Shown here in pieces: positions 1 to 64,000 of a stretch of 64,000 nucleotides of DNA. The stretch's first letter is position 1; every line of letters starts with the position of its first letter. The stretch is taken from positions 1-64,000 of the forward strand of contig JAFAZW010000061.1 of assembly GCA_019239415.1 (NCBI GenBank). The letters are read 5' to 3'. The position numbers were made by a program, and so were the translations under genes. Origin of the DNA: Alphaproteobacteria bacterium. GTDB lineage: Bacteria > Pseudomonadota > Alphaproteobacteria > Sphingomonadales > Sphingomonadaceae. Below the pieces are notes generated by a model. It did not search any database and had not been told where the DNA came from. It saw nothing but the letters and a program-made list of their open reading frames with translations.

Positions 1-92
1 CGGCCGATCAGCTTCAGACCCTCACCACGCTGCCAGCGATCCCAGATCTCCGCACTCTCGGCAGGGCCTATCTTCCGTACCCGTCTTCCCAT
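1..92 (-). CDS. IS30-family transposase, N-terminal fragment (runs off left edge)
   Basis: Reading leftwards from an ATG at 92, the ~30 codons present encode a Met-Gly-Arg-Arg start and the motif WDRWQRGEGLKLIGR. This resembles the helix-turn-helix N-terminus of IS30-family transposases found in alphaproteobacteria. The DDE catalytic core would lie left of base 1, so completeness cannot be judged. The sequence just upstream of the start (about 114-148) is where an IS30 terminal inverted repeat would be expected, but its partner end is outside the window. Family assignment rests on motif recognition of a short stretch. Confidence 0.65.
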   Translation of the reverse strand, partial: MGRRVRKIGPAESAEIWDRWQRGEGLKLIG

Positions 93-552
93 CGCTCACC
101 TCACCTCATCCAAGGTAAAGTGTTGCGACGATCAACTGAATCCGCGAACCAAAGCGGACGTTCGGCTTTGGGCCAAACCAGAGCCGATCTACAGCCACTC
201 CCTTTGGCGCCATGTGCAATGGCCGGAACTGACCCAGAGCGTCCCGGCTGCTTTCCGGCGCCCGGAGCGGGAAAGCGGAGCTGATGCATGGGAGCGCAAT
301 GTCTGCTTTCAAACCCGAGGGGCGTCAGGATGTACGTTTAGCGCCGCGGAAGGGCGGCGGCGGCCTATTTCTTCTTCGCTCATTTGTGAACATTTGCTAC
401 CGACCTGTCGCCTCACCTGGTGAAGGACCGACACAGGCGGCGCGCTGGTGCTACGCCGTGCGCCGCCCAGAGGCCGTTGCGACGGAGGGCTCCGTCGGCG
501 CGCTGCCGAACCTGTTTTACGCGCCGCGCCGCATCCGATACGGGAGGGCTCG
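93..552. other. Intergenic stretch with probable IS end
   Basis: No credible gene is seen here: the short frames lack ribosome-binding sites and family resemblance. The segment 114-148 may be the terminal inverted repeat of the IS30-type element on its left. A perfect 8-bp hairpin (480-487 with 490-497, two-base loop) lies 56 bases before the next start codon. Confidence 0.5.
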
Positions 553-789
553 ATGGGATTTATTGTACTGAAAAAGGGTGGAGAGACCGGAGAGGTTGCA
601 ATAAATTGCGCACTTGTGACCCACGTCCGGTCTGCGGCGGGACCGTTCACGGACGTCTACTTCGGTGAGCACCGAGTTGCGGTGGAGGGCGCGTTCCGAG
701 ATGTTGTCAACAGGATCGCAGGAGAAGAGGTCGTAAAGACACCCAAAACACTCGACTTCCTTCCGCCTCCTGCCAAGTCGGCACCCTGA
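553..789 (+). CDS. Small FlbD-like hypothetical protein
   Basis: Encodes 78 residues. The ATG at 553 follows a good Shine-Dalgarno (GGGAGG at 542-547), which favours it over upstream in-frame starts. The middle part has the pattern of short beta-strand proteins such as FlbD: a residue-specific loop, a strand ending in FGEHRVAVEGAF, then a helix DVVNRIAGEE. No catalytic residues, signal peptide or membrane segment are visible. The Pro-rich tail looks unstructured. The FlbD resemblance is my inference from pattern and could be superficial; no flagellar genes are nearby. It stands alone between the IS fragment and the sensor kinase. Confidence 0.6.
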   Translation: MGFIVLKKGGETGEVAINCALVTHVRSAAGPFTDVYFGEHRVAVEGAFRDVVNRIAGEEVVKTPKTLDFLPPPAKSAP

Positions 790-971
790 TGCGGGCATGG
801 ATGTCCGGCTTGCCGGTGCCCTCACTTGACGGGTGCTCCATCTTACCTTCCGACAACTTCCATGACCGATGGAGGCCCGCCTCCCTCTTCATACATGGGG
901 GACAATCCGTTGAGACAGGTGATCGCGACCACGCAGCCCGACATCAGAGCACCGACATCTCAAACGAATGA

Positions 972-1002
972 GGGCTCGTCGCGACCAGGACGCGACGAGC
1001 CC
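972..1002. terminator. Perfect 12-bp hairpin, terminator-like
   Basis: GGGCTCGTCGCG at 972-983 pairs perfectly with 991-1002 across a 7-base loop. No T-run follows on either strand, so a classical intrinsic terminator is not certain. Its place about 180 bases after the small gene fits transcription termination. Confidence 0.45.
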
Positions 1003-1056
1003 GAGAAGGCGCGCTGGTGGGGGATCGCGCCTTCACACTAAGCTTAATGGAACATT

Positions 1057-1085
1057 CGTTACCGTAACATTACAGGACGGTAACG
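1057..1085. promoter_or_regulatory. Perfect 9-bp dyad upstream of sensor kinase
   Basis: CGTTACCGT at 1057-1065 is repeated inverted as ACGGTAACG at 1077-1085, with an 11-base AT-rich spacer. Its size and spacing suit a dimeric regulator operator ahead of the kinase gene. No regulator can be assigned. Confidence 0.35.
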
Positions 1086-1324
1086 TGCAACTACTGGGGC
1101 TGGGAGCTGGCGCATATCTCCCCGGGCGACCGTACTGACGCGGGCGGCACGATCTCATCGAGCGGCCACGGCTCAGCCGATCCCCGACTGGTGGTTCGAA
1201 AGGCGGCTAATCGCTGGCCCGCACAGAGCCCTGCGTGCTTCGAATGCGGGAGCCACGCCGAGCCTTGCGAATGAGCCGACGTCTGCTGTTGGACTTGCGA
1301 TTTCCAAGGCGTTACGGGCGCCTC

Positions 1325-4300
1325 ATGGCTAGTGATCGTACCCCGCCATCCAGCGCCCCGCTGCACAGCGCGTCCGGATCCCAACATAGCCTAGACGCCA
1401 GAGTGGCGGCCCTGCTGGAGCTCAACGACCGTTTCCGCGACCTCCAAGATCCAGCAGAGATTGCATACGCCGCTGCCGAGATTCTCGGCCGCAGCTTGAA
1501 CGTCAGTCGGGCGGGCTACGGGACGATCGATCCGAAGACGGAGACGATCACAATCGAGCGTGACTGGAATGCGCCCGGCATCAAGAGTCTCGCGGGGACG
1601 CTGCATTTCCGAGACTATGGTTCCTACATCGACGATCTGAAACTCGGACGGACAGTCGTCTTCGCCGATGCAGAGAAGGACCCGCGGACCGCCGACACCG
1701 CAGAGGCGCTGAAGGCGATTAGCGCTCAATCGGTCGTCAATATGCCGGTCAATGAGCAGGGCGGCCTGGTGGCGCTGCTCTATCTCAACCACGCGACCGC
1801 CCGCGAATGGACTCAGGACGAGCTCGACTTCATCCGGGACGTTGCCGATCGCACCCGCGCCGTTGCTGAACGCCGGCGGGTCGAGCTGGAGCTCAAGGAA
1901 AGTGCGGAGCGGTTCCGGACCGTGTTCGAGAACGCCGCGGTGGGGATGATCGAGATCGATGCCGACTGGCGGATACTCGGCGCCAATGCCGCGTACTGCG
2001 ACACCGTCGGCATTCCGCGGGATGCGCTGATCGAGCAGAGCTGCCTCGCGTTCACGCACGAGGACGATATCGAGCTCAGCCGACAGGCCCTGCGCAAGGC
2101 CGCCGCCGGTCCCAAAGGTCATCGAATCAGCTTCGAGAAGCGCTACAATCGAAGCGATGGGCGCGAGGTCTGGATTCGGAGCAACCTTGCCAAGATCAGC
2201 GGACACGGGCCCACAGCGCGGTTCCTGAAGATCGTGGAGGACATCACCGAGGCGAAAAGCACGCGCAAGGCGCTCGAGGAACAGCAGCAGATGCTCGAGA
2301 CGCTCAATCGAACCGGCGCGGCCTTGGCCGCAGAACTGGACACTGAAAGAGTGGTTCAGACCGTCACGGACGCTGGGGTCGAGTTGACCGGCGCTGCCTT
2401 CGGCGCCTTCTTCTACAATGTCATCGACGAGAAGGGCGAGGCGCTCCTTCTCTACACACTCTCAGGCGCGAACCGCGCCGACTTCGAGAAATTTGGCCAT
2501 CCCCGCGCGACCGCCGTGTTCGCCCCCACCTTCAAGGGCGAGTGCGTGGTCCGCTCCGACGATATCACGGCAGACCCGCGCTACGGTCAAAACCCACCCT
2601 ACAAGGGCATGCCGAAAAACCATCTGCCCGTCAGGAGCTATCTTGCGGTACCGGTCATCTCTCGATCCGGCGAGGTCATCGGCGGGCTGTTCTTCGGCCA
2701 TCCCAAGGTCGGAGTCTTCAGCGAGGGATCGGAGCGTTTGATGGTCGGACTTGCCGGCCAGGCAGCGGTGGCTCTGGACAACGCGAGACTCTTCCAGGCG
2801 GCGCAACGCGCCAACCAGACGCTCGAGCAACGCGTCGAGGAGCGAACGAGAGAGCTCGAGGAGGCGAATGAGGCGCTTCGCCAGGCGCAGAAGATGGAAG
2901 CGGTCGGCCAGCTGACCGGCGGAATCGCCCACGACTTCAACAACCTGCTGACCGTCGTCACGGGCAATATCGACATGGCAAACCGCTCCCTTGCCGCGAG
3001 CGGAAGCGCCGATGCGAGAGCGCGTCGCGCTCTCGACAACGCGCAAAAAGGTGCCGAGCGCGCCGCAGCACTGACCCAGCGCCTCCTGGCATTCTCGCGC
3101 CGCCAGCCGCTCGCGCCCAAGCCGATCGAGGTTGACCGTTTGGTGCATGGCATCTCCGACATGCTCAACCGCGCGTTGGGCGAAATTGTCGATCTCGAGA
3201 TCGTCACCAGTCCGGGCTTGTGGCGGGTGGAGGCCGATCCCAATCAACTGGAAAGCGCACTTCTCAATCTCGCGGTGAACGCCCGCGACGCGATGCCGAG
3301 CGGCGGCAAGCTGACGATCGAGACCGCGAACGTCCGGCTCGAGGAAAACTATGCCGCCACCCATGCCGAGGTTTCGCCCGGCCAATATATCGTGATCTCC
3401 GTCACCGACACCGGCACCGGCATGTCGAAGCAGACGATCAGCCGGGTGTTCGAGCCTTTCTACACGACGAAGGAGGTGGGAAAGGGGTCAGGGCTCGGCC
3501 TGTCGATGGTCTATGGCTTCGTCAAGCAATCGGGCGGCCATGTCAGCATCTATTCGGAAGAAGAGCATGGCACGACTGTCAAGATCTACCTGCCGCGCCT
3601 GCTCAGCGAGGAGGTCGTCGAGGACGAGGCGCACCTGACGCAGGGGCTGGAGCGCTCTCGGCGCCAGGAGACGATCCTCGTCGTCGAGGACGACGATGAT
3701 GTGCGCGCCTACACGGTCGAATGTTTGCGGGAGTTGGGCTACCGCGTGCTCGAGGCGCATGACGGGGTATCCGGGCTACGGTTAATCGAGCGGCAGGCGG
3801 ATCCGATCAACCTGCTGTTCACGGACGTCGTCATGCCTAATATGACCGGGCGGGAACTTGCCGACAAAGCTCGCGCTTTGCAGCCGGGTCTGAAGGTTCT
3901 CTATACGTCCGGTTATACGCGCGATGCGATCATCCATGGCGGGCGCCTGGACCCTGGCGTCGACATGATCGCCAAGCCGTTCACCTATCATGCGCTAGGC
4001 CAGCAGATCAGGGATGTGCTCGACCGCGGGCGAACCGGACGCCTGCTCGTCATCCAGGCCGACGGCGCGGTCCGACTGCTCACGGTCGAGGCGCTCACGG
4101 AAGCGGGCTATGCGGTTGACCAGGCTGCGACGGGAGTTGAAGCCTTGTCCAAGATTCGTGCGTCTCAAGGGCGCTTCGACGCCGTCATCCTGGACACGGA
4201 TATCAACGGCAAGGGCGCGAGCAGCCTGTTTGAAGAGATCCGCGCTTTGCACAATGATCTCGCTGTCCTGATCACCGCTGACGAGAGTGTGAAAACGCTT

Positions 4301-4414
4301 TTCGACGGGGACAACCAGGATCCCTGCCTGGCGTTCATCGCCAAGCCGTATACCTTTGCTCAATTAAGGGAGAAGCTGACCCAACTCGGGGTGAGGTGCC
4401 AGCGCCATCACTGA
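1325..4414 (+). CDS. Hybrid sensor histidine kinase (GAF-PAS-GAF-HisKA-HATPase-REC-REC)
   Basis: Cytoplasmic phosphorelay kinase of about 1029 residues with no membrane segment. Order: GAF (about 29-180), PAS (193-305), GAF (330-487), a short coiled coil, HisKA with phospho-acceptor His536 in GGIAHDFNN, HATPase_c with N-box [10 protein letters not shown] (~648), G1 TDTGTG and G2 GSGLGL, then a receiver (phospho-Asp834 in TDVVMP) and a second C-terminal receiver. The second receiver keeps its Asp957 and the AKPY lysine but reads QADGAV where the Mg-binding acidic pair is expected, so it may not be phosphorylated normally. I chose ATG 1325 because the codons between an earlier ATG (1235) and it encode an Arg-rich, non-domain peptide; no start has a strong Shine-Dalgarno. 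The second GAF through HATPase closely resembles the kinase at 61358. Confidence 0.93.
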   Translation: MASDRTPPSSAPLHSASGSQHSLDARVAALLELNDRFRDLQDPAEIAYAAAEILGRSLNVSRAGYGTIDPKTETITIERDWNAPGIKSLAGTLHFRDYGSYIDDLKLGRTVVFADAEKDPRTADTAEALKAISAQSVVNMPVNEQGGLVALLYLNHATAREWTQDELDFIRDVADRTRAVAERRRVELELKESAERFRTVFENAAVGMIEIDADWRILGANAAYCDTVGIPRDALIEQSCLAFTHEDDIELSRQALRKAAAGPKGHRISFEKRYNRSDGREVWIRSNLAKISGHGPTARFLKIVEDITEAKSTRKALEEQQQMLETLNRTGAALAAELDTERVVQTVTDAGVELTGAAFGAFFYNVIDEKGEALLLYTLSGANRADFEKFGHPRATAVFAPTFKGECVVRSDDITADPRYGQNPPYKGMPKNHLPVRSYLAVPVISRSGEVIGGLFFGHPKVGVFSEGSERLMVGLAGQAAVALDNARLFQAAQRANQTLEQRVEERTRELEEANEALRQAQKMEAVGQLTGGIAHDFNNLLTVVTGNIDMANRSLAASGSADARARRALDNAQKGAERAAALTQRLLAFSRRQPLAPKPIEVDRLVHGISDMLNRALGEIVDLEIVTSPGLWRVEADPNQLESALLNLAVNARDAMPSGGKLTIETANVRLEENYAATHAEVSPGQYIVISVTDTGTGMSKQTISRVFEPFYTTKEVGKGSGLGLSMVYGFVKQSGGHVSIYSEEEHGTTVKIYLPRLLSEEVVEDEAHLTQGLERSRRQETILVVEDDDDVRAYTVECLRELGYRVLEAHDGVSGLRLIERQADPINLLFTDVVMPNMTGRELADKARALQPGLKVLYTSGYTRDAIIHGGRLDPGVDMIAKPFTYHALGQQIRDVLDRGRTGRLLVIQADGAVRLLTVEALTEAGYAVDQAATGVEALSKIRASQGRFDAVILDTDINGKGASSLFEEIRALHNDLAVLITADESVKTLFDGDNQDPCLAFIAKPYTFAQLREKLTQLGVRCQRHH

Positions 4415-4592
4415 CAGTATGGCCGGTGGCTAGACGGGAGGTATCAGACGCGTGCTCGCTCGCCCAGCCGTTCCCGTCGCAGCTGATGCGCGTCGGGTGA
4501 ATTCGCTTTGATCACGATGCTTCCGCCCAGCGTTACCGATCGACCCGGAAGGCGTTACAGTCGCGCCCAGCTGGCTGTTCCGGGTGGTGAGG

Positions 4593-4623
4593 ACGCCCTC
4601 GCCTTCCCTTTCGGCGAGGGCGT
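4593..4623 (+). terminator. Probable terminator downstream of the sensor kinase
   Basis: ACGCCCTCGCC at 4593-4603 pairs perfectly with GGCGAGGGCGT at 4613-4623 across a 9-base pyrimidine-rich loop. A short T stretch (4622-4625) follows. It lies 180 bases after the kinase stop. Confidence 0.55.
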
Positions 4624-4763
4624 TTCCGCAGTCCGCTTTCAAAGGGTCGCCATACGAATAGGGTTCGCTCCCGGGTGACGGGCTTCTGTTCAACGCGTCC
4701 GCGACGCGCTGCGGAAGGTGGCGGGTCAGGCGGCACTACAGAAGGACTAGTTACCAAAAAGTC

Positions 4764-4862
4764 ATTTGACCGAAACAACTTAACGAGCAACACTCAATTC
4801 GGCTAAGCTTCCCCGTTTGGCTGCGGGCCGGCACTTCCCCCTGAGGAGCCGGCCCGTATTGC
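4764..4862 (+). ncRNA. Candidate small RNA with C-rich loops
   Basis: A TTGACC box at about 4766 with a weak -10-like AACACT about 17 bases on could start a transcript of some 65 bases ending in the 9-bp GC hairpin 4824-4832/4848-4856. The hairpin loop contains CTTCCCCC and an upstream unpaired stretch has CTTCCCCG, both able to pair with Shine-Dalgarno sequences. This resembles C-rich regulatory RNAs of alphaproteobacteria in general design only. No sequence homology is claimed. Confidence 0.25.
4824..4856 (+). terminator. GC hairpin, intrinsic-terminator-like
   Basis: CGGGCCGGC at 4824-4832 pairs perfectly with GCCGGCCCG at 4848-4856. The following TATT gives only a weak U-tract. It may end the small transcript proposed at 4764-4862. 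Confidence 0.5.
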
Positions 4863-5150
4863 GTCTGGTGCAGTTTACCTAGGTTGCGACACCGAAACGA
4901 TATAAGAAGCTTACCGACTGAGTCCCTTGGCGGGCGTGCGGATGTCCAACTATCGCCTCTGTTGTCTGGACGATGAAGGGCAGATCCTTCGCTTCCACAA
5001 AATTGGTGCCGATGCTGACGCGGATGCTGGACGGCAGGCGACGACCGTATGTCCGAGGGAACCCGCCGATCTATGGCGAGAGGGCCGCAAGGTCCGTGAG
5101 TTTCGTCCAGCCGGAAACGTTGACTGAGCCTAGTGGAGTTCCGGGAGCCG

Positions 5151-5351
5151 TCAGCGGATGTTTCGCACCGCGACGATCTCAGCGGCTCGGATAAGCAGGT
5201 TCGCGACGCTAGTAGCTCGCCCCAGGACCGAGAGGCGGTCCTGGGTCTCTCCGGGCGACGGGATCGTGACCGCGAGGGGGCATGCATCCTCCATGATCAT
5301 GCCCGCGGCGGTGCTGAGCCGCGCCACGAGTTCGTTGCTGTCCTTGTCCAC
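5151..5351 (-). CDS. Hypothetical protein, 66 residues
   Basis: A GTG start at 5351 is preceded on the minus strand by a strong Shine-Dalgarno, GAGGAGG, seven bases upstream, which marks this start over the longer upstream frame. The product (beginning VDKDSNELVARL) is predicted helical with an N-terminal amphipathic helix and a Pro-rich turn in the middle. No known domain, signal peptide or metal motif is visible. It lies divergently to the DUF3489 gene in the accessory part of the window, so it may belong to the same mobile remnant. Function unknown. Confidence 0.55.
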   Translation of the reverse strand: MDKDSNELVARLSTAAGMIMEDACPLAVTIPSPGETQDRLSVLGRATSVANLLIRAAEIVAVRNIR

Positions 5352-5576
5352 CGCTGTCCTCCTCTGAGGCCCCGACAAAGCGGCCTCGCCGGCGCGAAGT
5401 CCAGACCCAGCTTTTGGGCTCCAGAAACCATTCGACTTCGCCTCCGAAGGAAGCATTGCTGTGCCTGTGAATCGCGGCCGCTGAAGAGCGCGGCTGCCGC
5501 CCCGGCCGGCTCACCGGCGGGGCTGTGGGTGGTGGGAGGCGGCAATTCCGCGGCCTTCCAACGAAGGACACCCACC

Positions 5577-6137
5577 ATGGCCAAGCAGCCGAAACTCACC
5601 GACCTGCAGCTCGTCCTGCTGAGCACCGCCAGCCAGCGCAAGGACGGCAACCTCCTCCCCGTCGCCGACTCGATCAAGAGCGACGAGGCCAAGGTCAAAA
5701 AGGCGATCGAGGCGCTCGTGAAGCGTAGCCTCGCCGCCGAATTCGAAGCCGGGCGGAAGCCCGCGTGGCAGGAAGACGGCGACCGCCGCATCGGCGTCGC
5801 GATCACCGATGCGGGGCGGGCCGCCATCGGTACGGAAGACACGCCGAAGCCTGAGGGAGGCGCGGCGACTTCCACTCCCTCGCCCTCCCCTCCCCCGCCC
5901 TCCCCTCCCCCGCCCGCCCGCAAGCCCGGCGAGGTGCGTCCGGGCACGAAGCAGGCGCTGCTCGTCGAGCTGCTCGAGCGCGAGACCGGCGCCTCGATTC
6001 AGGAGATCGTCGACGCCAGCGGTTGGCTCCCCCACACGACCCGGGCGGCGCTGACGGGGCTGAAGAAGCGCCGCTTCGAGATCAGCAGCGAAAAGGTGGA
6101 CGGCGTCAGCCGCTACCGCGCGAAGCGGCCCGCCTGA
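5577..6137 (+). CDS. DUF3489 domain protein
   Basis: Encodes 186 residues. The N-terminal ~85 residues (KLTDLQLVLLSTASQR...) and the C-terminal ~60 residues (PGTKQALLVELLERETGASIQEI... GWLPHTTRAALTGLKKRRFEI) form two winged-helix-like segments typical of DUF3489. They are joined by a low-complexity Pro/Ser linker (about 97-120). Such proteins are usually found beside DUF2924 and serine-recombinase genes in alphaproteobacterial prophages and integrative elements, and probably bind DNA. The stop overlaps the ATG of the next gene (ATGA-type junction), so the two are co-translated. The DUF2924 partner is broken and no recombinase remains nearby. Confidence 0.8.
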   Translation: MAKQPKLTDLQLVLLSTASQRKDGNLLPVADSIKSDEAKVKKAIEALVKRSLAAEFEAGRKPAWQEDGDRRIGVAITDAGRAAIGTEDTPKPEGGAATSTPSPSPPPPSPPPPARKPGEVRPGTKQALLVELLERETGASIQEIVDASGWLPHTTRAALTGLKKRRFEISSEKVDGVSRYRAKRPA

Positions 6138-6298
6138 TGACGATCCGGCTCGACGAGGAACTGGCTGCGCTGGCGACGATGTCGCCAGCGCAGCTGCGCG
6201 ACAAATGGCAGCGGGTGTTCCGCGAAGCGCCGCCGCCGTTCACGCCCGACCTGCTCGCTCGAGATCGGGCAAGCTGGTGTAGATGTCGCTGGGCATGA
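6137..6298 (+). pseudogene. DUF2924 gene, truncated after ~42 codons
   Basis: Starts at ATG 6137 overlapping the DUF3489 stop. The first ~42 residues (LAALATMSPAQLRDKW...FREAPPPFTPDLLAR) match the beginning of DUF2924 proteins, which normally continue for another 80 or more residues from this point. After about base 6262 the frame reads an unrelated Arg/Cys-rich tail and stops at 6298. The break coincides with the truncated end of the opposite-strand PIN-like gene, so a deletion or recombination junction lies here. DUF2924 proteins are associated with mobile elements; a 53-residue fragment is unlikely to work. Confidence 0.65.
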
Positions 6299-6782
6299 CG
6301 GCGCCGTTGACCAGCCCGACCACCCAGTCGGTCGCTTCCTCCAAGGTCTTGCTGGCTCGCTTCAGCCGCCGCGCCTGCTCGCGGAGCGGCTGGGCGATGC
6401 GGTCTAGCGAAGATAGCACCGCTATCCTGTCCGGCTGCCCGGGAAAACTGCTCGCTCGCCCATCATCGAGATAGCGCCTAGCCTCGGCCTGCATGGCTTC
6501 CACGGCCGTGAGCGCATCGCCCGCGGCCTTGGCCATCGGAGTGAATATCGAAGTGTCCGAGGTAATCTTGCCAGAGACTTCGTGCGCGACCCAGGCCGGC
6601 ACATGGAATCGATCACGAAGGCCCGCAAGCCATCTTGCGAGCTCGTCTCGAGCAGCAGGACTCAACGAAGCCGCCGCAATCAGAAAGGACGTATCGGCGA
6701 AGAAGTGGTTCTCCTCGCCGGTCAGCGCCGCCCTGAGCTGATCGATCAGCGCAGTGCGCCTGATCGAACGCGATTGCAGCAT
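6240..6782 (-). CDS. PIN-like domain protein, C-terminally truncated
   Basis: The 180-residue product resembles the N-terminal two thirds of PIN-like (DUF4935-type) nuclease domains: FADTSFLIAAAS with the first acidic residue near 33, then a helix and VPAWVAHEV carrying the conserved Glu. The family normally extends beyond this with further acidic residues. Here the frame ends right after DIYTSLPDLERAGRA at the junction with the broken DUF2924 gene, so the 3' part is missing. I use ATG 6782; a longer frame begins at 6830. PIN proteins cut RNA and often occur in toxin or defence islands. This copy is probably inactive, though that is not proven. Confidence 0.55.
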   Translation of the reverse strand: MLQSRSIRRTALIDQLRAALTGEENHFFADTSFLIAAASLSPAARDELARWLAGLRDRFHVPAWVAHEVSGKITSDTSIFTPMAKAAGDALTAVEAMQAEARRYLDDGRASSFPGQPDRIAVLSSLDRIAQPLREQARRLKRASKTLEEATDWVVGLVNGAVMPSDIYTSLPDLERAGRA

Positions 6783-6930
6783 TGTTGCCCCCTGCTGCGC
6801 TGGTTCCGACGCCAGCCCCGCCAGAGTCAAGGGCCAGCCCCTTCAAATGCGCACCGGAATCGCTTGCAGGGCCCGGAGCATCGCTCCACCTTTCTGCAGA
6901 TGAGCCCGACGAGCAGCGGCGACGATCATC

Positions 6931-7238
6931 GCTTGTCCTGCGATGAAACGGGTTCAGGACACTTTTTTCGACACAAAGAAAACGCGGGGGGTTCGGCTGG
7001 CCTCCGCGTGGACGGAGCGTCTCTTGTCCACGGTACCGAAGATCTGCGGCCGTAACCGACGGAACTGTCGCGACAATTTCGTCGCTCCCCGGCGCCACCC
7101 GAGAGACTGTCAAGTCATCGGAATGGCTGGCGCCCCAGATGATGATTCGAACTCGTGGCCTCGCCCGGAATTAGGGTCGCATTCCCGTCACTTAGATACG
7201 GCACACGGGACGCTTCCGCGCAGCAGAGACGGGTTCGC
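6931..7238. repeat. Island-boundary repeat, copy 1
   Basis: This stretch aligns over most of its length with 17329-17662 and, with an interruption, with 21636-22026. Shared blocks are a GGGTTCAGGACAC-like start, CCTCCGCGTGGAC with a 7-bp hairpin (7008-7014/7025-7031, loop 10), GGAATGGCTGGCGC, and a GATTCGAAC T-loop-like core at about 7143-7151. The hairpin ends 97 bases before the TGGCGC block, as in copies 2 and 3. It contains a decayed tRNA 3' arm (7128-7166) rather than a functional tRNA. Confidence 0.75.
7116..7166 (-). repeat. Decayed tRNA-Arg 3'-end (att-like) in copy 1
   Basis: On the plus strand TCATCGGAATGGCTGGCGCC, then GATTCGAAC and GTGGCC, parallels the 3' end of the intact tRNA-Arg gene at 22014-22057. 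Acceptor and T-stem pairing are disrupted, so it cannot be a tRNA. Such fragments are typical left-over attachment sites of elements that integrate in tRNA genes; that role is inferred. Confidence 0.55.
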
Positions 7239-7276
7239 AGCTGAAGCTTTGGGTGCCCGCTCGCTTGCTCACGTCG

Positions 7277-7363
7277 GTGTCTCTGTCCTGTAGGAAATCG
7301 GCTTCAGGACACTTGGTGACGCGCAGAGAAAATGACGCTCGGCTGCCGTCCGCGTGGACAGGC
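7277..7363. repeat. Island-boundary repeat, partial copy 1'
   Basis: This stretch is close to 17330-17420: the blocks GTGTCTCTGTCCTGTA, GAAATCGGCTTCAGGAC and GTGACGCGCAGAGAAAATG are shared. It lacks the tRNA-like end. It sits between copy 1 and the TonB receptor terminator. Confidence 0.75.
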
Positions 7364-7408
7364 GCGGCCCCTTGGGCGCGCGAATCCAGTTTGGTTCAGA
7401 AACGAAAG

Positions 7409-7437
7409 GCAGCCGCCCCGAGACGCGGGACGGCTGC
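7409..7437 (-). terminator. Intrinsic terminator of the TonB receptor gene
   Basis: An 11-bp stem (7409-7419 with 7427-7437, one wobble pair) lies 26 bases after the receptor stop. On the minus strand it is followed by CTTTCGTTTC, a fair U-tract. Confidence 0.8.
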
Positions 7438-7462
7438 AGGGGACTCCGGGAGAGGCCGGAGA

Positions 7463-10357
7463 TCAGAACGAGTAACGGGCTCCCAGGATGAACTGGCGGC
7501 CGCTGTGCGTCAGCACGTTGAGACGGTTGGAGACGTCCACGAACTGGTCGTTGAGTTCGTCGGTGAGGTTGATCATCTCAAGCGTCACCTTCAGGCGGTT
7601 TGTGAAGCTGTAGGAGACCTGCGCGTCGACGTTCGTGGTTGCGTTGGTGCCGTTGTAGCTGTTGCCCTCGGTGCCGGGCACCGCGGTCAGATACTTCGAG
7701 CGGTAGGCCAGCGACACGCGGGCCGACAGCTTCTTGTCCTCGTAATAGAGGGTGGCGTTGGCGGCGTGCTTGGAGAGCCCGACGAGTGGCGCGCGGACGC
7801 TCGTGCTGCCGTCGGCGGCGGTCAGGTATTGGATCTTGGAATCCACAAACGTGTAGTTTGCAAGGACGCCGAAATTCTTGAGGAAACCGGGCAGGAAGAC
7901 GAAGGGCTGCTGGATGTTGACCTCGAATCCCCTGAGCGTGCCGCCCTTCGAATTGATCGGCTGGCTGACGATGAAAGAGTCGGTCGGGCTCGCCGGCGTG
8001 CCGTTGAGCAGCTCCGGCGGAAGGCCGAGGGCGCTGTACGGGACGGTGGTGCTCAGCGTCTGGACGAAGGTGCTGATGTTCTTCTGGAACCCAGAGACCG
8101 CGTAGATCGCGCCCTTCACCGGATACCATTCCAGCGACAGGTCGAAGTTGGTCGATTCGGTCGGGTTCAGCGCCGGATTGCCTGAGCTGAAGGTGCGGTT
8201 GCCGCCTGAGACGTTGAGATTGCCGCCCGGCGTGATCGACGAGATGCCGGCGCGCGCCAGCGTCTTCGCTGCCGCGGCGCGCGCGAGCAGGGTGTCGGTG
8301 ATGTCGACGACGACGTTCGCCGACGGGAGCCACTTGCCATAGGTGCGCGAGGCGGTGACGAGGTTGATCGCCGCGCCCTGGCTCGCATAGCCGGTCGAGA
8401 CCTGATCGGTTTTGACGTAGCGCAGGCCGGCATCGCCGCGGACCGGGAGGCCGAGATGGTTCAGGTTGAACTCGGCCATGCCCCAGACGCCGAGGTCGCT
8501 CTCGCGTACGGTGATAAACGAGCCGCGGGCAGTGGCGTTCTCGATGCCGCCGATCGCGTAGAGCGGGTTCGAGTAGATGCCGTAGAGGTCGATGAACTTC
8601 TGGAGGTCCGGGACGATCCACGCGGTCGGCGTGCCGGTCGGCACGTTGAGGCCGCGGCCGAAGCCCGAAAACAGCGTGGTGCCCGCGGCGACCTGAGCCG
8701 GGGTCAAGGTCTGCACCACCGTCTCGCCCTGGAGGCGGCGGCCTTCAGTCGAATCGTAGGTGAAGCGGCGCCAGTCGACGCCCGCCTTGATCGTCACGGG
8801 CTGCGCGGCCTTCCACTCAAGGAAGCCCTTCGCTGTGGTGAAGGCGTTGTCGACCGTCTGCGGCCGGATGCGGACTTCCGACGTCCCGTTGATGAATGAG
8901 AATGTCGCCGGATTGGTGACGTCGACACCGGGGCGAATGGTCGGAAACCGGGTCGAGAAGTCGTAGAAGAAATTGTTGGTATTGGCCGCGTCGATCGTCA
9001 CCGTCGTCTGGACGGGGTTGGTGAAGGCCGAGCTGGCGTACCCGACCTCGCCGCCGAATTTGAGCGTATCGGTGAACTTGTGGCTGACGCTGCCGGTGAC
9101 CTGGTAGAATTCGGTCTTGAGGATGTCGAAGCGCGACTGGGTCCTCAGATCGACATTGTCGAACGTGCCGCTGATGATGTTATTGTTCGAATCGACCTTG
9201 CCGTCACGGATGACCGTCTGCGGTTTGCCGGTGCCGGAGCGGCTGAAGCTGATCGCCTGGAACTGGGCCTCCCGACGGGTACCCGACAGATTCGAATAGA
9301 GCGCATCGATGGTGAACAGGGTGCGGTCGGTCGGCTGGAACTGGAGCGAGCCCGACGCGCCGAAGCGCTTCTGGAAGATATCGTAGCTGACCAGGCCCGG
9401 GATGCGCGGGTGGTAGAGCGCCGTCGCCGGATCGGCATTGTTGATCTGGGCGATCGAGTAGCCTGGCAAGGTCGAAGTCTTGGCGAAGCCGCCGTTGAAC
9501 CCGCCATAGGTCCACCGCGTGATGTTCGCCCCTTCCTCCTTGAGCTGGCGCTCCTCGTAGGCGACCGAGAGCAGCGCGCCGAAGCGGCCGTCCGGCGTGA
9601 CGGTGCTGACCAGCCCCGAGAGACGCGGCGTCACCTTGCGCTTGAGGTCGTTCCAGCTCCCCTGGACCGAGACGACCTTGGTCGGCTTTTTGTAGTCGAA
9701 CGGCCGTCCGGTCTGGAGGTCCACCGTGCCGCCGAGCGAGCCTTCCTCGATGTCGGCAGTGGCCGTCTTGCGGACGGCGAGGCTGTTGAACAGGTCGGAA
9801 GAGAAGATGTTGAAGTCGAAGCCGCGGCCGCGGTTGACGCCGCCCGAATTGTCGGTGCCCCCGGTAGTACCGATGGCTTCCATCCCGTTGATGCGGACCC
9901 GCGTGTAATCGGGACCGAGGCCGCGCACCGAGATGTTGCGACCTTCGCCGTTCACCCGGCTGATCGCGACGCCCGGGATACGCTGGAGCGACTCGGCGAG
10001 GTTGAGGTCGGGGAATTCGGCGATGTCCTCGGCCTTGATGACATCCATGGTCGCCGTCTCGTTGCGCTTTTGGCTGAGCGCCGAACCAAGGCTGCTGCGA
10101 AAACCGGTGACGACGATCGCCTCTCCCCCGGCCTCGGGAACGTCGCCCGGAGCAGCCGTGACAGGCGCCGCCTGCGGAGCTGCGGGGGAGGCTGGCGGCT
10201 GGTCGGTCGTGGCGGGACTGCCGGGGACGCGCGAGGCCTTCTCCTCGTTCGTGTTCGGCGACGTTTGCGCATGGGCGACCGGCGCAACCGCAAGCGCCGC
10301 GACGGCGGTGGAAACGGTCAGCGCGAACCTGAAACCGGTAACGCCAGCAAAGGCCAT
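7463..10357 (-). CDS. TonB-dependent outer-membrane receptor
   Basis: Encodes 964 residues: a signal peptide ending near AHAQ (~31), a low-complexity Pro/Ala linker, a TonB box-like region EAIVVTGFRSS, a plug domain (about 90-220, with IPGVAISRVNGEGRNISVRGLGPDYTRVRINGM) and a 22-strand-type barrel ending in Phe (ILGARYSF). This matches the large Xanthomonas/Caulobacter-type receptor class (TIGR01782-like) that imports oligosaccharides. ATG 10357 is chosen because GAGGGGA lies eight bases upstream. It is divergent from the MFS gene across a 296-base control region and probably brings the substrate of the neighbouring exported enzymes into the periplasm. The substrate is inferred from context only. 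Confidence 0.93.
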   Translation of the reverse strand: MAFAGVTGFRFALTVSTAVAALAVAPVAHAQTSPNTNEEKASRVPGSPATTDQPPASPAAPQAAPVTAAPGDVPEAGGEAIVVTGFRSSLGSALSQKRNETATMDVIKAEDIAEFPDLNLAESLQRIPGVAISRVNGEGRNISVRGLGPDYTRVRINGMEAIGTTGGTDNSGGVNRGRGFDFNIFSSDLFNSLAVRKTATADIEEGSLGGTVDLQTGRPFDYKKPTKVVSVQGSWNDLKRKVTPRLSGLVSTVTPDGRFGALLSVAYEERQLKEEGANITRWTYGGFNGGFAKTSTLPGYSIAQINNADPATALYHPRIPGLVSYDIFQKRFGASGSLQFQPTDRTLFTIDALYSNLSGTRREAQFQAISFSRSGTGKPQTVIRDGKVDSNNNIISGTFDNVDLRTQSRFDILKTEFYQVTGSVSHKFTDTLKFGGEVGYASSAFTNPVQTTVTIDAANTNNFFYDFSTRFPTIRPGVDVTNPATFSFINGTSEVRIRPQTVDNAFTTAKGFLEWKAAQPVTIKAGVDWRRFTYDSTEGRRLQGETVVQTLTPAQVAAGTTLFSGFGRGLNVPTGTPTAWIVPDLQKFIDLYGIYSNPLYAIGGIENATARGSFITVRESDLGVWGMAEFNLNHLGLPVRGDAGLRYVKTDQVSTGYASQGAAINLVTASRTYGKWLPSANVVVDITDTLLARAAAAKTLARAGISSITPGGNLNVSGGNRTFSSGNPALNPTESTNFDLSLEWYPVKGAIYAVSGFQKNISTFVQTLSTTVPYSALGLPPELLNGTPASPTDSFIVSQPINSKGGTLRGFEVNIQQPFVFLPGFLKNFGVLANYTFVDSKIQYLTAADGSTSVRAPLVGLSKHAANATLYYEDKKLSARVSLAYRSKYLTAVPGTEGNSYNGTNATTNVDAQVSYSFTNRLKVTLEMINLTDELNDQFVDVSNRLNVLTHSGRQFILGARYSF

Positions 10358-10466
10358 CAGACTTCCCCTCATTCGGCGTCTCGTGCGCCGCATCGGTTGG
10401 CCCGGCTCCCACGACGCCGGACAAGGACAGCTTCCGTTACCCGCCGCCGCTTCGCCAAAGCCAATC

Positions 10467-10481
10467 TCAATCGGGCATTGA
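10467..10481. promoter_or_regulatory. Candidate operator in the TonB receptor/MFS divergent region
   Basis: TCAAT-N5-ATTGA forms a perfect 5-bp dyad in the 296-base gap between the divergent receptor and transporter genes. It extends into ATTGATC, the same TTGATC half-site found in the dyad before kdgD (17258-17286). The LysR gene of this module is the likely binder, but this is not shown. Nothing else with clear structure is seen in the gap. Confidence 0.35.
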
Positions 10482-10653
10482 TCGTTGCGGTTCGCGCACC
10501 GATCACCGGCGGCTTTCCGGCGCCTTCCCGCGCGCGCGTGCCCATCGAGCCAAGAGCCGACTGGATCATGCCGCTTTTCGGCTTGGACGCCCGCGCCGCG
10601 CCCCTCTAATCGTCCCCGCCCAGACCAGCCGGCAGAGGATGGCGAGGAGAGCA

Positions 10654-11967
10654 ATGGCGGCCGCTGAGCAACCGACGCGCGTGCGCCACCGCATCATAGC
10701 GCTCATCTTCCTCATCACGTCGATCAACTATGCCGACCGGGCGACCTTCTCGATCGCCGGCAACGCCGCCTCGCACGAGCTCGGCTTGTCCGCGGTCCAG
10801 ACCGGCTTCATCCTCTCTGCCTTCGCCTGGGCCTATGTGCTCGCGCAGATTCCGGGCGGTGCCCTGCTGGACCGGTTCGGGACCAAGCGAATCTACGTCG
10901 GCGCGATCCTGTTGTGGTCGCTGTGCACGGCGTTGCAGGGCGTCCCGGGCCTCGTCGCCGGCGGCACCGCGGTCGCGACCTTGTTCGCGCTGCGCTTCCT
11001 GGTCGGACTCGCCGAGGGTCCCTCCTTCCCCGGCAATGCACGCCTCGTCGCCGCCTGGTTCCCGGGCCCGGAGCGGGGAACCGCCGCGGCAATCTTCAAC
11101 TCGGCTCAATATTTCTCGATCGTCGCCTTCGCGCCGCTGATGGGCTGGCTCGTCCACGCCTTCGGCTGGCGGAGCATCTTCTGGGCGATGGGGGCGCTGG
11201 GCCTCGCCGCCGCGGCGAGCTTCGCCGCCTTCATTCACAGCCCGCTTCGCCACCCGTCGATCAATTCAGCCGAGCTGCGCCATATCGAGGAGGGCGGCGG
11301 CCTGGTCGGGATCGAGGAGAGGGTCGAAGCGAAGCAGCGCACCTTCACCTGGCCGAACCTTCGGCAGCTTCTCTCGAGCCGGATGATGGTCGGCATCTAC
11401 CTCGCCCAATATGCGATCAACGTGCTCACCTATTTCTTCGTCACCTGGTTTCCGATCTATCTGGTGAAGGAACGCGGCCTCACCATCGTCCAGGCCGGTT
11501 TCGCGGCCGCCGTCCCTGCCCTGTTCGGCTTCGCGGGCGGCCTCGTCGGCGGCTTCGCCTCGGACCTGATCCTCAAGCGGACGGGGTCGCTCGACGTCGC
11601 CCGCAAGGCGCCGATCGTCGCCGGCATGCTGCTCGCCACCCTGATCATCGGCTGCGTGTTCGTGCAGGCGCAATGGCTGGTCATCGCGCTGATGGCGCTC
11701 GCCTTCTTCGGCAAGGGCGTAGGCTCGCTCGGCTGGGCGGTGATGGCCGACGTCTCGCCGAAGGAGCTGGCGGGCCTCGCGGGCGGCGTCTTCAACACCT
11801 TCGGCAACGTCGCCGGCATCGTCGCGCCGATCGTCGTCGGCTACATCGTCGGCGCCACGGGATCGTTCGACCTGGCCCTGGTCTTCGTCGGCGGCCACTG
11901 CCTGCTGACCATCTTCGCCTTCCTCGTCATCGTCGGGCCGATCCGCCGGCTGGAGCTCACGTCATGA
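10654..11967 (+). CDS. MFS transporter, hexuronate/glucarate-type (ACS family)
   Basis: Inner-membrane carrier of 437 residues with 12 predicted helices. The N-terminus (ITSINYADRATFSIAG) and the loop GGALLDRFGTKRIYVGAI are typical of the anion:cation symporter branch of MFS that takes up hexuronates, glucarate or galactonate. I choose ATG 10654 over 10639 because GAGGAGAG lies five bases before it. Its stop overlaps the start of the next gene (ATGA), so transporter and exported enzyme form an operon. Placed with KdgD, it probably imports the aldarate or uronate released in the periplasm. Exact substrate unknown. Confidence 0.85.
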   Translation: MAAAEQPTRVRHRIIALIFLITSINYADRATFSIAGNAASHELGLSAVQTGFILSAFAWAYVLAQIPGGALLDRFGTKRIYVGAILLWSLCTALQGVPGLVAGGTAVATLFALRFLVGLAEGPSFPGNARLVAAWFPGPERGTAAAIFNSAQYFSIVAFAPLMGWLVHAFGWRSIFWAMGALGLAAAASFAAFIHSPLRHPSINSAELRHIEEGGGLVGIEERVEAKQRTFTWPNLRQLLSSRMMVGIYLAQYAINVLTYFFVTWFPIYLVKERGLTIVQAGFAAAVPALFGFAGGLVGGFASDLILKRTGSLDVARKAPIVAGMLLATLIIGCVFVQAQWLVIALMALAFFGKGVGSLGWAVMADVSPKELAGLAGGVFNTFGNVAGIVAPIVVGYIVGATGSFDLALVFVGGHCLLTIFAFLVIVGPIRRLELTS

Positions 11968-13787
11968 TCGTCGATCGCCGCGCCTTCCTCGCCGGTACTG
12001 CCTTGGCCGCGACTGTTCCCGCCGCCGCCGCGGGCCCGCGCGCCGACCTCCGCATCGCGACGCCGACGGCGCCGCCGCGCTGGGCGGTGCTCGAACGCAG
12101 GCTTCTGCAGGCGAACGCCGAGGCGTGCGAGGCCTTCTACCGCACCTATGTCGATTCTCGCGACTGGCTGAAGGTGTTCGCGCGCTGGGGCGCCAATGAC
12201 GGCCCCGACGATGCCGCCGAATTCACGAACGACTGGATGATCCTGCACGCGCTCGGCGGCTCGGACCGGCTGCTCGATCTCAGCCGGCGCTATTACGAAG
12301 GCCATATCCGCCAGTACACCGCCGCTCGCACGCGGGACGTCCCGGCCGCGCGACAGGGCATGTATTTCCGCGAATTCCCGGTCCAGATGGACTGGCAGCA
12401 CAATTCCGAAGGGCTCACCACCTTCAACGTCTTCGGCCTCAGCGAGCCGCGAGACCCGAAGCTGCTCGAGCGCACCCGCCGCTTCGCCGATTTCTACACC
12501 GGCCGGGACCCGACGGCGCCGAACTACGACCCGGCCCGCCGGATCATCCGCAGCGTCCTCAATGGCAGCCGCGGTCCGATGCTGCGCGAGGCGACGCCGG
12601 TGGACTGGGCGGGCGATCCGTTCGACCCCCGCCCCTTCCACATGGAGCATGGCGAGACGACCTACGAGCAGACGCTCGGCCATTATGCCGAATATGGTCA
12701 TGTCGCCGGCGACAACCCGCTCAACCTCCAGGCGACCACGCTCGGCCTCAACGCCTATGCGCTCGGCGGCGAGGAAAGGTACCGCCACTGGGCGCTCGAT
12801 TATCTCGGCGCCTGGGCCGAGCGCGCCCATGCCAATGGTGGGATCGTGCCGAGCTATGTCGGCCTCGACGGCAAGGTCGGCGCGGACTGGTGGCGCGGCG
12901 TCTACGGCTGGGGCTTCTCGCCGGTCGTCCCGCAGACCGGCAAGCGCGAAGATCGCAACCGCGTCCCGCGCTCGATCACCGCCTTCTACAACGCGCTCCT
13001 GCTGAGCGGCGACATGGGCTTCATCCACCTCTGGCGCGAGCAGAACCGGCGCATCAACGCCGCAGCGAAGACCGTGAACGGCGTCCCTTCCGCCCCGACC
13101 ATGTACGGCGCGAACGGCTGGTACGGTTTCAAGCCAGGTCCCTACCGCACCAGCGGCTTCGAGATCTGGTACGCGACACAGGCGCGCGAGGATCGCGAGG
13201 CGGCGGGAGACCATCCTTGGCTCGCCTTCCTCGAAGGCCGCAATTCCGGCTATCCCGAGGCGGCGATCGAGGCGGACTTCCGGCACATCGCCGACCGGGT
13301 GGCGGCGCGCGAGGCGGACCGCACGACGCCCGAGACGCGGCTTGCCGACTGGCCGCTCGACATCAACCCGGCGAGCGCCAACGCCCTCGTCCAGCTGATG
13401 ACCGGCGGGCTCCACGTCGCGCGGCCGCCCTGGTCGCCGACCAGCCCCGCGCAGGGCGGGGTGCCGCTCCATTGCCGCCTCCGCTATTTCGACGCCGACC
13501 GCCGGCGGGCGGGGGTACCGGAAGATATCGCCGCCCTCGTCCACAGCCTCGGCGACCGCGAGACCGAAGTGACGCTGGTGAACCTCGGACGCCAGCCGCG
13601 CACGGTCATCGTCCAGGGCGGCTCCTGGGGCGAGCACCGCATCGACAGCGTGACCATGAACGGCGAAACCCGCCGCATCGCTGGCCGCCACTTCGGAGTG
13701 CGTATCGAGCCGGGGTGCGGGGCGCGCCTCACCCTCGCAATGACGCGCTACGTCAACCGGCCTTCGCTGGCCTTTCCCTGGGCCTAG
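11964..13787 (+). CDS. Tat-exported protein of unknown function, probable alpha/alpha-toroid enzyme
   Basis: Encodes 607 residues. The N-terminus carries DRRAFLAG followed by a hydrophobic stretch and AAAAG, a twin-arginine signal. The mature part is helix-rich and full of aromatic residues, e.g. MYFREFPVQMDWQHNSEG, GHYAEYGHVAGDNPLN and WWRGVYGWGFSPVVPQ. This spacing is reminiscent of six-hairpin glycosidases and polysaccharide lyases. The last ~120 residues look like a beta-sandwich. I do not recognise the family. The ATG overlaps the MFS stop (ATGA), and the 3' end overlaps the convergent esterase gene by 4 bases. Context (TonB receptor, uronate-type transporter, KdgD) suggests it acts on a uronate-containing glycan in the periplasm; this is inference. 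Confidence 0.75.
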   Translation: MIVDRRAFLAGTALAATVPAAAAGPRADLRIATPTAPPRWAVLERRLLQANAEACEAFYRTYVDSRDWLKVFARWGANDGPDDAAEFTNDWMILHALGGSDRLLDLSRRYYEGHIRQYTAARTRDVPAARQGMYFREFPVQMDWQHNSEGLTTFNVFGLSEPRDPKLLERTRRFADFYTGRDPTAPNYDPARRIIRSVLNGSRGPMLREATPVDWAGDPFDPRPFHMEHGETTYEQTLGHYAEYGHVAGDNPLNLQATTLGLNAYALGGEERYRHWALDYLGAWAERAHANGGIVPSYVGLDGKVGADWWRGVYGWGFSPVVPQTGKREDRNRVPRSITAFYNALLLSGDMGFIHLWREQNRRINAAAKTVNGVPSAPTMYGANGWYGFKPGPYRTSGFEIWYATQAREDREAAGDHPWLAFLEGRNSGYPEAAIEADFRHIADRVAAREADRTTPETRLADWPLDINPASANALVQLMTGGLHVARPPWSPTSPAQGGVPLHCRLRYFDADRRRAGVPEDIAALVHSLGDRETEVTLVNLGRQPRTVIVQGGSWGEHRIDSVTMNGETRRIAGRHFGVRIEPGCGARLTLAMTRYVNRPSLAFPWA

Positions 13788-15328
13788 CCGCCGGGCTTCA
13801 CGTAGGGAGCCACCTCGAACAGCAACCTCTCCTCCCGCCGCGGATCGAATTCGATGCGGCACGTTCGGTCGAAGATCATGGTTGCGCGCCGCTCCAGGCC
13901 ATAATGCGGCCAGTGCGGGAGCGCGCGCGTATTGGGATCGCCCGTGCGGGCCAAGGCGATGAACGCGTCGGCCACCTTGCCGGCGAGGGCGCTTGCGTCG
14001 GCGCCGTTGCCGGTGCGGGCGCCGGGTTGACCGGTGTTGTCGAAGACGAGCGGGATATCGAGGGTGTGGAACGCGCCGAGCACCCCGCCGGCCTCGGGCG
14101 ACGGGAAATCGAGCTGGTACATCCACGTCGGCGCGCCGATCTTCGCCCGCTCCTGCGCCTGGATGAGGTGCCCTGGCCAAGAGCGCGAGGCGGTGGAAGC
14201 GGCGAGCAGGATCTCGCCGGGCGTCCGGTTCGGATAGAGCTGGCGGTAGCGCGCGATCACGTAATCGGGCGCGAGATCGCGCACCATTTCCTTCGCGAGG
14301 CGGGCGGGGAGGTTCTCCCAGGTCGTATCGCCCCTCTTCAGCGTCTCCCCGATCCAGGCGCCGGTCTCGTCGTGGGTGTTGCCGATGACGAGCGGGATGT
14401 GCGCGGCTTCGCGTGGCGCGTCCGGATAGAAGGGATGGCGGGTCAGCACGACGTGGTCGAGCGTCGAGACGAAGCTGATCTCACCCTTGCCCTCGATCGG
14501 GTCGGTCATGGCCATGGCCGCCACGAGCCGCTCTATCGGCAGCGCGGCAAGTTCGCGCGCCGACGTGGCGCCGGCCTTTGCCATCCACGCCCGGGCCCGT
14601 TCGGTGGCGTGGAGCGGGCCGGCGGCGGTGACGTGCTGGCCGCTCATCGTGGCTGCGGCGTGGAAAAGCGGCCGCGCCTCCGCCATCGCCATCAGGGTGA
14701 CCACCTTGGCCCCGCCGCCGGACTGGCCGAAGATCATAACGCGCGACGGATCGCCGCCGAAGTTGGCGATGCTGTCGCGCACCCACTGAAGCGCGAGGAC
14801 GATGTCGAGATTGCCGACATTGCCCGATTCGGCGGGGCCGCCGAGTTGGGCGAGATAGGCGTAACCCAGCCCGGCGAGGCGGTGGTTGAGGGTCACGACG
14901 ACGACGTCGCCGCGCCGCGCGAGGTTCGCCCCATCGTAGAGCGGGTCGGAGCCCGATCCGTGTGAGTGGGCGCCGCCGTGGAGATAGACCATTACCGGCC
15001 GCCGTCCGGCATCGAGGGCGGGGGTCCAGACGTTGAGGAAGAGGCAGTCTTCGGAGGTCCGCTCCTCCGGCCTGGTCTGCGGCGCCGCGGGGCCGTAGCG
15101 GGTCGCGTCGGCGACGGCCATCCAGGGCCGAGGGGGCAGCGCGCGCTGGAAGCGGCGCGGAGCAGTGTCGGCGCCGTAACGAATGCCGCGGAAGAGGAGG
15201 ACACCGCGCTCGCGAAGGCCGCGCACGCGGCCGTAGCGTGTCGCCGCGACGGGATCGCCGGCGGGAGGCGCCGCGGCGAGCAACGGGGCGACCGCGAGGC
15301 CGCCGAGCACCGTGCGCCGGTCGATCAT
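13784..15328 (-). CDS. Tat-exported type-B carboxylesterase
   Basis: Encodes 514 residues of the carboxylesterase/lipase alpha-beta hydrolase family. A Tat signal (DRRTVLGG plus hydrophobic stretch) sends it to the periplasm. Visible motifs are FRGIRYG near the N-terminus, SEDCLFLNVWTP, oxyanion-hole HGGAHSHGS, the nucleophile elbow FGQSGGGA, an acidic residue in GNTHDETGAW and the catalytic His in GAFHTLDIPLVF. Length fits the family. Its start overlaps the stop of the lysR gene (ATGA), so it lies in the kdgD-lysR-esterase operon. A role in removing ester groups from the imported glycan is likely from context; the natural ester is unknown. Confidence 0.88.
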   Translation of the reverse strand: MIDRRTVLGGLAVAPLLAAAPPAGDPVAATRYGRVRGLRERGVLLFRGIRYGADTAPRRFQRALPPRPWMAVADATRYGPAAPQTRPEERTSEDCLFLNVWTPALDAGRRPVMVYLHGGAHSHGSGSDPLYDGANLARRGDVVVVTLNHRLAGLGYAYLAQLGGPAESGNVGNLDIVLALQWVRDSIANFGGDPSRVMIFGQSGGGAKVVTLMAMAEARPLFHAAATMSGQHVTAAGPLHATERARAWMAKAGATSARELAALPIERLVAAMAMTDPIEGKGEISFVSTLDHVVLTRHPFYPDAPREAAHIPLVIGNTHDETGAWIGETLKRGDTTWENLPARLAKEMVRDLAPDYVIARYRQLYPNRTPGEILLAASTASRSWPGHLIQAQERAKIGAPTWMYQLDFPSPEAGGVLGAFHTLDIPLVFDNTGQPGARTGNGADASALAGKVADAFIALARTGDPNTRALPHWPHYGLERRATMIFDRTCRIEFDPRREERLLFEVAPYVKPGG

Positions 15329-16218
15329 TGCGCCGCGATCTCGGCGCAGAGGCGGCGCATGCTTTCCAGGGCCGGGTTGGCGTTGTCGCGCCGCCAGGCG
15401 ACGTGCATCTCCACCGGATTCTCCGGGTTCGTCACGAGCCGGCGGAACTGGACGTCCTGGAAGTGCAGCCCCGAGGCCGATTCCGGGACGATCGCGGCGC
15501 CGATACCGGCACGGACCAGACCGAGCATCGAATGGATCTGCGCGACGTGCTGGACGTAGACGGGCGCGGCGCCGGCGTCGTCGAACAGCCGGACGAGCAT
15601 GTCGTGGAAATAGCCGGCGCCCTGGCGCGCATACATGATCAGCGGCTGGCCGTCGAAATCCTCCGAACGGAAGGTCGGCTGCCCCTGGCGCGGATCGCCG
15701 GGCGGAAGCGCGACTAGGAGGGGCTCGGCGAGCACGCTCTTCGTCTCGAATTCCTGCCGGTCGACCGGCGGCCGCACGAAGGCGATGTCGATGAGGCCGG
15801 TGAGCAGCGCCTCGACCTGATCGGTGGTGACCATCTCCTTGAGCTCCACCTCGATATTGGGGAGCGAGGCGCGCGCCTGGGCAACGATTTGGGGAATGAG
15901 GCTGTAGCCGGAGACCGCGGTGAAGCCGATCGCGATCCGCCCGGCGTCGCCGTGCGCGACGCGGCGGGCGGAGAGCGCGGCGCTTTCCGCAAGACGCACG
16001 ATGCGCCGCGCCTCGATGAGGAATACGCGGCCGGCGGGGGTGAGCGAGACGGTGCGGCTGGTCCGCTCGAGCAGGGTCAGGCCGAGAATGCGCTCGAGGA
16101 GTTGGATCTGCCGGCTGAGCGGCGACTGGGTCATGTTGAGGCGCTGCGCCGCGCGGCCGAAATGGAGTTCCTCGGCCGCCGCGACGAAGCAGCGGAGCTG
16201 GCTCAGCTCGAACATCAT
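15325..16218 (-). CDS. LysR-family transcriptional regulator of the glycan/uronate module
   Basis: Encodes 297 residues: a winged helix-turn-helix (about 1-65, FGRAAQRLNMTQSPLSRQI) and a LysR substrate-binding domain (about 90-295, DIAFVRPP, IGAAIVPES). It lies between kdgD (18 bases upstream) and the esterase (4-base overlap), so it is produced with the genes it probably controls. Two Met codons start the frame; 16218 is used, 16215 is equally possible. Candidate binding sites sharing TTGATC lie at 10467-10481 and 17258-17286. The inducer is likely a uronate or aldarate intermediate (inference). Confidence 0.9.
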   Translation of the reverse strand: MMFELSQLRCFVAAAEELHFGRAAQRLNMTQSPLSRQIQLLERILGLTLLERTSRTVSLTPAGRVFLIEARRIVRLAESAALSARRVAHGDAGRIAIGFTAVSGYSLIPQIVAQARASLPNIEVELKEMVTTDQVEALLTGLIDIAFVRPPVDRQEFETKSVLAEPLLVALPPGDPRQGQPTFRSEDFDGQPLIMYARQGAGYFHDMLVRLFDDAGAAPVYVQHVAQIHSMLGLVRAGIGAAIVPESASGLHFQDVQFRRLVTNPENPVEMHVAWRRDNANPALESMRRLCAEIAAQ

Positions 16219-16236
16219 GGGCGCGCCATAGGCCGT

Positions 16237-17175
16237 TCAGGCCGCGGCGGCGAGTTCCCCGGGCGACGCCCGTTCGATGAGAAGCCGGAGCTCCTCATGC
16301 TCCTCCGCGGTGAGGTCGACGAGCGGGGCGCGCACCGGACCCGGATCGCGTCCGACCAGCCGGCAGCCGGCCTTGATGATCGAGACCGCATAGCCACGTC
16401 CGCAGTCGCGCAGCGCGATGTAGGGTAGGACGAAGTCCTGGAGCCGCTTCAGCACCTCCTCGTTCCGGCCGGCGCGTACGGCCCGATAGAAGCCCAGCGC
16501 CCATTCCGGCATGAAGTTGAAGATCGCCGATGAGTAGGTGGTCACGCCCATCGTCAGATAGGGCGTCGCGAAGGTTTCGGCCGTCGGAAGCCCGCCCACA
16601 TAGGTGAGGCGGTCACCCATGCGCGCGTGGATGCGCGTCATCAGCTCGATATCGCCCACTCCGTCCTTGTAGCCCACGAGGTTCGGGTTGCGCTCGCACA
16701 GCCGGGCGAGCGTGTCGTCGCGGACGATCGCGTTGTCGCGGTTGTAGACGATGACGCCAAGCCCCGTGGCGCGGCAGACGGCCTCGATGTGCCGCTCCAG
16801 CCCTTCCTGGCTCGGCTGCACGAGATAGGGCGGGAGAAGAAGGAGTCCGTCCGCTCCGGCGGCCTCCACGCCGCGCGCGATATCGACGGCAATCGCGGTG
16901 CCGTAGCCGCAGCCGGCGACGACCGGAACGCGGCCGGCAACTTCCCGCACCGCAGCCGCCACGACCGCGGCGACCTCACCTGGCGTCAGCGAGAAGAACT
17001 CGCCGGTCCCCCCGGCTGGGAACAGCCCGCTCAACTCATGATCGAGCATCCATGCGCAATGCGCGCGGTAAGTGTCTTCGCGAAACGCCCCCTGGACGTC
17101 GAAATGGGTGACCGGAAAGGAGAGGAGCCCGCCGCCGAGGCTTCGCGCCATGTCTGTCGGATCCCACCTGCTCAC
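16237..17175 (-). CDS. kdgD: 5-dehydro-4-deoxyglucarate dehydratase
   Basis: Encodes 312 residues of the dihydrodipicolinate synthase/N-acetylneuraminate lyase superfamily. It converts 5-dehydro-4-deoxy-D-glucarate to 2,5-dioxopentanoate, CO2 and water in oxidative uronate or aldarate catabolism. KdgD-type marks are [34 protein letters not shown] with the catalytic Tyr, and the Schiff-base Lys in VGYKDGVGD. The GTG at 17175 is chosen because AGGAGG lies six bases upstream; an ATG at 17151 is less well placed. First gene of the kdgD-lysR-esterase operon. The downstream semialdehyde dehydrogenase and upstream dehydratases are not in the module, so they must be encoded elsewhere. Confidence 0.92.
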
Positions 17176-17257
17176 ACTTATCCTCCTTGCGCCCGTCACC
17201 TGAGCGTCGACGCTTCTTAGGACGGAGCGGTGCCGGAGGGCCAAGCTAAAGGGGCAA

Positions 17258-17286
17258 TGGATCAATGCACCCGAGGACTTGATCCA
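17258..17286. promoter_or_regulatory. Candidate operator upstream of kdgD
   Basis: TGGATCAA at 17258-17265 and TTGATCCA at 17279-17286 form a perfect 8-bp dyad with a 13-base spacer, about 83 bases before the kdgD start. The half-site is shared with the dyad at 10467-10481. A LysR-type operator is the simplest reading. Confidence 0.4.
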
Positions 17287-17328
17287 CATCGCTTGCCGAA
17301 TGGCCGGTCTGTTCGCTGGCTCGAAGAC

Positions 17329-17662
17329 GGTGTCTCTGTCCTGTACGAAATCGGCTTCAGGACCCTTTGTGACGCGCAGAGAAAATGCGGCGGGTTCGCC
17401 TGGCCTCCGCGTGGACAGAGCGTCTCTTGTCCACGGCACCGAAAATGCGCGACCGTAACCTGCGGAATTGTCGGGACGACTCCGCCGCTCACAGGCGTCA
17501 CCCCAGAGACGGCTAAGTCATTGGAATGGCTGGCGCCCCAGATCATGATTCGAACTCTTGGACTTGCATTCAACTTCGGCCTCTGAATTCGGGCCCATTT
17601 TCCGTGGGTTACGAGAGACACGCAGGCCATTCGGTCTCTGCGGGAGACGGGTTCGCACCGGA
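17329..17662. repeat. Island-boundary repeat, copy 2
   Basis: This copy contains all blocks of the repeat in order: the CTGTCCTGTACGAAATCGG region, CCTCCGCGTGGACA with its 7-bp hairpin (17411-17417/17428-17434, loop 10), TCATTGGAATGGCTGGCGC, a GATTCGAAC core, and a tail with GAGACGGGTTCGCA that copy 1 also has. The hairpin to TGGCGC distance is 97 bases. It separates module 1 from module 2. Confidence 0.78.
17519..17566 (-). repeat. Decayed tRNA-Arg 3'-end (att-like) in copy 2
   Basis: TCATTGGAATGGCTGGCGC is identical to the sequence at 22014-22032 that ends the intact tRNA-Arg gene. A GATTCGAAC T-loop-like core follows. Stem pairing is lost. It is interpreted as an old attachment-site duplication. 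Confidence 0.55.
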
Positions 17663-17727
17663 CTGGACGCACCAGCGCGCATACCGGCACCGCTTGGGCG
17701 GCATTGTCCGCATGTAACGCTCCTTCC

Positions 17728-18651
17728 TCACGGCGTGAGTGTGCGGACGAAGAAGGCCGTTACCGACCTGTTGAACTCTTGGTGGAACGCGGTCCTGTCG
17801 AAGCCGGGTTTGTCCTGGCAGATAACCGGCGGGCTCTCCGGCCCGCACGGCGCAAGAAAGGAGAGGTGCACGGCGCCATCGACGCGATGGAAGTCTACAG
17901 AGCGCCCGAGCTGATTCTTCACGAGGGCGCCGTTCGTCGCGTAGGGTACGGTCTGGTCTTCGCCTCCGACCCAGAGCTGGACGGGGACGTGGACCTTCGC
18001 AAGGCCCGACGGCACGAAGGTGAAGCCGAGCCCAGGTGCAGCGAGGACTGCCGCCGCGATGCGCGGATCGTGCACCCATTGCTGCGTGGCAGGCTCCTGC
18101 GCCTTCATGATCTTGCAGACGAACTCCGGTTGCGCGCTACAATGCGGAGCGATCCGCCCAAGGTCTGGCGTGCCGCCGATCGCCACAAGGGCCGCGGTCG
18201 CGCCGGCGGACATCCCGAACACCCCTATCCGCTTCGGCGAGAGGCGGGCATGGCCCTCCCAGCGGGCTAGCATGTAGTCGATTACGTTGCTGAGATCCCG
18301 CGCCCGGTTCGCCATCCACTCGGGCTTGCCGACGCTGCTGTCGTCTTGGAAATTATCCCCCGGGTGCATCGGCGCGGCGACGACGAAGCCGGCGCGAGCC
18401 AGTGCCTGGGCAGTGTCGATGTGCCCGGCAGGCCCGCCGCCGGTACCATGCGACATCACGACGAGAGGCAGCTTCGTTCCGGAGGTGGGCGCCCAGATTG
18501 CCACCGTGATCGGTGCGTGGCCTGGCCCGTCTACAACGGCCTGCTGCACGGTGAACGAAGCCGCAGGGGCGGTAGGTGTCTGCGCAAGAGCCGGGAGAGC
18601 CGGCACCATCAGGCAGCATGCAACCGCTGCCGCAGTCTTCAGCATCGTCAT
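17728..18651 (-). CDS. Exported alpha/beta hydrolase (dienelactone-hydrolase-like)
   Basis: Encodes 307 residues with a Sec signal peptide ending near ALAQ (~23). Hydrolase-fold marks are VVMSHGTGGGPAGH, the nucleophile elbow FGMSAGATAAL, Asp in WVGGEDQTVP and His in DGAVHLSF. It resembles secreted dienelactone hydrolase/platelet-activating-factor-acetylhydrolase-like esterases of proteobacteria. The ATG at 18651 overlaps the upstream MFS stop (ATGA) and has GAGGAGA six bases before it. Third gene of the cupin-MFS-hydrolase operon. Four Cys residues in the mature part suggest disulfides, consistent with a periplasmic location. Substrate unknown. Confidence 0.85.
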   Translation of the reverse strand: MTMLKTAAAVACCLMVPALPALAQTPTAPAASFTVQQAVVDGPGHAPITVAIWAPTSGTKLPLVVMSHGTGGGPAGHIDTAQALARAGFVVAAPMHPGDNFQDDSSVGKPEWMANRARDLSNVIDYMLARWEGHARLSPKRIGVFGMSAGATAALVAIGGTPDLGRIAPHCSAQPEFVCKIMKAQEPATQQWVHDPRIAAAVLAAPGLGFTFVPSGLAKVHVPVQLWVGGEDQTVPYATNGALVKNQLGRSVDFHRVDGAVHLSFLAPCGPESPPVICQDKPGFDRTAFHQEFNRSVTAFFVRTLTP

Positions 18652-20030
18652 CGAAGGTCTCCTCGTAGGTAGGACTCGAATGGGATCACACGGCAGCACT
18701 CCAGCTGCGGTCTGGAAGGAGTGGGGTACGCGCTCACGAGCGCTGCTACGGCGGCGCAAATCGAAGCGAAGATGAGTGTAGTCGCGATGGCGGTCGTCGC
18801 CGGTGAACAGGCAAGCAGCACGCTCAGCACCAAAGCCCCCGTCGTCTGCCCTGCAAGGCGTGCGCTGCCCTGCAGTCCTCCTGTGGCGGCGCTCCTTTCG
18901 GCCGGCGCCGACAGGAACATCCGCCTGTTGTTTGGAACCTGAAACAACCCGAAGCCGACGCCGCCCAACAGTGCGCCCAGTAGGAACGACCAGAGATTGG
19001 GTTGTGCGGGAAAGAGAACGGTCCAAATAAGGCCGGAGGCCAGGAGTACGGCGCCGGTAGCGCAGAGGACCGGCTCGGCCATCCGGCGCGCCAGCCTGTT
19101 CGCCACGGGGCTCGCCGCCGCAACGCCCATTGGCCAGCACACCAGGACCAACCCGGCGGTCAGCACCGGCCGATGGAGGTTGAGCTGCAGATGGAGGGGG
19201 AGCGCCAACAGGCCGGCTGTCTGACCGGCGAAGCAACAGACCGACGCAAGCACCGCCCGCCGAAACGCTCGCAGCTCCAGCAGATCGAGCGGCACGAGCG
19301 GCTGATCAAGCGACGCATTCCGGCGGAACAGCAAGGCCGCGGACGTCGCCGCAACCACCGCAAGCACGACGGCCGTCGCGGGTCGCGTGACGGCGAACTG
19401 CGCTGCTGCCACGACGGAGCCTGCCGTGAGTGTGTGAAGCGTGATGCTCAACAGGTCGATGTTGCTCCGCGAGCGTTCGGAGCGGGGCAATGCCGTCGCG
19501 GCCGCGAGAGCGACGAGAGCGACGGGGAGCTTGCCCAGGAACAGCCAAGGCCATTGCGCCGCGGTCAGAATTGCGGCGCCAGCGATGGGAGCGGCTGCCG
19601 AGCAGAGGGCGACCGTGAGTGCGTTCCAGGCGATCGCCGCCCCGAGACGCTCGTTCCCCAACGACGTGCGCAGCAGCGCGATGCCGAGCGCCATGACCGT
19701 CGATCCGCCGAAGCCCTGGAAAATCCGCGCTGTAACCAACATCGGGAGCGACCCACCGCAGGCCGCCGCAATCGATGCGGCGCTGAACAATGCCACTCCG
19801 GCGATGAACATGGACCGAGCGCCGAACCGTTCCGCCAAGTGCGCCGCGGGAAGCAGTCCTGCGAGGAGCGCCGCCTGATAGCTGCTGACGACGAGCATGA
19901 TCGAGGCCGCGTCAGCCCGGAGCGCGTGCCCGATGGTTGGAAGGGCGACGTTCATCAGCCCCGTGTCAAGGACGACCAGGGCCATTGCCGCCAGCACCGC
20001 GAGGGTGGCCCAGCGCTCATGCCCGGTCAT
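18648..20030 (-). CDS. MFS efflux transporter, DHA2-type
   Basis: Encodes 460 residues with about 14 hydrophobic helices. The N-terminal VVLDTGLMNVALPTIGHAL corresponds to the first-helix motif of drug:H+ antiporters, and HLAERFGARSMFIAG and ARIFQGFGGSTVMALG are MFS motifs A and B. ATG 20030 overlaps the stop of the cupin gene (ATGA) and the 3' end overlaps the hydrolase start, so three genes are translationally coupled. The likely role is export of a toxic compound that the cupin or hydrolase also handles. Specificity cannot be read from sequence. Confidence 0.85.
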   Translation of the reverse strand: MTGHERWATLAVLAAMALVVLDTGLMNVALPTIGHALRADAASIMLVVSSYQAALLAGLLPAAHLAERFGARSMFIAGVALFSAASIAAACGGSLPMLVTARIFQGFGGSTVMALGIALLRTSLGNERLGAAIAWNALTVALCSAAAPIAGAAILTAAQWPWLFLGKLPVALVALAAATALPRSERSRSNIDLLSITLHTLTAGSVVAAAQFAVTRPATAVVLAVVAATSAALLFRRNASLDQPLVPLDLLELRAFRRAVLASVCCFAGQTAGLLALPLHLQLNLHRPVLTAGLVLVCWPMGVAAASPVANRLARRMAEPVLCATGAVLLASGLIWTVLFPAQPNLWSFLLGALLGGVGFGLFQVPNNRRMFLSAPAERSAATGGLQGSARLAGQTTGALVLSVLLACSPATTAIATTLIFASICAAVAALVSAYPTPSRPQLECCRVIPFESYLRGDLR

Positions 20031-20569
20031 GCCTGCGGTGCGAACCATTGGCCATCCCGCTCGACGAAGCGCGTGACTTTTCGCTCGACCTGATCCTCGC
20101 GACGGAGATCGCGCTCGGTGAAGCGAAAGACGAGTGCGCGCTCCGTGCGGCACCTTGTGTCGTGAACGTCACCCGGCAGGTAGGCGCGTGCTTCACCGCG
20201 GCGCAGCACGATGGTGCCGCGCCGGACGAGCCGTTCGCCGTCCTCACCGGCAACACGAGCATAGGTGCCTACCTCGAGTTCGCCCGATTGAACGCCGTAG
20301 ACTACCCAGGCCCGCCCGTGGTCGTGGGGGGGCCGATACAGTCCCTCCAGTTCAGTGTGGGCCAACAGCATGAAGCCGTGCATCGGATCGCGATGGAGTT
20401 CGCGGGTGGCCGGACCTTCGGCGAGTAGACGGGCCAGCCAATCCTCGCCGGGATCCGAGAGGCTCAGTGCGTCCATTCCAGCCCGGCAGTGCGCGACAAG
20501 ATCGGAATCGATCGGTCGCCAAGCCGCGCGAACGTCAGCGACAAACCTCTCGAGTGAAGTTTCAGCCAT
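20027..20569 (-). CDS. Cupin-fold metal-binding protein
   Basis: Encodes 180 residues. The second half has a cupin pattern: PPHDHGRAWVVYGVQSGELE as motif 1 (His-x-His ligands) and YLPGDVHDTRC with a further His. A helical N-terminal half precedes it, as in cysteine-dioxygenase-like and COG5553-type proteins. Start at ATG 20569 is preferred over an in-frame GTG at 20578. First gene of the operon and divergent from the LysR gene, whose candidate binding site lies at 20651-20665. It may be an oxygenase or isomerase acting on the compound the operon exports; unproven. Confidence 0.7.
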   Translation of the reverse strand: MAETSLERFVADVRAAWRPIDSDLVAHCRAGMDALSLSDPGEDWLARLLAEGPATRELHRDPMHGFMLLAHTELEGLYRPPHDHGRAWVVYGVQSGELEVGTYARVAGEDGERLVRRGTIVLRRGEARAYLPGDVHDTRCRTERALVFRFTERDLRREDQVERKVTRFVERDGQWFAPQA

Positions 20570-20650
20570 CCCCGGCACCCTCGCTCGATTGCTTGGTGCC
20601 GACCTTACGTTGAGCCCGACCTGGGCGGAAGAAGCACAGATTGCATTCTA

Positions 20651-20665
20651 TCGTTGCGCTCAACG
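20651..20665. promoter_or_regulatory. Candidate LysR box between cupin operon and lysR
   Basis: CGTTG-CGCT-CAACG (20652-20665) is a perfect dyad and fits the T-N11-A pattern of LysR sites. It lies 33 bases before the lysR start and about 83 bases before the divergent cupin start. Confidence 0.45.
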
Positions 20666-20697
20666 CGCTATGTTCCAAGTCTAAGGGGGGTTCACGA

Positions 20698-21603
20698 ATG
20701 GCAGTTCCGGACTTCAACTTGCTCCAGACGCTGGACGTCCTGCTGGCCGAGCAGAGCGTTACGCGCGCGGGGCGCCGGTTGCGGCTGAGCCCCTCGGCGA
20801 TGAGCAGGGCGCTGGCGCGCCTTAGAAAGGTGACCGGCGACGATCTCCTGGTACGAGCCGGACGCGGCCTCGTCCCGACCCGGCGCGCCACCGAAATGCG
20901 GGAAAGAGTACGCGCCCTCGTCGAGGAGGCGCAGATCCTGCTGCGACCCGCCGATCGCCTCGATCTCGCGACGTTGGAGCGGACGTTCACCCTGCGCACC
21001 AGCGACGGCTTCGCCGAGACTTTCGGGCCTCGGCTGATCGGGCAGGTCCAACAGGAGGCGCCGGGCGTGCGACTGCGGTTCATACGCAAGCTCGACAAGA
21101 GCAGCGAGGGACTGCGCGGCGGTACGGTGGATCTGGAAACGGGCGTCGCCGTCGGCACGACCGGGCCGGAGCTGCGAACCCAGCTCCTCTTCGCCGACCG
21201 TTATGTCGGAGCCGTTCGGAGTGACCATCCGCTGGCGCGGGAGACGGTGGACCTCGCCGGCTACTGCGCTTGGAGTCACGTCATTGCATGGCGCGAGGGT
21301 CTCGATCTTGGGGGAATCGACGAACGGCTGGGGAGCCTCGGGCTATCACGGCAGATCATGACGAGCGTGGACGGGTTCTCGGCGGCGCTGGCCCTCGCGA
21401 GAGGCTCGGACCTTATCGCAACGGTACCGGACGGCCATACGGCCGGCCTGCGAGAGGGAATGTTCACCTTCCCTCTTCCGCTCCATCTGGACGACTTCTC
21501 GGTGTCCCTGCTCTGGCACCCGCGCCTGCACGGCGATGCAGCGCACCGCTGGTTGCGCGGTTGCGTGCGCGAAGCGTGCGCCAGGAGGCGGGATTCAGTC
21601 TGA
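20698..21603 (+). CDS. LysR-family transcriptional regulator of the cupin-MFS-hydrolase operon
   Basis: Encodes 301 residues: helix-turn-helix (about 3-62, LLAEQSVTRAGRRLRLSPSAMSRALARLR) and an effector-binding domain (about 90-295). ATG 20698 follows a G-rich Shine-Dalgarno (20685-20690); a longer frame from 20641 has no such signal and would cover the operator. Divergent arrangement with the cupin operon and an intervening LysR box suggest it controls that operon. The 3' end is followed closely by repeat copy 3. Confidence 0.9.
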   Translation: MAVPDFNLLQTLDVLLAEQSVTRAGRRLRLSPSAMSRALARLRKVTGDDLLVRAGRGLVPTRRATEMRERVRALVEEAQILLRPADRLDLATLERTFTLRTSDGFAETFGPRLIGQVQQEAPGVRLRFIRKLDKSSEGLRGGTVDLETGVAVGTTGPELRTQLLFADRYVGAVRSDHPLARETVDLAGYCAWSHVIAWREGLDLGGIDERLGSLGLSRQIMTSVDGFSAALALARGSDLIATVPDGHTAGLREGMFTFPLPLHLDDFSVSLLWHPRLHGDAAHRWLRGCVREACARRRDSV

Positions 21604-22026
21604 AGCGGTAGGTGCCCGCCGTTACACTCGTCGCTCTATCGTGCACGAAAATGGGTTCAGGGCACTTTCTAAGAGCCCCCGGAATGAGAACGTCCGCTTC
21701 ACCGTGTGTCGTTAAGGCCGCCGAGCGTCCGCTAGTGGCGTGAAGCGACATTGCGCGCCCTCTGCACCTGCCGGACCAACGGCGGCGGTTTGGCGACTGG
21801 CTGCGGTGCAGCCAGTCTTGTGTCGAGCCGTGGCCTCGCCGCTATTCCATCTCAGGCCAGATGTGTCGGCCTGGAGAATCCGTCCTGGATTTAGGCCTCC
21901 TCCTCGTGGCCAATGAGTCTCGTGGCCACGAAGTGTAATGATGGTCACGCCTAAGCCGCGGGAATTGCACCACAAATTCCGGTCCCATTGCAGAGACCAA
22001 GATAATAGCTAAGTCATTGGAATGGC
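21604..22026. other. Gene-free region left of tRNA-Arg (repeat copy 3)
   Basis: No gene is supported. It holds repeat copy 3, interrupted between about 21678 and 21893 by sequence not shared with the other copies. A small inverted stretch, GGCTGCGGTGCAGCC, occurs at about 21797-21811. Confidence 0.65.
21636..22026. repeat. Island-boundary repeat, copy 3 (next to intact tRNA-Arg)
   Basis: The left block (21639-21677) carries a GGGTTCAGGGCACTTT segment like copy 1. The right block (21895-22026) aligns with copies 1 and 2 and includes the hairpin 21906-21912/21923-21929. The hairpin's fifth pair is C-G instead of A-T, a compensatory change with the same 10-base loop. It ends 97 bases before the tRNA CCA. 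About 215 unrelated bases lie between the blocks. Confidence 0.7.
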
Positions 22027-22103
22027 TGGCGCACCCGACAGGATTCGAACCTGTGGCCTTTGCCTTCGGAGGGCAACGCTCTATCCAGCTGAGCTACGGG
22101 TGC
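22027..22103 (-). tRNA. tRNA-Arg(CCG)
   Basis: Minus-strand tRNA of 77 bases with encoded CCA. The acceptor stem GCACCCG/CGGGTGC pairs fully. The anticodon loop CTCCGAA gives anticodon CCG, reading CGG arginine codons. The T-arm is ACAGG-TTCGAAT-CCTGT. The 3' end adjoins repeat copy 3, and decayed copies of this end lie at 7116-7166 and 17519-17566, suggesting use as an integration site. Confidence 0.97.
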
Positions 22104-22189
22104 GGGGCCGGGGGAGCGCTTAGCAAAGGCCGCCGGAAGCCGCCAGAGACTTTCGCCGGAGGCTCTCGGCCGGAGACCCACCGGGGGAC

Positions 22190-22551
22190 ATGACGCTGCG
22201 CTGGCTCGTACCGCAACCGGTCGGAATGCCCGGGTTGATCGCCCTGGCGGCCGGAGCCCTGCTGTTCTTCGCGTTGGTGCTGCGGATGACCTTCACCGCC
22301 GCGGGCGCGGACGGCTCGGGATCGCGGTCGGGCCTGCCGCGCCTGGGCATCGGCCTCGGCCATTACGCCAGTCTGATCGCCGCCATCCCGCTGTTCGCGG
22401 CCGTACCGGCCTGCCGGTCGCGGAGGAGGAAAGGCTGCTGCGCGGGAGGTTCGGCGGCGCCTACGACGCTGATGCCGGCCGGGTCCGCCGCTTCGTTCCC
22501 GGGCTCCTCCGAGGCGCCCGCTCGCCGGGCGGCGGCGTCTTCGGGCGGTAG
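22190..22551 (+). pseudogene. Decayed isoprenylcysteine-carboxyl-methyltransferase-like gene
   Basis: The first frame from ATG 22190 encodes a membrane segment (MPGLIALAAGALLFFALVLR) and a second hydrophobic stretch ending near LFAAVPA. One base shift later the sequence reads EEERLLRGRFGGAYDADAGRV and RRFVPG before a TAG at 22551. That pattern (EER..L..RFG.AY..Y...V.RF.P) is the conserved C-terminus of ICMT-family membrane methyltransferases. The central catalytic region with the usual NPxY motif is missing. So the gene appears deleted in the middle and frameshifted. It overlaps the convergent nth gene by about 91 bases. Moderate confidence only. Confidence 0.45.
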
Positions 22552-23162
22552 CGGCAGATATCGGCGATGACGCAGCGCCAGCATTCCGGCAGCCGCGCCT
22601 TGCAGACGTAGCGGCCGTGCAGGATGAGCAGGTGATGCGCGTCGCGCCGGTAGGGCTGCGGCGTCACCTTGTCGAGCTTGCGTTCCACCTCGACCACATC
22701 CTTCCCGGGTGCGAGACCGGTGCGGTTCGAGACGCGGAACACGTGGGTGTCGACGGCGAAGGTCTCGGCACCGAAGGCGGTGTTCATGACGACGTTGGCG
22801 GTCTTGCGGCCGACTCCGGGCAGCGCCTCCAGCGCGTCGCGGTCCGCGGGGACCGTACCGCCGTGGTCGGCGATCAGCGCTTGGCTCAACGCGATGACGT
22901 TCTTCGCCTTGGTGTTGAACAGGCCGATCGTCTTGATGTGCTGCCTGAGTCTCTCCTCCCCAAGGGCGACCATCGCCTCGGGCGTGGTCGCCGCCTCGAA
23001 CAGCGCCCCCGTCGCGAGGTTGACGCTCGCATCGGTCGCCTGCGCGGACAGCACGACCGCGACCAGGAGCGTGTAGTCGTTGACCGACTTCAGCTCGGTC
23101 TCCGGATTGGGCGTCCGCTCGGCGAGCCGGCGGTAGAGCTCGGCGACTTCGGCGGGCTTCAT
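22461..23162 (-). CDS. nth: Endonuclease III (DNA glycosylase/AP lyase)
   Basis: Encodes 233 residues; removes oxidised pyrimidines and cleaves the abasic site. Visible marks are the helix-hairpin-helix LPGVGRKTANVV with the catalytic Lys, the catalytic Asp in AVDTHVFRV, and a 4Fe-4S loop with four Cys spaced C-x6-C-x2-C-x5-C near the C-terminus. The last ~25 residues form a basic Pro/Arg tail. ATG 23162 overlaps the aminotransferase stop (ATGA). Last gene of the dapB-permease-aminotransferase-nth operon. Confidence 0.95.
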   Translation of the reverse strand: MKPAEVAELYRRLAERTPNPETELKSVNDYTLLVAVVLSAQATDASVNLATGALFEAATTPEAMVALGEERLRQHIKTIGLFNTKAKNVIALSQALIADHGGTVPADRDALEALPGVGRKTANVVMNTAFGAETFAVDTHVFRVSNRTGLAPGKDVVEVERKLDKVTPQPYRRDAHHLLILHGRYVCKARLPECWRCVIADICRYRPKTPPPGERAPRRSPGTKRRTRPASAS

Positions 23163-24226
23163 CGCATCGCATCCAGGGCGCGGCCGAGGCGGGAAAGCCC
23201 CTCCTCGACGAGGCCGGTCGGGCCGCCGACGCCGATGCGGAAGTGATCCGCCAGCCCGAACCAGCGGCCGGGCACGATGCCGGTGTCGAAGCGCGTGCGC
23301 AGCAGGTCGTCGAGCGCTGCCGGATCGCCGCTGAGCAGGCGCGGGAAGGCGGTGATGCCGTGCACCATCGGCGCGCATTCCACGTCGTCGCGGCCGGCGA
23401 GGAAGGCGTTGGCGAGCGCGCGATTGCGGGCAAGCCGCTCCGGGGTCCCGGCGGCGACGGCGCCGAGATGCGCGAGGGCGAAGCAGCCGAGCCGTTCGCC
23501 GGCGTGGACCTGCGCCACGCCGAACAGCTCGTTCAGCCGCCAGATCCGCTCCGCCAGCGCCGGCTCCGCGAGGATCCACCCGCAGCGTATGCCCGAGAGG
23601 CCGTAGACCTTGGTGAGGCTGTTGGTCGCGACGAAGCGATCCGACAGGAGGAAGGCCGAGCGCGGCCGCTCGGCGAAGGCGGCGTCGCGATAGACTTCGT
23701 CGATCAGCACGCGCGGCCCGAGCGCGGCGATGCGGCGCAGCACCGCCTCGTCGGCATAGGCGCCGGAAGGATTGTGCAGGTTGGTGAGGACGATGAGCTT
23801 CGTCTTCGGCGTGAGGGCGCCCGCCACCGCCTCCGGGTCGAGCGCGAAGTCCGGTCGGCATCGCGGAAACCGCGTGAGCTTCGCGCCGAGGAATCCAAGC
23901 ACCGCCAGCAAAGGTTCGTAGGTCGGCTGCTCGACGAGCACTTCGTCCCCTGGCGCGACGAGCGCCGCCAGCGCCAGCATATTGGCCATCGACGTCCCGT
24001 CGGCGGCGACGACATTGTCCGGGGCCACGCCTTCCTTCTCGGCGATGGCGTCGCGCAGCGGCGGATAGCGATAGAAGCTGGCGCCGGTCAGCTCGAGGTC
24101 GGCGAGTCCCAGCGGCAGCCGGTCGAGCGCGAAATGCGGGACCTCGCTCGACGAGAGGGCATAGGTCACCGGCGGCTGGTTCTTCGCCCAGTGCATGTAC
24201 GCGGACTCGAGCGGACGCCCGGTCAC
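23159..24226 (-). CDS. PLP-dependent aminotransferase, class I/II
   Basis: Encodes about 355 residues of fold type I. The PLP-lysine is in NSLTKVYGLSGIRCGW. The motifs TNLHNPSGAYAD (cofactor-binding Asn/Pro) and LIDEVYRDAAF (Asp and Tyr) are present, and the C-terminal Arg is in DHFRIGVGG. GTG 24226 overlaps the permease stop (GTGA) and is preferred to upstream in-frame codons; ATG 24196 is another option. It resembles histidinol-phosphate/aspartate-type aminotransferases but specificity is not clear. Its coupling to an amino-acid permease suggests catabolism or interconversion of the imported amino acid. Confidence 0.85.
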   Translation of the reverse strand: MTGRPLESAYMHWAKNQPPVTYALSSSEVPHFALDRLPLGLADLELTGASFYRYPPLRDAIAEKEGVAPDNVVAADGTSMANMLALAALVAPGDEVLVEQPTYEPLLAVLGFLGAKLTRFPRCRPDFALDPEAVAGALTPKTKLIVLTNLHNPSGAYADEAVLRRIAALGPRVLIDEVYRDAAFAERPRSAFLLSDRFVATNSLTKVYGLSGIRCGWILAEPALAERIWRLNELFGVAQVHAGERLGCFALAHLGAVAAGTPERLARNRALANAFLAGRDDVECAPMVHGITAFPRLLSGDPAALDDLLRTRFDTGIVPGRWFGLADHFRIGVGGPTGLVEEGLSRLGRALDAMR

Positions 24227-25557
24227 GACCGCGCGCTGCGGAGCCGGAGCCAGATCAGGCACACGGGCACGCCCACCAGCAGGATGCCATAGCCGATCAG
24301 GCTGTTACGCAGATCGTTCGCCACGGTCGCCGCGACGATCGCCGCGCAGGCGAGCACGAACAGGCCGGTGGTGAACGGGTGGCCCGGTGCCCGGAACATG
24401 CCCCCCTCGCCGTCGCCGCGCCGTCGGAACACGAACAGCGCGGCGCCGGTCAGGCCGAAGAAGAGGAAGTCGACCGAGACGACGTAGCTCAGGATCTGGT
24501 CGTAGGTGCCCGACAGCGCGATGACCGTCGCCGCGAAGCCCTGCAGCGCGATGGCGATGACCGGCACGTGCGTCCTGGGGCTGACGCGCGCGACGACGGG
24601 GAAGAACAGCCGATCCTCCGCCATCGCGAAATAGACGCGCGGCGCGGTCAGCATTCCCTGGCTGAGGAAGCCGAGCGTCGAGACGGCGATGCCGAGGGCG
24701 ATCAGGGTCGCGCCGGTCCTTCCGAGTGCCCGGCTCATAACGTCGGTGGCGGGCGTGTGCGTGGCCGCCAGCCCCGCCGGTCCCAGTGCCCAGACGCAGA
24801 CGAACGCCACGGCGGTGTAGAGCAGAATGACGCCCGCCACGCCGATCAGCACGCCGCGGGCGAGGTCCCGCCGCGGGTCGCGCATCTCGCCGGCGACGAA
24901 GCTGGTCGTCTGCCAGCCGCCATAGGCGAACATGACGGGGGTCGCCGCAGCGCCGATCGCCGCGACGAGGCCGAGCGACACCGGCGGATCGACGAGCGGA
25001 GCGGCCGTCGTGGCGGGATGGACGGGCACCAGCAACAGGGCGCAACCGACGAGGGCGCCGATCGCCGCCAGCTTGAGCAGCATCAGCAGGCTCTGCACGT
25101 TGCTTCCGGCGCGCACGCCGAGGCAGTTGACGAGCGTCAGGACGCCCAGGGTCGCCGCCGCCACCGCCCCTTCGGGGAGGCTCCAGCCGGTCAGCACCAA
25201 GAGGTGGCGCGCGAAGATGATCGCGACGGCCGCCATTCCGCCCGACTGGATCACCAGCAGCAGCGACCAGCCGTAGAGGAAGGCGGGGATCGGGCCCCAG
25301 GCATCGCGAAGATAGGCATATTGCCCGCCCGTCTCCGGCCGCCGCACCGCCAGCTCCGCATAGACCAGCGCGCCCGCCATGGCGACGATTCCGCCGAGCA
25401 CCCACGCGCCGACGATCAGCACCGGTGTGTGCACCGCGCGCGCCACGCTGGCGGGATTGACGAAGATGCCGGTGCCGATGATGCCGCCCATCACCAGCAT
25501 CGTCGCGTCGAACAGCCCGAGACGGCGAAGCAGCCGGGGCGCCTCCTCCTGCGCCAT
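24223..25557 (-). CDS. APC-family amino acid permease
   Basis: Encodes 444 residues with about 12 membrane helices. The N-terminal MVMGGIIGTGIFVNPASVA is the conserved unwound helix-1 substrate site of the amino acid-polyamine-organocation superfamily, and YAELAVRRPETGGQYAYLRD is typical of the LAT/CAT-like branch. The start overlaps the dapB stop by one base (TGATG), and its end overlaps the aminotransferase start, so the genes are co-translated. The imported amino acid is unknown. Confidence 0.9.
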   Translation of the reverse strand: MAQEEAPRLLRRLGLFDATMLVMGGIIGTGIFVNPASVARAVHTPVLIVGAWVLGGIVAMAGALVYAELAVRRPETGGQYAYLRDAWGPIPAFLYGWSLLLVIQSGGMAAVAIIFARHLLVLTGWSLPEGAVAAATLGVLTLVNCLGVRAGSNVQSLLMLLKLAAIGALVGCALLLVPVHPATTAAPLVDPPVSLGLVAAIGAAATPVMFAYGGWQTTSFVAGEMRDPRRDLARGVLIGVAGVILLYTAVAFVCVWALGPAGLAATHTPATDVMSRALGRTGATLIALGIAVSTLGFLSQGMLTAPRVYFAMAEDRLFFPVVARVSPRTHVPVIAIALQGFAATVIALSGTYDQILSYVVSVDFLFFGLTGAALFVFRRRGDGEGGMFRAPGHPFTTGLFVLACAAIVAATVANDLRNSLIGYGILLVGVPVCLIWLRLRSARS

Positions 25558-26264
25558 CAGAGGCCCAGCACGTCCGCCATCGTGTAGCGGCCGGCGGGCT
25601 TGCCGGCGAGCCAGCGGGCCGCGCGCAGCGCGCCGTTCGCAAAGATGGCGCGGCTCTCGGCGCGGTGACCGAGCTCGAGCCGCTCGCCCTCGCCGGCGAA
25701 GATCACCTGGTGCTCGCCGGCGACGGTGCCGCCGCGCAGGACCGCGAAACCGATCGTCCCCTCCTCGCGCGCCCCGCCGGCGGCGCGGTCGAGGCGGGTC
25801 GCATGCTGGAGAGGGACGCCGCGTCCCTCGGCCGCCGCCTCGCCGAGCAGGAGGGCCGTCCCGGACGGCGCGTCGCGCTTCAGGCGATGGTGCATCTCGA
25901 CGATCTCGATGTCCCAGTCGGCGCCCAGCATCGCCGCCGCCTCGGCGACGAGATGGCGCAGCAGGTTGACGCCGAGCGACGTGTTCGGCGCATGCATGGC
26001 CGCCACGGTCCGCGCGGCGCGGTCGATCAGCGCCTGCTGCGCGGCGCTGAGGCCGGTCGTGCCTACCAGGATCGGCTTGCCGGCGGCCGTTGCCGCGTCC
26101 AGGTGCGCCTCCAGCGCCTCCGGCACGGAAAAGTCGACGAACACGTCCGCTACGTCCGCAGGCGCGAGCCGCACGTCGTCGCGCGCTTCCGCCGCGGCGG
26201 CGAGGGCGCGGCCCATGCGGCCGCCGGCACCGAAGACGCTGATCGAGATCATGCCCCGCTTCAT
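25557..26264 (-). CDS. dapB: 4-hydroxy-tetrahydrodipicolinate reductase
   Basis: Encodes 235 residues; NAD(P)H-dependent step of the diaminopimelate/lysine pathway. It has GAGGRMGRAL (nucleotide-binding), DFSVPEAL, GTTGL and EMHHRLKRDAPSGTA with the catalytic His-His and Lys. It is shorter than the ~270-residue E. coli enzyme because the loop between the second strand and DFSVPEA is very short, a feature shared with other sphingomonads as far as I recall. ATG 26264 or 26252 could be the start; neither has a strong Shine-Dalgarno. First gene of a four-gene overlapping operon. Confidence 0.93.
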   Translation of the reverse strand: MKRGMISISVFGAGGRMGRALAAAAEARDDVRLAPADVADVFVDFSVPEALEAHLDAATAAGKPILVGTTGLSAAQQALIDRAARTVAAMHAPNTSLGVNLLRHLVAEAAAMLGADWDIEIVEMHHRLKRDAPSGTALLLGEAAAEGRGVPLQHATRLDRAAGGAREEGTIGFAVLRGGTVAGEHQVIFAGEGERLELGHRAESRAIFANGALRAARWLAGKPAGRYTMADVLGL

Positions 26265-26346
26265 GGTCGAGCCGCCGCGCGAGCGCAACGGCGGAACCTT
26301 CGGCCGCTCCTGCCATTGAGGCCGAAACGATTTTCACGAAGGACTT

Positions 26347-27267
26347 ATGGCGACACTTTTCCAATGGGACGCGGCGACGCCGTCCCATCCCGCCGGCGAC
26401 GCCGAGCTCCAGCGCCGCCTCGCCCGGTGGAACCGCGCGCGCCTCGCTCCGCAGCTTCCCACCGGCAACTGGCGCGCCGAGATCGAGCGGGACGCCTGGA
26501 TGCGACGCGCGGAAACCGGTTTCCTGGAGCGGTTGCGCGAGGAAGCGGCCGCCGCCGCCGCCGCCGCGCCCGACGATCCGGACGGCTTCATCTTGTGGTA
26601 TGAGGCGCTGAAGGAGGACGGGCCCGGCCAGGGCGACCCCCTCTTCCCCTGGCTCGCGGACGCGGCGTCCCTGGAGGACGTGCGGTGGTTCCTCGAGCAG
26701 GAAGCGGCCGGCGAAGCGGGTTTCGACGACCTCGTCGCGATGACCCAGGTGAAGCTGCCGCGGCGCGCGAAGCTCGAGCTCGCCCGCAATTACTGGGACG
26801 AAATGGGCCGTGGCAACCCGAAGGGCATGCACGGCCCGATGCTCGACGCGCTGGTCGAGGCGCTCGGCCTCAGGCCGACGATCGACTCGACCCTGCCCGA
26901 GAGCCTCGCCCTCGCCAATGCGATGACGGCGATGGCGACGAACCGCCGCTACGCCTGGCATGCCGTCGGCGCGCTCGGGGCGATCGAGCTGACCGCCCCC
27001 GGCCGCTCCGCCTGCACCGCGGCGGCGCTGCGCCGGCTCGGCTTCCCGCCGAAGGTACGGCGCTATTTCGACCTGCACGCGACCCTCGACGTGCGCCACA
27101 GCGCCGCCTGGAACGCCGAGGCGCTGCGGCCCCTGGTCGCGGAGGATCCCGCCCGCGCCCGCGCGATCGCCGAGGGCGCGCTCATCCGCCTCGCCTGCGG
27201 CGCCCGCTGCTACGAACTTTACCGCGCCCACCTCTGGCGCGACAGGATCGCGGCGGCGGCCGAATAG
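26347..27267 (+). CDS. Iron-containing redox enzyme family protein (haem-oxygenase-like fold)
   Basis: Encodes 306 residues. An all-helical protein with FLEQEAAGEAGFDDLVA, YWDEMGRGNPKGMHG and RHSAAWNAEAL, giving the Glu/His ligands expected in the Haem_oxygenas_2/HDO-like diiron group. These proteins oxidise small molecules or fatty acids, but no reaction is assignable here. It is divergent from dapB and 14 bases upstream of the next gene, so probably in an operon with the YcaQ-like gene and the sirtuin. No export signal; cytoplasmic. Confidence 0.75.
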   Translation: MATLFQWDAATPSHPAGDAELQRRLARWNRARLAPQLPTGNWRAEIERDAWMRRAETGFLERLREEAAAAAAAAPDDPDGFILWYEALKEDGPGQGDPLFPWLADAASLEDVRWFLEQEAAGEAGFDDLVAMTQVKLPRRAKLELARNYWDEMGRGNPKGMHGPMLDALVEALGLRPTIDSTLPESLALANAMTAMATNRRYAWHAVGALGAIELTAPGRSACTAAALRRLGFPPKVRRYFDLHATLDVRHSAAWNAEALRPLVAEDPARARAIAEGALIRLACGARCYELYRAHLWRDRIAAAAE

Positions 27268-27281
27268 GCTAAGGGAGCGGC

Positions 27282-28481
27282 ATGGCCGACGCCCTGCCGC
27301 TCGTGACGCTGAGAGAGGCCCGCCGCATCGCGCTGGCGGCGCAAGGCCTTGCCCGGCCGCGCCCCGCCGGGCCGGTCGGCGGGCGCCGGCTGCTCGCCCT
27401 CGCCGAGCGGCTCAACCTGTTCCAGATCGACAGCGTCAACGTCGTCGCGCGGGCGCATTACCTCCCCGCCTTCTCGCGGCTCGGCGACTATCCGGCGGCG
27501 CTGCTCGACCGCGCCGCCTGGGGCAAGCCGCGCCGCCTGTTCGAATATTGGGCGCACGAAGCCTCGCTGCTTCCCTTCGAGTACCACCCCCTGCTGCGCT
27601 GGCGGATGGCCCGCGCCGAGCGTGGAGAGGCAGGCTGGAAATCGCTCCAGGCCTTTGCCCGTGAGCGCCGCGGCGAGGCGGAGGCCATCCTGTCGCGTAT
27701 CACCGCGGAAGGTCCGCTCGCGGCCTCCGACTTCGAAAAGGGCCGTACCGGATGGTGGGAATGGAGCGGCGCCAAGCGCGTCCTCGAATGGCTGTTCTGG
27801 GCCGGCAAGATCACCACGGCGACCCGCCGCGGCACTTTCGAACGCGTCTACGACCTTCCCGAGCGCGTCCTTCCCGGCACCATCGTCCACTTTCCGACCC
27901 CTGCCGCGGCCGACGCGCAAAGGGAGCTCCTCGCCCGATCGGGCCGCGCCCTGGGAATCGCCACCGCGCGGCACCTTCGCGACTATTTCCGCCTCTCCCC
28001 CGCCGACGCCGCGCCGCGCATCGCCGAGCTCGTCGAGGCCGACGTGCTGCGACCGGTGCGCGTCGAGGGCTGGCGAGAGGTGGCCTACCTCCACCGCGAC
28101 GCCGCCATCCCGCGGCGCTGCGAAGCCCGCGCCCTGCTCGCGCCGTTCGACCCGCTGATCTGGGAGCGCGGCCGCGCGGAGGGCCTGTTCGGCTTCCGCT
28201 ACCGAATCGAGATCTACACGCCGGCGGACAAGCGGGTGCACGGCTATTACGTCCTCCCCTTCCTGCTGCGCGACCGCATCGCCGCGCGGGTCGACCTCAA
28301 GGCGGACCGGCGGCGACGTCGTCTCCTCGTCCAGGCGGCACACCGCGAAGCGGGCGCGCCGGACGACACCGCGCACGCGCTGGCGGCCGAGCTTCGGCTG
28401 ATGGCGCAGTGGCTCCAGTTCGGCGACGTCGCGGTGGACAACAAGGGCGATCTCGCCGACGCGCTGCGGCGCGCGATTTGA
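27282..28481 (+). CDS. YcaQ-like winged-helix DNA glycosylase (HTH_42)
   Basis: Encodes 399 residues of the family containing AlkX/YcaQ, which unhooks DNA interstrand crosslinks. The Gln-x-Asp catalytic motif is in LFQIDSVNVVARAHYLPAFSRL, and a basic winged-helix region follows (GKPRRLFEYWAHEASLLP). The C-terminal part PFDPLIWERGRAEGLFGFRYRIEIYTP is typical. It lies 14 bases after the redox protein and 10 bases before the sirtuin, so likely co-transcribed. Biochemical specificity is inferred from the family. Confidence 0.85.
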   Translation: MADALPLVTLREARRIALAAQGLARPRPAGPVGGRRLLALAERLNLFQIDSVNVVARAHYLPAFSRLGDYPAALLDRAAWGKPRRLFEYWAHEASLLPFEYHPLLRWRMARAERGEAGWKSLQAFARERRGEAEAILSRITAEGPLAASDFEKGRTGWWEWSGAKRVLEWLFWAGKITTATRRGTFERVYDLPERVLPGTIVHFPTPAAADAQRELLARSGRALGIATARHLRDYFRLSPADAAPRIAELVEADVLRPVRVEGWREVAYLHRDAAIPRRCEARALLAPFDPLIWERGRAEGLFGFRYRIEIYTPADKRVHGYYVLPFLLRDRIAARVDLKADRRRRRLLVQAAHREAGAPDDTAHALAAELRLMAQWLQFGDVAVDNKGDLADALRRAI

Positions 28482-28491
28482 GGAGCGGAAG

Positions 28492-29187
28492 GTGGAGCGG
28501 ATCGTCATCCTGACCGGCGCCGGCATCTCGGCCGAGAGCGGCCTCGCCACTTTCCGCGGCCCCGACGGCCTGTGGGAAGGGCACCGTGTCGAGGATGTGG
28601 CGACGCCGCAGGCTTTCGCACGGGACCCGGAGCTGGTGCAGCGCTTCTACGACGCCCGCCGCGCCCGCCTCGCCGAGGTGGAACCCAACGCCGCCCACCG
28701 CGCCCTGGCCCGCCTCGACGCCGAATGGCCGGGCGCGCTGCTCATCGTCACCCAGAATGTGGACGACCTCCACGAGCGGGCCGGGGCAAGGCGCGTGCTC
28801 CACATGCACGGCGAGCTGAATTCCGCCTGGTGCCGCGCCTGCGACGCGCGCCACCCGTGGGAGGCCGAACTTCTCCCGGAACCGCCCTGCCCCTCCTGCG
28901 GCGAGGCCGGTACGCTGCGCCCCGACATCGTCTGGTTCGGCGAAATGCCGTATGCGATGGACCGCATCGACGACGCGCTCCGCGCCTGCGACCTGTTCGT
29001 CTCGATCGGGACGTCCGGCGCCGTCTACCCCGCCGCCGGCTTCGTCCAGACCGCCCGCTACGTCGGCGCGCGCACGCTCGAGATGAACCTCGAGCCGAGC
29101 CTCGGCAGCGTCTGGTTCGACGAGGTGCGCACCGGACCGGCTTCCGCGCTCGTGCCGGCCTGGGTTGAGGAGATGCTGCGGCGATGA
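28492..29187 (+). CDS. cobB: NAD-dependent protein deacylase (sirtuin)
   Basis: Encodes 231 residues. Sirtuin marks are GAGISAESGLATFRG, TQNVDDLHERAG, the catalytic His in LHMHGELN, a four-Cys zinc module (C-x2-C ... C-x2-C, about 112-141) and GTSGAVYPAAGF. The Tyr and Arg in FYDARRARL match the pair that favours succinyl-lysine in class III sirtuins. Start is GTG 28492, with GGAGCGGA just upstream. It ends the three-gene rightward set. Confidence 0.94.
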   Translation: MERIVILTGAGISAESGLATFRGPDGLWEGHRVEDVATPQAFARDPELVQRFYDARRARLAEVEPNAAHRALARLDAEWPGALLIVTQNVDDLHERAGARRVLHMHGELNSAWCRACDARHPWEAELLPEPPCPSCGEAGTLRPDIVWFGEMPYAMDRIDDALRACDLFVSIGTSGAVYPAAGFVQTARYVGARTLEMNLEPSLGSVWFDEVRTGPASALVPAWVEEMLRR

Positions 29188-29307
29188 CGGCTTGCCTTCC
29201 GGCGCGAGCTCGACTATCGGCCCGCCCGCTATGAACGCGACCATCCTCTGCCTACGACCGAGCGTCACCCCCGAACGGTGACGGGTCGCTTCGCTGCGCC
29301 CGTCGTT

Positions 29308-29383
29308 CAGGGTGTAGCTCAGTGGGTAGAGTGCCCGCCTTGGAAGCGGGAGGTCGCCGGTTCGAGTCCGGCCACCCTGACCA
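29308..29383 (+). tRNA. tRNA-Pro(TGG)
   Basis: A 76-base tRNA with encoded CCA. The acceptor stem CAGGGTG/CACCCTG pairs fully and starts with the C1-G72 pair characteristic of bacterial tRNA-Pro. The anticodon stem is CCCGC/GCGGG with loop CTTGGAA, giving anticodon TGG. The T-arm is GCCGG-TTCGAGT-CCGGC. The rtcB gene begins 25 bases after it. Confidence 0.96.
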
Positions 29384-29408
29384 ACTTTCCACGATCAGGA
29401 TCAAGGCC

Positions 29409-30632
29409 ATGACCAAGTTTTCGCGCCACCGGACGAGCGGCGTTCCGCTCAAGCTCTGGGACAGCCACCAGCCGTTCGAGGCGGGAGCGATGCAGCAGCT
29501 GCGCAACGTCGCGGCGCTGCCGTTCGTGCACAGCCATGTCGCCGGCATGCCCGACGTCCACTGGGGCAAGGGCGCCACCGTCGGCTCGGTGATCGCGACG
29601 AAGCAGGCGATCGTGCCCGCGGCGGTGGGCGTCGACATCGGCTGCGGCATGATGGCGGTGCGGACCTCCCTCACCGCCGACCGGCTTCCCGACGGCCTCG
29701 GCGCCGTCAGGGCCGAGATCGAGCGCGCCGTGCCGAAGGGCTTCGAGACGAGCCAGACCGCGAACCACGTCAAGGGCGGCTGGGCGGTCACGCCCAACGC
29801 GATCGCGCGGATGTGGTACGACCGGTTCGAAGCGCGCTGGCGCAAGATCCTGGCGAAGCACCCGAAGCTCGACGGCAAGACGAGCGACCAGCTCGGCTCG
29901 ATGGGCGGCGGCAACCACTTCATCGAGGTCTGCCTCGACGAGGAGCAGCGCGTCTGGGTGATGCTCCACTCGGGCTCGCGCGGCACCGGCAACCGCATCG
30001 GCAGCTACTTCATCGAAGCGGCGAAGGAGGCGATCGCGCAGCAGACGCTCGACTTCCACCTCGCCGACCGCGATCTCGCCTTCCTTGCGGAGGGGTCGGA
30101 GCTGTTCGACGACTATATTGAGGCGATGACCTTCGCGCAGGATTACGCGATGGCGAACCGCGAGCTGATGATGGGCCGCGTGCTCGAGGCGCTGCGCAGA
30201 CACGTGCCTGCGTTCAGGACCGAGAAGCAGGCGATCAACTGCCACCACAATTATGCGACGCGCGAGCATCACTTCGGCGAGCAGGTGTGGGTGACCCGCA
30301 AGGGGGCGGTACGGGCCGGCGTCGGCGAGCTCGGGATCATTCCCGGCTCGATGGGCACCGGCAGCTTCATCGTCGAGGGGCTGGGCAATGCCGAGAGCTT
30401 CTGCAGCTGCTCGCACGGCGCGGGCCGCGTCATGTCGCGCGGCCAGGCGAAGAAGCTGATCAGCCTCGACGACCACCGCGCCGCCGTGGCCGGCATCGAG
30501 TGCCGCGTCGACGAGGGCGTGCTCGACGAGAGCCCGGCCGCCTACAAGGACATCGGCGCGGTGATGGAGGCGCAGACCGATCTCGTCGCCATCAGGCACC
30601 GGCTCCGGCAGGTGCTGAACGTGAAGGGATGA
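29409..30632 (+). CDS. rtcB: RNA-splicing ligase RtcB
   Basis: Encodes 407 residues; GTP- and Mn-dependent ligase joining 2',3'-cyclic phosphate and 5'-OH RNA ends. Metal and guanylylation motifs are clear: VGVDIGCGMMAVR (metal Cys), GSMGGGNHFIEV, MLHSGSRGTGN, NCHHNYATREHHFGE, and CSCSHGAGRVMSR with the nucleophilic His. Start is ATG 29409 with AGGATCAAGG upstream. It follows tRNA-Pro by 25 bases, so read-through from the tRNA promoter is possible. No archease or rtcA/rtcR neighbour is present. Confidence 0.95.
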   Translation: MTKFSRHRTSGVPLKLWDSHQPFEAGAMQQLRNVAALPFVHSHVAGMPDVHWGKGATVGSVIATKQAIVPAAVGVDIGCGMMAVRTSLTADRLPDGLGAVRAEIERAVPKGFETSQTANHVKGGWAVTPNAIARMWYDRFEARWRKILAKHPKLDGKTSDQLGSMGGGNHFIEVCLDEEQRVWVMLHSGSRGTGNRIGSYFIEAAKEAIAQQTLDFHLADRDLAFLAEGSELFDDYIEAMTFAQDYAMANRELMMGRVLEALRRHVPAFRTEKQAINCHHNYATREHHFGEQVWVTRKGAVRAGVGELGIIPGSMGTGSFIVEGLGNAESFCSCSHGAGRVMSRGQAKKLISLDDHRAAVAGIECRVDEGVLDESPAAYKDIGAVMEAQTDLVAIRHRLRQVLNVKG

Positions 30633-30661
30633 GGGTGGAGGGCTTGGCTCTCCTTCCCACA

Positions 30662-30744
30662 CCGTTCCTCCTGAGCTTGTCGAAGGACCGTCCTTCTTCC
30701 GGCGTTCGAAGCAGGGACGGCTTCGACAAGCTCAGCCCGAACGG
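30662..30744. repeat. Intergenic inverted repeat (CTGAGCTTGTCGAAG type)
   Basis: Two 24-base arms (30662-30685 and 30721-30744) match inversely at 21 positions; both contain CTGAGCTTGTCGAAG or its complement. It sits between the convergent rtcB and era genes and could form a bidirectional terminator. This element type is widespread in sphingomonad genomes as far as I recall. Confidence 0.8.
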
Positions 30745-30775
30745 TTTTCTCCGCATGGACTGCCAGCAGGCTGCC

Positions 30776-31669
30776 TCACTCGACCCAGTCCAGCCCGATC
30801 TCCCGGTAGAGCCCCCTGTCTTCCTCCCACTTCGGGTTGACCTTGACGTGGAGGAAGAGATGGACCTTGCGGCCGAGGAGTTGCGCCAGTTCCTTGCGCG
30901 CCGCCTCGCCGATGGCGCGGATGCGGGTGCCGCCCTTCCCCAGCACGATCGCTTTCTGGCTGTCGCGGCCGACGAGGATCTGCTGGTGGATCGCGACCGA
31001 TCCGTCCTTCCGCTCCTCGAACTTCTCGGTGTCGATCGCGCTCTCGTACGGGAGCTCCGCATGGAGCTGCAGATAGAGCTGCTCGCGCGTCACTTCGGCG
31101 GCAAGCATCCTGTCGGTCGCGTCGGAGACCTGGTCCTCCGGGAAGTGCCAAGGTCCTTCCGGAACGCGCGCCGCGAGCGCCTGCTTGAGTTCCGCTACGC
31201 CGTCGCCGCTCGTGGCGGAGACGAAGAAGATATCCTCCAAGGCGAGCCGCTCCCCCAGCTGGGAGGCCAGCGCGAGGAGCGATTCCTTCTTCACGAGGTC
31301 GACCTTGTTGAGAACGAGGAATTTCGGCTCCCGCCGCTTCTCCAGCGTCTCGAGCATTGCCTCCAGCCGGCGAGAGGAGCCGCTCTCCGCGTCGACCACC
31401 AGCGCGATCAGATCGGCCTCCGCAGCACCGCCCCAGGCCGCGGCGACCATCGCGCGGTCGAGGCGGCGCTTCGGCTCGAAGATGCCAGGCGTGTCGAGGA
31501 GCAGGATCTGCGCCTCGCCCTCGATGGCGATGCCCATGATGCGGGTGCGGGTGGTCTGCGCCTTCGGGCTGACGATCGCCACCTTCTGCCCGACCAGCGC
31601 ATTGACGAGCGTCGACTTGCCGGCATTGGGCGCGCCGACGACGGCGACGAGGCCGCATCGCTCGGTCAC
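30776..31669 (-). CDS. era: GTPase Era
   Basis: Encodes 297 residues; ribosome-assembly GTPase binding the 3' end of 16S rRNA. The G domain shows GAPNAGKST (G1), DTPGIF (G3) and NKVDLV (G4). The C-terminal KH domain has VLGKGGTRIRAIGEAARKELAQLL. ATG 31669 overlaps the rnc stop (ATGA). Last gene of lepB-rnc-era. Confidence 0.97.
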   Translation of the reverse strand: MTERCGLVAVVGAPNAGKSTLVNALVGQKVAIVSPKAQTTRTRIMGIAIEGEAQILLLDTPGIFEPKRRLDRAMVAAAWGGAAEADLIALVVDAESGSSRRLEAMLETLEKRREPKFLVLNKVDLVKKESLLALASQLGERLALEDIFFVSATSGDGVAELKQALAARVPEGPWHFPEDQVSDATDRMLAAEVTREQLYLQLHAELPYESAIDTEKFEERKDGSVAIHQQILVGRDSQKAIVLGKGGTRIRAIGEAARKELAQLLGRKVHLFLHVKVNPKWEEDRGLYREIGLDWVE

Positions 31670-32328
31670 TTCACCTTCTCCAGCAGCGCCTGGGCGGCCG
31701 CTTTCTCGGCGTCCTGCTTGCTCGAGCCGGTGCCGCTCGCCTCCCCCAGGCCGCGGACGGTGACCGTCACCGTGAAGCGGAGCGCATGGTCCGGCCCGCT
31801 ACGGTCGGTCACCGCATAGTCCGGCGGCTTGCGGCTGTTGGCCGCCGCCCATTCCTGGAGCTCGGCCTTCGGGTGCTTGGGCGCCGCCGTCAGACGCTCG
31901 ACGCGGTCGCCCCAACGGGCGCGGATGAAAGCGCGCGCCGCGTCCAGCCCCCGGTCGCGGTACAGCGCGCCGATCAGCGCCTCGACCACGTCCCCGAGCA
32001 CGTTGTCGCTTTGGAACACGCCGTCGTCCTGGGCCTGCTTGCCCAGGCGCAGGTGCGACGGCACGTCGATCTCCCGGCCGATCTCGGCGCAGACCTCGCC
32101 GGTGACGAGCGCGTTCAGGCGCTGGGACAGCTTGCCCTCCGAGTCGGGAAAGCGTTCGACGAGCCAGTCCGCGACGACGAGGCCGAGCACGCGGTCGCCG
32201 AGGAATTCGAGCCGCTCATAATGGTCGGCGCCGTAACTCGGATGGGTAAGCGCGCGCTGATAGAGGGACGGCTCGCGCGGCGGCGCGCCGAGAGCCTGTT
32301 CGATCCATGCGGACAGATCGTCGCTCAA
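31666..32328 (-). CDS. rnc: Ribonuclease III
   Basis: Encodes 220 residues; cleaves double-stranded RNA in rRNA and mRNA processing. It has the signature ERLEFLGDRVLGL with catalytic acids, DVVEALIGALYRD, and a C-terminal double-stranded-RNA-binding domain (about 150-220). The start is a TTG at 32328 that overlaps the lepB stop (TTGA) and has GGGAGGGG four bases upstream. No ATG fits the family N-terminus. A TTG start with overlap suggests translation coupled to lepB. Confidence 0.95.
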   Translation of the reverse strand: MSDDLSAWIEQALGAPPREPSLYQRALTHPSYGADHYERLEFLGDRVLGLVVADWLVERFPDSEGKLSQRLNALVTGEVCAEIGREIDVPSHLRLGKQAQDDGVFQSDNVLGDVVEALIGALYRDRGLDAARAFIRARWGDRVERLTAAPKHPKAELQEWAAANSRKPPDYAVTDRSGPDHALRFTVTVTVRGLGEASGTGSSKQDAEKAAAQALLEKVK

Positions 32329-33146
32329 TAGCCCCTCCCGATCCGGTCCCACCGCGTCGCCGAGAACCAGGTCCAGGGCTTGAACCAGGCGGAGGCGCCG
32401 TCCGTCGAGAAGAAGGTGACGAGCGGCCTGCCGATCAGATTGTCCGCGGGAAGGAAGGCGACGCCGCCGACCGCCGGCGAGAAGCGACTGTCGGCGCTGT
32501 CGTCGCGATTGTCGCCCATGACGAAATAATTGCCCGCCGGCACCCGATAGAGCGGCGTGTCGTCGGCGAGGCCGTGGACCTGGTCGAGCACCTCGTAAGA
32601 GCGGCCGCCCGGCAGAGTTTCGCGATAACGCGGGTAGCGGCACCAGGTGCGGCCGCCGTCGGTCGTAGCCTCGGGCGCATAGTCGCCGACGTAGCGGCAG
32701 GGGCTGTTCGGCGTCTCGGGCATCAGGAAATCGGCGATCCGCACTTTCGGCACCGGACGTCCGTTCAGCACCAGCACGCCGCCCCGCATCTGCACCGTAT
32801 CTCCCGGCAGGCCGATCAGCCGCTTCACATAATCCTGCCCGCTGGCGGGATGATGGAAGATGACGATGTCGCCCCGGGCGGGCTCGCCGCCCCACAGCCG
32901 TCCCCCGAACCGGGCGACGCCGAAGGGAAAGGCGTAGCGCGACCAGCCATAGGGCCATTTGGCGACGAACAGATAGTCGCCGATCATCATCCGCGGCAGC
33001 ATCGACCCCGACGGGATCATGAACGGCGCGAAGACGAAGGTGCGCAGCAGCACCGCGATGACGAACAGCAGGAGCAGGAAGCGCGTCGTGCGGGCGACGC
33101 CGCCGCGCGTCGCCGCCTTCCGTCCCCGTGTCGCGCTCGTCGCCAT
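32325..33146 (-). CDS. lepB: Signal peptidase I
   Basis: Encodes 273 residues. One N-terminal membrane anchor (about 22-42) is followed by the catalytic Ser in PSGSMLP, the general-base Lys in DYVKRLIGLPGD, and NYFVMGDNRDDSADSR. Two Cys residues lie in a family-variable insert (about 160-185). First gene of lepB-rnc-era, divergent from pgi with an 80-base gap. Confidence 0.96.
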   Translation of the reverse strand: MATSATRGRKAATRGGVARTTRFLLLLFVIAVLLRTFVFAPFMIPSGSMLPRMMIGDYLFVAKWPYGWSRYAFPFGVARFGGRLWGGEPARGDIVIFHHPASGQDYVKRLIGLPGDTVQMRGGVLVLNGRPVPKVRIADFLMPETPNSPCRYVGDYAPEATTDGGRTWCRYPRYRETLPGGRSYEVLDQVHGLADDTPLYRVPAGNYFVMGDNRDDSADSRFSPAVGGVAFLPADNLIGRPLVTFFSTDGASAWFKPWTWFSATRWDRIGRGY

Positions 33147-33226
33147 GCGTGCCGCCTTGCGCGAACGCGGCCGCGCAAATCAAGCATCCTATTCCCCTCC
33201 GCCGCGCCCCTTCCTATAGCGCCGGC

Positions 33227-34732
33227 ATGGACGAGACGAACCGCGCCTGGGCCGCGCTCGAGGCGGCGCCTCGCCCCGCCCTGCCCGCCCTCTTCACGGC
33301 CGAACCGGACCGCGTCGGCGCGCTGACGGTCGAACAGGGCGGCATCCTCTTCGACTTCTCGAAGACCCACCTCGACGCCGGCCTCGTCGCGACGTTCACG
33401 GCTCTTGCCCAGGCGCAGGATCTGGCCGGCGCGCGCGACGCGCTGTTCGCCGGGCGCATCGTCAATCCGACCGAGCAGCGCGCCGCGGAGCACAGTGCGG
33501 AGCGCGGCCAGGGCGCGCCGGAGAGCGTTGCCCGCGCCGCCGCCCTCCACGCGCGCATGCGCGCGCTCATCGACGCGATCGAGGCCGACGCGTTCGGCCC
33601 CATCCGCCATATCCTGCACATCGGCATCGGCGGCTCCGCCCTCGGGCCCGACTTCCTCGTCGACGCGCTCGGCCGCGGCGGCGGCCGCTACGAGGCCGCG
33701 ATCGTCTCCAACGTCGATGCCGCCGCCCTCCAAGAGGCGGTGGCGGATTTCGACCCGCACGCCACGTTGCTGGTGATCGCGTCCAAGACCTTCACCACGA
33801 CGGAGACCATGCTGAACGCCCGCTCGGCGCTCGAATGGCTGGCCGAAGCCGGCGTCGCGGACCCCTATGGCCGCATCGTCGCCGTCACCGCCGCGCCGGA
33901 CAAGGCGATCGAGTTCGGAGTCGACGAGACGCGCATCCTTCCCTTCGCGGAGAGTGTCGGCGGCCGCTACTCGCTGTGGTCCGCCATCGGCTTCCCCGCC
34001 GCCCTCGCCCTGGGTTGGGAGGCCTTCGAGCAGCTCCTCGAGGGGGCGGCCGCGATGGACCGCCATTTCCGGCTCGCGCCGATCGGGAAGAACGCGCCGA
34101 TCCTCGCCGCCTTCGTCGACCGCTATTACGCGAACGTCCGCGGGGCCGAGACCAGAGCCGTCTTCGCCTATGACGAGCGGCTCCGGCTCCTGCCCGCTTA
34201 TCTTCAGCAGCTCGAAATGGAATCGGACGGGAAATCGGTCACCCTCGAAGGTGCTCCCGTCGGCCGCGCCACCGCGCCGATCACGTGGGGCGGGGTCGGC
34301 ACCGACGCGCAGCATGCCGTGTTCCAGCTCCTCCACCAGGGCACCCACCTCGTCCCGACCGAGTTCGTCGCCGCGATCGAGCCGGGTCACAGCTACGACG
34401 AGGAGCATCACCGCCAGCTGCTGATCAACTGTTTCGCGCAGGGCGCGGCGCTGATGGCGGGACGGACCAACGACGACCCACACCGCGCCTATCCCGGCGA
34501 CCGGCCGTCGACCACCATTCTCCTCGATCGCGTCGACGCCGGCACGCTGGGCGCGCTGATCGCCTTCTACGAGCACCGCACCTTCGCCAACGCCGTGCTC
34601 CTCGGGATCAACGCCTTCGACCAGTTCGGCGTCGAGCTCGGCAAGCAAATGGCGAAGGCGATCGACACGGGCGGCCTCGATTTCGACCCGTCCACCGCGG
34701 CGCTCATCGAGCGAGCCGGCCTCGGCGGATGA
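33227..34732 (+). CDS. pgi: Glucose-6-phosphate isomerase
   Basis: Encodes 501 residues; interconverts glucose-6-phosphate and fructose-6-phosphate. It has FDFSKTHLD, LHIGIGGSALGPDFL, SKTFTTTETM, GGRYSLWSAIG (signature 1), the conserved Glu/His region GTHLVPTEF, and FDQFGVELGKQMA (signature 2). ATG 33227 is the family start; upstream codons are low-complexity. Its stop overlaps the next gene (ATGA). Confidence 0.95.
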   Translation: MDETNRAWAALEAAPRPALPALFTAEPDRVGALTVEQGGILFDFSKTHLDAGLVATFTALAQAQDLAGARDALFAGRIVNPTEQRAAEHSAERGQGAPESVARAAALHARMRALIDAIEADAFGPIRHILHIGIGGSALGPDFLVDALGRGGGRYEAAIVSNVDAAALQEAVADFDPHATLLVIASKTFTTTETMLNARSALEWLAEAGVADPYGRIVAVTAAPDKAIEFGVDETRILPFAESVGGRYSLWSAIGFPAALALGWEAFEQLLEGAAAMDRHFRLAPIGKNAPILAAFVDRYYANVRGAETRAVFAYDERLRLLPAYLQQLEMESDGKSVTLEGAPVGRATAPITWGGVGTDAQHAVFQLLHQGTHLVPTEFVAAIEPGHSYDEEHHRQLLINCFAQGAALMAGRTNDDPHRAYPGDRPSTTILLDRVDAGTLGALIAFYEHRTFANAVLLGINAFDQFGVELGKQMAKAIDTGGLDFDPSTAALIERAGLGG

Positions 34733-35577
34733 AGCGAGCCCTGCTCCTCCTCCCGACGCTGCTGATGCTTGCCTCCTCCGCGGCCGCGGCGCCGCCGACG
34801 AGGCTGGAGCTGTTCCGCAACCGGCTGTTCCTCCCCGCGACCGTCAACGGGATCCGGGTCGTCGCGCTGCTCGATTCGGCGGCGGAGATGACGATTGTCG
34901 ACGCGCCCTTCGCCGCCGGCCTGCGCCTGCGCATGGGCGCGGCCCAGCTCGTCAACGGCAGCGGCGGCGAGGACAAAGGTCGCTTCGCCCATGGCCTGCG
35001 GATCGCCGCCGCGGGGGTCACGGTGCCGGCGACGACGGCGGTGGTGCTCGACCTTCGCGACCTCTCCGATCGGCTGATCGGGCGGCCGGTCTCGGTCATC
35101 CTCGGCCGCGAGCTGTTCGACGCGGCCCGTCTGCACATCGACCTCGCCCGCCGCAGCCTCGCCGCCGTGCCGCGCCGCCGCGCGCCGCCGGGCCGCCGCT
35201 ATCCGCTGACCAGCCAGCGCGGCGTCGAGGTCTTTCCCGTCGCCGTCGAGGGCCATGCGCCCGCCCAGGCGGAGTTCGACCTCGGCAACGGCAGCGAGGT
35301 GCTGATCGGCAAGGGCTATGCCGAAAGGATCGGCCTGCTCGCGCCCGAGCGGATCGTCGGGCGGAGCGAGGGCGGCGGCATCGGCGGTGGGCGCAGCCGC
35401 GCCATCGTCGTGCTGAGGACGCTCGAGGTCGGCGGCCGCAGGTTCGAGAATGTCCGCGCGGCGATCGACGACACGGCGAGCGCCGCCGACGTTAACGTCG
35501 GCACGTCGATCCTGCGCCACTTCCTGATCACCGTGGACTATGCGCAGCACGGCCTGTGGCTGGCACCGCGGCCCTAA
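34729..35577 (+). CDS. Exported retropepsin-like aspartic protease domain protein
   Basis: Encodes 282 residues with a Sec signal peptide (cleavage near AAAA-PP, ~21). Two aspartyl-protease-like lobes are visible. The first has VVALLDSAAEMTIVD, where the usual D-T/S-G reads D-S-A. The second has AEFDLGNGSEVLIG, where D-L-G-N replaces D-T-G. Both keep the Asp but not the full active-site triad, so activity is uncertain. It is coupled to pgi by an ATGA overlap, probably only an operon convenience. Confidence 0.75.
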   Translation: MKRALLLLPTLLMLASSAAAAPPTRLELFRNRLFLPATVNGIRVVALLDSAAEMTIVDAPFAAGLRLRMGAAQLVNGSGGEDKGRFAHGLRIAAAGVTVPATTAVVLDLRDLSDRLIGRPVSVILGRELFDAARLHIDLARRSLAAVPRRRAPPGRRYPLTSQRGVEVFPVAVEGHAPAQAEFDLGNGSEVLIGKGYAERIGLLAPERIVGRSEGGGIGGGRSRAIVVLRTLEVGGRRFENVRAAIDDTASAADVNVGTSILRHFLITVDYAQHGLWLAPRP

Positions 35578-35658
35578 GCATTGGGCCGATGCGAAAAGCG
35601 CATTAGCGCCGCCGTCGCACAGCCCCTAAGGAATCCGGCAGTTCATCGGAGCGAGAGC

Positions 35659-37005
35659 ATGGCAGGTTTCGACTACGACCTCTTCGTCATCGGGGCCGGA
35701 TCGGGCGGCGTCCGTGCCTCCCGGGTCGCCGCCGCGCACGGCGCGAGAGTGGCGGTTGCCGAGGAATATCGCGTCGGCGGCACCTGCGTGATCCGCGGCT
35801 GCGTCCCCAAGAAGCTGCTCGTCTACGGCGCGCACTTCGCCGAGGACCTCGCCGACGCGCGGCGCTTCGGCTGGGACGTGCCGCAATGCGCGTTCGACTG
35901 GAAGACGCTGCGCGACAACGTCCTCGCCGAGGTCGACCGGCTCGAAGGCGCCTATGGCGATACCCTCGCCAACCACAAGGTCGAGCTGATCCGCGAGCGC
36001 GCCGTGCTGACGGGACCGAACGAGATCCGCCTCGCCGGCGGCCGCACCGTCACGGCGCGGATCATCCTCATCGCGACCGGCGCGACGCCGGTCGTGCCGA
36101 GCTTTCCGGGCGCCGAGCACGGCATCACGTCCAACGAAGCCTTCCATCTCGACAGCGTGCCGAAGCGCGTGGTGATCGCCGGCGCCGGCTACATCGCCAA
36201 CGAATTCGCCGGCATCTTCCACCAGTTCGGCGCCCACGTGACGCTGGTCAACCGTTCCGACGTCATCCTGCGCGGCTATGACGAGACGATCCGCGACCGC
36301 CTCCTCACCATCTCGATGATGAAGGGCATCGACTATCGCTTCCACGTCAGGTTCGACCGCATCGAGAAACGGGAAGGCGGCGGCCTCACCGTCCACATGG
36401 AGGGCTGCGACGCGATCGAGGCGGACACGGTCATGTACGCGATCGGCCGCAAGCCCAACACCGAGGGCCTCGGCCTCGACACCGCCGGCGTCGAGGTCGA
36501 CGACAAGGGCGCCGTGGTGGTCGACGCCGACAACAAGTCGACCTGCGATTCGGTCTACGCGGTCGGCGACGTCACCAACCGCGTCCAGCTCACGCCGGTC
36601 GCGATCCGCGAGGGGCAGGCGTTCGCCGACACCCTGTTCGGCGACAAGCCGACCCGGGTCGACTATGAGAACATTCCTTCCGCCGTCTTCAGCCACCCGC
36701 CGCTGGCCGGCGTCGGCATGACCGAGGGCCAGGCGCGCAACCGCCTCGGCTCGGTCCGGACCTACCTGTCCGACTTCCGCCCGATGAAGAACGTCCTCGC
36801 CGGCCGCAACGAGCGCGCGCTCTACAAGCTCGTCGTCAACGCCGAGACCGACGAGGTGGTCGGCCTCCACATGATCGGCCCCGACGCACCCGAAATCCTC
36901 CAGGCCGCGGCGATTGCGGTGAAGGCCAAGCTCAAGAAGGCCGATTTCGATCAGGTCGTGGCGCTGCACCCGACCATGGCCGAAGAGCTGGTGCTGATGC
37001 GCTAG
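35659..37005 (+). CDS. gor: Glutathione-disulfide reductase
   Basis: Encodes 448 residues; FAD- and NADPH-dependent reduction of glutathione disulfide. The FAD site is VIGAGSGGVRASR, the redox-active disulfide is GGTCVIRGCVPKK, the NADPH site is AGAGYIANEFAG followed by NRSD, and the catalytic His is in HPTMAEELV. Start ATG 35659 has GGAGCGAGA upstream. Length is typical. Confidence 0.95.
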   Translation: MAGFDYDLFVIGAGSGGVRASRVAAAHGARVAVAEEYRVGGTCVIRGCVPKKLLVYGAHFAEDLADARRFGWDVPQCAFDWKTLRDNVLAEVDRLEGAYGDTLANHKVELIRERAVLTGPNEIRLAGGRTVTARIILIATGATPVVPSFPGAEHGITSNEAFHLDSVPKRVVIAGAGYIANEFAGIFHQFGAHVTLVNRSDVILRGYDETIRDRLLTISMMKGIDYRFHVRFDRIEKREGGGLTVHMEGCDAIEADTVMYAIGRKPNTEGLGLDTAGVEVDDKGAVVVDADNKSTCDSVYAVGDVTNRVQLTPVAIREGQAFADTLFGDKPTRVDYENIPSAVFSHPPLAGVGMTEGQARNRLGSVRTYLSDFRPMKNVLAGRNERALYKLVVNAETDEVVGLHMIGPDAPEILQAAAIAVKAKLKKADFDQVVALHPTMAEELVLMR

Positions 37006-37121
37006 TCCGCGTCTGAAGACAGAGCTCAGCTGACAAACCTATGCGGAAGAGCTATGGAAGTTGCCCCGATCGAGAGGGCTGGTCTCGGCCTTCGGACGCG
37101 GACGGTGCATGGGAGGTGGAC

Positions 37122-37481
37122 ATGAATAGTCTGGCAATCCGAGCAAGGAAGATGGCTGTTTGCTTAGTTTGCGCGTGCGTCCTGGCTCATGCTGCTTTCG
37201 CTAAGCCGAAAGACAATGATCACACGTTTAAGAACGGTTGTGTCATTACCTGCCTTGGCGGCACGTGGTCGCAGACTGCTGAGGGTAACTGGAGGTGCTC
37301 AAGTCAGAATGTGGAAAAGAACGACAAGTGCCCTAAGAAGTTAAGCTCCGCAAGCAACATGTCCGCTGCCGATCGCCACAAATTCGACTCCGTGATCAGC
37401 GCGAGCGGTGAGTCGGTGGGGCCGTCCAAGGCAGTCAGGCACGGCGCAACTCAACCCGCGGCGTCGGCACCGCGACACTGA
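37122..37481 (+). CDS. Small secreted cysteine-containing protein, unknown
   Basis: Encodes 119 residues. ATG 37122 follows GGAGGTGGAC, a strong ribosome site, so the longer frame from 37041 is rejected. A signal peptide (KMAVCLVCACVLAHAAFA) is followed by a mature part with Cys in CVITCLGGTW, WRCSS and DKCPKK, probably disulfide-bonded, and a Ser/Ala-rich tail. Codon use (TTA, GTT, AAG/AAA mixes) is clearly less GC-rich than in neighbours, which suggests transfer. No known family recognised. Confidence 0.65.
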   Translation: MNSLAIRARKMAVCLVCACVLAHAAFAKPKDNDHTFKNGCVITCLGGTWSQTAEGNWRCSSQNVEKNDKCPKKLSSASNMSAADRHKFDSVISASGESVGPSKAVRHGATQPAASAPRH

Positions 37482-37522
37482 TCAGCCACCGCGGAGGGCC
37501 GGCCGCCGCTCCCGAGCGAGGG

Positions 37523-38875
37523 TCAGCCCCCCGCGTCCGGCGATGCGCTGTTCCCTTCGTCCGGCGCTTCGGGCGCGGGCTTTTCGTCGAGGCCGAGCCA
37601 GTCGTGCGGCGGGAGGTGGTAGATCATGTCCATCACCTCGAACTCGACGCCGCCCGCCTGGCTGCTGGAGCCGTTCCACAAGGCGACGACGCCGCTCTTC
37701 AACGCCGGGTCGAACATGATCAGCGAGCGGTAGCCCTTGACGCCGCCGCGGTGGGCGATGACGCGGTGGCCGGCATAATCGTAGACGCGCCAGCCGAGCC
37801 CGTACTGGGCGGTGCGGACGCGTTCGCGGAACTTGCGCATGCGCCCGAGCTCGCCCGGCGTCGCCACCCGCCCCGTCTGCACCTCGCGCAGCACGTCGGG
37901 CGGGATGACGCCCGGCGCGAGGCCCATCTGGGCTTCCATCCAGATGGCGAGGTCCTTGATCGAGCTGTTGACGCCGCCGGCGCCCGGAATGCGGTAATAA
38001 GCGTCGCTGACCTCGACCGGCTTCGAATGCTTCGAGCCGACATAGGGCCGCGCCCAGCTGGTCGCCGACACCAGCGCGTTGCGGTTCAGCGAGGCCGAGC
38101 GCATCCCCAGCGGGCCGAAAACGCGCTCCCGAACCGCCTGCTCGTAGGTCTTGCCGGTCGTCTTCTCGACGATCTCCGATGCCGCGTCGTAGGCGACGTT
38201 CTGATAGGCCCAGCAGGTCCCCGGCGGGCAGATCGGATTGAGCTGCGCCAACATCGAGCGGAGCAGATGCGGATCCTGCCCTTCCTCGAGCTTGTTGTCG
38301 TTGGCGTGGCTGAACAGGCCGAGGCGGTGCGAGAGCAGGTCCGCGACGGTGGCGCGGTTCTCGTTCCCCGACGGCAGCTTGAGCGAGGGCGCATAGCGTC
38401 CGACCGGCTCGACCAGGGACAGCTTGCCGTCGTGCGCGAGCAGGGCGACCATGTCCGCGGCGACGCCCTTCGAAACCGACGCCCAGCGGAACAGGGTGTT
38501 CGGAGTCACCTTGTCGCCGCTGCCGGCGACGGTCTCGCCATAGCCCTGGAGGAAGCGGATCTGGCCGTTCTCGACGACGCCGACCGCCATGCCGATCATG
38601 CTCGGCGCGTCCATCAGCCGCGTCAGCCGATGGTTGAGCATATTGTAGTCGACGGCGCTGTCCCGCGCCTGCTGGCGCTCCTCGATGCGGGCGAGATCGC
38701 GGTCCGAGATGCCGACATGGGGCGCCGTGGCGGTCGGGCCGCCGGGCGCGGTCCGGACCGGGCCGTGCCGGTAGGCGGCAGCCCAGAAGGCGAGGAGGAC
38801 GAGGAGGATGCCGCCGAGCGACAGGTACGCGAACTTGCGGGTCAGCGGGGAAATCCTTCGGCGGTCTGAAAACAA
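37523..38875 (-). CDS. Membrane-anchored serine hydrolase (beta-lactamase/PBP-like)
   Basis: Encodes up to 450 residues. An N-terminal membrane anchor (about 14-34) is followed by the class C beta-lactamase/DD-peptidase fold: SxxK in FRWASVSKG, a Tyr-x-Asn motif in WAYQNVAYD, and HRGGVKGYRS in place of KTG. It faces the periplasm. The longest frame begins with a TTG at 38875 in the T-rich tail of the M13 gene's terminator, with no Shine-Dalgarno, so the true start may be a few codons further in. Physiological substrate unknown; esterase, peptidase and amidase are all possible. Confidence 0.85.
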   Translation of the reverse strand: MFSDRRRISPLTRKFAYLSLGGILLVLLAFWAAAYRHGPVRTAPGGPTATAPHVGISDRDLARIEERQQARDSAVDYNMLNHRLTRLMDAPSMIGMAVGVVENGQIRFLQGYGETVAGSGDKVTPNTLFRWASVSKGVAADMVALLAHDGKLSLVEPVGRYAPSLKLPSGNENRATVADLLSHRLGLFSHANDNKLEEGQDPHLLRSMLAQLNPICPPGTCWAYQNVAYDAASEIVEKTTGKTYEQAVRERVFGPLGMRSASLNRNALVSATSWARPYVGSKHSKPVEVSDAYYRIPGAGGVNSSIKDLAIWMEAQMGLAPGVIPPDVLREVQTGRVATPGELGRMRKFRERVRTAQYGLGWRVYDYAGHRVIAHRGGVKGYRSLIMFDPALKSGVVALWNGSSSQAGGVEFEVMDMIYHLPPHDWLGLDEKPAPEAPDEGNSASPDAGG

Positions 38876-38879
38876 GGAA

Positions 38880-38907
38880 CCGGGCCGGCGATGCCTCGCC
38901 GGCCCGG
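38880..38907 (-). terminator. Strong intrinsic terminator of the M13 peptidase gene
   Basis: A perfect 12-bp GC-rich stem (38880-38891 with 38896-38907, 4-base loop) lies 42 bases after the peptidase stop. On the minus strand it is followed by TTCCTTGTTTT. Confidence 0.88.
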
Positions 38908-38949
38908 TCCATGCAAGCGCCTAAGAGACGCTTGGACGCTGGTGCGCGC

Positions 38950-41013
38950 TTACCAGATGTGGATGCGCTGCTCCGGCGGCAGGTAGAGAGCGCCCGACGT
39001 CACGTTGAACGCCTTGTACCACTGGTCGAAGTTCCTGACGACGTTCGGACGCAGCTGACCCGGCGAATGCGGATCGGTGGTGAGCTGCTGCATCATCGCC
39101 GCTTCCCGCATCTTGTTGCGCCACACCTGGCCGAAGCCGAGGAAGAAGCGCTGGTCGCCGGTATAGCCGTCGATCACCCGGTCCGGCTTGCCGTGCAGCG
39201 ACAGCTTGTAGGCGTCGTACGCCACCGCGAGGCCGGCAAGGTCCGCCATGTTCTCGCCGAGCGTCAGCTCGCCGTTCACGTGCGTGCCCTTGATCGGCTC
39301 GTAGCCGCCATATTGCGCGACGACCTTGTCGGTGCCGGTCTTGAAGCGGGTCACGTCCTCGGCCGTCCACCAGTCGGCGAGGTTGCCCTGCGGGTCGTAC
39401 TTGCGGCCCTGGTCGTCGAAATGGTGGCTGAGCTCGTGGCCGATCACCGCGCCGATCGCGCCGTAATTGACCGCCGGGTCCGCATTGGGATCGAAGAAGG
39501 GCGGCTGCAGGATCGCGGCCGGGAACACGACTTCGTTCATCAGCGGGTTGGCGTAGGCGTTGACCGTCATCGGGGTCATGAACCACTCTGAGCGGTCGAC
39601 GGGCTTGCCCATCTTGGCGAGCTGGCGGTTATACTCGAAGGCGCGCGCGCGGAACGCGTTGCCGACGAGGTCGCCCGGGACGATCTCGAGGGCCGAATAA
39701 TCGCGCCACTTGTCCGGATAGCCGATCTTCGGGGTGAAGGCGGCGAGCTTCGCCCGCGCCTTCGCCTTGGTCTCGGGCGCCATCCAGGTGAGGTTGGCGA
39801 GCCGCGCGTCCATCGCCCGGATGAGGTTGTGGACGAGCTCGTCGGCCTTCGCCTTGGTGTCCGGCGTGAAGTAGCGCGAGACGTAGGCCTGGCCGACCGC
39901 TTCGCCGAGCGCGCCGTTGACGACGGCGACGCCGCGCTTCCAGCGGTCCGGCAGCTGCGGCGTGCCGGTCAGCACCTTGGTAAAGGCGAAATTCTCGTCG
40001 ACGAAAGCCTTGGGCAGCATCGGCGCCGCGGCGCGGATGGTGCGGATGGTGAGATAGTCCTTCCAGGTGTCGATCGGGGTGGCGGCGACGATCTTCGCCG
40101 TGCCCTCGATCGCGCTCGGCTGCGCGACGATGACGCGGCTCTGGTCGGCGAAGCCGGTGCCCTTCAGATAGGTCGCCCAGTCGAAGCCCGGCGCCATCTG
40201 CTGCAGTTCGGCGATGCTCTTCGGGTTGTAGAGCTTCTCCGTCTGGCGGCTCTGGACGCGGGTCCAGTGGGTCTCGGCGATCTGCTTCTCGAGCTCGAAC
40301 ACGCGCTTGGCGCGCGCCTCCGGCTCGGAGAGGCCGGCGAGGCGGTACAGGTTGGTCAGGTGCTCGACATATTTGCCGCGGATCGGCTCGAACTTCGCCT
40401 CGGAATAATAGTCGCGGTCCGGAAGGCCGAGGCCGCCCTGGCCGACATAAGCGGCGTACACGCTGTTGTTCTTGAGGTCCTGCTGGGTGCCGATGCCGAT
40501 CGGGCCGCCGATGCCGGTGCGGTTCGCCTCGGCGAAAGCGGCGGCGAGGTCGCTCTGGCTGTGGATCGCGTCGATGCGCGCGAGATACGGCTTGAGCGGC
40601 TCGATGCCCGCCCGCTCGATCGCGGCCTCATCCATGTAGCTGCGATAGAGGTCGCCGATCTTCTGCTCGTTGCTGCCCTTGGGCGCGGGCTTGGCGGCGA
40701 TTTCCTCGATCAGCGTACGGGTACGGGTCGTCGACAGCTCGGCGAGGATGCCGAAGCCGCCCCAGGCCGCCTTGTCGGCGGGGATGACGGTGTTCTTGTC
40801 CCAGGTGCCGTTGACGTAATTGTACCAGCTGTCGCCGGGGTTGACGGTCTTGTCCATGCCGGAAAGGTCGACGCCCCAGGTGCCGAGCTCCGGCTTGCCG
40901 GTGGCGGCCGCGGAGGCCGCATGGGCGGCGGCGGGCTTGGTCTGCGCGACGACGGACGAGCCGGCGAGCAGGGCGGCGCAAGCAACGCCGCTCAGCAGTA
41001 TCTTATTGAACAT
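38950..41013 (-). CDS. M13-family zinc metallopeptidase (neprilysin-like)
   Basis: Encodes 687 residues with a Sec signal peptide (AALLAGSSVVAQ). The N-terminal M13 domain spans about 45-425. The C-terminal catalytic domain has NAYANPLMNEVVFPAAIL, the zinc motif HELSH in IGHELSHHFDDQG, and the third ligand in GENMADLAGL. It ends in the family-typical HIW. ATG 41013 is preferred to 41034 because GGAGGGGA lies upstream of it. Periplasmic oligopeptide degradation is expected. Confidence 0.94.
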   Translation of the reverse strand: MFNKILLSGVACAALLAGSSVVAQTKPAAAHAASAAATGKPELGTWGVDLSGMDKTVNPGDSWYNYVNGTWDKNTVIPADKAAWGGFGILAELSTTRTRTLIEEIAAKPAPKGSNEQKIGDLYRSYMDEAAIERAGIEPLKPYLARIDAIHSQSDLAAAFAEANRTGIGGPIGIGTQQDLKNNSVYAAYVGQGGLGLPDRDYYSEAKFEPIRGKYVEHLTNLYRLAGLSEPEARAKRVFELEKQIAETHWTRVQSRQTEKLYNPKSIAELQQMAPGFDWATYLKGTGFADQSRVIVAQPSAIEGTAKIVAATPIDTWKDYLTIRTIRAAAPMLPKAFVDENFAFTKVLTGTPQLPDRWKRGVAVVNGALGEAVGQAYVSRYFTPDTKAKADELVHNLIRAMDARLANLTWMAPETKAKARAKLAAFTPKIGYPDKWRDYSALEIVPGDLVGNAFRARAFEYNRQLAKMGKPVDRSEWFMTPMTVNAYANPLMNEVVFPAAILQPPFFDPNADPAVNYGAIGAVIGHELSHHFDDQGRKYDPQGNLADWWTAEDVTRFKTGTDKVVAQYGGYEPIKGTHVNGELTLGENMADLAGLAVAYDAYKLSLHGKPDRVIDGYTGDQRFFLGFGQVWRNKMREAAMMQQLTTDPHSPGQLRPNVVRNFDQWYKAFNVTSGALYLPPEQRIHIW

Positions 41014-41114
41014 AAAAAGGAATCCCCTCCACAAAGTGGTGGCCGGCCCATAGCGACCGGACTCGATTTTGGGAAGATCGTTTCGACGAACGACCCGCCG
41101 GAGCGGCGAAACGT

Positions 41115-41615
41115 TCAGGCGATGTCGTGCACGACCTCGAGCCGCACGCGCGCGTGGCCGGGACCGACCATCGCGATTTCCCTCGCCGCCGCGAGCGACA
41201 TGTCGAGGATCCGGCCGCGGGTGAACGGCCCCCGGTCGTTGACGCGGACGATGACGCTGCGGCCGTTGGCGAGGTTGGTCACGCGCAGGATGGTGCCGAG
41301 CGGCAGGCTGCGGTGCGCGCAGGTGAAACCGGCCGGGTCGAACCGCTCGCCGCTCGACGTGCGGTTGCCCGCCAGCTCGCGGCCGTAATAGCTGGCCGTG
41401 CCCTCCCCGACCGGCTCGAACGCCTGTTGGACGACGGCGATCTTGGCGTCGAGCGACGGCTGGGTCGGCGCGTTCGCGACCTCGGCCACCGCCCGCTCAA
41501 GACTCTGGAGCCGCGGGCTGTCGGCGACGGTCTGGGCCGGTGCGGCACTCGTCAGCGCGGCGAGGCTCAGCGCGGCGACGCGCAGCAAGCCGGTGCGGCG
41601 TAGACGTTCGATCAC
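41115..41615 (-). CDS. RlpA-family septal-ring/lytic-transglycosylase-like protein
   Basis: Encodes 166 residues with a signal peptide (~1-27) and a C-terminal double-psi beta-barrel (about 74-164). The barrel has GTASYYGRELAGNRTSSGE, FTCAHRSLPLGTILRVTN, VRVNDRGPF and RILDMSLAAAREIAM, the RlpA pattern including the catalytic-type Asp in NDRGPF. No lipobox Cys or SPOR domain is seen, so it is a short soluble variant. It probably acts on peptidoglycan during division. Stands alone. Confidence 0.88.
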   Translation of the reverse strand: MIERLRRTGLLRVAALSLAALTSAAPAQTVADSPRLQSLERAVAEVANAPTQPSLDAKIAVVQQAFEPVGEGTASYYGRELAGNRTSSGERFDPAGFTCAHRSLPLGTILRVTNLANGRSVIVRVNDRGPFTRGRILDMSLAAAREIAMVGPGHARVRLEVVHDIA

Positions 41616-41780
41616 AGGTGAAAGCCCCTCAGCTCGTTACGAGGGCGGGGCTAACCCCGCTTTCCCCACGAGTCCCGTTCGTTACGGCGACGTGTTGCGA
41701 CTCCGGGACGAATCGAGCCTTCCCGAAGGGAACCGCGGGGATGCTCGACACCGCCCGCGACCCCTGCCACGGTTGCGGGG

Positions 41781-44081
41781 ATGCGCGAGAAAGAGCTTCG
41801 GCTGGCCCTGATCTGCTACGGCGGCATCAGCCTCGCCGTCTACATGCACGGCATCACCAAGGAGGTGTGGCGGCTCGCCCGCGCCAGCCGCGCCTTCCAC
41901 GCCAGCGCACCGCGCGGGGGAGGCTCGGAAGGCGTCTACCACCGGCTCCTCGAGGCGATGGCCACGCATGGCGGGCTCGAGCTGCGCGTCCTCGTCGACA
42001 TCCTGACCGGGGCGAGCGCCGGCGGCATCAACGCCATTTTCCTGGGGCAGGCCATCGCCAGCGGCCAGTCGCTCGACCCGCTGACCGAGCTGTGGCTGGA
42101 GACCGCGGACGTCGACCGGCTGCTCGATCCGGAAGTGAGCCGTCTGTCGCGTTTCGCCAAGGGGGCGGCGGTGCCGCTCGCCTGGGCGCTGTCCAAACGC
42201 CGCGGCGGCGTCGTCGATCAGACCGTCGAGGCGGCCCATCGTGACGAGGTGCGCGCCAAGCTCGCCAATTTCGTCCGCGCCCGCTGGTTCGCGCCACCCT
42301 TCAGCGGGCCAGGCTTCACCAACCTGCTGCTCGACGCCTTCGACGCCATGGCGCGCGCGCCCGCCGGGCCGCCGCTCCTCCCCGAGCATCAGCCGCTGGA
42401 CCTCTTCGTCACGGTCACCGACTTCCATGGCCACCCGGAGCGGCTGCGGCTCCATTCGCCGCCGGAGGTGACGGAGGTCGAGCACCGCCTGATCCTCTCC
42501 TTCCGCAAGGATGCCGGCCCCGCGGGGTCGCTCGCCGAGGCCCCGGCCCTGGTCTTCGCCGCCCGCGCGACGGCCAGCTTTCCGGGCGCCTTCCCGCCCT
42601 TCAGGATCGGCGAGCTCGACGCCGTCCTCGCCGAGCGCGCCCGCGCCTGGCCGGGACGGGAATCGTTCGTGACCGCCGCCCTGCCGCGCCACCGGGCCAT
42701 CGGCGACGTCGACACCGCGGTGCTGATCGACGGGTCGGTGCTCGCCAACGCGCCCTTCCGCCCCGCCATGGCCGCGCTCCGGAGCCGCCCGGCCCGCCGC
42801 GAGGTCGACCGCCGCTTCGTCTACATCGACCCGAAGCCGGGCGGGCACGCGGTGCGCCTCTCGGAGGCCGGTCCGGCCGAGACGCCTGGATTCTTCGGCA
42901 CCATCTTCGGCGCAATCTCCGACATTCCGCGCGAACAGCCGATCCGCGACGCTCTCGAAGCGCTCGACGGCCGCTCCGCGCGGGTCCGGCGGGTGAGCCG
43001 CATCGTCGAGGCGATGCAGCCGCAGGTCGAGCGGGCGATCGAGAAAGCGTTCGGCTCCACCTTGCTGCTGCTGCGCCCGACGGCGACGCGCGTCGCCGCG
43101 TGGCGCGCCAAGGCGCATGCCGTCGCCGCCCGCGAATCGGGCTTCGCCTATGCCGCCTATGGGCACCTCAAGCTCGCCACGGTCGTCGAGCAGGTGGCGG
43201 AGGCGCTGTCGCGCGGGTCGAACGGTCGGGAAGGCACGCGCAAGGCGCTGTGGGAGCATGTCCGCGCCCGCGGCCTCGTCGCTCCGGGGGCGATCACCGA
43301 GGCCGGCGGCACCGCCGACGTCATCGACTTCCTGCGCAACTTCGACTCCGGCTTCCGCATCCGCCGCCTCCGCTTCGTCTCGCGGCGCCTCGCCGAGATG
43401 GAGCAGGGACCCGGCTGCGCGCCCGAGGCGGCGGCCTGCGCGCAGGCGGCGCTCTACGCGCTTATCGACCGCTATGAGGAATGCGCCGATCGCCCGGCGG
43501 TCGAGGCCGGGGACGTCGCGGCGCGGCTCGAAGCCTTCGCCGCGGCGCTCGATCTCAAGGGGATCGACGCAGAGGCCGACGAGCGCCTGACCGAGGTCCT
43601 CGCGCAGTTCGCGAAGCCCGAACGGCGCGCGCTGATCCTCGCCTATCTCGGCTTCGCCTTTTACGACGTCGCGACCCTGCCCCTCCTTCAGGGTGAAGCG
43701 CTGGACGAGTTCCATCCGGTGAAGGTCGACCGGATCTCGCCCGAGGATGCGACGACGATCCGCGCGGGAGGCGCGGCGGCGACGCTCAAGGGGACGCAGC
43801 TCAACAGCTTCGGCGCCTTCTTCAGCCGCGCCTATCGCGAGAACGACTATCTGTGGGGCCGCCTCCATGGCGCCGACCGGCTGATCGAGATCGCCGTCTC
43901 CGCGCTGCCCAAGGGCACGCACCTGCCCCCGGGGCTCGTCGCCGGCCTCAAGCGGGACGCGTTCCACGCCATCCTCGCCGAGGAGCGGCCGCGCCTCACC
44001 GCCATCGAGGCGCTGTTCGACGCGCTCGCCGCCGAGATCGGCCCGGCGTCTTCGGTTGCGCCGTCCGCCGCCGCGCCATAA
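41781..44081 (+). CDS. Patatin-like phospholipase family protein
   Basis: Encodes 766 residues. The N-terminal patatin domain shows LALICYGGISLAVYMHGITKE (oxyanion), the nucleophile in DILTGASAGGINAIF, and the catalytic Asp in LIDGSVLANAPF. The long C-terminal region (about 400-766) matches the DUF3376-containing patatin-like group (TIGR03607 type) of proteobacteria. No signal peptide; cytoplasmic or membrane-associated lipase predicted. No strong ribosome site before ATG 41781. Confidence 0.88.
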   Translation: MREKELRLALICYGGISLAVYMHGITKEVWRLARASRAFHASAPRGGGSEGVYHRLLEAMATHGGLELRVLVDILTGASAGGINAIFLGQAIASGQSLDPLTELWLETADVDRLLDPEVSRLSRFAKGAAVPLAWALSKRRGGVVDQTVEAAHRDEVRAKLANFVRARWFAPPFSGPGFTNLLLDAFDAMARAPAGPPLLPEHQPLDLFVTVTDFHGHPERLRLHSPPEVTEVEHRLILSFRKDAGPAGSLAEAPALVFAARATASFPGAFPPFRIGELDAVLAERARAWPGRESFVTAALPRHRAIGDVDTAVLIDGSVLANAPFRPAMAALRSRPARREVDRRFVYIDPKPGGHAVRLSEAGPAETPGFFGTIFGAISDIPREQPIRDALEALDGRSARVRRVSRIVEAMQPQVERAIEKAFGSTLLLLRPTATRVAAWRAKAHAVAARESGFAYAAYGHLKLATVVEQVAEALSRGSNGREGTRKALWEHVRARGLVAPGAITEAGGTADVIDFLRNFDSGFRIRRLRFVSRRLAEMEQGPGCAPEAAACAQAALYALIDRYEECADRPAVEAGDVAARLEAFAAALDLKGIDAEADERLTEVLAQFAKPERRALILAYLGFAFYDVATLPLLQGEALDEFHPVKVDRISPEDATTIRAGGAAATLKGTQLNSFGAFFSRAYRENDYLWGRLHGADRLIEIAVSALPKGTHLPPGLVAGLKRDAFHAILAEERPRLTAIEALFDALAAEIGPASSVAPSAAAP

Positions 44082-44101
44082 GCAGGGCGTGGGAGGCGCG
44101 G

Positions 44102-44434
44102 ATGCAGTTTCTGAAGACCCTGTTCTGGGTTGTGCTGGCGATAATCCTGGTCCTCTTCGCCAAGGCCAATTGGGGGATCGTCGAGCTGCGCCTGTGGGGC
44201 GGGCTGGTCGCCGAGGTGCGCACGCCCTTGCTGATCGTCTTCGGCTTCCTGATCGGCTGGATCCCGACCGTCCTCGTCTACCGCGCGAAGCTCTGGTCGC
44301 TGCGCCGGCGATTCGAGCCGATCGAGCGCAACGCCGTCGCGCCGGCGGCCGCGCCGGCCGCGCCCGTCACCGTCAGCAATGCCGCCGACGAGCGCGTCGC
44401 GACCGACAGCAAAGCCTGGCCGACCGCGCCGTGA
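44102..44434 (+). CDS. lapA: LapA-domain membrane protein (DUF1049)
   Basis: Encodes 110 residues with two membrane helices (about 3-22 and 38-60) separated by the short stretch NWGIVELRLWGGLVAEVRTP, then a basic region and an Ala/Pro tail. This is the lipopolysaccharide-assembly protein A pattern. GGGAGGCGCGG precedes ATG 44102. The stop overlaps the GTG of pyrF (GTGA), so the two are coupled. Confidence 0.85.
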   Translation: MQFLKTLFWVVLAIILVLFAKANWGIVELRLWGGLVAEVRTPLLIVFGFLIGWIPTVLVYRAKLWSLRRRFEPIERNAVAPAAAPAAPVTVSNAADERVATDSKAWPTAP

Positions 44435-45105
44435 CCAGCCCCATCTTCGTCGCCATCGACACGCCCGAGCTCGCGCGGGCGCAGGCGATCGCGGCGAAGG
44501 TCCGCCGCCACGTCGGCGGCCTCAAGCTCGGCCTCGAATTCTTCTGCGCCAACGGGCGCCACGGCGTGCATGCGATGGCCGAGCTCGGCCTGCCCATCTT
44601 CCTCGACCTCAAGCTCCACGATATCCCGAACACGGTCGGCAAGGCGGTGCAGGCGCTGCGCCCGCTCGCGCCGGCGATCCTCACCGTCCACGCCGCCGGC
44701 GGCCGCGCGATGATGGAGGACGCCAAGGCCGCGGCGCCCGTCGGGACGAAGGTGGTCGCCGTCACCGTCCTGACCAGCCTCGACGGCGACGATCTCGCTT
44801 CGATCGGAGTGGCTGCCGATCCCCACGCCCAGGTGGAGCGGCTCGCCGCGCTCGCCCGCGAGGCGGGCCTCGACGGCCTCGTCTGCTCGGGCGCCGAGGT
44901 CGCGGCGGCGAAGCGGTCCTGGCACGACGGCTTCTTCGTCGTCCCGGGCGTCCGCCCCGCCGGCGGCGCCAGCGCCGACCAGAAGCGCGTCATGACTCCG
45001 CGCGCGGCGCTCGACGCCGGCGCCTCGATCCTCGTCGTCGGCCGCCCGATCACCCAGGCCGTCGATCCCGACGAGGCGGCGCGTGCCATCGAGGCCACGC
45101 TCTAG
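44431..45105 (+). CDS. pyrF: Orotidine 5'-phosphate decarboxylase
   Basis: Encodes 224 residues; last step of UMP synthesis. The catalytic K-x-x-D pattern is in FLDLKLHDIPNTV, the substrate Asp in FVAIDTPEL, and the phosphate loop in VPGVRPAG and VVGRPIT. GTG 44431 overlaps lapA. In many alphaproteobacteria trp genes follow at this place before accD; here only 66 bases separate pyrF and accD. Confidence 0.95.
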   Translation: MTSPIFVAIDTPELARAQAIAAKVRRHVGGLKLGLEFFCANGRHGVHAMAELGLPIFLDLKLHDIPNTVGKAVQALRPLAPAILTVHAAGGRAMMEDAKAAAPVGTKVVAVTVLTSLDGDDLASIGVAADPHAQVERLAALAREAGLDGLVCSGAEVAAAKRSWHDGFFVVPGVRPAGGASADQKRVMTPRAALDAGASILVVGRPITQAVDPDEAARAIEATL

Positions 45106-45171
45106 CCTGAAGCCGCGGAACTTGCCCCCCGCCGCCGCCGCGCCTATCCGCGCTCGCCGAGGAGACACCGC

Positions 45172-46029
45172 ATGAGCTGGCTGAACCGCGTCCGGAACAG
45201 CATTCCCTTCCTGCCCAAGCGCGAGACGCCCGAGAATCTCTGGCACAAGTGCCGGACCTGCGGCGCGATGATCTTCACGAAGGAGTGGGAGGAGAATGAC
45301 TACGTCTGCCCCCGCTGCGATCATCACGACCGCATCGGCCCCCGCCCCCGCTTCGCACTGCTGCTCGATCCCGGCTACACGATCCTGCCGCCGCCGCAGG
45401 TGCGCGAGGATCCGCTGAAGTTCCGCGATTCCAAGCGCTACACCGACCGGCTGAAGGCCGCCCGCACCGCGACGGGCGAGGCCGACGCGCTGATGAACGC
45501 GCGCGGCACGATCGAGGGCCGCAAGGCGGTCGTCGGCGTCCAGGACTTCGCCTTCATGGGCGGGTCGATGGGCATGGCCGTCGGCGCCGCCTTCGTCGAC
45601 GGCGCCCGCGCCGCGATCGCCGACCGCTGCCCCTATGTCATTTTCACCGCGGCCGGCGGCGCGCGCATGCAGGAAGGCATCCTCTCGCTGATGCAGATGC
45701 CGCGCACCACCGTCGCCATCGCCGAGCTCAAGGAAGCGGGCCTTCCCTATATCGTCGTCCTCACCGACCCGACCACTGGCGGCGTCACCGCCTCCTATGC
45801 GATGCTCGGCGACGTGCAGATCGCCGAGCCCGGGGCCCTCATCGGCTTCGCCGGCCAGCGCGTCATCGAGCAGACCATCCGCGAGAAGCTGCCCGAGGGC
45901 TTCCAGCGCGCCGAATATCTCCTCGCCCACGGCATGGTCGACATGGTGACGCACCGCAAGGCGCTGCGGGAGACGCTGGCCCGGCTGATCGGCTACCTGA
46001 TGCCGGAGGAGCGGAAGGCGGCCGCGTGA
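45172..46029 (+). CDS. accD: Acetyl-CoA carboxylase carboxyltransferase subunit beta
   Basis: Encodes 285 residues. The N-terminal zinc ribbon has C-x2-C (CRTC) and C-x2-C (CPRC). The carboxyltransferase part has [30 protein letters not shown] and [17 protein letters not shown]. Works with AccA, AccB and AccC in malonyl-CoA synthesis. GAGGAGA lies upstream of ATG 45172. Followed by a palindromic repeat and folC. Confidence 0.96.
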
Positions 46030-46035
46030 TCCCCT

Positions 46036-46160
46036 GCTCCTCCCCGGAACGGGGAGGGGGACCGCGGGAACCGCGGTGGAGGGGGCCCGCCTCCTCGCCG
46101 CATCGGAATCGGGCCCCCTCCACCAGACTGCGTCTGGTTCCCCTCCCCGTTCCGGGGAGG
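46036..46160. repeat. Large intergenic palindrome, accD-folC gap
   Basis: CCTCCCCGGAACGGGGAGG at 46039-46057 and CCTCCCCGTTCCGGGGAGG at 46142-46160 flank inner inverted blocks (GGTGGAGGGGGCC and GGCCCCCTCCACC). The whole is one long inverted repeat. Its right end supplies the GGGGAGG ribosome site of folC. It is of the same family as 51557-51683. Confidence 0.9.
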
Positions 46161-46165
46161 CGCTA

Positions 46166-47494
46166 ATGGACCGCGCCCAGTCCGACGACCCCGCCGTCCA
46201 GCGCCAGCTCGACCGCCTCGGCACCCTCTCTCCCGGTGCCGACACGCTCGGCCTCGAACGCATCCGCGCGCTCCTCGATCGCCTCGGCAATCCGGAGCGG
46301 GCGCTGCCTCCGGTGCTCCACGTCGCCGGCACCAACGGCAAGGGCTCGACCTGCGCCTATCTGCGCGCCGCGGTCGAGGCGGCGGGGCTGAAGGCCCATG
46401 TCTACACCAGCCCCCATCTCGTGCGGTTCAACGAACGGATCCGCGTCGCCGGCGCGCTGATCCGCGACGACAGCCTCGCCGCCCTGCTCGAGGAGACGCT
46501 CGACGCCGCGGATGGGATCGGTCCCAGCTTCTTCGAAGCCACCACGGCGGCCGCCTTCCTCGCCTTCGCCCGGACGCCCGCGGACGCAGCCATCGTCGAG
46601 GTCGGCCTCGGCGGGCGGCTCGATGCGACCAACGTCGTGCCCTCCCCCGCCGCCTGCGGCATCGCCCAGCTCGGCCTCGACCACCAGCAATTCCTGGGCG
46701 ACCGCCTCGAGGACATCGCCGCGGAGAAGGCCGGGATCGCCAAGCCGGGCGTCCCGCTGCTCACCCAGCATTATCCCGACGCGATCGCGAAGCGGGTCGC
46801 CAAAGCCGCCGCGGCCGCGGACGCGCGCTGGCTGCCCCGCGGACGGTCGTGGGACGCGACCGTTGCGAAGGGGAAGCTCGAATATTCCGACTCCCGCGGG
46901 ACGCTGCAGCTCCCGCTCCCCCGCCTCGAGGGAATGCACCAGGCGGCGAATGCCGGCCTCGCCGTCGCGATGCTGCGCCACCAGGACCGGATTCCCGTCC
47001 CCGAGGCCGCGCTTCGCGCCGCCATGGGCTGGGCCGAGTGGCCCGCGCGCCTGCAGCGTCTCTCGGCCGGGCCGCTGACCGCGCTTCTTCCCGCCGGGGC
47101 CGAGCTGTGGCTCGACGGCGGCCACAACCCTGCCGCGGCGCGTGCCGTCGCCGATCATTTCCGCGTTCACGTGCCGGGGGACCGGGCCTTTCACCTCGTC
47201 TTCGGCCTGCTCGCCAACAAGGACGCGCCGGGGGTGCTGAAGCCCTTCGCCGGCGGCCAGCCGACCGTCCACGCCGTCGCCGTCCCCGGCCATGCCTCCC
47301 ACCCCGCCGCCGAGCTGGTGGCGCTCGCCAGGCGCAACGGCCTTGCCGCCATGGCCGCCGAGGACGTGCCCGCCGCGCTCGCCTGGATCGGCCGCCACGG
47401 CGAGCCGGCGGCACCGCCGCCGGTGGTGCTCGTCATGGGCTCGCTCTACCTCGCCGGGGACGTCCTTCGGGCGAACGGACAGGTGCCCGCCTAG
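46166..47494 (+). CDS. folC: Bifunctional folylpolyglutamate synthase/dihydrofolate synthase
   Basis: Encodes 442 residues. Mur-ligase-like ATP site in HVAGTNGKGSTCAYL, then TSPHLVRFNERIR, the Mg site in FFEATTAAAF and EVGLGGRLDATNV, LGLDHQQFLG, and C-terminal LWLDGGHNPAAA. ATG 46166 has GGGGAGG within the preceding repeat as ribosome site. The stop overlaps the convergent ampG stop by 4 bases. Confidence 0.95.
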   Translation: MDRAQSDDPAVQRQLDRLGTLSPGADTLGLERIRALLDRLGNPERALPPVLHVAGTNGKGSTCAYLRAAVEAAGLKAHVYTSPHLVRFNERIRVAGALIRDDSLAALLEETLDAADGIGPSFFEATTAAAFLAFARTPADAAIVEVGLGGRLDATNVVPSPAACGIAQLGLDHQQFLGDRLEDIAAEKAGIAKPGVPLLTQHYPDAIAKRVAKAAAAADARWLPRGRSWDATVAKGKLEYSDSRGTLQLPLPRLEGMHQAANAGLAVAMLRHQDRIPVPEAALRAAMGWAEWPARLQRLSAGPLTALLPAGAELWLDGGHNPAAARAVADHFRVHVPGDRAFHLVFGLLANKDAPGVLKPFAGGQPTVHAVAVPGHASHPAAELVALARRNGLAAMAAEDVPAALAWIGRHGEPAAPPPVVLVMGSLYLAGDVLRANGQVPA

Positions 47495-48888
47495 CGCGGC
47501 TCCGCCGGCACCGGGCGCGGCTCCTCGCCTTCCACCGGCTCGGACCCCTGGACTCCGACCTGCCGCACGGTGTCGACGACGAAGCCGGCACGGCGCATCA
47601 GGAACAGGAAGACAAGGCCCGGTATGCCGAGGAAGGCGCAGAAGACGTAGAAGCCCGGCCAGCCGAAAATGGCGGCAGCATAGCCGGATGGGGTCGTCGC
47701 GAAGGTCCGCGCCACCGAGGCGACGCTCGACAGCAAGGCATATTGGGTGGCGGTGAAGGCGGTATTGGACAGGCCGGACAAATAGGTCGCGAAGACGGTG
47801 AGGCTGATCGAGGCGAAGAGGTTCTCGGTTGCGACGGCGAGGGTCAGCAGCCAGACCGAATGGCCGGTCGCCGCGACCGCGGCGAACATCAGGTTCGCGC
47901 CCATCATGATGATGCCCGCGCCGAACAGCAGCCGGCCCATGCCGAAACGGGCGATCAGCGCGCCGGCGACGAGCGCGCCGACGACGAGCGCCCAGAAGCC
48001 GACCAGCTTGTTGATCGCGATATAGTCGGTGTCGCTGAACCCCTGGTGCACCACCATCGGCGACAGCATGTTCTGCCCGACCGCATCCCCCAGCTTGTAG
48101 GTGAGGACGAACAGGAGGATCAGCCAGGCGCCCGGCCGGCGGAGGAAGTCCGCGAACGGCGCGACGACGTTGTGCTTGAGGAAATGCAGGACCGTGGCGA
48201 GGCCGAAATTACGCTCGCGCACCGCCGTGTGCCGCCCCGGCCCCAGCCACAGCGAGGCGAGGAAGCCGGGAATGACGAGGAAGGCGGAGATGCCGTAGGC
48301 GGCGGCCCAGCCCAGGCCGATGCCTTCGATCGAGGCGAGGTAGATCGTCCCGGCCCCCGCCAGCAGGCTGCCGGTGCGATAGCCGACCTGGTTGGTGGCG
48401 GTGCCCAGCGCCAGCTCCTCGTCCGGCAGCGTCTCGATCCGATAGGCGTCGATGACGATGTCCTGGGTCGCCGACAGGAAGGAGACGGTGATGCCCCACA
48501 AGGCGAAGCGCCCGATATGGTGGACGGGGTCGCTGAAGCCGAGCTGGATGATGGCAATGGCGAGCAGCACCTGCACCACCCACAGCCAGGCGCGCCGCTG
48601 CCCCACCAGCCGCGCCAGCACCGGGATCGAGATGCCGTCGATCAGCGGCGCCCACAGCCATTTGAGCGTGTAGGGCGTGGTCAACGCGAAGAGGAAGCCG
48701 ATCGTCTTCTTGTCGATACCGACCTTCGACAGCCAGTAGGACATGGTGGCGAGGAGCAGGGTGAGCGGGAAGCCGCTCGATATGCCGAGCAGGAACGCGC
48801 CCAGCGGCCGCGGCTTGAAATAGGAGGCGACGACCTTGCCGAACGGCTCGCGCCGGGGCGCGCGACCGGCTTTCGCGGGGGAGTTCAT
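47491..48888 (-). CDS. ampG: AmpG-family muropeptide MFS transporter
   Basis: Encodes 465 residues with about 12-14 helices. GISSGFPLTLLLATMSYWL and DKKTIGFLFALTTPYTLKWLWAPLID are the AmpG N-terminal signature, and SATQDIVIDAYRIE is conserved in the family. It imports anhydro-muropeptides for cell-wall recycling. ATG 48888 has AAAGGG four bases upstream. Convergent with folC. Confidence 0.93.
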   Translation of the reverse strand: MNSPAKAGRAPRREPFGKVVASYFKPRPLGAFLLGISSGFPLTLLLATMSYWLSKVGIDKKTIGFLFALTTPYTLKWLWAPLIDGISIPVLARLVGQRRAWLWVVQVLLAIAIIQLGFSDPVHHIGRFALWGITVSFLSATQDIVIDAYRIETLPDEELALGTATNQVGYRTGSLLAGAGTIYLASIEGIGLGWAAAYGISAFLVIPGFLASLWLGPGRHTAVRERNFGLATVLHFLKHNVVAPFADFLRRPGAWLILLFVLTYKLGDAVGQNMLSPMVVHQGFSDTDYIAINKLVGFWALVVGALVAGALIARFGMGRLLFGAGIIMMGANLMFAAVAATGHSVWLLTLAVATENLFASISLTVFATYLSGLSNTAFTATQYALLSSVASVARTFATTPSGYAAAIFGWPGFYVFCAFLGIPGLVFLFLMRRAGFVVDTVRQVGVQGSEPVEGEEPRPVPAEPR

Positions 48889-48956
48889 GAACCCTTTGTA
48901 ACGGCTCCCTCCGCCTCGGCTAGAGGCTTTGGCGGACGCGGTGCCGGCGAAGCGGA

Positions 48957-49052
48957 CCCACCCCCTACCCCCTCCCGGAAATCCGAGAGGGGGTGAATAT
49001 CGTGGACGCAAGTATCTCCCCTCCCGGATTTCCGGGAGGGCCCGGGGGTGGG
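48957..49052. repeat. Large intergenic palindrome, ampG-oxygenase gap
   Basis: CCCACCCCC at the left end and GGGGGTGGG at the right end enclose CCCTCCCGGAAATCC and its inverse GGATTTCCGGGAGGG. It lies between divergent genes, so it cannot be their terminator. Confidence 0.85.
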
Positions 49053-49099
49053 CTCTTCCGGCGCTTGCCAATGCCGCGCTCCCGCCGCACTCTGCCGCC

Positions 49100-50239
49100 A
49101 TGGACATGCCGACCCGGTTGCGCCCGACCGAGGGCCAGCTCGCGCTGGCGCGCCTGATCGCGTCGGGAACGGCGAGCCTCGGCAGCGGCATCGAGACGGT
49201 CCCGGCCTCGGTCTACACCGATCCCACCCGCTTCGCCGCCGAGAAGGCGCGCATTTTCGACCGGCGCCCGATGGTGATCGCGCCCGCGGCGCTGCTTTCC
49301 AGGCCGAACATGGCGGTGCCGCACGACGGGTTCGGGCGGCCTCTGCTCCTCGCCCGCGACAAGGCCGGCACGGCGCGCGTCTTCCTCAACGTCTGCCGCC
49401 ACCGTGGCACCCGGCTCGTCGAGGGCGCTGAGCCCGTCTGCGCACCGCGGCTCGTCTGCCCCTATCATGCCTGGTCCTACGCCCTCGACGGCCGCCTCGC
49501 CGGACTGCCGCGCCCCGACACCTTCCCCGGCCTCGACAAGGCGGCACATGGCCTGGCGGAGCTTCCCAGCGTGGAAGCCGGCGGGTTGCTCTGGATCGCC
49601 CCCGACCCGAGCGCCGAGGTCGCGGACGCCGATGTCCTGGCGCCCGAATTCGACGCCTTCGGTCTCGCCGGCCACCATCTCTACCGCCGCCGCATCCACG
49701 ACGTTCCCGCCAACTGGAAGCTCATCATGGATGCGTTTCAGGAAAGCTATCACGTGCAGCGGCTCCACGGCCCGACCATCGCCCGCTTCTTCGCCGACGG
49801 CGTGACGGCGATGGACACGATCGGCATTCACCAACGCTCCGCCGTCGGCCGCACCGATCACCTCGCCGACATCGATCACATGGACTGGGCGGCGCTGCGC
49901 GCGGTCATCACCTTCGCCTATCAGCTCTTCCCCGGCACGATCATGATCATGAGCCCCGATTACGTGAACCTGATGGTGCTGATGCCGCAGGCCGTCGATC
50001 GCACGCTGGTCGAGGACTTCATGCTCATCCCCGAGCGCCCGGCGACGGCGGAGGAAGAGGATCATTGGGCGCGGAGCTGGGCGCTGCTCGACGAGGGCGT
50101 GTTCGGCGGCGAGGACTTCCGCGCCGCGGCGCTCGGCCAGCAGGGGCTGGGCTCGGGCGCGCTGGAGAGCCTGACCCTGGGAACGCTGGAGACCGGGATC
50201 AAGTATTTCCACGACCAGGTGGAGAAGGCGCTGGCCTAG
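49100..50239 (+). CDS. Rieske-type aromatic-ring-hydroxylating oxygenase, alpha subunit
   Basis: Encodes 379 residues. The Rieske 2Fe-2S ligands are CRHRG and [12 protein letters not shown] (C-x-H ... C-x2-H). The mononuclear iron site is in [14 protein letters not shown], followed by the RHO C-terminal domain. No ferredoxin, reductase or beta-subunit gene is adjacent, so electron partners come from elsewhere. ATG 49100 is the first Met with family-like sequence; the preceding palindrome argues against longer starts. Substrate unknown; some relatives demethylate quaternary amines or oxidise aromatics. Confidence 0.88.
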
Positions 50240-50264
50240 CTCCTCCCCCGCCCCCGGGAGGAGC
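50239..50264. terminator. Bidirectional terminator-like hairpin
   Basis: GCTCCTCCC (50239-50247) pairs perfectly with GGGAGGAGC (50256-50264) in the 26-base gap between the convergent oxygenase and receiver genes. There is no T-run. Confidence 0.6.
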
Positions 50265-50265
50265 G

Positions 50266-50691
50266 TCAGGCGTAAATGCTCAGCCCCGCCGGCACCCGCT
50301 TCACCGGCTCGCCCCTCAGCTTACGGTCCAGCGCCTCGAGCGCGTTCCTCAGCATGCGGTCCGTATAGGGCTTGGCGAGGCAGCCGATCGCCAGCGCCCG
50401 CGCGGCATCGGGGCATGACCCGGTCACGAACAGCACCGGCACCCCCTTCGCCCCGGCGGCACGCGCGACGTCGGTGCCGTCGCCGTCGCCGGAGAGGGTG
50501 ATGTCGCTCAGCACGAGGTGGACGTCGTCATCCTCGTCGAGCACCCGCACCGCCTCGGCGAGGCTGTCGACGGTCGCCACCACCTCATAACCCGCCTCGC
50601 GCAGCAGGTGCTCGTTGTCGAACGCGACGAGCGGCTCGTCCTCGACGATGACGATGCGCCTGATCGCCCTTTCACGCTTGCCGAACAACAT
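50266..50691 (-). CDS. Single-domain response regulator
   Basis: Encodes 141 residues, one receiver domain only. Acidic pocket VEDEP (~17-19), phospho-Asp63 in LSDITLSGDGDG, Thr in FVTGSCP and Lys in LAKPYT are all present, so it should be phosphorylatable. No output domain; it probably relays phosphate or binds a partner, as in the receivers linked to HWE/His-family kinases. The glycine-rich loop after the Asp is longer than usual. Confidence 0.9.
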   Translation of the reverse strand: MLFGKRERAIRRIVIVEDEPLVAFDNEHLLREAGYEVVATVDSLAEAVRVLDEDDDVHLVLSDITLSGDGDGTDVARAAGAKGVPVLFVTGSCPDAARALAIGCLAKPYTDRMLRNALEALDRKLRGEPVKRVPAGLSIYA

Positions 50692-50819
50692 TATAGGACG
50701 TGCGACCCCCTGGCTGACAATTCTGCCTGCGTAACGAGCGAGATGGGGGCCGGTGCCGCGCCGCGCCAGCGGCTGGGCGCAAATTTCCGCCCGTTGGGCG
50801 GGCCGAGAGGAGAAACGCC

Positions 50820-51689
50820 GTGCCCCGTCCGCCCGCCCGCGAAGGCCAGCGCATCGCCAAGCTCCTGGCCCGCGCCGGCATCGCCTCGCGCCGCGAGATC
50901 GAGCGGATGATCGCGGAAGGCCGCGTCGCGATCGGCGGGAGGCCGGTCGAGACGCCGGCGACGCTCCTCGCCTCGCTGCACGGCGTCACCGTCGACGGCA
51001 AGCCGGTCAAGGCGGCCGCACCGGCGCGGCTGTTCCTGTTCCACAAGCCGGTCGGCCTGCTCACGACCGAGCGCGACCCCCGGGGCCGCCCCACCATCTA
51101 CGACCGGCTGCCGAACGATCTGCCGCGCGTCGTTCCCGTCGGCCGGCTCGACCTCAACACCGAGGGTCTCCTCCTCCTCACCACCGACGGCGAGCTGAAG
51201 CGCCAGCTCGAGCTGCCGTCGTCGAAGGTCGAGCGCACCTATCGCGCCCGCGCCTTCGGCGACGTCAGCCAGGAGCGGCTGGAGGCGCTGATCGAGGGCA
51301 TCGAGATCGACGGGACGCGCTACGGCGCGATCGACGCGAATCTCGAACGCCGCACCGGCCGCAACGCCTGGATCGAGCTGAGGCTGACCGAGGGCAAGAA
51401 TCGCGAGGTCCGCCGCGTGCTCGAGCATCTCGGCCTCAAGGTCTCGCGCCTGATCCGCACCGCGTACGGGCCGTTCGTGCTCGCCGACCTGCCGGCGGGC
51501 ACGGTGGTCGAAGTGCGCCAGCACGATCTGGTGGCGTTCCGGAAGGGGCTTCGTGCCTCCCCATCTCGAGATGGGGAGGGGGACCACCCTAAGGGTGGTG
51601 GAGGGGTAATTGGCAGAGGCCGGCGCCAAAGACCCCTCCACCAGACTTCGCCCGGTCCCCCTCCCCGGCGAAAGCCGGGGAGGCACTGA
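50820..51689 (+). CDS. RluB/RsuA-family pseudouridine synthase with repeat-derived tail
   Basis: Encodes 289 residues. The N-terminal S4 RNA-binding domain (about 10-60, KLLARAGIASRREIERMI) is followed by the synthase domain with catalytic Asp111 in VGRLDLNTEGLLL and EGKNREVRRVLEHLG. It modifies 23S or 16S rRNA uridine. GTG 50820 is preceded by GAGGAG. The last ~45 residues (from RASPSRDGEGD) are encoded by the palindromic repeat 51557-51683. The family core ends around residue 245, so the tail is an accretion. Confidence 0.93.
   Translation: MPRPPAREGQRIAKLLARAGIASRREIERMIAEGRVAIGGRPVETPATLLASLHGVTVDGKPVKAAAPARLFLFHKPVGLLTTERDPRGRPTIYDRLPNDLPRVVPVGRLDLNTEGLLLLTTDGELKRQLELPSSKVERTYRARAFGDVSQERLEALIEGIEIDGTRYGAIDANLERRTGRNAWIELRLTEGKNREVRRVLEHLGLKVSRLIRTAYGPFVLADLPAGTVVEVRQHDLVAFRKGLRASPSRDGEGDHPKGGGGVIGRGRRQRPLHQTSPGPPPRRKPGRH
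51557..51683. repeat. Large palindrome overlapping the rluB 3' end
   Basis: Left hairpin (51557-51580, centred on CTCGAG), inner inverted blocks GGTGGAGGGG and CCCCTCCACC, and right hairpin ending GGGGAGG at 51683. Same family as 46036-46160. It is translated as the rluB tail and supplies the GGGGAGG ribosome site for rsmD. Confidence 0.9.
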
Positions 51690-51690
51690 A

Positions 51691-52215
51691 GTGAGGATCA
51701 TCGCCGGCAAGTGGCGCGGCCGACCGATCCTCGCGCCGGCCGGCTCGGCCACCCGTCCGACCTCCGACCGCACGCGCGAAGCCCTGTTCTCGATGCTCGC
51801 CAGCCGCCTCGGCAGCTTCGAGGGTCTTGCCGTCGCGGATCTCTTCGCGGGCTCGGGGGCGCTCGGCCTCGAGGCCCTGTCCCGCGGCGCCGCGCGCTGC
51901 ACCTTCGTCGAGACCGACCGGCACGCCGTCGCGGCGATCGACCGCAACCTCGCCACCCTCGGAGCGGCGGCGGAAATCCTCGCCGTCCCAGCCGAGCAGG
52001 CCCATATCGTCGGTCCGCTCGACCTGGCCTTCCTCGACCCGCCCTATCGCAGCGGCCTCGCCGCATCGGCACTGGCGCGGCTCCCCCTCCGCGCCGGCGC
52101 CTATGCCGGCGTCGAGACGGCACGCGATGAGGCCGTGGCAGCGGCGGGCTACGAGGAAGCGGCGGTGCGAATCTACGGCAAGGCGCGGATCACGCTGCTC
52201 CGCCGGCTCGCCTGA
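51691..52215 (+). CDS. rsmD: 16S rRNA (guanine(966)-N(2))-methyltransferase
   Basis: Encodes 174 residues. RsmD marks are RIIAGKWRGRPI, RPTSDRTREALFSML, VADLFAGSGALGLEAL (SAM site) and the catalytic FLDPPYRS. GTG 51691 starts one base after the rluB stop. Its ribosome site, GGGGAGG, lies at the end of the palindromic repeat. Confidence 0.94.
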   Translation: MRIIAGKWRGRPILAPAGSATRPTSDRTREALFSMLASRLGSFEGLAVADLFAGSGALGLEALSRGAARCTFVETDRHAVAAIDRNLATLGAAAEILAVPAEQAHIVGPLDLAFLDPPYRSGLAASALARLPLRAGAYAGVETARDEAVAAAGYEEAAVRIYGKARITLLRRLA

Positions 52216-52225
52216 CGGCGCTCGC

Positions 52226-52618
52226 TCAGCCCGGGTAGCGCTCGAACGCCGGCAGCGAGTCGAGGCGCGCCATCCACCCGACCCGCTCCGCCACCTGGAT
52301 CTGCGCCGTCGGCGCGATGGCATCCGGATCGTCGAGCGTACAGGTCTGGACGTCGATGGCCCCGGGGAACACCGCCTCGTTGGTGTAGAAGAGCGCGGTC
52401 CCGCAGGTCGGGCAGAAGTGCCGCCGCCCGTGCTCGGAAGACGCATAGTCCCGCGTCTCCCCCTGGATGCCGAGCTCCTCGCGCTTGACCAGCGCCCACG
52501 AGACTGCCGGCGCGCCGGAATGGCGCCGGCAGTCGCTGCAATGGCACAGCGCCTGGTGGATCGCGGCGTCGGGCATCCGATAGCGAACCGCGCCGCAATG
52601 GCATCCTCCCTCGGGCAT
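52226..52618 (-). CDS. GFA (glutathione-dependent formaldehyde-activating) family protein
   Basis: Encodes 130 residues. Zinc-type Cys motifs: GGCHCGAVRY, CHCSDCRRHSG and FCPTCGTALFY, the Mss4-like fold of GFA/CENP-V proteins. ATG 52618 has GGGAGGA upstream, so the longer upstream frame is rejected. Function in this organism is not known; true formaldehyde activation is not established for most members. Convergent with rsmD with a 10-base gap. Confidence 0.9.
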   Translation of the reverse strand: MPEGGCHCGAVRYRMPDAAIHQALCHCSDCRRHSGAPAVSWALVKREELGIQGETRDYASSEHGRRHFCPTCGTALFYTNEAVFPGAIDVQTCTLDDPDAIAPTAQIQVAERVGWMARLDSLPAFERYPG

Positions 52619-52722
52619 GATTGTCCTCCCTTTGTTCTGGACCGTTCTGCCACGACGGCCGCTCCCGCGCAAGGTCCATCCCCCGCCTTGCCCCTGTCCG
52701 TCCCGTCCCTTACCTCCGGCGG

Positions 52723-54996
52723 GTGAACGAGGCCCCTACCCCCGCCCCCGAACCCGGCTACCTGCGCGGCCTCAACCCCCCGCAGCGCGAGGCGGTGCTG
52801 ACGACGGACGGGCCGGTGCTCGTCCTTGCCGGCGCCGGGACCGGCAAGACGGCGGCGCTGACCGCACGCCTCGCCCACCTCATCGCCACCCGCCGCGCCT
52901 GGCCGAGCGAGATCCTCGCCGTCACCTTCACCAACAAGGCCGCGCGCGAGATGAAGGAACGGGTCGGCCGCATCGTCGGCGACGCGGTCGAGGGCATGCC
53001 CTGGCTCGGCACCTTCCACTCGGTCGCCGCGCGCATGCTGCGCCGCCACGCCGAGCTGGTCGGCCTGCAGTCCAACTTCACCATCCTCGACACCGACGAC
53101 CAGCTCCGGCTCCTGAAGCAGCTGATCCTCGCGGCCGACATCGACGAGAAACGCTGGCCGGCACGGATGCTCGGCGGCCTCGTCGACCGCTGGAAGAATC
53201 GCGGCTGGACGCCCGACCAGATCGATGCCGGCGAGAGCGAGGCCTATGCGAACGGCAAGGGCCAGCTCCTCTATCGCCAGTATCAGGAGCGCCTGAAGGC
53301 GCTGAACGCCTGCGACTTCGGCGATCTCCTCCTCCACATGCTGGTGATCCTGCGCACCCGCCGCGACGTGCTCGACCTCTACCAGCAGCGCTTCAAGTAC
53401 ATCCTCGTCGACGAATATCAGGACACCAACCAGAGCCAGTATCTCTGGCTCCGCCTGCTCGCCCAGGAGCGCAGGAACATCTGCTGCGTCGGCGACGACG
53501 ACCAGTCGATCTATTCGTGGCGCGGCGCCGAGGTCGCCAACATCCTGCGCTTCGAGAAGGACTTCCCCGGCGCGAAGATCGTCCGGCTCGAGCAGAACTA
53601 TCGCTCCACGCCGCACATCCTCGCCGCCGCCTCGGGGCTCATCGCCCACAATGGCGGACGCCTCGGCAAGACGCTGTGGACCGAGGAGGCCGGGGGGGAG
53701 AAGGTGCGGGTCGTCGGCGTCTGGGACGGGCCGGAGGAGGCGCGCCGCGTCGGCGACGAGATCGAGACGGCGGAGCGCCGCGGCGTGCGGGCGCGCGACA
53801 TCGCCATCCTGGTGCGCGCCCAGTTCCAGACGCGTGAGTTCGAGGACCGGTTCATCGCCGTCGGCATCCCCTATCGCATCGTCGGCGGTTTCCGATTCTA
53901 CGAGCGCGCCGAGATCCGCGACGCGCTCGCCTATCTGCGCGTCATCGCCCAGCCGGCGGACGACCTCGCCTTTGAACGGATCGTCAACACGCCCAAGCGC
54001 GGGCTCGGCGACAAGGCGGTCGCCAAGGTCCACGAGCTTGCCCGTCGCGCCGGCGTGCCACTGATGCAGGCGGCGGCCCAGATCCTCGACAGCGACGAGC
54101 TCACTCCCCAGGCGCGCCGCGCGATGGGCAACCTCGTCGGCGACATCGCCCGGTGGCGCCAGCGTCTCGCCGAGCTTCCCCACCCCGAGCTCGCCCGCCT
54201 CGTCCTCGACGAGAGCGGCTACACTGCCATGCTCCAGGCGGACCGCTCGGCCGAAAGCGCGGGCCGTCTCGAGAATCTCGCCGAGCTCACCCGGGCGATG
54301 GAGGAATATGAGAATCTCGGCGCGTTCCTGGAGCATGTCAGCCTCGTCATGGAGAATGACGAGGCGCGCGAGGCCGAAAAGGTCACGATCATGACCATCC
54401 ACGCCGCCAAGGGCCTCGAGTTCGACACGGTCTTCCTGGCCGGCTGGGAGGAAGGCGTGTTTCCCTCGCAACGCGCGCTCGACGAAGGCGGCTCGGCGAG
54501 CCTCGAGGAAGAGCGCCGCCTGGCTTACGTCGCGATCACAAGAGCGCGCCGCAAGTGCTTCATCTTCCACGCCGCCAATCGCCGCATCTACGGCCAATGG
54601 ACGAGCAGCATACCGTCGCGCTTCGTCACCGAGCTGCCGCCCGACCATGTCGAATCCGAGCAGACCATGTCCGGCGGCGAGAGCCTCTGGCGCGCCAACT
54701 GGTCCGAACGCGCCGACCCCTTCGCCGACGTCGCCCGCGGCCAGACCCGCGGCCCGGGCTGGCGCCGCGCCGTGACCGGCGGCTTCGAACGCACTCCCGC
54801 CCGCATCGTCGAGGCGAAGGCGTCGGCCGTCAGCCTCGGCAATCCCGGCCGCACCGACATCGCGCTGGGCCAGCGCGTCTTCCACTCGAAGTTCGGCTAC
54901 GGGACCGTCGCCGAGATCGAAGGCAACAAGCTCGAGATCGACTTCGAGCATGCCGGGAGGAAGCGGGTGCTGGACAGCTTCGTGAGCGTCTCCTGA
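52723..54996 (+). CDS. uvrD: ATP-dependent DNA helicase UvrD/PcrA
   Basis: Encodes 757 residues; superfamily 1A 3'-5' helicase for nucleotide-excision and mismatch repair. Walker A is AGAGTGKT (~42), motif II is VDEYQD, motif III GDDDQSIYSWRGA, motif IV LEQNYRST, motif V TIHAAKGLEFD and motif VI YVAITRARR. The C-terminal Tudor-like segment (FHSKFGYGTVAEIEGNKLEI) binds RNA polymerase in relatives. GTG 52723 is the most likely start; earlier codons are Arg/Pro-rich. Confidence 0.95.
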   Translation: MNEAPTPAPEPGYLRGLNPPQREAVLTTDGPVLVLAGAGTGKTAALTARLAHLIATRRAWPSEILAVTFTNKAAREMKERVGRIVGDAVEGMPWLGTFHSVAARMLRRHAELVGLQSNFTILDTDDQLRLLKQLILAADIDEKRWPARMLGGLVDRWKNRGWTPDQIDAGESEAYANGKGQLLYRQYQERLKALNACDFGDLLLHMLVILRTRRDVLDLYQQRFKYILVDEYQDTNQSQYLWLRLLAQERRNICCVGDDDQSIYSWRGAEVANILRFEKDFPGAKIVRLEQNYRSTPHILAAASGLIAHNGGRLGKTLWTEEAGGEKVRVVGVWDGPEEARRVGDEIETAERRGVRARDIAILVRAQFQTREFEDRFIAVGIPYRIVGGFRFYERAEIRDALAYLRVIAQPADDLAFERIVNTPKRGLGDKAVAKVHELARRAGVPLMQAAAQILDSDELTPQARRAMGNLVGDIARWRQRLAELPHPELARLVLDESGYTAMLQADRSAESAGRLENLAELTRAMEEYENLGAFLEHVSLVMENDEAREAEKVTIMTIHAAKGLEFDTVFLAGWEEGVFPSQRALDEGGSASLEEERRLAYVAITRARRKCFIFHAANRRIYGQWTSSIPSRFVTELPPDHVESEQTMSGGESLWRANWSERADPFADVARGQTRGPGWRRAVTGGFERTPARIVEAKASAVSLGNPGRTDIALGQRVFHSKFGYGTVAEIEGNKLEIDFEHAGRKRVLDSFVSVS

Positions 54997-54997
54997 C

Positions 54998-55915
54998 ATG
55001 GTCGGCCGGCCGATCCTCGCACCCCTCGCCGCAGCGCTTTGCGCGCTCCTGCCGACCGGCGGCGTCGATGCCGCGCCCTCGCCGCCGCCGGAAATCGTTC
55101 GCCTCTGGCCCGGCGCGGCGCCTGGCACGGAAAGCTGGACGGGGCCGGAAGAGGAAGCCGACGCCGACATCCCCGGCGTCGGCCGCATCCATGTCGTCAC
55201 CAACGTCACCACCCCTACGATCACCGTCGTCCGCCCCGTGGGCAAGACCAACGGCACGGCCATGCTCGTCCTCCCCGGCGGCGCCTTTCGCGCGCTGGCC
55301 TGGGATCTCGACGGGACCGAGGTGGCCGAATGGCTGGCGGCGCGGGGGATCACGGCATTCGTGCTGCGCTACCGGGTGCGGCCGCCCGGTCCCTCGGCGC
55401 CTCCGGGTCCGGAAACGCTCGACGCATTCCTGCTCAGGACCCGCCCCGCGCGCGACTTGGCGGTCGCCGACGCGCAGCAGGCGCTGCGGCTGATCCGCGC
55501 GAACGCCGGCAAATACGGGATCAGAGCGGATCGGGTCGGGGCGATGGGAGCATCGGCGGGGGCGATGACGGTTCTGGACCTTGCCCTCGCGCCGGCCGGC
55601 GGCCCGCGGCCGGATTTCGCGATCGCGGCCTCCGGCGCGGTTCCGCCCGAGGCCGGGGCCGCTACTGCCGCGCCGCCACTGTTCCTCGTCGCGGCGACAG
55701 ACGATCCCCAGGTCCCATCCTCACGCAGCACCGAAGCGTACGAACGCTGGGCCCGCGCCGGCCGGCCGGCAGAGCTCCATCTCTACGAGAAGGGCGGCCA
55801 CGGATTCGGCCTGCGCCATCGCGGCCAGCCCGCGGACCTCTGGCCGCAAGCACTCGAGGCGTGGCTCGCTGTCCGCGGCCTCGCGACTCCGGTCCCGGTT
55901 GCGATCCTCCACTAA
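54998..55915 (+). CDS. Exported alpha/beta hydrolase (acetyl-xylan-esterase-like/BD-FAE)
   Basis: Encodes 305 residues with a signal peptide (~1-25). The pattern LWPGAAPG near the N-terminus, oxyanion LVLPGGAFRALAW, nucleophile GAMGASAGAM, Asp in TDDPQVP and His in EKGGHGFGLR match exported esterases of the endo-xylanase-associated/acetylesterase group. ATG follows the uvrD stop by one base, so it may be co-transcribed. A 53-residue Pro-rich insert precedes the nucleophile region. Confidence 0.85.
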   Translation: MVGRPILAPLAAALCALLPTGGVDAAPSPPPEIVRLWPGAAPGTESWTGPEEEADADIPGVGRIHVVTNVTTPTITVVRPVGKTNGTAMLVLPGGAFRALAWDLDGTEVAEWLAARGITAFVLRYRVRPPGPSAPPGPETLDAFLLRTRPARDLAVADAQQALRLIRANAGKYGIRADRVGAMGASAGAMTVLDLALAPAGGPRPDFAIAASGAVPPEAGAATAAPPLFLVAATDDPQVPSSRSTEAYERWARAGRPAELHLYEKGGHGFGLRHRGQPADLWPQALEAWLAVRGLATPVPVAILH

Positions 55916-56051
55916 GGCATGCCGCGTAGCCGCCGCTCAGCGCTCCGGCGGCGCCTCTTACCGCCGCGTTAACCATTTCTCAGCATTCCGGGCCCTAGCA
56001 AGGTCAGGAACGCCGGCGCGCATGCCGGCCGGGGGGACGAAGACGGGCATC

Positions 56052-57137
56052 ATGAGCATCGAACTGCCCTGGACCGAGGCGCTGGAGGCGATCCCCGTCG
56101 CCGCCTCCGCCGCGAGCCTTCGGGTGGCGGTGGTCATCCCCTGCTACCGCGTCGCGGCGTCGATCGAGAGAGTCGTCGCCGCCATCGGTCCGGAAGCCTG
56201 GCGCATCTATTGCGTCGACGATGCGAGCGGCGGCGACACGCCCGCGGCCCTGGCCCGCGCCGTCGCCGCGGACCGGCGCGTCCGCGTCGTGACGCGCGCG
56301 ACGAACGGCGGCGTCGGCGCCGCGGTCGTGGACGGCATCCGCGCCGCCCTCGCCGACGACGCGCAGGTCATCGTCAAGGTCGACGGCGACGGCCAGATGA
56401 ACCCCGCCTTCGTCGCCGACTTCGTCGCGCCGATCGCGGCCGGCGAGGCCGATTACGTGAAGGGCAACCGCTTCTATTCGCTCGACGCGGTGGCGCGGAT
56501 GCCGCGCGGCCGCCTCGTCGGCAATGCCGGCCTCTCCTTCTTCGCCAAGCTTTCGACCGGCTATTGGGACCTGTTCGATCCGGCGAACGGCTATGTCGCC
56601 ATCCATGCCGACGTCGCCCGCCTGCTGCCGCTCGACAAGCTCCACCCCCGCTACTTCTTCGAATCCGACCTGCTGTTCCGCCTCGCGACGTTGCGCGCGC
56701 GCATCGTCGAGCTGCCGCTCGAGACGGTCTATGCGGACGAGACCAGCCATTTGAGCGAATGGCATTGCCTGATGGTCTTCCCGCTCCTCCACGCGCGCAA
56801 CTTCGCGAAGCGGATCCTCTACAATTATCTGCTGCGCAACTTCAGCGTCGCCTCGCTGAGCCTGTTCGCCGGCCTCGGACTTGCCGCCTTCGGCATCGCC
56901 TTCGGCGCCGCCGCGTGGGCGCACGGCCTCGCCACCGGCCAGCCCGCGACCGCGGGCACGGTCATGCTGAGCGCTCTGCCCCTGCTCCTCGGCGTCCAGC
57001 TGCTGCTGAGCTTCCTCGCCCACGATGTCGCGCTGACGCCGACCGCGGCGATCCACAACCGCCTCGCGTCCCGCCGGCCGCTGACCAGCCGCCGCGCGCT
57101 TTCGGAATCCAAGGAGTCTCCATGCTCGCCCAGCTGA
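56052..57137 (+). CDS. Family 2 glycosyltransferase with C-terminal membrane helices
   Basis: Encodes 361 residues. GT-A fold: VVIPCYRVAASIERVV, CVDDASGGDT, VKVDGDGQMNP (DxD), FDPANGYVAIHADV. Two membrane helices (about 272-300 and 315-340) follow, as in dolichol-phosphate-mannose-synthase-like bacterial enzymes acting on lipid carriers. ATG 56052 is used; an upstream ATG at 56022 is possible. Overlaps the methyltransferase by 16 bases, so the pair probably works on the same glycan. Confidence 0.88.
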   Translation: MSIELPWTEALEAIPVAASAASLRVAVVIPCYRVAASIERVVAAIGPEAWRIYCVDDASGGDTPAALARAVAADRRVRVVTRATNGGVGAAVVDGIRAALADDAQVIVKVDGDGQMNPAFVADFVAPIAAGEADYVKGNRFYSLDAVARMPRGRLVGNAGLSFFAKLSTGYWDLFDPANGYVAIHADVARLLPLDKLHPRYFFESDLLFRLATLRARIVELPLETVYADETSHLSEWHCLMVFPLLHARNFAKRILYNYLLRNFSVASLSLFAGLGLAAFGIAFGAAAWAHGLATGQPATAGTVMLSALPLLLGVQLLLSFLAHDVALTPTAAIHNRLASRRPLTSRRALSESKESPCSPS

Positions 57138-57784
57138 AGCACATGCGCGACCGCCGCGCCGACCTGCGCCGCGACATCGACGTCGTCGAGACGTTCGAGC
57201 TGTGGGAGGAGAGCTGCGTCCCCTCTTACTGCCACCGCAACTGGGCGGCGGCATGGGTGAGCTGGGTGCGGCTGTTCCGCGCCGCCGCCCTCGCCCGCAC
57301 CTTCGTGCCGGAGCCGTCGCGGGTCCTCGACTTCGGCTCGTCGGTCGGCGAGATCGGCCACCTCGTCACCCGGGGCGGGGCCGGCTACGACTATATCGAA
57401 GCCGACGAGGCTCCCGCCGCCTATCTGCAGAGCCGCCTCCCCGCCGCGCGCCGGGTGACGCTGGAGAGCGCGCCGGACGGCGCCTACGACCAGCTGTTCG
57501 CGATCGATTCGCTCGAGCACAACACCAATTATGCCGAGCTGCTCGACATCCTCGCCGCCAAGCTCGCCCCGGGCGGCGTGCTGATCCTGTCCGGCCCGAC
57601 CGAGAACGGCCTCTACCGCCTCGGCCGCCGCATCGCCGGCTTCGACGGCCATTATCACGAGACCACCATCTATGCGATCGAGGCGGCGGCGGCGAAGCGG
57701 CTCCAGCGCCGCGCGGTGCGCAAGGTCCTTCCCCTCGCTCCCCTGTTCCGCATCTCCGCCTGGACCCACCCCGACGCGGCGTGA
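57122..57784 (+). CDS. SAM-dependent methyltransferase (class I)
   Basis: Encodes 220 residues. The SAM-binding site is [16 protein letters not shown], with an acidic residue in YIEADE and motif II-like [17 protein letters not shown], followed by [15 protein letters not shown] 57122 lies inside the glycosyltransferase gene and has AAGGAG six bases upstream. Likely modifies a sugar or lipid-linked intermediate made by its partner (inference). Confidence 0.88.
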
Positions 57785-57792
57785 GACGCCCA

Positions 57793-57881
57793 GAGGGGAC
57801 AGTCACTGTGACTGTCCCCTCGCTTTCCCAAGGGGGACAGTCACAGTGACTGTCCCCTCCCCCAGTCCAGTGACTGTCCCC
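57793..57881. repeat. Tandem GGGGACAGTCAC palindromes
   Basis: Two perfect 25-base palindromes, each 12 bases plus one centre base plus 12 (57795-57819 with centre T, 57833-57857 with centre A), and a third half-site (57870-57881). All share GGGGACAGTCAC or its complement. They resemble REP-type sequences that accompany RAYT transposases, but no such gene is in the window. Confidence 0.85.
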
Positions 57882-57890
57882 TCCCCAGTC

Positions 57891-57971
57891 CGTCATCCCG
57901 GCGGAAGCCGGGATCTCGTGGAGCCCGCCGAGCCTTTCCGCGAGGAGATCCCGGCTTTCGCCGGGATGACG
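57891..57971. repeat. Intergenic inverted repeat, CGTCATCCCGG type, copy 1
   Basis: 27-base arms (57891-57917 and 57945-57971) pair almost perfectly; core CATCCCGGCGGAAGCCGGGA, itself a hairpin. A second copy lies at 60253-60340. Confidence 0.9.
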
Positions 57972-58044
57972 CGTTGCCGGGATGACGAATCCGACCACCC
58001 GCGCCATTGCAGCAGCGCCCCGCCTTTCCTAAGGCCGCGCGGGC

Positions 58045-59322
58045 ATGACCGCCGCCGCGCCCCACCCGCTCGCCATCCGGGACTTCCGCTTCTACTGGAC
58101 CGCGCGGCTCGCCTCGACGGTCGCCCAGATGGCGATGGTCATCGTCATCGGCTGGCAGGTCTACGACATCGCCCGCCGGTCCATGGACCTCCACCACGCC
58201 GCGCTGCAACTCGGCCTGATCGGCGTCGTCCAGTTCGTGCCGCTCTTCGCCCTCACCCTCGTCACCGGGTGGACGGCAGACCGCGTCGACCGGCGCTGGA
58301 TCGCGCGCGCGACGATCGCGCTCGAGCTGTTCTGCGCCGCCACCCTCGCCGCGCTCGCCTGGACCGGCCGCACGACGCTGCCGAGCCTGTTCGCCGTCGC
58401 CGCTCTCCTCGGCGTCGCCCGCGCCTTCGCCGGACCGGCGCTGGGCGCGCTCGCCCCGAACCTGGTGCCGCGCGAGACGCTGCCGCGCGCCATCGCGCTG
58501 AGCTCGATGAGCTGGCAGGGGGGCGCGATCGCCGGTCCGGCGCTCGGCGGCTATCTCTACGCCATCTCGGCGGCGACGCCGTATCTCGTCGGCTGCGCCC
58601 TGTTCGGCCTGTCGCTGCTGTGCATGTTCCTGATCGGCCCGATTCCGCGCAGCGACATGGGCCGCGGCCGGCACCCTTGGAAGCAGATGGTCGACGGCCT
58701 TCACTACGTCCGCCGCAACCGCCTGGTGCTCGGCGCCATCTCGCTCGACCTGTTCGCCGTGCTGCTCGGCGGCGCCACGGCCATGCTGCCGGTCTATGCC
58801 CGCGACATTCTCCAGGCCGGGCCCGCCGGCCTCGGCAACCTCCGCGCCGCGCCCGCGGTCGGCGCGACCCTCACCGCTGCCTTCTTCGCCTGGCGGCCGC
58901 TGAAGCGCGACGTCGGGGTCAAGATGCTGGCGGCGGTCGGCGTCTTCGGGGGGGCGACGATCGTCTTCGGCGTGTCGCGCTGGATGCCGCTGTCGCTCGC
59001 CTGCCTGGCGCTGCTCGGCGCGGCCGACATGTTCTCGGTCTTCGTCCGCCAGTCGCTCATCCAGCTCTACACGCCGGACGAGATGCGCGGCCGGGTCGGC
59101 GCCGTCTCCTCACTGTTCATTTCCGCCTCGAACGAGCTGGGCGAGGCCGAATCCGGCTTCCTCGCCTCGCTGATCGGGCCCGTCACCGCGGTCGTGGCCG
59201 GCGGCGCGGGCGCGATCGCCGTCACCTTGCTGTGGGCCTGGTGGTTTCCGGAGCTCAGGCTTGCACGCAGCTTCGATCCACCCAATCTGAGACGCAGCGA
59301 CACCAGGGAGACGGCGACATGA
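58045..59322 (+). CDS. MFS transporter (MFS_3/enterobactin-exporter-like)
   Basis: Encodes 425 residues with 12 predicted helices. [40 protein letters not shown] and [21 protein letters not shown] are typical of the EntS-like MFS_3 group. Its stop overlaps cysK (ATGA). Cargo unknown; linkage to cysK could point to a sulfur or amino-acid compound, weakly. Confidence 0.85.
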
Positions 59323-60242
59323 GAGCGGGCAGCATCCTCGAGACGATCGGCAACACCCCCCATATCCGCATCAACCGGCTGTTCGGGGACGCGGAGGTCT
59401 GGGTGAAATCGGAACGCGCCAATCCTGGCGGCTCGATCAAGGACCGCATCGCCCTCGCCATGATCGAGGATGCCGAGCGGAGCGGCGCGCTGAAGCCCGG
59501 CGGGACGATCATCGAGCCCACGTCGGGCAATACCGGCGTCGGCCTCGCCATGGTCGCCGCGGTGAAGGGCTACAAGCTCGTCCTCGTCATGCCCGAGAGC
59601 ATGAGCCTCGAGCGGCGCCGGCTGATGCTGGCCTACGGCGCGAGCTTCGACCTGACGCCGAAGGAAGGCGGCATGAAGGCGGCGATCGCCCGCGCGCAGG
59701 AGCTCGCCTCGCAGACCGAAGGCGCCTGGATCCCGCAACAATTCGAGAATCCGGCGAACCTCGACGTCCACGTCCGCACCACCGCGCAGGAGATCCTGCA
59801 CGATTTTCGCGACGCGCCGATCGACATCCTGATCACCGGCGTCGGCACCGGCGGCCACATCACCGCGGCGGGGGAGGTGCTGAAGAAGGAATGGCCGGGC
59901 CTCAAGGTCTTCGCGGTCGAGCCGACCCTTTCGCCGGTTATCTCCGGCGGCCAACCGGGCCCGCACCCGATCCAGGGCATCGGCGCCGGCTTCATCCCGA
60001 CCAACCTCCACACCGACGTCCTCGACGGCGTCATCCAGGTCGACCCGGCCGACGCGAAGGACATGGCCCGCCGCGCCGCGCGGGAGGAAGGCATCCTCGT
60101 GGGCATCAGCTCGGGCGCCAGCCTTGCCGCCGTCAAGCAGAAGCTGGCGGAAGTCGGCCCGGGCAAGCGCATCCTCACCTTCAACTACGATACCGGCGAG
60201 CGTTACCTCTCCGTCCCGGACTTCCTGCCGGAACAGGGGTGA
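59319..60242 (+). CDS. cysK: Cysteine synthase A (O-acetylserine sulfhydrylase)
   Basis: Encodes 307 residues; PLP enzyme making cysteine from O-acetylserine and sulfide. The PLP-lysine is in [14 protein letters not shown], the substrate loop is [13 protein letters not shown], and the phosphate-binding loop is [16 protein letters not shown]. The C-terminal [10 protein letters not shown] is conserved. ATGA overlap with the MFS gene shows translational coupling. Confidence 0.95.
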
Positions 60243-60252
60243 GGAAGGAACG

Positions 60253-60340
60253 CCGTCATCCCGGCGAAAGCCGGGATCTCCGACCGGAAAAGGCGCATAG
60301 CCAAAGCGAGAAGAGATCCCGGCTTCCGCGGGGATGACGG
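60253..60340. repeat. Intergenic inverted repeat, CGTCATCCCGG type, copy 2
   Basis: 28-base arms (60253-60280 and 60313-60340) with the same core as 57891-57971. Ends 9 bases before the next ATG. The element is in the cysK-LysE gap. Confidence 0.9.
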
Positions 60341-60349
60341 AAGAGCGAC

Positions 60350-60973
60350 ATGACCCTCCTTCCCTCCCTGCTCGCCTTTACCGCCGCCGCGGCGCTGCTG
60401 ACGGTGACGCCGGGTCTCGACACCGCCTTGGTGCTGCGGACCGCGGCGGTGGAGGGTCCGCGGCGGGCGCTGCTCGCCGGGCTTGGCATCTGCCTCGGCT
60501 GCCTGGCCTGGGGCGCGGTGGTCGCGGGGGGCCTCGGCGCGCTTCTCGCCGCCTCGGCGCCCGCCTACATCGTCCTTCGCTACCTCGGCGCGGCCTACCT
60601 TCTCTGGCTCGGTCTCCGACTCCTGACGCGCCCGCGGGCTGGCATGACCGAAGACGCCGTCCCCTCGAGCGGCGGCGGCCGCTCATGGCTGGCGCGCGGC
60701 TTCCTCACCAACATGCTGAACCCGAAGGTCGGCGCCTTCTACGTCTCCTTCCTCCCCCAGTTCATCCCGGCCGGGGCCGACGTACCGGCGCTCACCCTCG
60801 TGCTGAGCGGGATCCACGCCGCGCTCGGGCTGGTCTGGTTCCTGCTCCTCGTCGCCGCGACGCGCCCGGTGGCGGCGGCACTCAGTCGGCCCCGGCTGGT
60901 GGCGGCGCTCGACCGGATGACGGGCGCGGTCTTCCTGCTCTTCGCTGCCCGACTTGCGCTCGATCGGCGTTAG
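60350..60973 (+). CDS. LysE/RhtB-family amino acid exporter
   Basis: Encodes 207 residues with six membrane helices. The N-terminal LLTVTPGLDTALVLRTAAVEG and GAAYLLWLGLRLL, and the central FLTNMLNPKVGAFYVSFLPQF, are the LysE-superfamily signature. Exports a small amino acid or derivative; placement after cysK may hint at cysteine-related metabolites but this is a guess. Confidence 0.92.
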   Translation: MTLLPSLLAFTAAAALLTVTPGLDTALVLRTAAVEGPRRALLAGLGICLGCLAWGAVVAGGLGALLAASAPAYIVLRYLGAAYLLWLGLRLLTRPRAGMTEDAVPSSGGGRSWLARGFLTNMLNPKVGAFYVSFLPQFIPAGADVPALTLVLSGIHAALGLVWFLLLVAATRPVAAALSRPRLVAALDRMTGAVFLLFAARLALDRR

Positions 60974-61028
60974 GAACCGCACCGCCCGCCGCAGCGTTGG
61001 GGCTCCGAAACGAAAGGGAGTTCCCGAT

Positions 61029-61232
61029 ATGACCGATCCCGACCGCCCGGTGGAGCGTGAGACCACTGTCGTGCACACCGACGGCGGCGGCGGAGGCGGC
61101 GGCGTCCTGGTCGGCGTCATCCTCGTAATCGCCGTCCTCGCCCTCCTCTTCTACCTGTTCGGCGGCCAGCTGCTCGGCGGCAAGAAGACCGACGTCAACG
61201 TCAAGGTCGATACTCCCGCGGCGACGAAGTAG
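61029..61232 (+). CDS. Small single-span membrane protein
   Basis: Encodes 67 residues. An acidic N-terminus and a run of Gly are followed by one membrane helix (VLVGVILVIAVLALLFYLF) and a short Lys-rich tail. ATG 61029 has GAAAGGGAG upstream. Unknown function. Confidence 0.7.
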   Translation: MTDPDRPVERETTVVHTDGGGGGGGVLVGVILVIAVLALLFYLFGGQLLGGKKTDVNVKVDTPAATK

Positions 61233-61357
61233 GCCGGCGCCGGCGCGATCCCGACCGCCGCTTGCCTTTGTTGGCGGCGGCGGGCATCGTTTCCGCGACG
61301 CGAGGGAACGGGCAGGCCGCGCCGGACGCGTCCCAAGCGACGCGTGAAAGACCGGAT

Positions 61358-64000
61358 TTGAAGCGGCCCCTCCTCAACGGATTCCTCCTCTTCCTGCTCT
61401 ACGCGGCCCTCGCCGCCCTCGGGCTGCAATGGGCGCGGCTGGGCGGGGCGGGTTCGGCGGTGTGGCCGGCCTTCGGCGTCTCGGTCGCCGGCCTTGCCCT
61501 CGGCGGAGTCCGCCTGTGGCCGGCGATCTTCCTGGGCCGCCTTGCCGCCAGCTTCCTCATCGGCAGCCACCAGCCGCTCTGGGCGGAGCTCGCAATCGCC
61601 GCCGATAACGCGCTTTCCGACGCGCTGGGCGCCTGGCTGCTCGTCCATGTCGGCCGTGTCGGATTCGCCCTCCGTACCCGCCGCGATCTGCTCTGGCTGA
61701 CCGGCGCCGTCGCTGCTGCGGCCCTCGTCTCAGGAGCGATCGGCGCAGTCATCTTCGCCTTCGCCTGGCACCTCGGGCCGGCCGGAATCCTTCGTGTCGC
61801 CATCAACTGGTTCCTCGGCAACGCCGTCGCCGGGCTCACGCTGACGCCGCTGCTGCTGAGCTGGGGCGCGCGCGAGCCGTTCGTCGCGAGCGCGCGCGAG
61901 CGCCTCCACTTCGCGCTGTGCATGGCGAGCGTCGTCGCCCTCGCCTGGGCGATCTTCGATCCGAACCTCCTGCCCTGGCTGCGCGGGTGGCACCTCTTCC
62001 CGGTGCTGATCTGGGCGGCGATCGCCTTCCACGTCCGCGGCGCGGCGCTGGCCCTGGTGATCACCTCCGCCTTCGCCATCTGGGGCGCCGACAGCGGCCG
62101 CGGCCCGCTCGTCTACGCCTACATCGATCCGGTGCTCTCGACCCAGCAGTTCATCGCCGTCGTCTCGCTCACCGTCCTCCTGCTCGCCGCCATCTCCGAC
62201 GAGCGGCGGCGGATCGAGGCGAGCTCCCGCCTCGCGGCGATCGCCGCCTCGTCACCGGACGCTTTGCTCAGCTGCGACCTCGCCGGCCGTCTCACCAGCT
62301 GGAACGAGGGCGCGGAGCGGCTGTTCGGCTGGAGGGCCGACGAGGCGATCGGCCGGCAATTCGGCTTCCTCGCCCCGCCCGGCGTGGCGCCCGAAGGGGA
62401 GCCGGAGCGGATCTTCGAAACGGTCCGACGCGGCGGGAAAGTCGATATCGAGACGGTGCGGCGGCACAAGGACGGGCACCTCGTCGACGTCCACTTCGTC
62501 GGCACCGAGCTCAAGGGCGCCGGCGGCGAGATGATCGGCCAGATGGTCGTCATGCGCGACATCGGCGAGCGCAAGCGCGCCGAGGCGGCGCTGCGCGAGG
62601 AGCAGGAGACCCTCGAAGTCCTGAACCGCACCGGCGCCGCGCTCGCCGGCGAGCTGGACCTCGACCGCATCGTCCAGATGGTGACCGACGCGGGCCGCGA
62701 GCTGACCGGAGCGCAGTTCGGCGCCTTCTTCTACACCGTCTACCGGCCCGACGGCGGCGCGCTGATGCTCTACACGCTGTCAGGCGCCGAGCGATCCCAG
62801 TTCGAACATTTCGGAATGCCGCGCGCCACCAAGGTCTTCGCCCCCACTTTTGCCGGTGAAGGCGTGATCCGATCGGCGGATATCACGCGCGACCCGCGCT
62901 ACGGCCAGAATCCGCCGCACCAAGGCATGCCGGACGGCCATCTGCCGGTCCGTTCCTATCTTGCGGTACCCGTGCAATCGCGGACCGGCGAGGTGATCGG
63001 CGGCCTGTTCTACGGGCATAGTGACACGGATGTTTTCACCCTCCGCTCCGAACAGGTCATGGACGGCCTCGCCGCCCAGGCCTCGATCGCCATCGACAAC
63101 AGCCGGCTATTCCGAGAGGCCCAGGCGGAGATTGCCGAGCGCAAGCGGGCCGAGGAGGCGCTGCGCGAGCTTAACGAGACGCTCGAGAGCCGGGTGGAGG
63201 AGCGCACCCACGAGCTGGTCGCCGCGCAGGACCAGCTCCGCCAGGCGCAGAAGATGGAGGCGATCGGCCAGCTGACCGGCGGCGTCGCCCACGATTTCAA
63301 CAACCTGCTCACCATCATCCGCTCCTCGGTCGACCTGTTGCGGCGGCGCGAGGTGCCCGAGGATCGCAAGCGGCGCTATATCGACGCCATTTCGGATACG
63401 GCCGACCGCGCGGCGAAGCTCACCTCGCAGCTGCTCGCCTTCGCGCGGCGGCAGGCGCTGAAGCCGGAGGCGTTCGACGCGCCCGAACGCGTGCGGATCG
63501 TGTGCGACATGATCCGGACCGTCGTCGGGTCGCGCATCGAGATCCGTGTCGACATCGACTGCGACGATTGCTTCATCGAGGCCGATGTCGGCCAGTTCGA
63601 AACGGCGCTCATCAACATCGCCGTCAACGCCCGCGATGCCATGGACGGGGAAGGCACGCTGACTATGTCCGCGCGCGCCGTCGCGGAGGTTCCTGCCGAT
63701 GCGTGGCACGAGCGGCTCCCGGGCGATCATGTCGCCATTGCCATTTCCGACACCGGCCGCGGCATCGCCCCCGAGCTCGTGGCGCAGATCTTCGAGCCCT
63801 TCTTCACCACCAAGGAGGTCGGGCGCGGCACCGGGCTCGGCCTCAGCCAGGTCTACGGCTTCGCCAGGCAGTCGGGCGGCGATGTGCGGGTCGAAAGCGA
63901 GATCGGGAAAGGAACCTGCTTCACGCTCTATCTGCCGCGCATCGCCGCGCCGGCGCGCGCGGAGAAGGCGGCGCAGCGCCGCCGCGGCGAGGCGCCGATG
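61358..64000 (+). CDS. MASE1-PAS-GAF sensor histidine kinase (runs off right edge)
   Basis: A continuous frame from a TTG at 61358 to the window end (881 codons). Eight or so membrane helices form a MASE1 sensor (about 5-270, [18 protein letters not shown]), then PAS (about 293-408), GAF (418-585), HisKA with His645 in GGVAHDFNN, and HATPase_c with [17 protein letters not shown] and GTGLGLSQ. A receiver domain may follow outside the window. The TTG is used because no ATG/GTG fits between the upstream small gene and the first helix; a weak GAAAG site precedes it. GAF to HATPase is close to the kinase at 1325, pointing to paralogues. Confidence 0.9.

Follow-up and report, generated by a model that had tools for sequence, protein, structure and literature searches.

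A probable decayed tandem array of serine-recombinase islands beside tRNA-Arg(CCG) in a Sphingomonadaceae genome

Repeat units and gene content at the tRNA-Arg(CCG) locus

The window, by which we mean the whole 64,000-nucleotide stretch of DNA that was analysed, harbors an intact tRNA-Arg(CCG) gene whose 3' end faces an array of repeat units and catabolic-type genes. The features are listed from left to right, the borders of units and elements being predictions.

5577..6137, plus strand: complete DUF3489 gene (186 aa; PF11994, E = 6.5e-20)
6137..6298, plus strand: truncated DUF2924 ORF (53 aa), similarity ending near 6262 (PF11149, E = 4.6e-5, profile positions 2-37 of 135; 24.2 bits, below the curated Pfam cut-off of 31.2)
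6240..6830, minus strand: PIN-domain-like ORF where the DUF2924 end and the recombinase would be expected (PF18476, E = 5.3e-6)
6922..7167, plus strand: predicted attachment-site unit A, with GTCTCT at 7019 (109 bp before TGG), AGAGAC at 7102, core, and tRNA-like right half from 7128
7168..17323: putative element 2, with catabolic-type cargo genes
7273..7361, plus strand: partial copy of the outer arm, without core, adjoining unit A (BLAST, 87% over 7275-7361)
7463-10654, minus strand: TonB receptor, element 2
10639-11967, plus strand: D-galactonate-type MFS transporter, element 2
13784-15328, minus strand: carboxylesterase, element 2
15325-16218, minus strand: LysR regulator, element 2
16237-17439 (frame), minus strand: 5-dehydro-4-deoxyglucarate dehydratase KdgD, element 2 (used as query to 17160)
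17324..17570, plus strand: predicted attachment-site unit B, with GTCTCT at 17422 (109 bp before TGG), AGAGAC at 17505, core, and tRNA-like right half from 17531
17571..21905: putative element 3, youngest by position
17728-19236, minus strand: hydrolase, element 3
18648-20153, minus strand: EmrB-like MFS transporter, element 3
20641-21603, plus strand: LysR regulator, element 3
21906..22026, plus strand: predicted tRNA-adjacent attachment-site arm C, with GTCTCG beginning 110 bp before the tRNA end, a hairpin at 21904-21931 and the core motif CTAAGTCATTGGAA
22027..22103, minus strand: intact tRNA-Arg(CCG), anchor of the array (ARAGORN; Rfam RF00005, 71.9 bits)

Each unit consists of a conserved arm of about 200 bp, in which GTCTC stands 108-110 bp ahead of the tRNA end, followed by the core and a tRNA-like half, and the arm ends at the tRNA 3' end. 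Units A and B are identical at 187 of 231 ungapped positions (154/194 to the left of TGGCGC, 33/40 in the right part), and BLAST within the genome pairs them with E = 8.8e-59. Copy C has only 22008-22050 in common with the other copies by BLAST (91%), shares core and layout with A and B, and is matched at 21906-22053 with E = 4e-29 by a profile of seven units, which is a match by construction since C is one of the seven. A reading of this DNA from the sequence alone had already placed three repeat segments here, with two gene modules between the copies and no integrase gene, and all of this holds: neither PF00589, nor Pfam on the ORFs, nor two serine recombinase queries revealed a recombinase in the first 22 kb. 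It had also given the hairpin-to-TGGCGC distance as constant at 97 bases; the distance is indeed equal in all three copies (TGGCGC at 7128, 17531 and 22027), but it is 95 bases. As in known cases of accretion, one end of the array is formed by the intact target gene, and the attachment-site copies beyond it all share one orientation.

GTCTCT and its inverted form AGAGAC, which lies nearer to the core in A, B and a fourth copy elsewhere in the genome (G000:C78:20149-20352, 81%), occur 17 times in seven attachment regions (2463 bp) versus 0.75 expected from the window frequency, being the top of all hexamers scanned in regions of which several are homologous and not independent. Of 95 control stretches, each 430 bp long, 92 contained neither form. 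We interpret the repeats as attachment-site units belonging to a single family of integrative elements that insert at tRNA 3' ends. A structured RNA family was dropped as an explanation because the Rfam gathering scan gave two tRNAs only, and a plasmid origin was dropped for want of any match.

The tRNA-like parts of A and B have their best matches in tRNA-Arg genes, yet their T-stems do not pair and the changes are common to both. They align with a score of 26 to each other versus 17 and 20 (gapped) to the tRNA and therefore appear not to stem from separate captures of an intact tRNA end, but rather to be element-borne or jointly inherited sequence. The idea that each insertion leaves a tRNA remnant is thereby less well supported. 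An ungapped scan for tRNA imitations within the window ranked neither A nor B first.

The same tRNA locus in relatives and similar arrays elsewhere

At tRNA-Arg(CCG) the exact flank motif was present in one of 19 relatives and missing in 18, one of which (G005) was scored as missing although it carries a variant. The flanks of 15 relatives, of which about 0.5-15 kb were compared, gave no module-level match, which supports stepwise accretion. KdgD itself occurs in 3 of 26 genomes of the same genus, the source genome included; G003 has a syntenic KdgD cluster on a different contig, where the 19 kb examined contain no attachment motif. Similar two-unit arrays, composed of non-identical units, were found at tRNA-Arg(TCT) in G004, at tRNA-Phe in G162 and at tRNA-Lys in G109. 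When 14 regions were scanned for tRNA imitations, G162 and G109 reached 25 of 40 matches versus 25 and 24 for the best shuffled queries, and they were counted as arrays because these matches fall on the core of a further arm unit; the scores of the other regions equalled the shuffled ones. Together with the relatives, these arrays support the stepwise insertion anchored on tRNA-Arg(CCG) that had been proposed from the sequence.

Fewer true insertions would be recorded if unit B (or A) had arisen by duplication, gene conversion or homologous insertion of a decayed unit, which would account for the same non-functional changes in both right halves. Since related elements that carry the halves with them would be expected to show the same changes, and since the flanking cargo differs and non-identical two-unit arrays exist elsewhere, we consider this origin unlikely.

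Recombinases associated with the arm

In other genera, a profile of the units (R1) has full-length matches at which GTCTC lies about 110 bp from a tRNA 3' end. Among 49 loci that were read, seven without a called tRNA were dropped and 42 analysed. A large serine recombinase lies nearby at 13 of the 20 sites with GTCTC at 75-140 bp versus none of the 22 sites without it (Fisher p = 3e-6, or 1.3e-5 with 20 distinct arm-less sites, as the arm-less sites G219 and G260 were counted twice). The recombinase has the Resolvase and Recombinase domains (PF00239, PF07508), and no gene with these domains was found in the window. Seven arm-positive sites have no recombinase in the stretch examined, among them G162, which has one 7 kb away; none was seen in the stretch examined at the dropped arm site L311 either, and four further stretches (L374, L376, L381 and L354) showed recombinase remnants only. 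In all nine genomes with a near-full-length copy the gene order is DUF3489-DUF2924-recombinase, pointing to the attachment site. The tRNAs at the 13 recombinase-bearing sites include those for Arg, Leu, Phe, Ala, Met, Asn, Lys and Thr, and Gln and Ser occur among arm-bearing viral contigs, so that the tRNAs whose 3' ends adjoin this recombinase family represent at least ten amino-acid types. Of the 15 groups examined, 14 showed no further copy of the tRNA 3' end within 3-40 kb, and complete serine-type islands are therefore not delimited.

The association was also followed in a sample selected independently of the arm. Of 550 relatives of the recombinase on viral contigs the best 80 were taken, and 30 of these contigs show DUF3489 similarity. 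In nine of these 80 contigs a tRNA 3' end faces the recombinase gene within 900 bp, and in none is a tRNA in the opposite orientation; elsewhere in the same contigs there are four tRNAs in 507,173 bp. Five of the nine tRNA-facing contigs have GTCTC at 102-111 bp (p = 4e-6), and four lack the arm site. A simple count of GTCTC downstream of the recombinase is modestly raised (31/71 versus 389/1393 windows), and a regex search for tRNA-like remnants gave four matches versus six (upstream) and one (reverse strand) in controls.

In the window itself, the DUF3489 gene and the DUF2924 remnant both lie left of A and are directed toward it. DUF3489 is the first gene of the integration module that is seen whole in other genomes, and the window protein is 52% identical, across 179 aa, to its counterpart adjoining the L348 recombinase; the DUF2924 remnant gave no tblastn match with the L344 copy at E 1e-3. 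The suggestion that the mobilising element is lost or lies left of the window has to be modified: it is probably not wholly lost, as its putative remains lie inside the window, while the recombinase was indeed not found. For this reason the link of the array to the recombinase rests on the association in other genomes.

A tyrosine recombinase had been assumed as the mover on the sequence alone, and in such a scenario the DUF3489-DUF2924 remnant would be mere cargo of one island. In favor of it, the window units have the core motif CTAAGTCATTGRAA, which typifies tyrosine-integrase islands at many tRNAs, while 9 of the 13 recombinase-bearing sites have not even a loose AAGT match at this position. 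The pattern of the motif occurs in 57 of 397 genomes of the family (the reversed pattern in none among the matches listed), 88 of 110 sites read adjoin an intact tRNA, and the source genome has a tyrosine-integrase island of its own, 9 kb long and complete, in tRNA-Ala(CGC) on contig C65. However, the arms differ: TTCCRTAC is present at 9 of the 22 arm-less sites, none of which has the serine recombinase, and at none of the 20 GTCTC sites, and arms A, B and C contain GTCTC in place of TTCCRTAC. Moreover, contig C51, to which the window belongs, has no PF00589 match. The C65 integrase, for which no phage record matched at 1e-20, was rejected as mover because its arm sequence differs, and the tyrosine integrases of G004, G011, G005 and G002 were rejected as partners since nine stretches showed no arm-hexamer cluster. 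A tyrosine recombinase is thus probably the wrong enzyme, and we regard this scenario as a little less plausible still than a duplicated unit. That the repeats are dispersed non-coding sequences (REP- or MITE-like) beside tRNAs by chance would fit the partial copy at 7273 and the C78 copy, which has no called tRNA in 20 kb, but is very improbable. Full-length copies number only four in the 3.49-Mb genome according to the profile, which adds a core match behind tRNA-Arg(TCT), and are thus not at the many unrelated sites that would have spoken against islands. In addition, 19 of the 20 arm-positive sites in other genera have the arm site at 106-112 bp from the tRNA end, a spacing partly selected by a profile that contains the arm (L315, the remaining site, has it at 115 and 134 bp).

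Proposed course of accretion and known systems

The window most probably represents a decayed tandem array of at least three serine-recombinase islands at tRNA-Arg(CCG), the inner two without integration genes (probability roughly 0.7). At least three elements would have integrated in turn, each between the tRNA and the previous element, so that units B and A would now mark the junctions inside the array. The element to the left of A, the oldest, would have carried the DUF3489-DUF2924-large serine recombinase module and would now keep only DUF3489 and the start of DUF2924; the far end of this element 1 was not found. As PF00589, Pfam on ORFs and the recombinase queries detected no integration gene in the two younger elements with their catabolic cargo, these may have been moved by an enzyme in trans, or may have lost their own. 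Integration would be catalysed by the DUF3489-DUF2924-associated recombinase, and the attachment sites are presumably dead by now. With about even odds, we further propose that large serine recombinases of one widespread family, whose genes accompany those for DUF3489 and DUF2924 proteins, systematically target the tRNA 3' ends of many isotypes. Their attachment site would be unusually long, with an accessory GTCTCT some 110 bp away from the tRNA end to which the DUF proteins may bind, and an element-borne imitation of the tRNA end would replace the restoring fragment. If the crossover took place beyond the CCA end, the tRNA would be left intact and elements could stack without harm.

Accretion as such is already known, whereas serine-recombinase islands at many tRNAs appear to be little described. 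According to one reference work, use of tRNA genes by large serine recombinases is not known, and our literature searches on the core motif and on DUF2924/DUF3489 brought up no description of attachment sites like these. Islands of this kind would escape any island finder that requires a tyrosine integrase together with a tRNA fragment, and the window illustrates how they may stack and decay with catabolic cargo remaining. Dehalococcoides belongs to a different phylum than the source organism. Its tandem ssrA islands (DsiB) resemble the window, as far as the accessible text of PMC3146451 goes, in their tandem position beside an RNA gene, their catabolic cargo and islands without integration module, 15 of which are described there, and resemble the related sites in a serine-family recombinase adjoining the attachment site; they differ in their tmRNA target, 20-bp direct repeats and a different six-gene module. 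In CIMEs and accretion arrays of the ICESt1 type, as outlined in the part of PMC5704250 at hand, integration genes are likewise lost, attachment sites kept and elements stacked at one gene end, but integrase-bearing partners are next door, whereas the window has no partner enzyme in sight. Islands of tyrosine integrases share the tRNA target, the core motif adjoining the tRNA end and an island between tRNA and fragment (Islander, from the accessible portion of PMC4383910), but have another arm sequence, and the example on C65 has a matching tRNA 3' copy and an integrase at its far end. Finally, the recombinases of phage WO and AcaML1, which belong to phages, are homologs of the large serine recombinase found at the related sites, with 41-46% identity over 56-65% of its length. 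The available part of PMC10299305 makes no mention of tRNA targeting, but notes that in phage WO the recombinase gene lies just downstream of a DUF2924 gene.

Repeat array at tRNA-Arg(CCG) and its counterparts in relatives

The source genome comprises 3.49 Mb in 103 contigs, and the window is the initial 64 kb of contig C51. Since tRNA-Arg(CCG) is located on the minus strand, its 3' end points to the left, where units C, B and A follow in this order.

Features of the array
22027-22103, minus strand, tRNA-Arg(CCG)
21906-22053, unit C, adjacent to the tRNA
17324-17567, unit B
6922-7166, unit A

The three repeats beside this tRNA, which the sequence-only reading had taken as traces of stepwise island insertion, are present, A and B being identical at 187 of 231 positions in a base-by-base alignment. 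The spacing between hairpin and TGGCGC is constant in A, B and C as described there, with a length of 95 instead of 97 bases in each. Unit B as query against the whole genome retrieved A, at 82% over 231 bp, and a further copy, the fourth, located on contig C78 (81%, 204 bp). It also matched a partial copy at 7275-7361 (87%) and the core of C beside the tRNA, the latter at 91% over 43 bp, whereas the core match on contig C90, behind tRNA-Arg(TCT), is weak. Since the matches are that few, the repeat is specific, which makes a dispersed repeat very unlikely and leaves the island reading uncontradicted by copies at many unrelated sites. In the relative G004, a two-unit array is located at tRNA-Arg(TCT) (G004:C294:18000-37000, 9716-13927), and two ORFs between its units, 376 and 782 aa long, gave no match in Pfam or NCBIfam under the limits applied.

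tRNA-Arg(CCG) lies near the DNA-glycosylase gene (HhH-GPD) at 16 of the 22 glycosylase loci retrieved from the same genus. Among 19 relatives' loci inspected, the flank motif behind the tRNA is the same only in G004, and G005 carries a variant of it. The flanks of 15 relatives (about 0.5 to 15 kb each) share with window positions 1-22000 no module-level match and nothing beyond two short stretches, 68 and 82 aa long, hence conservation of both modules at this position in all relatives, which would speak against islands, was not found either. Of 26 genomes of the genus, 3 have the KdgD gene of the first module (element 2, between A and B), the source genome counted. In G003, of the same genus, an 8-kb block on another contig is syntenic with the KdgD module at 77% identity, and neither attachment motif nor tRNA was found in the surrounding 19-kb stretch.

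G003:C1:24000-43000, 10229-18991, KdgD-LysR-esterase-MFS-TonB syntenic cluster

A tRNA-Ala(CGC) called by ARAGORN at 26922-27013 (minus strand) of the window lies inside a haem-oxygenase-like ORF and has no Rfam support, and is therefore probably a false call.

Arm site and large serine recombinase

In seven attachment regions of the source genome and G004, GTCTCT/AGAGAC is the most enriched hexamer, with 17 copies versus 0.75 expected. GTCTC starts 109 bp (A and B) or 110 bp (C) upstream of TGG, an inverted copy of the arm hexamer is found 82-83 bp further on in A, B and the C78 copy, and clusters of at least three hexamers in 300 bp occurred only in these three among the loci examined at that stage. 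A profile of seven units, built without structure (R1), matched 132 of 397 family genomes at E <= 0.001; most of the matches listed cover core and tRNA end only, and a large serine recombinase adjoins many full-length matches in other genera. Of 49 loci read, seven without called tRNA were excluded, among them L313 with a recombinase and L311 with a clear arm site and no recombinase, which left 42. GTCTC is present at 75-140 bp in 20 of these, 13 of which have the recombinase within the examined stretch, whose flank length varies among loci, compared with 0 of the 22 loci without GTCTC at that distance (Fisher p = 3e-6; 1.3e-5 for 20 distinct sites, as two of the 22 are counted twice). The arm is selected for in this test because R1 includes it, which is not the case for the recombinase. 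The arm sequence of the units points to an enzyme other than the tyrosine recombinase that had been suggested as mobiliser.

In an independent test, an alignment of seven arm-associated recombinases was used to choose the best 80 of 550 relatives on viral contigs; all of these 80 contigs show DUF2924 similarity and 30 of them DUF3489 similarity. Nine of these best 80 contigs have a tRNA at most 900 bp past the recombinase gene end, in all nine with its 3' end facing that gene, and the remaining tRNAs of the same contigs number 4 in 507,173 bp. GTCTC lies at 102-111 bp in five of the nine, versus 3.3% of background windows (p = 4e-6). Its absence from the other four counts against an association, as do the only modestly raised frequency of GTCTC in the 300 bp past the recombinase (31/71 versus 389/1393 windows) and the tRNA-like remnants found by a loose regex (4, versus 6 and 1 in two controls).

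tRNA-like right halves and the integration module

A and B agree at 33 of 40 positions in their right halves, each of which fits tRNA-Arg(CCG) less well and with gaps. The T-stem of these halves is unable to pair, with changes common to both. Faulty imitations of this kind also come after the second units of G162 (tRNA-Phe, unit about 2.3 kb away, 21 perfect bases followed by divergence) and G109 (tRNA-Lys, unit 462 bp away, 25/40). In 14 of 15 groups examined, BLAST found no second tRNA 3' copy within 3-40 kb. We infer that in the large serine recombinase family the element brings a sequence loosely imitating the tRNA end and crosses over at or past CCA, which would leave the tRNA intact. Decayed true fragments together with gene conversion are a possible alternative.

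Among the stretches tested, the order DUF3489, DUF2924, recombinase, arm and tRNA or fragment is found in all nine genomes with a near-full-length recombinase (G111, G312, G266, G109, G267, G263, G175, G302 and G162, in the last of which the module is 7 kb away from the arm). Another four stretches have just remnants of the recombinase; in five others, which include the window and C78, none was found.

Remnant in the window
5577-6137, DUF3489
overlapping DUF3489 by 1 base, start of DUF2924, similarity stopping near 6262 (E 4.6e-5, below the Pfam cut-off)

The DUF2924 remnant, undetected by tblastn, is followed by a PIN-like ORF in the opposite direction and then by unit A. Since DUF3489 and a broken DUF2924 lie left of A, the oldest element probably belonged to the large serine recombinase (DUF3489-DUF2924) family. 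Searches inside elements 2 and 3 found no integration gene, in agreement with the earlier remark that no integrase gene is left between the repeats.

According to the passages cited, island stacking with loss of integration genes is already well known from CIME accretion (PMC5704250), and the ssrA islands of Dehalococcoides involve a serine recombinase and include 15 islands without the module (PMC3146451); the array in the window resembles both in its probable stacking of islands and loss of integration genes. A recombinase directly downstream of a DUF2924 gene is likewise on record in PMC10299305. No description of the tRNA-end serine recombinase family was found in the literature searched, which covers only a minority of subscription journals, and this family may be present, unannounced, in more recent databases of islands.

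Core motif and tyrosine-integrase islands

The pattern CTAAGTCATTGRAA immediately behind a tRNA end occurs in 57 of the 397 family genomes, and its reverse in none of the matches listed. A scan of named genomes for the core motif gave at least 114 stretches, the 80 matches listed being mostly from Alphaproteobacteria, and the tRNA, of many isotypes, is intact at 88 of 110 sites read. The islands examined closely, those of G163, G386, G340 and contig C65 of the source genome, have a tyrosine recombinase integrase at the tRNA-distal end. The C65 island is complete, 9 kb in size and located in tRNA-Ala(CGC), its integrase being 55-69% identical to the other three, and represents a clean control inside the source genome.

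G000:C65:86000-105000, about 8013-17126, C65 tyrosine-integrase island, its far end marked by a fragment matching tRNA-Ala(CGC)

In G371 (G371:C2:312000-362000), four tandem attachment sites, namely three fragments and the intact tRNA-Gly(GCC) gene, are spaced by 10.6-11.2 kb; none of the five PF00589 hits of this genome falls on the array contig, and the array stretches matched neither tyrosine nor serine recombinase queries. At five sites, from Methylobacterium, Tardiphaga, Hyphomicrobiaceae, Sphingomonas and C78 (L124, L172, L178, L173 and L010), core motif and TGGCGC are followed by GCGAAC- or similar sequence without a tRNA end, and these sites are perhaps unrecombined element halves.
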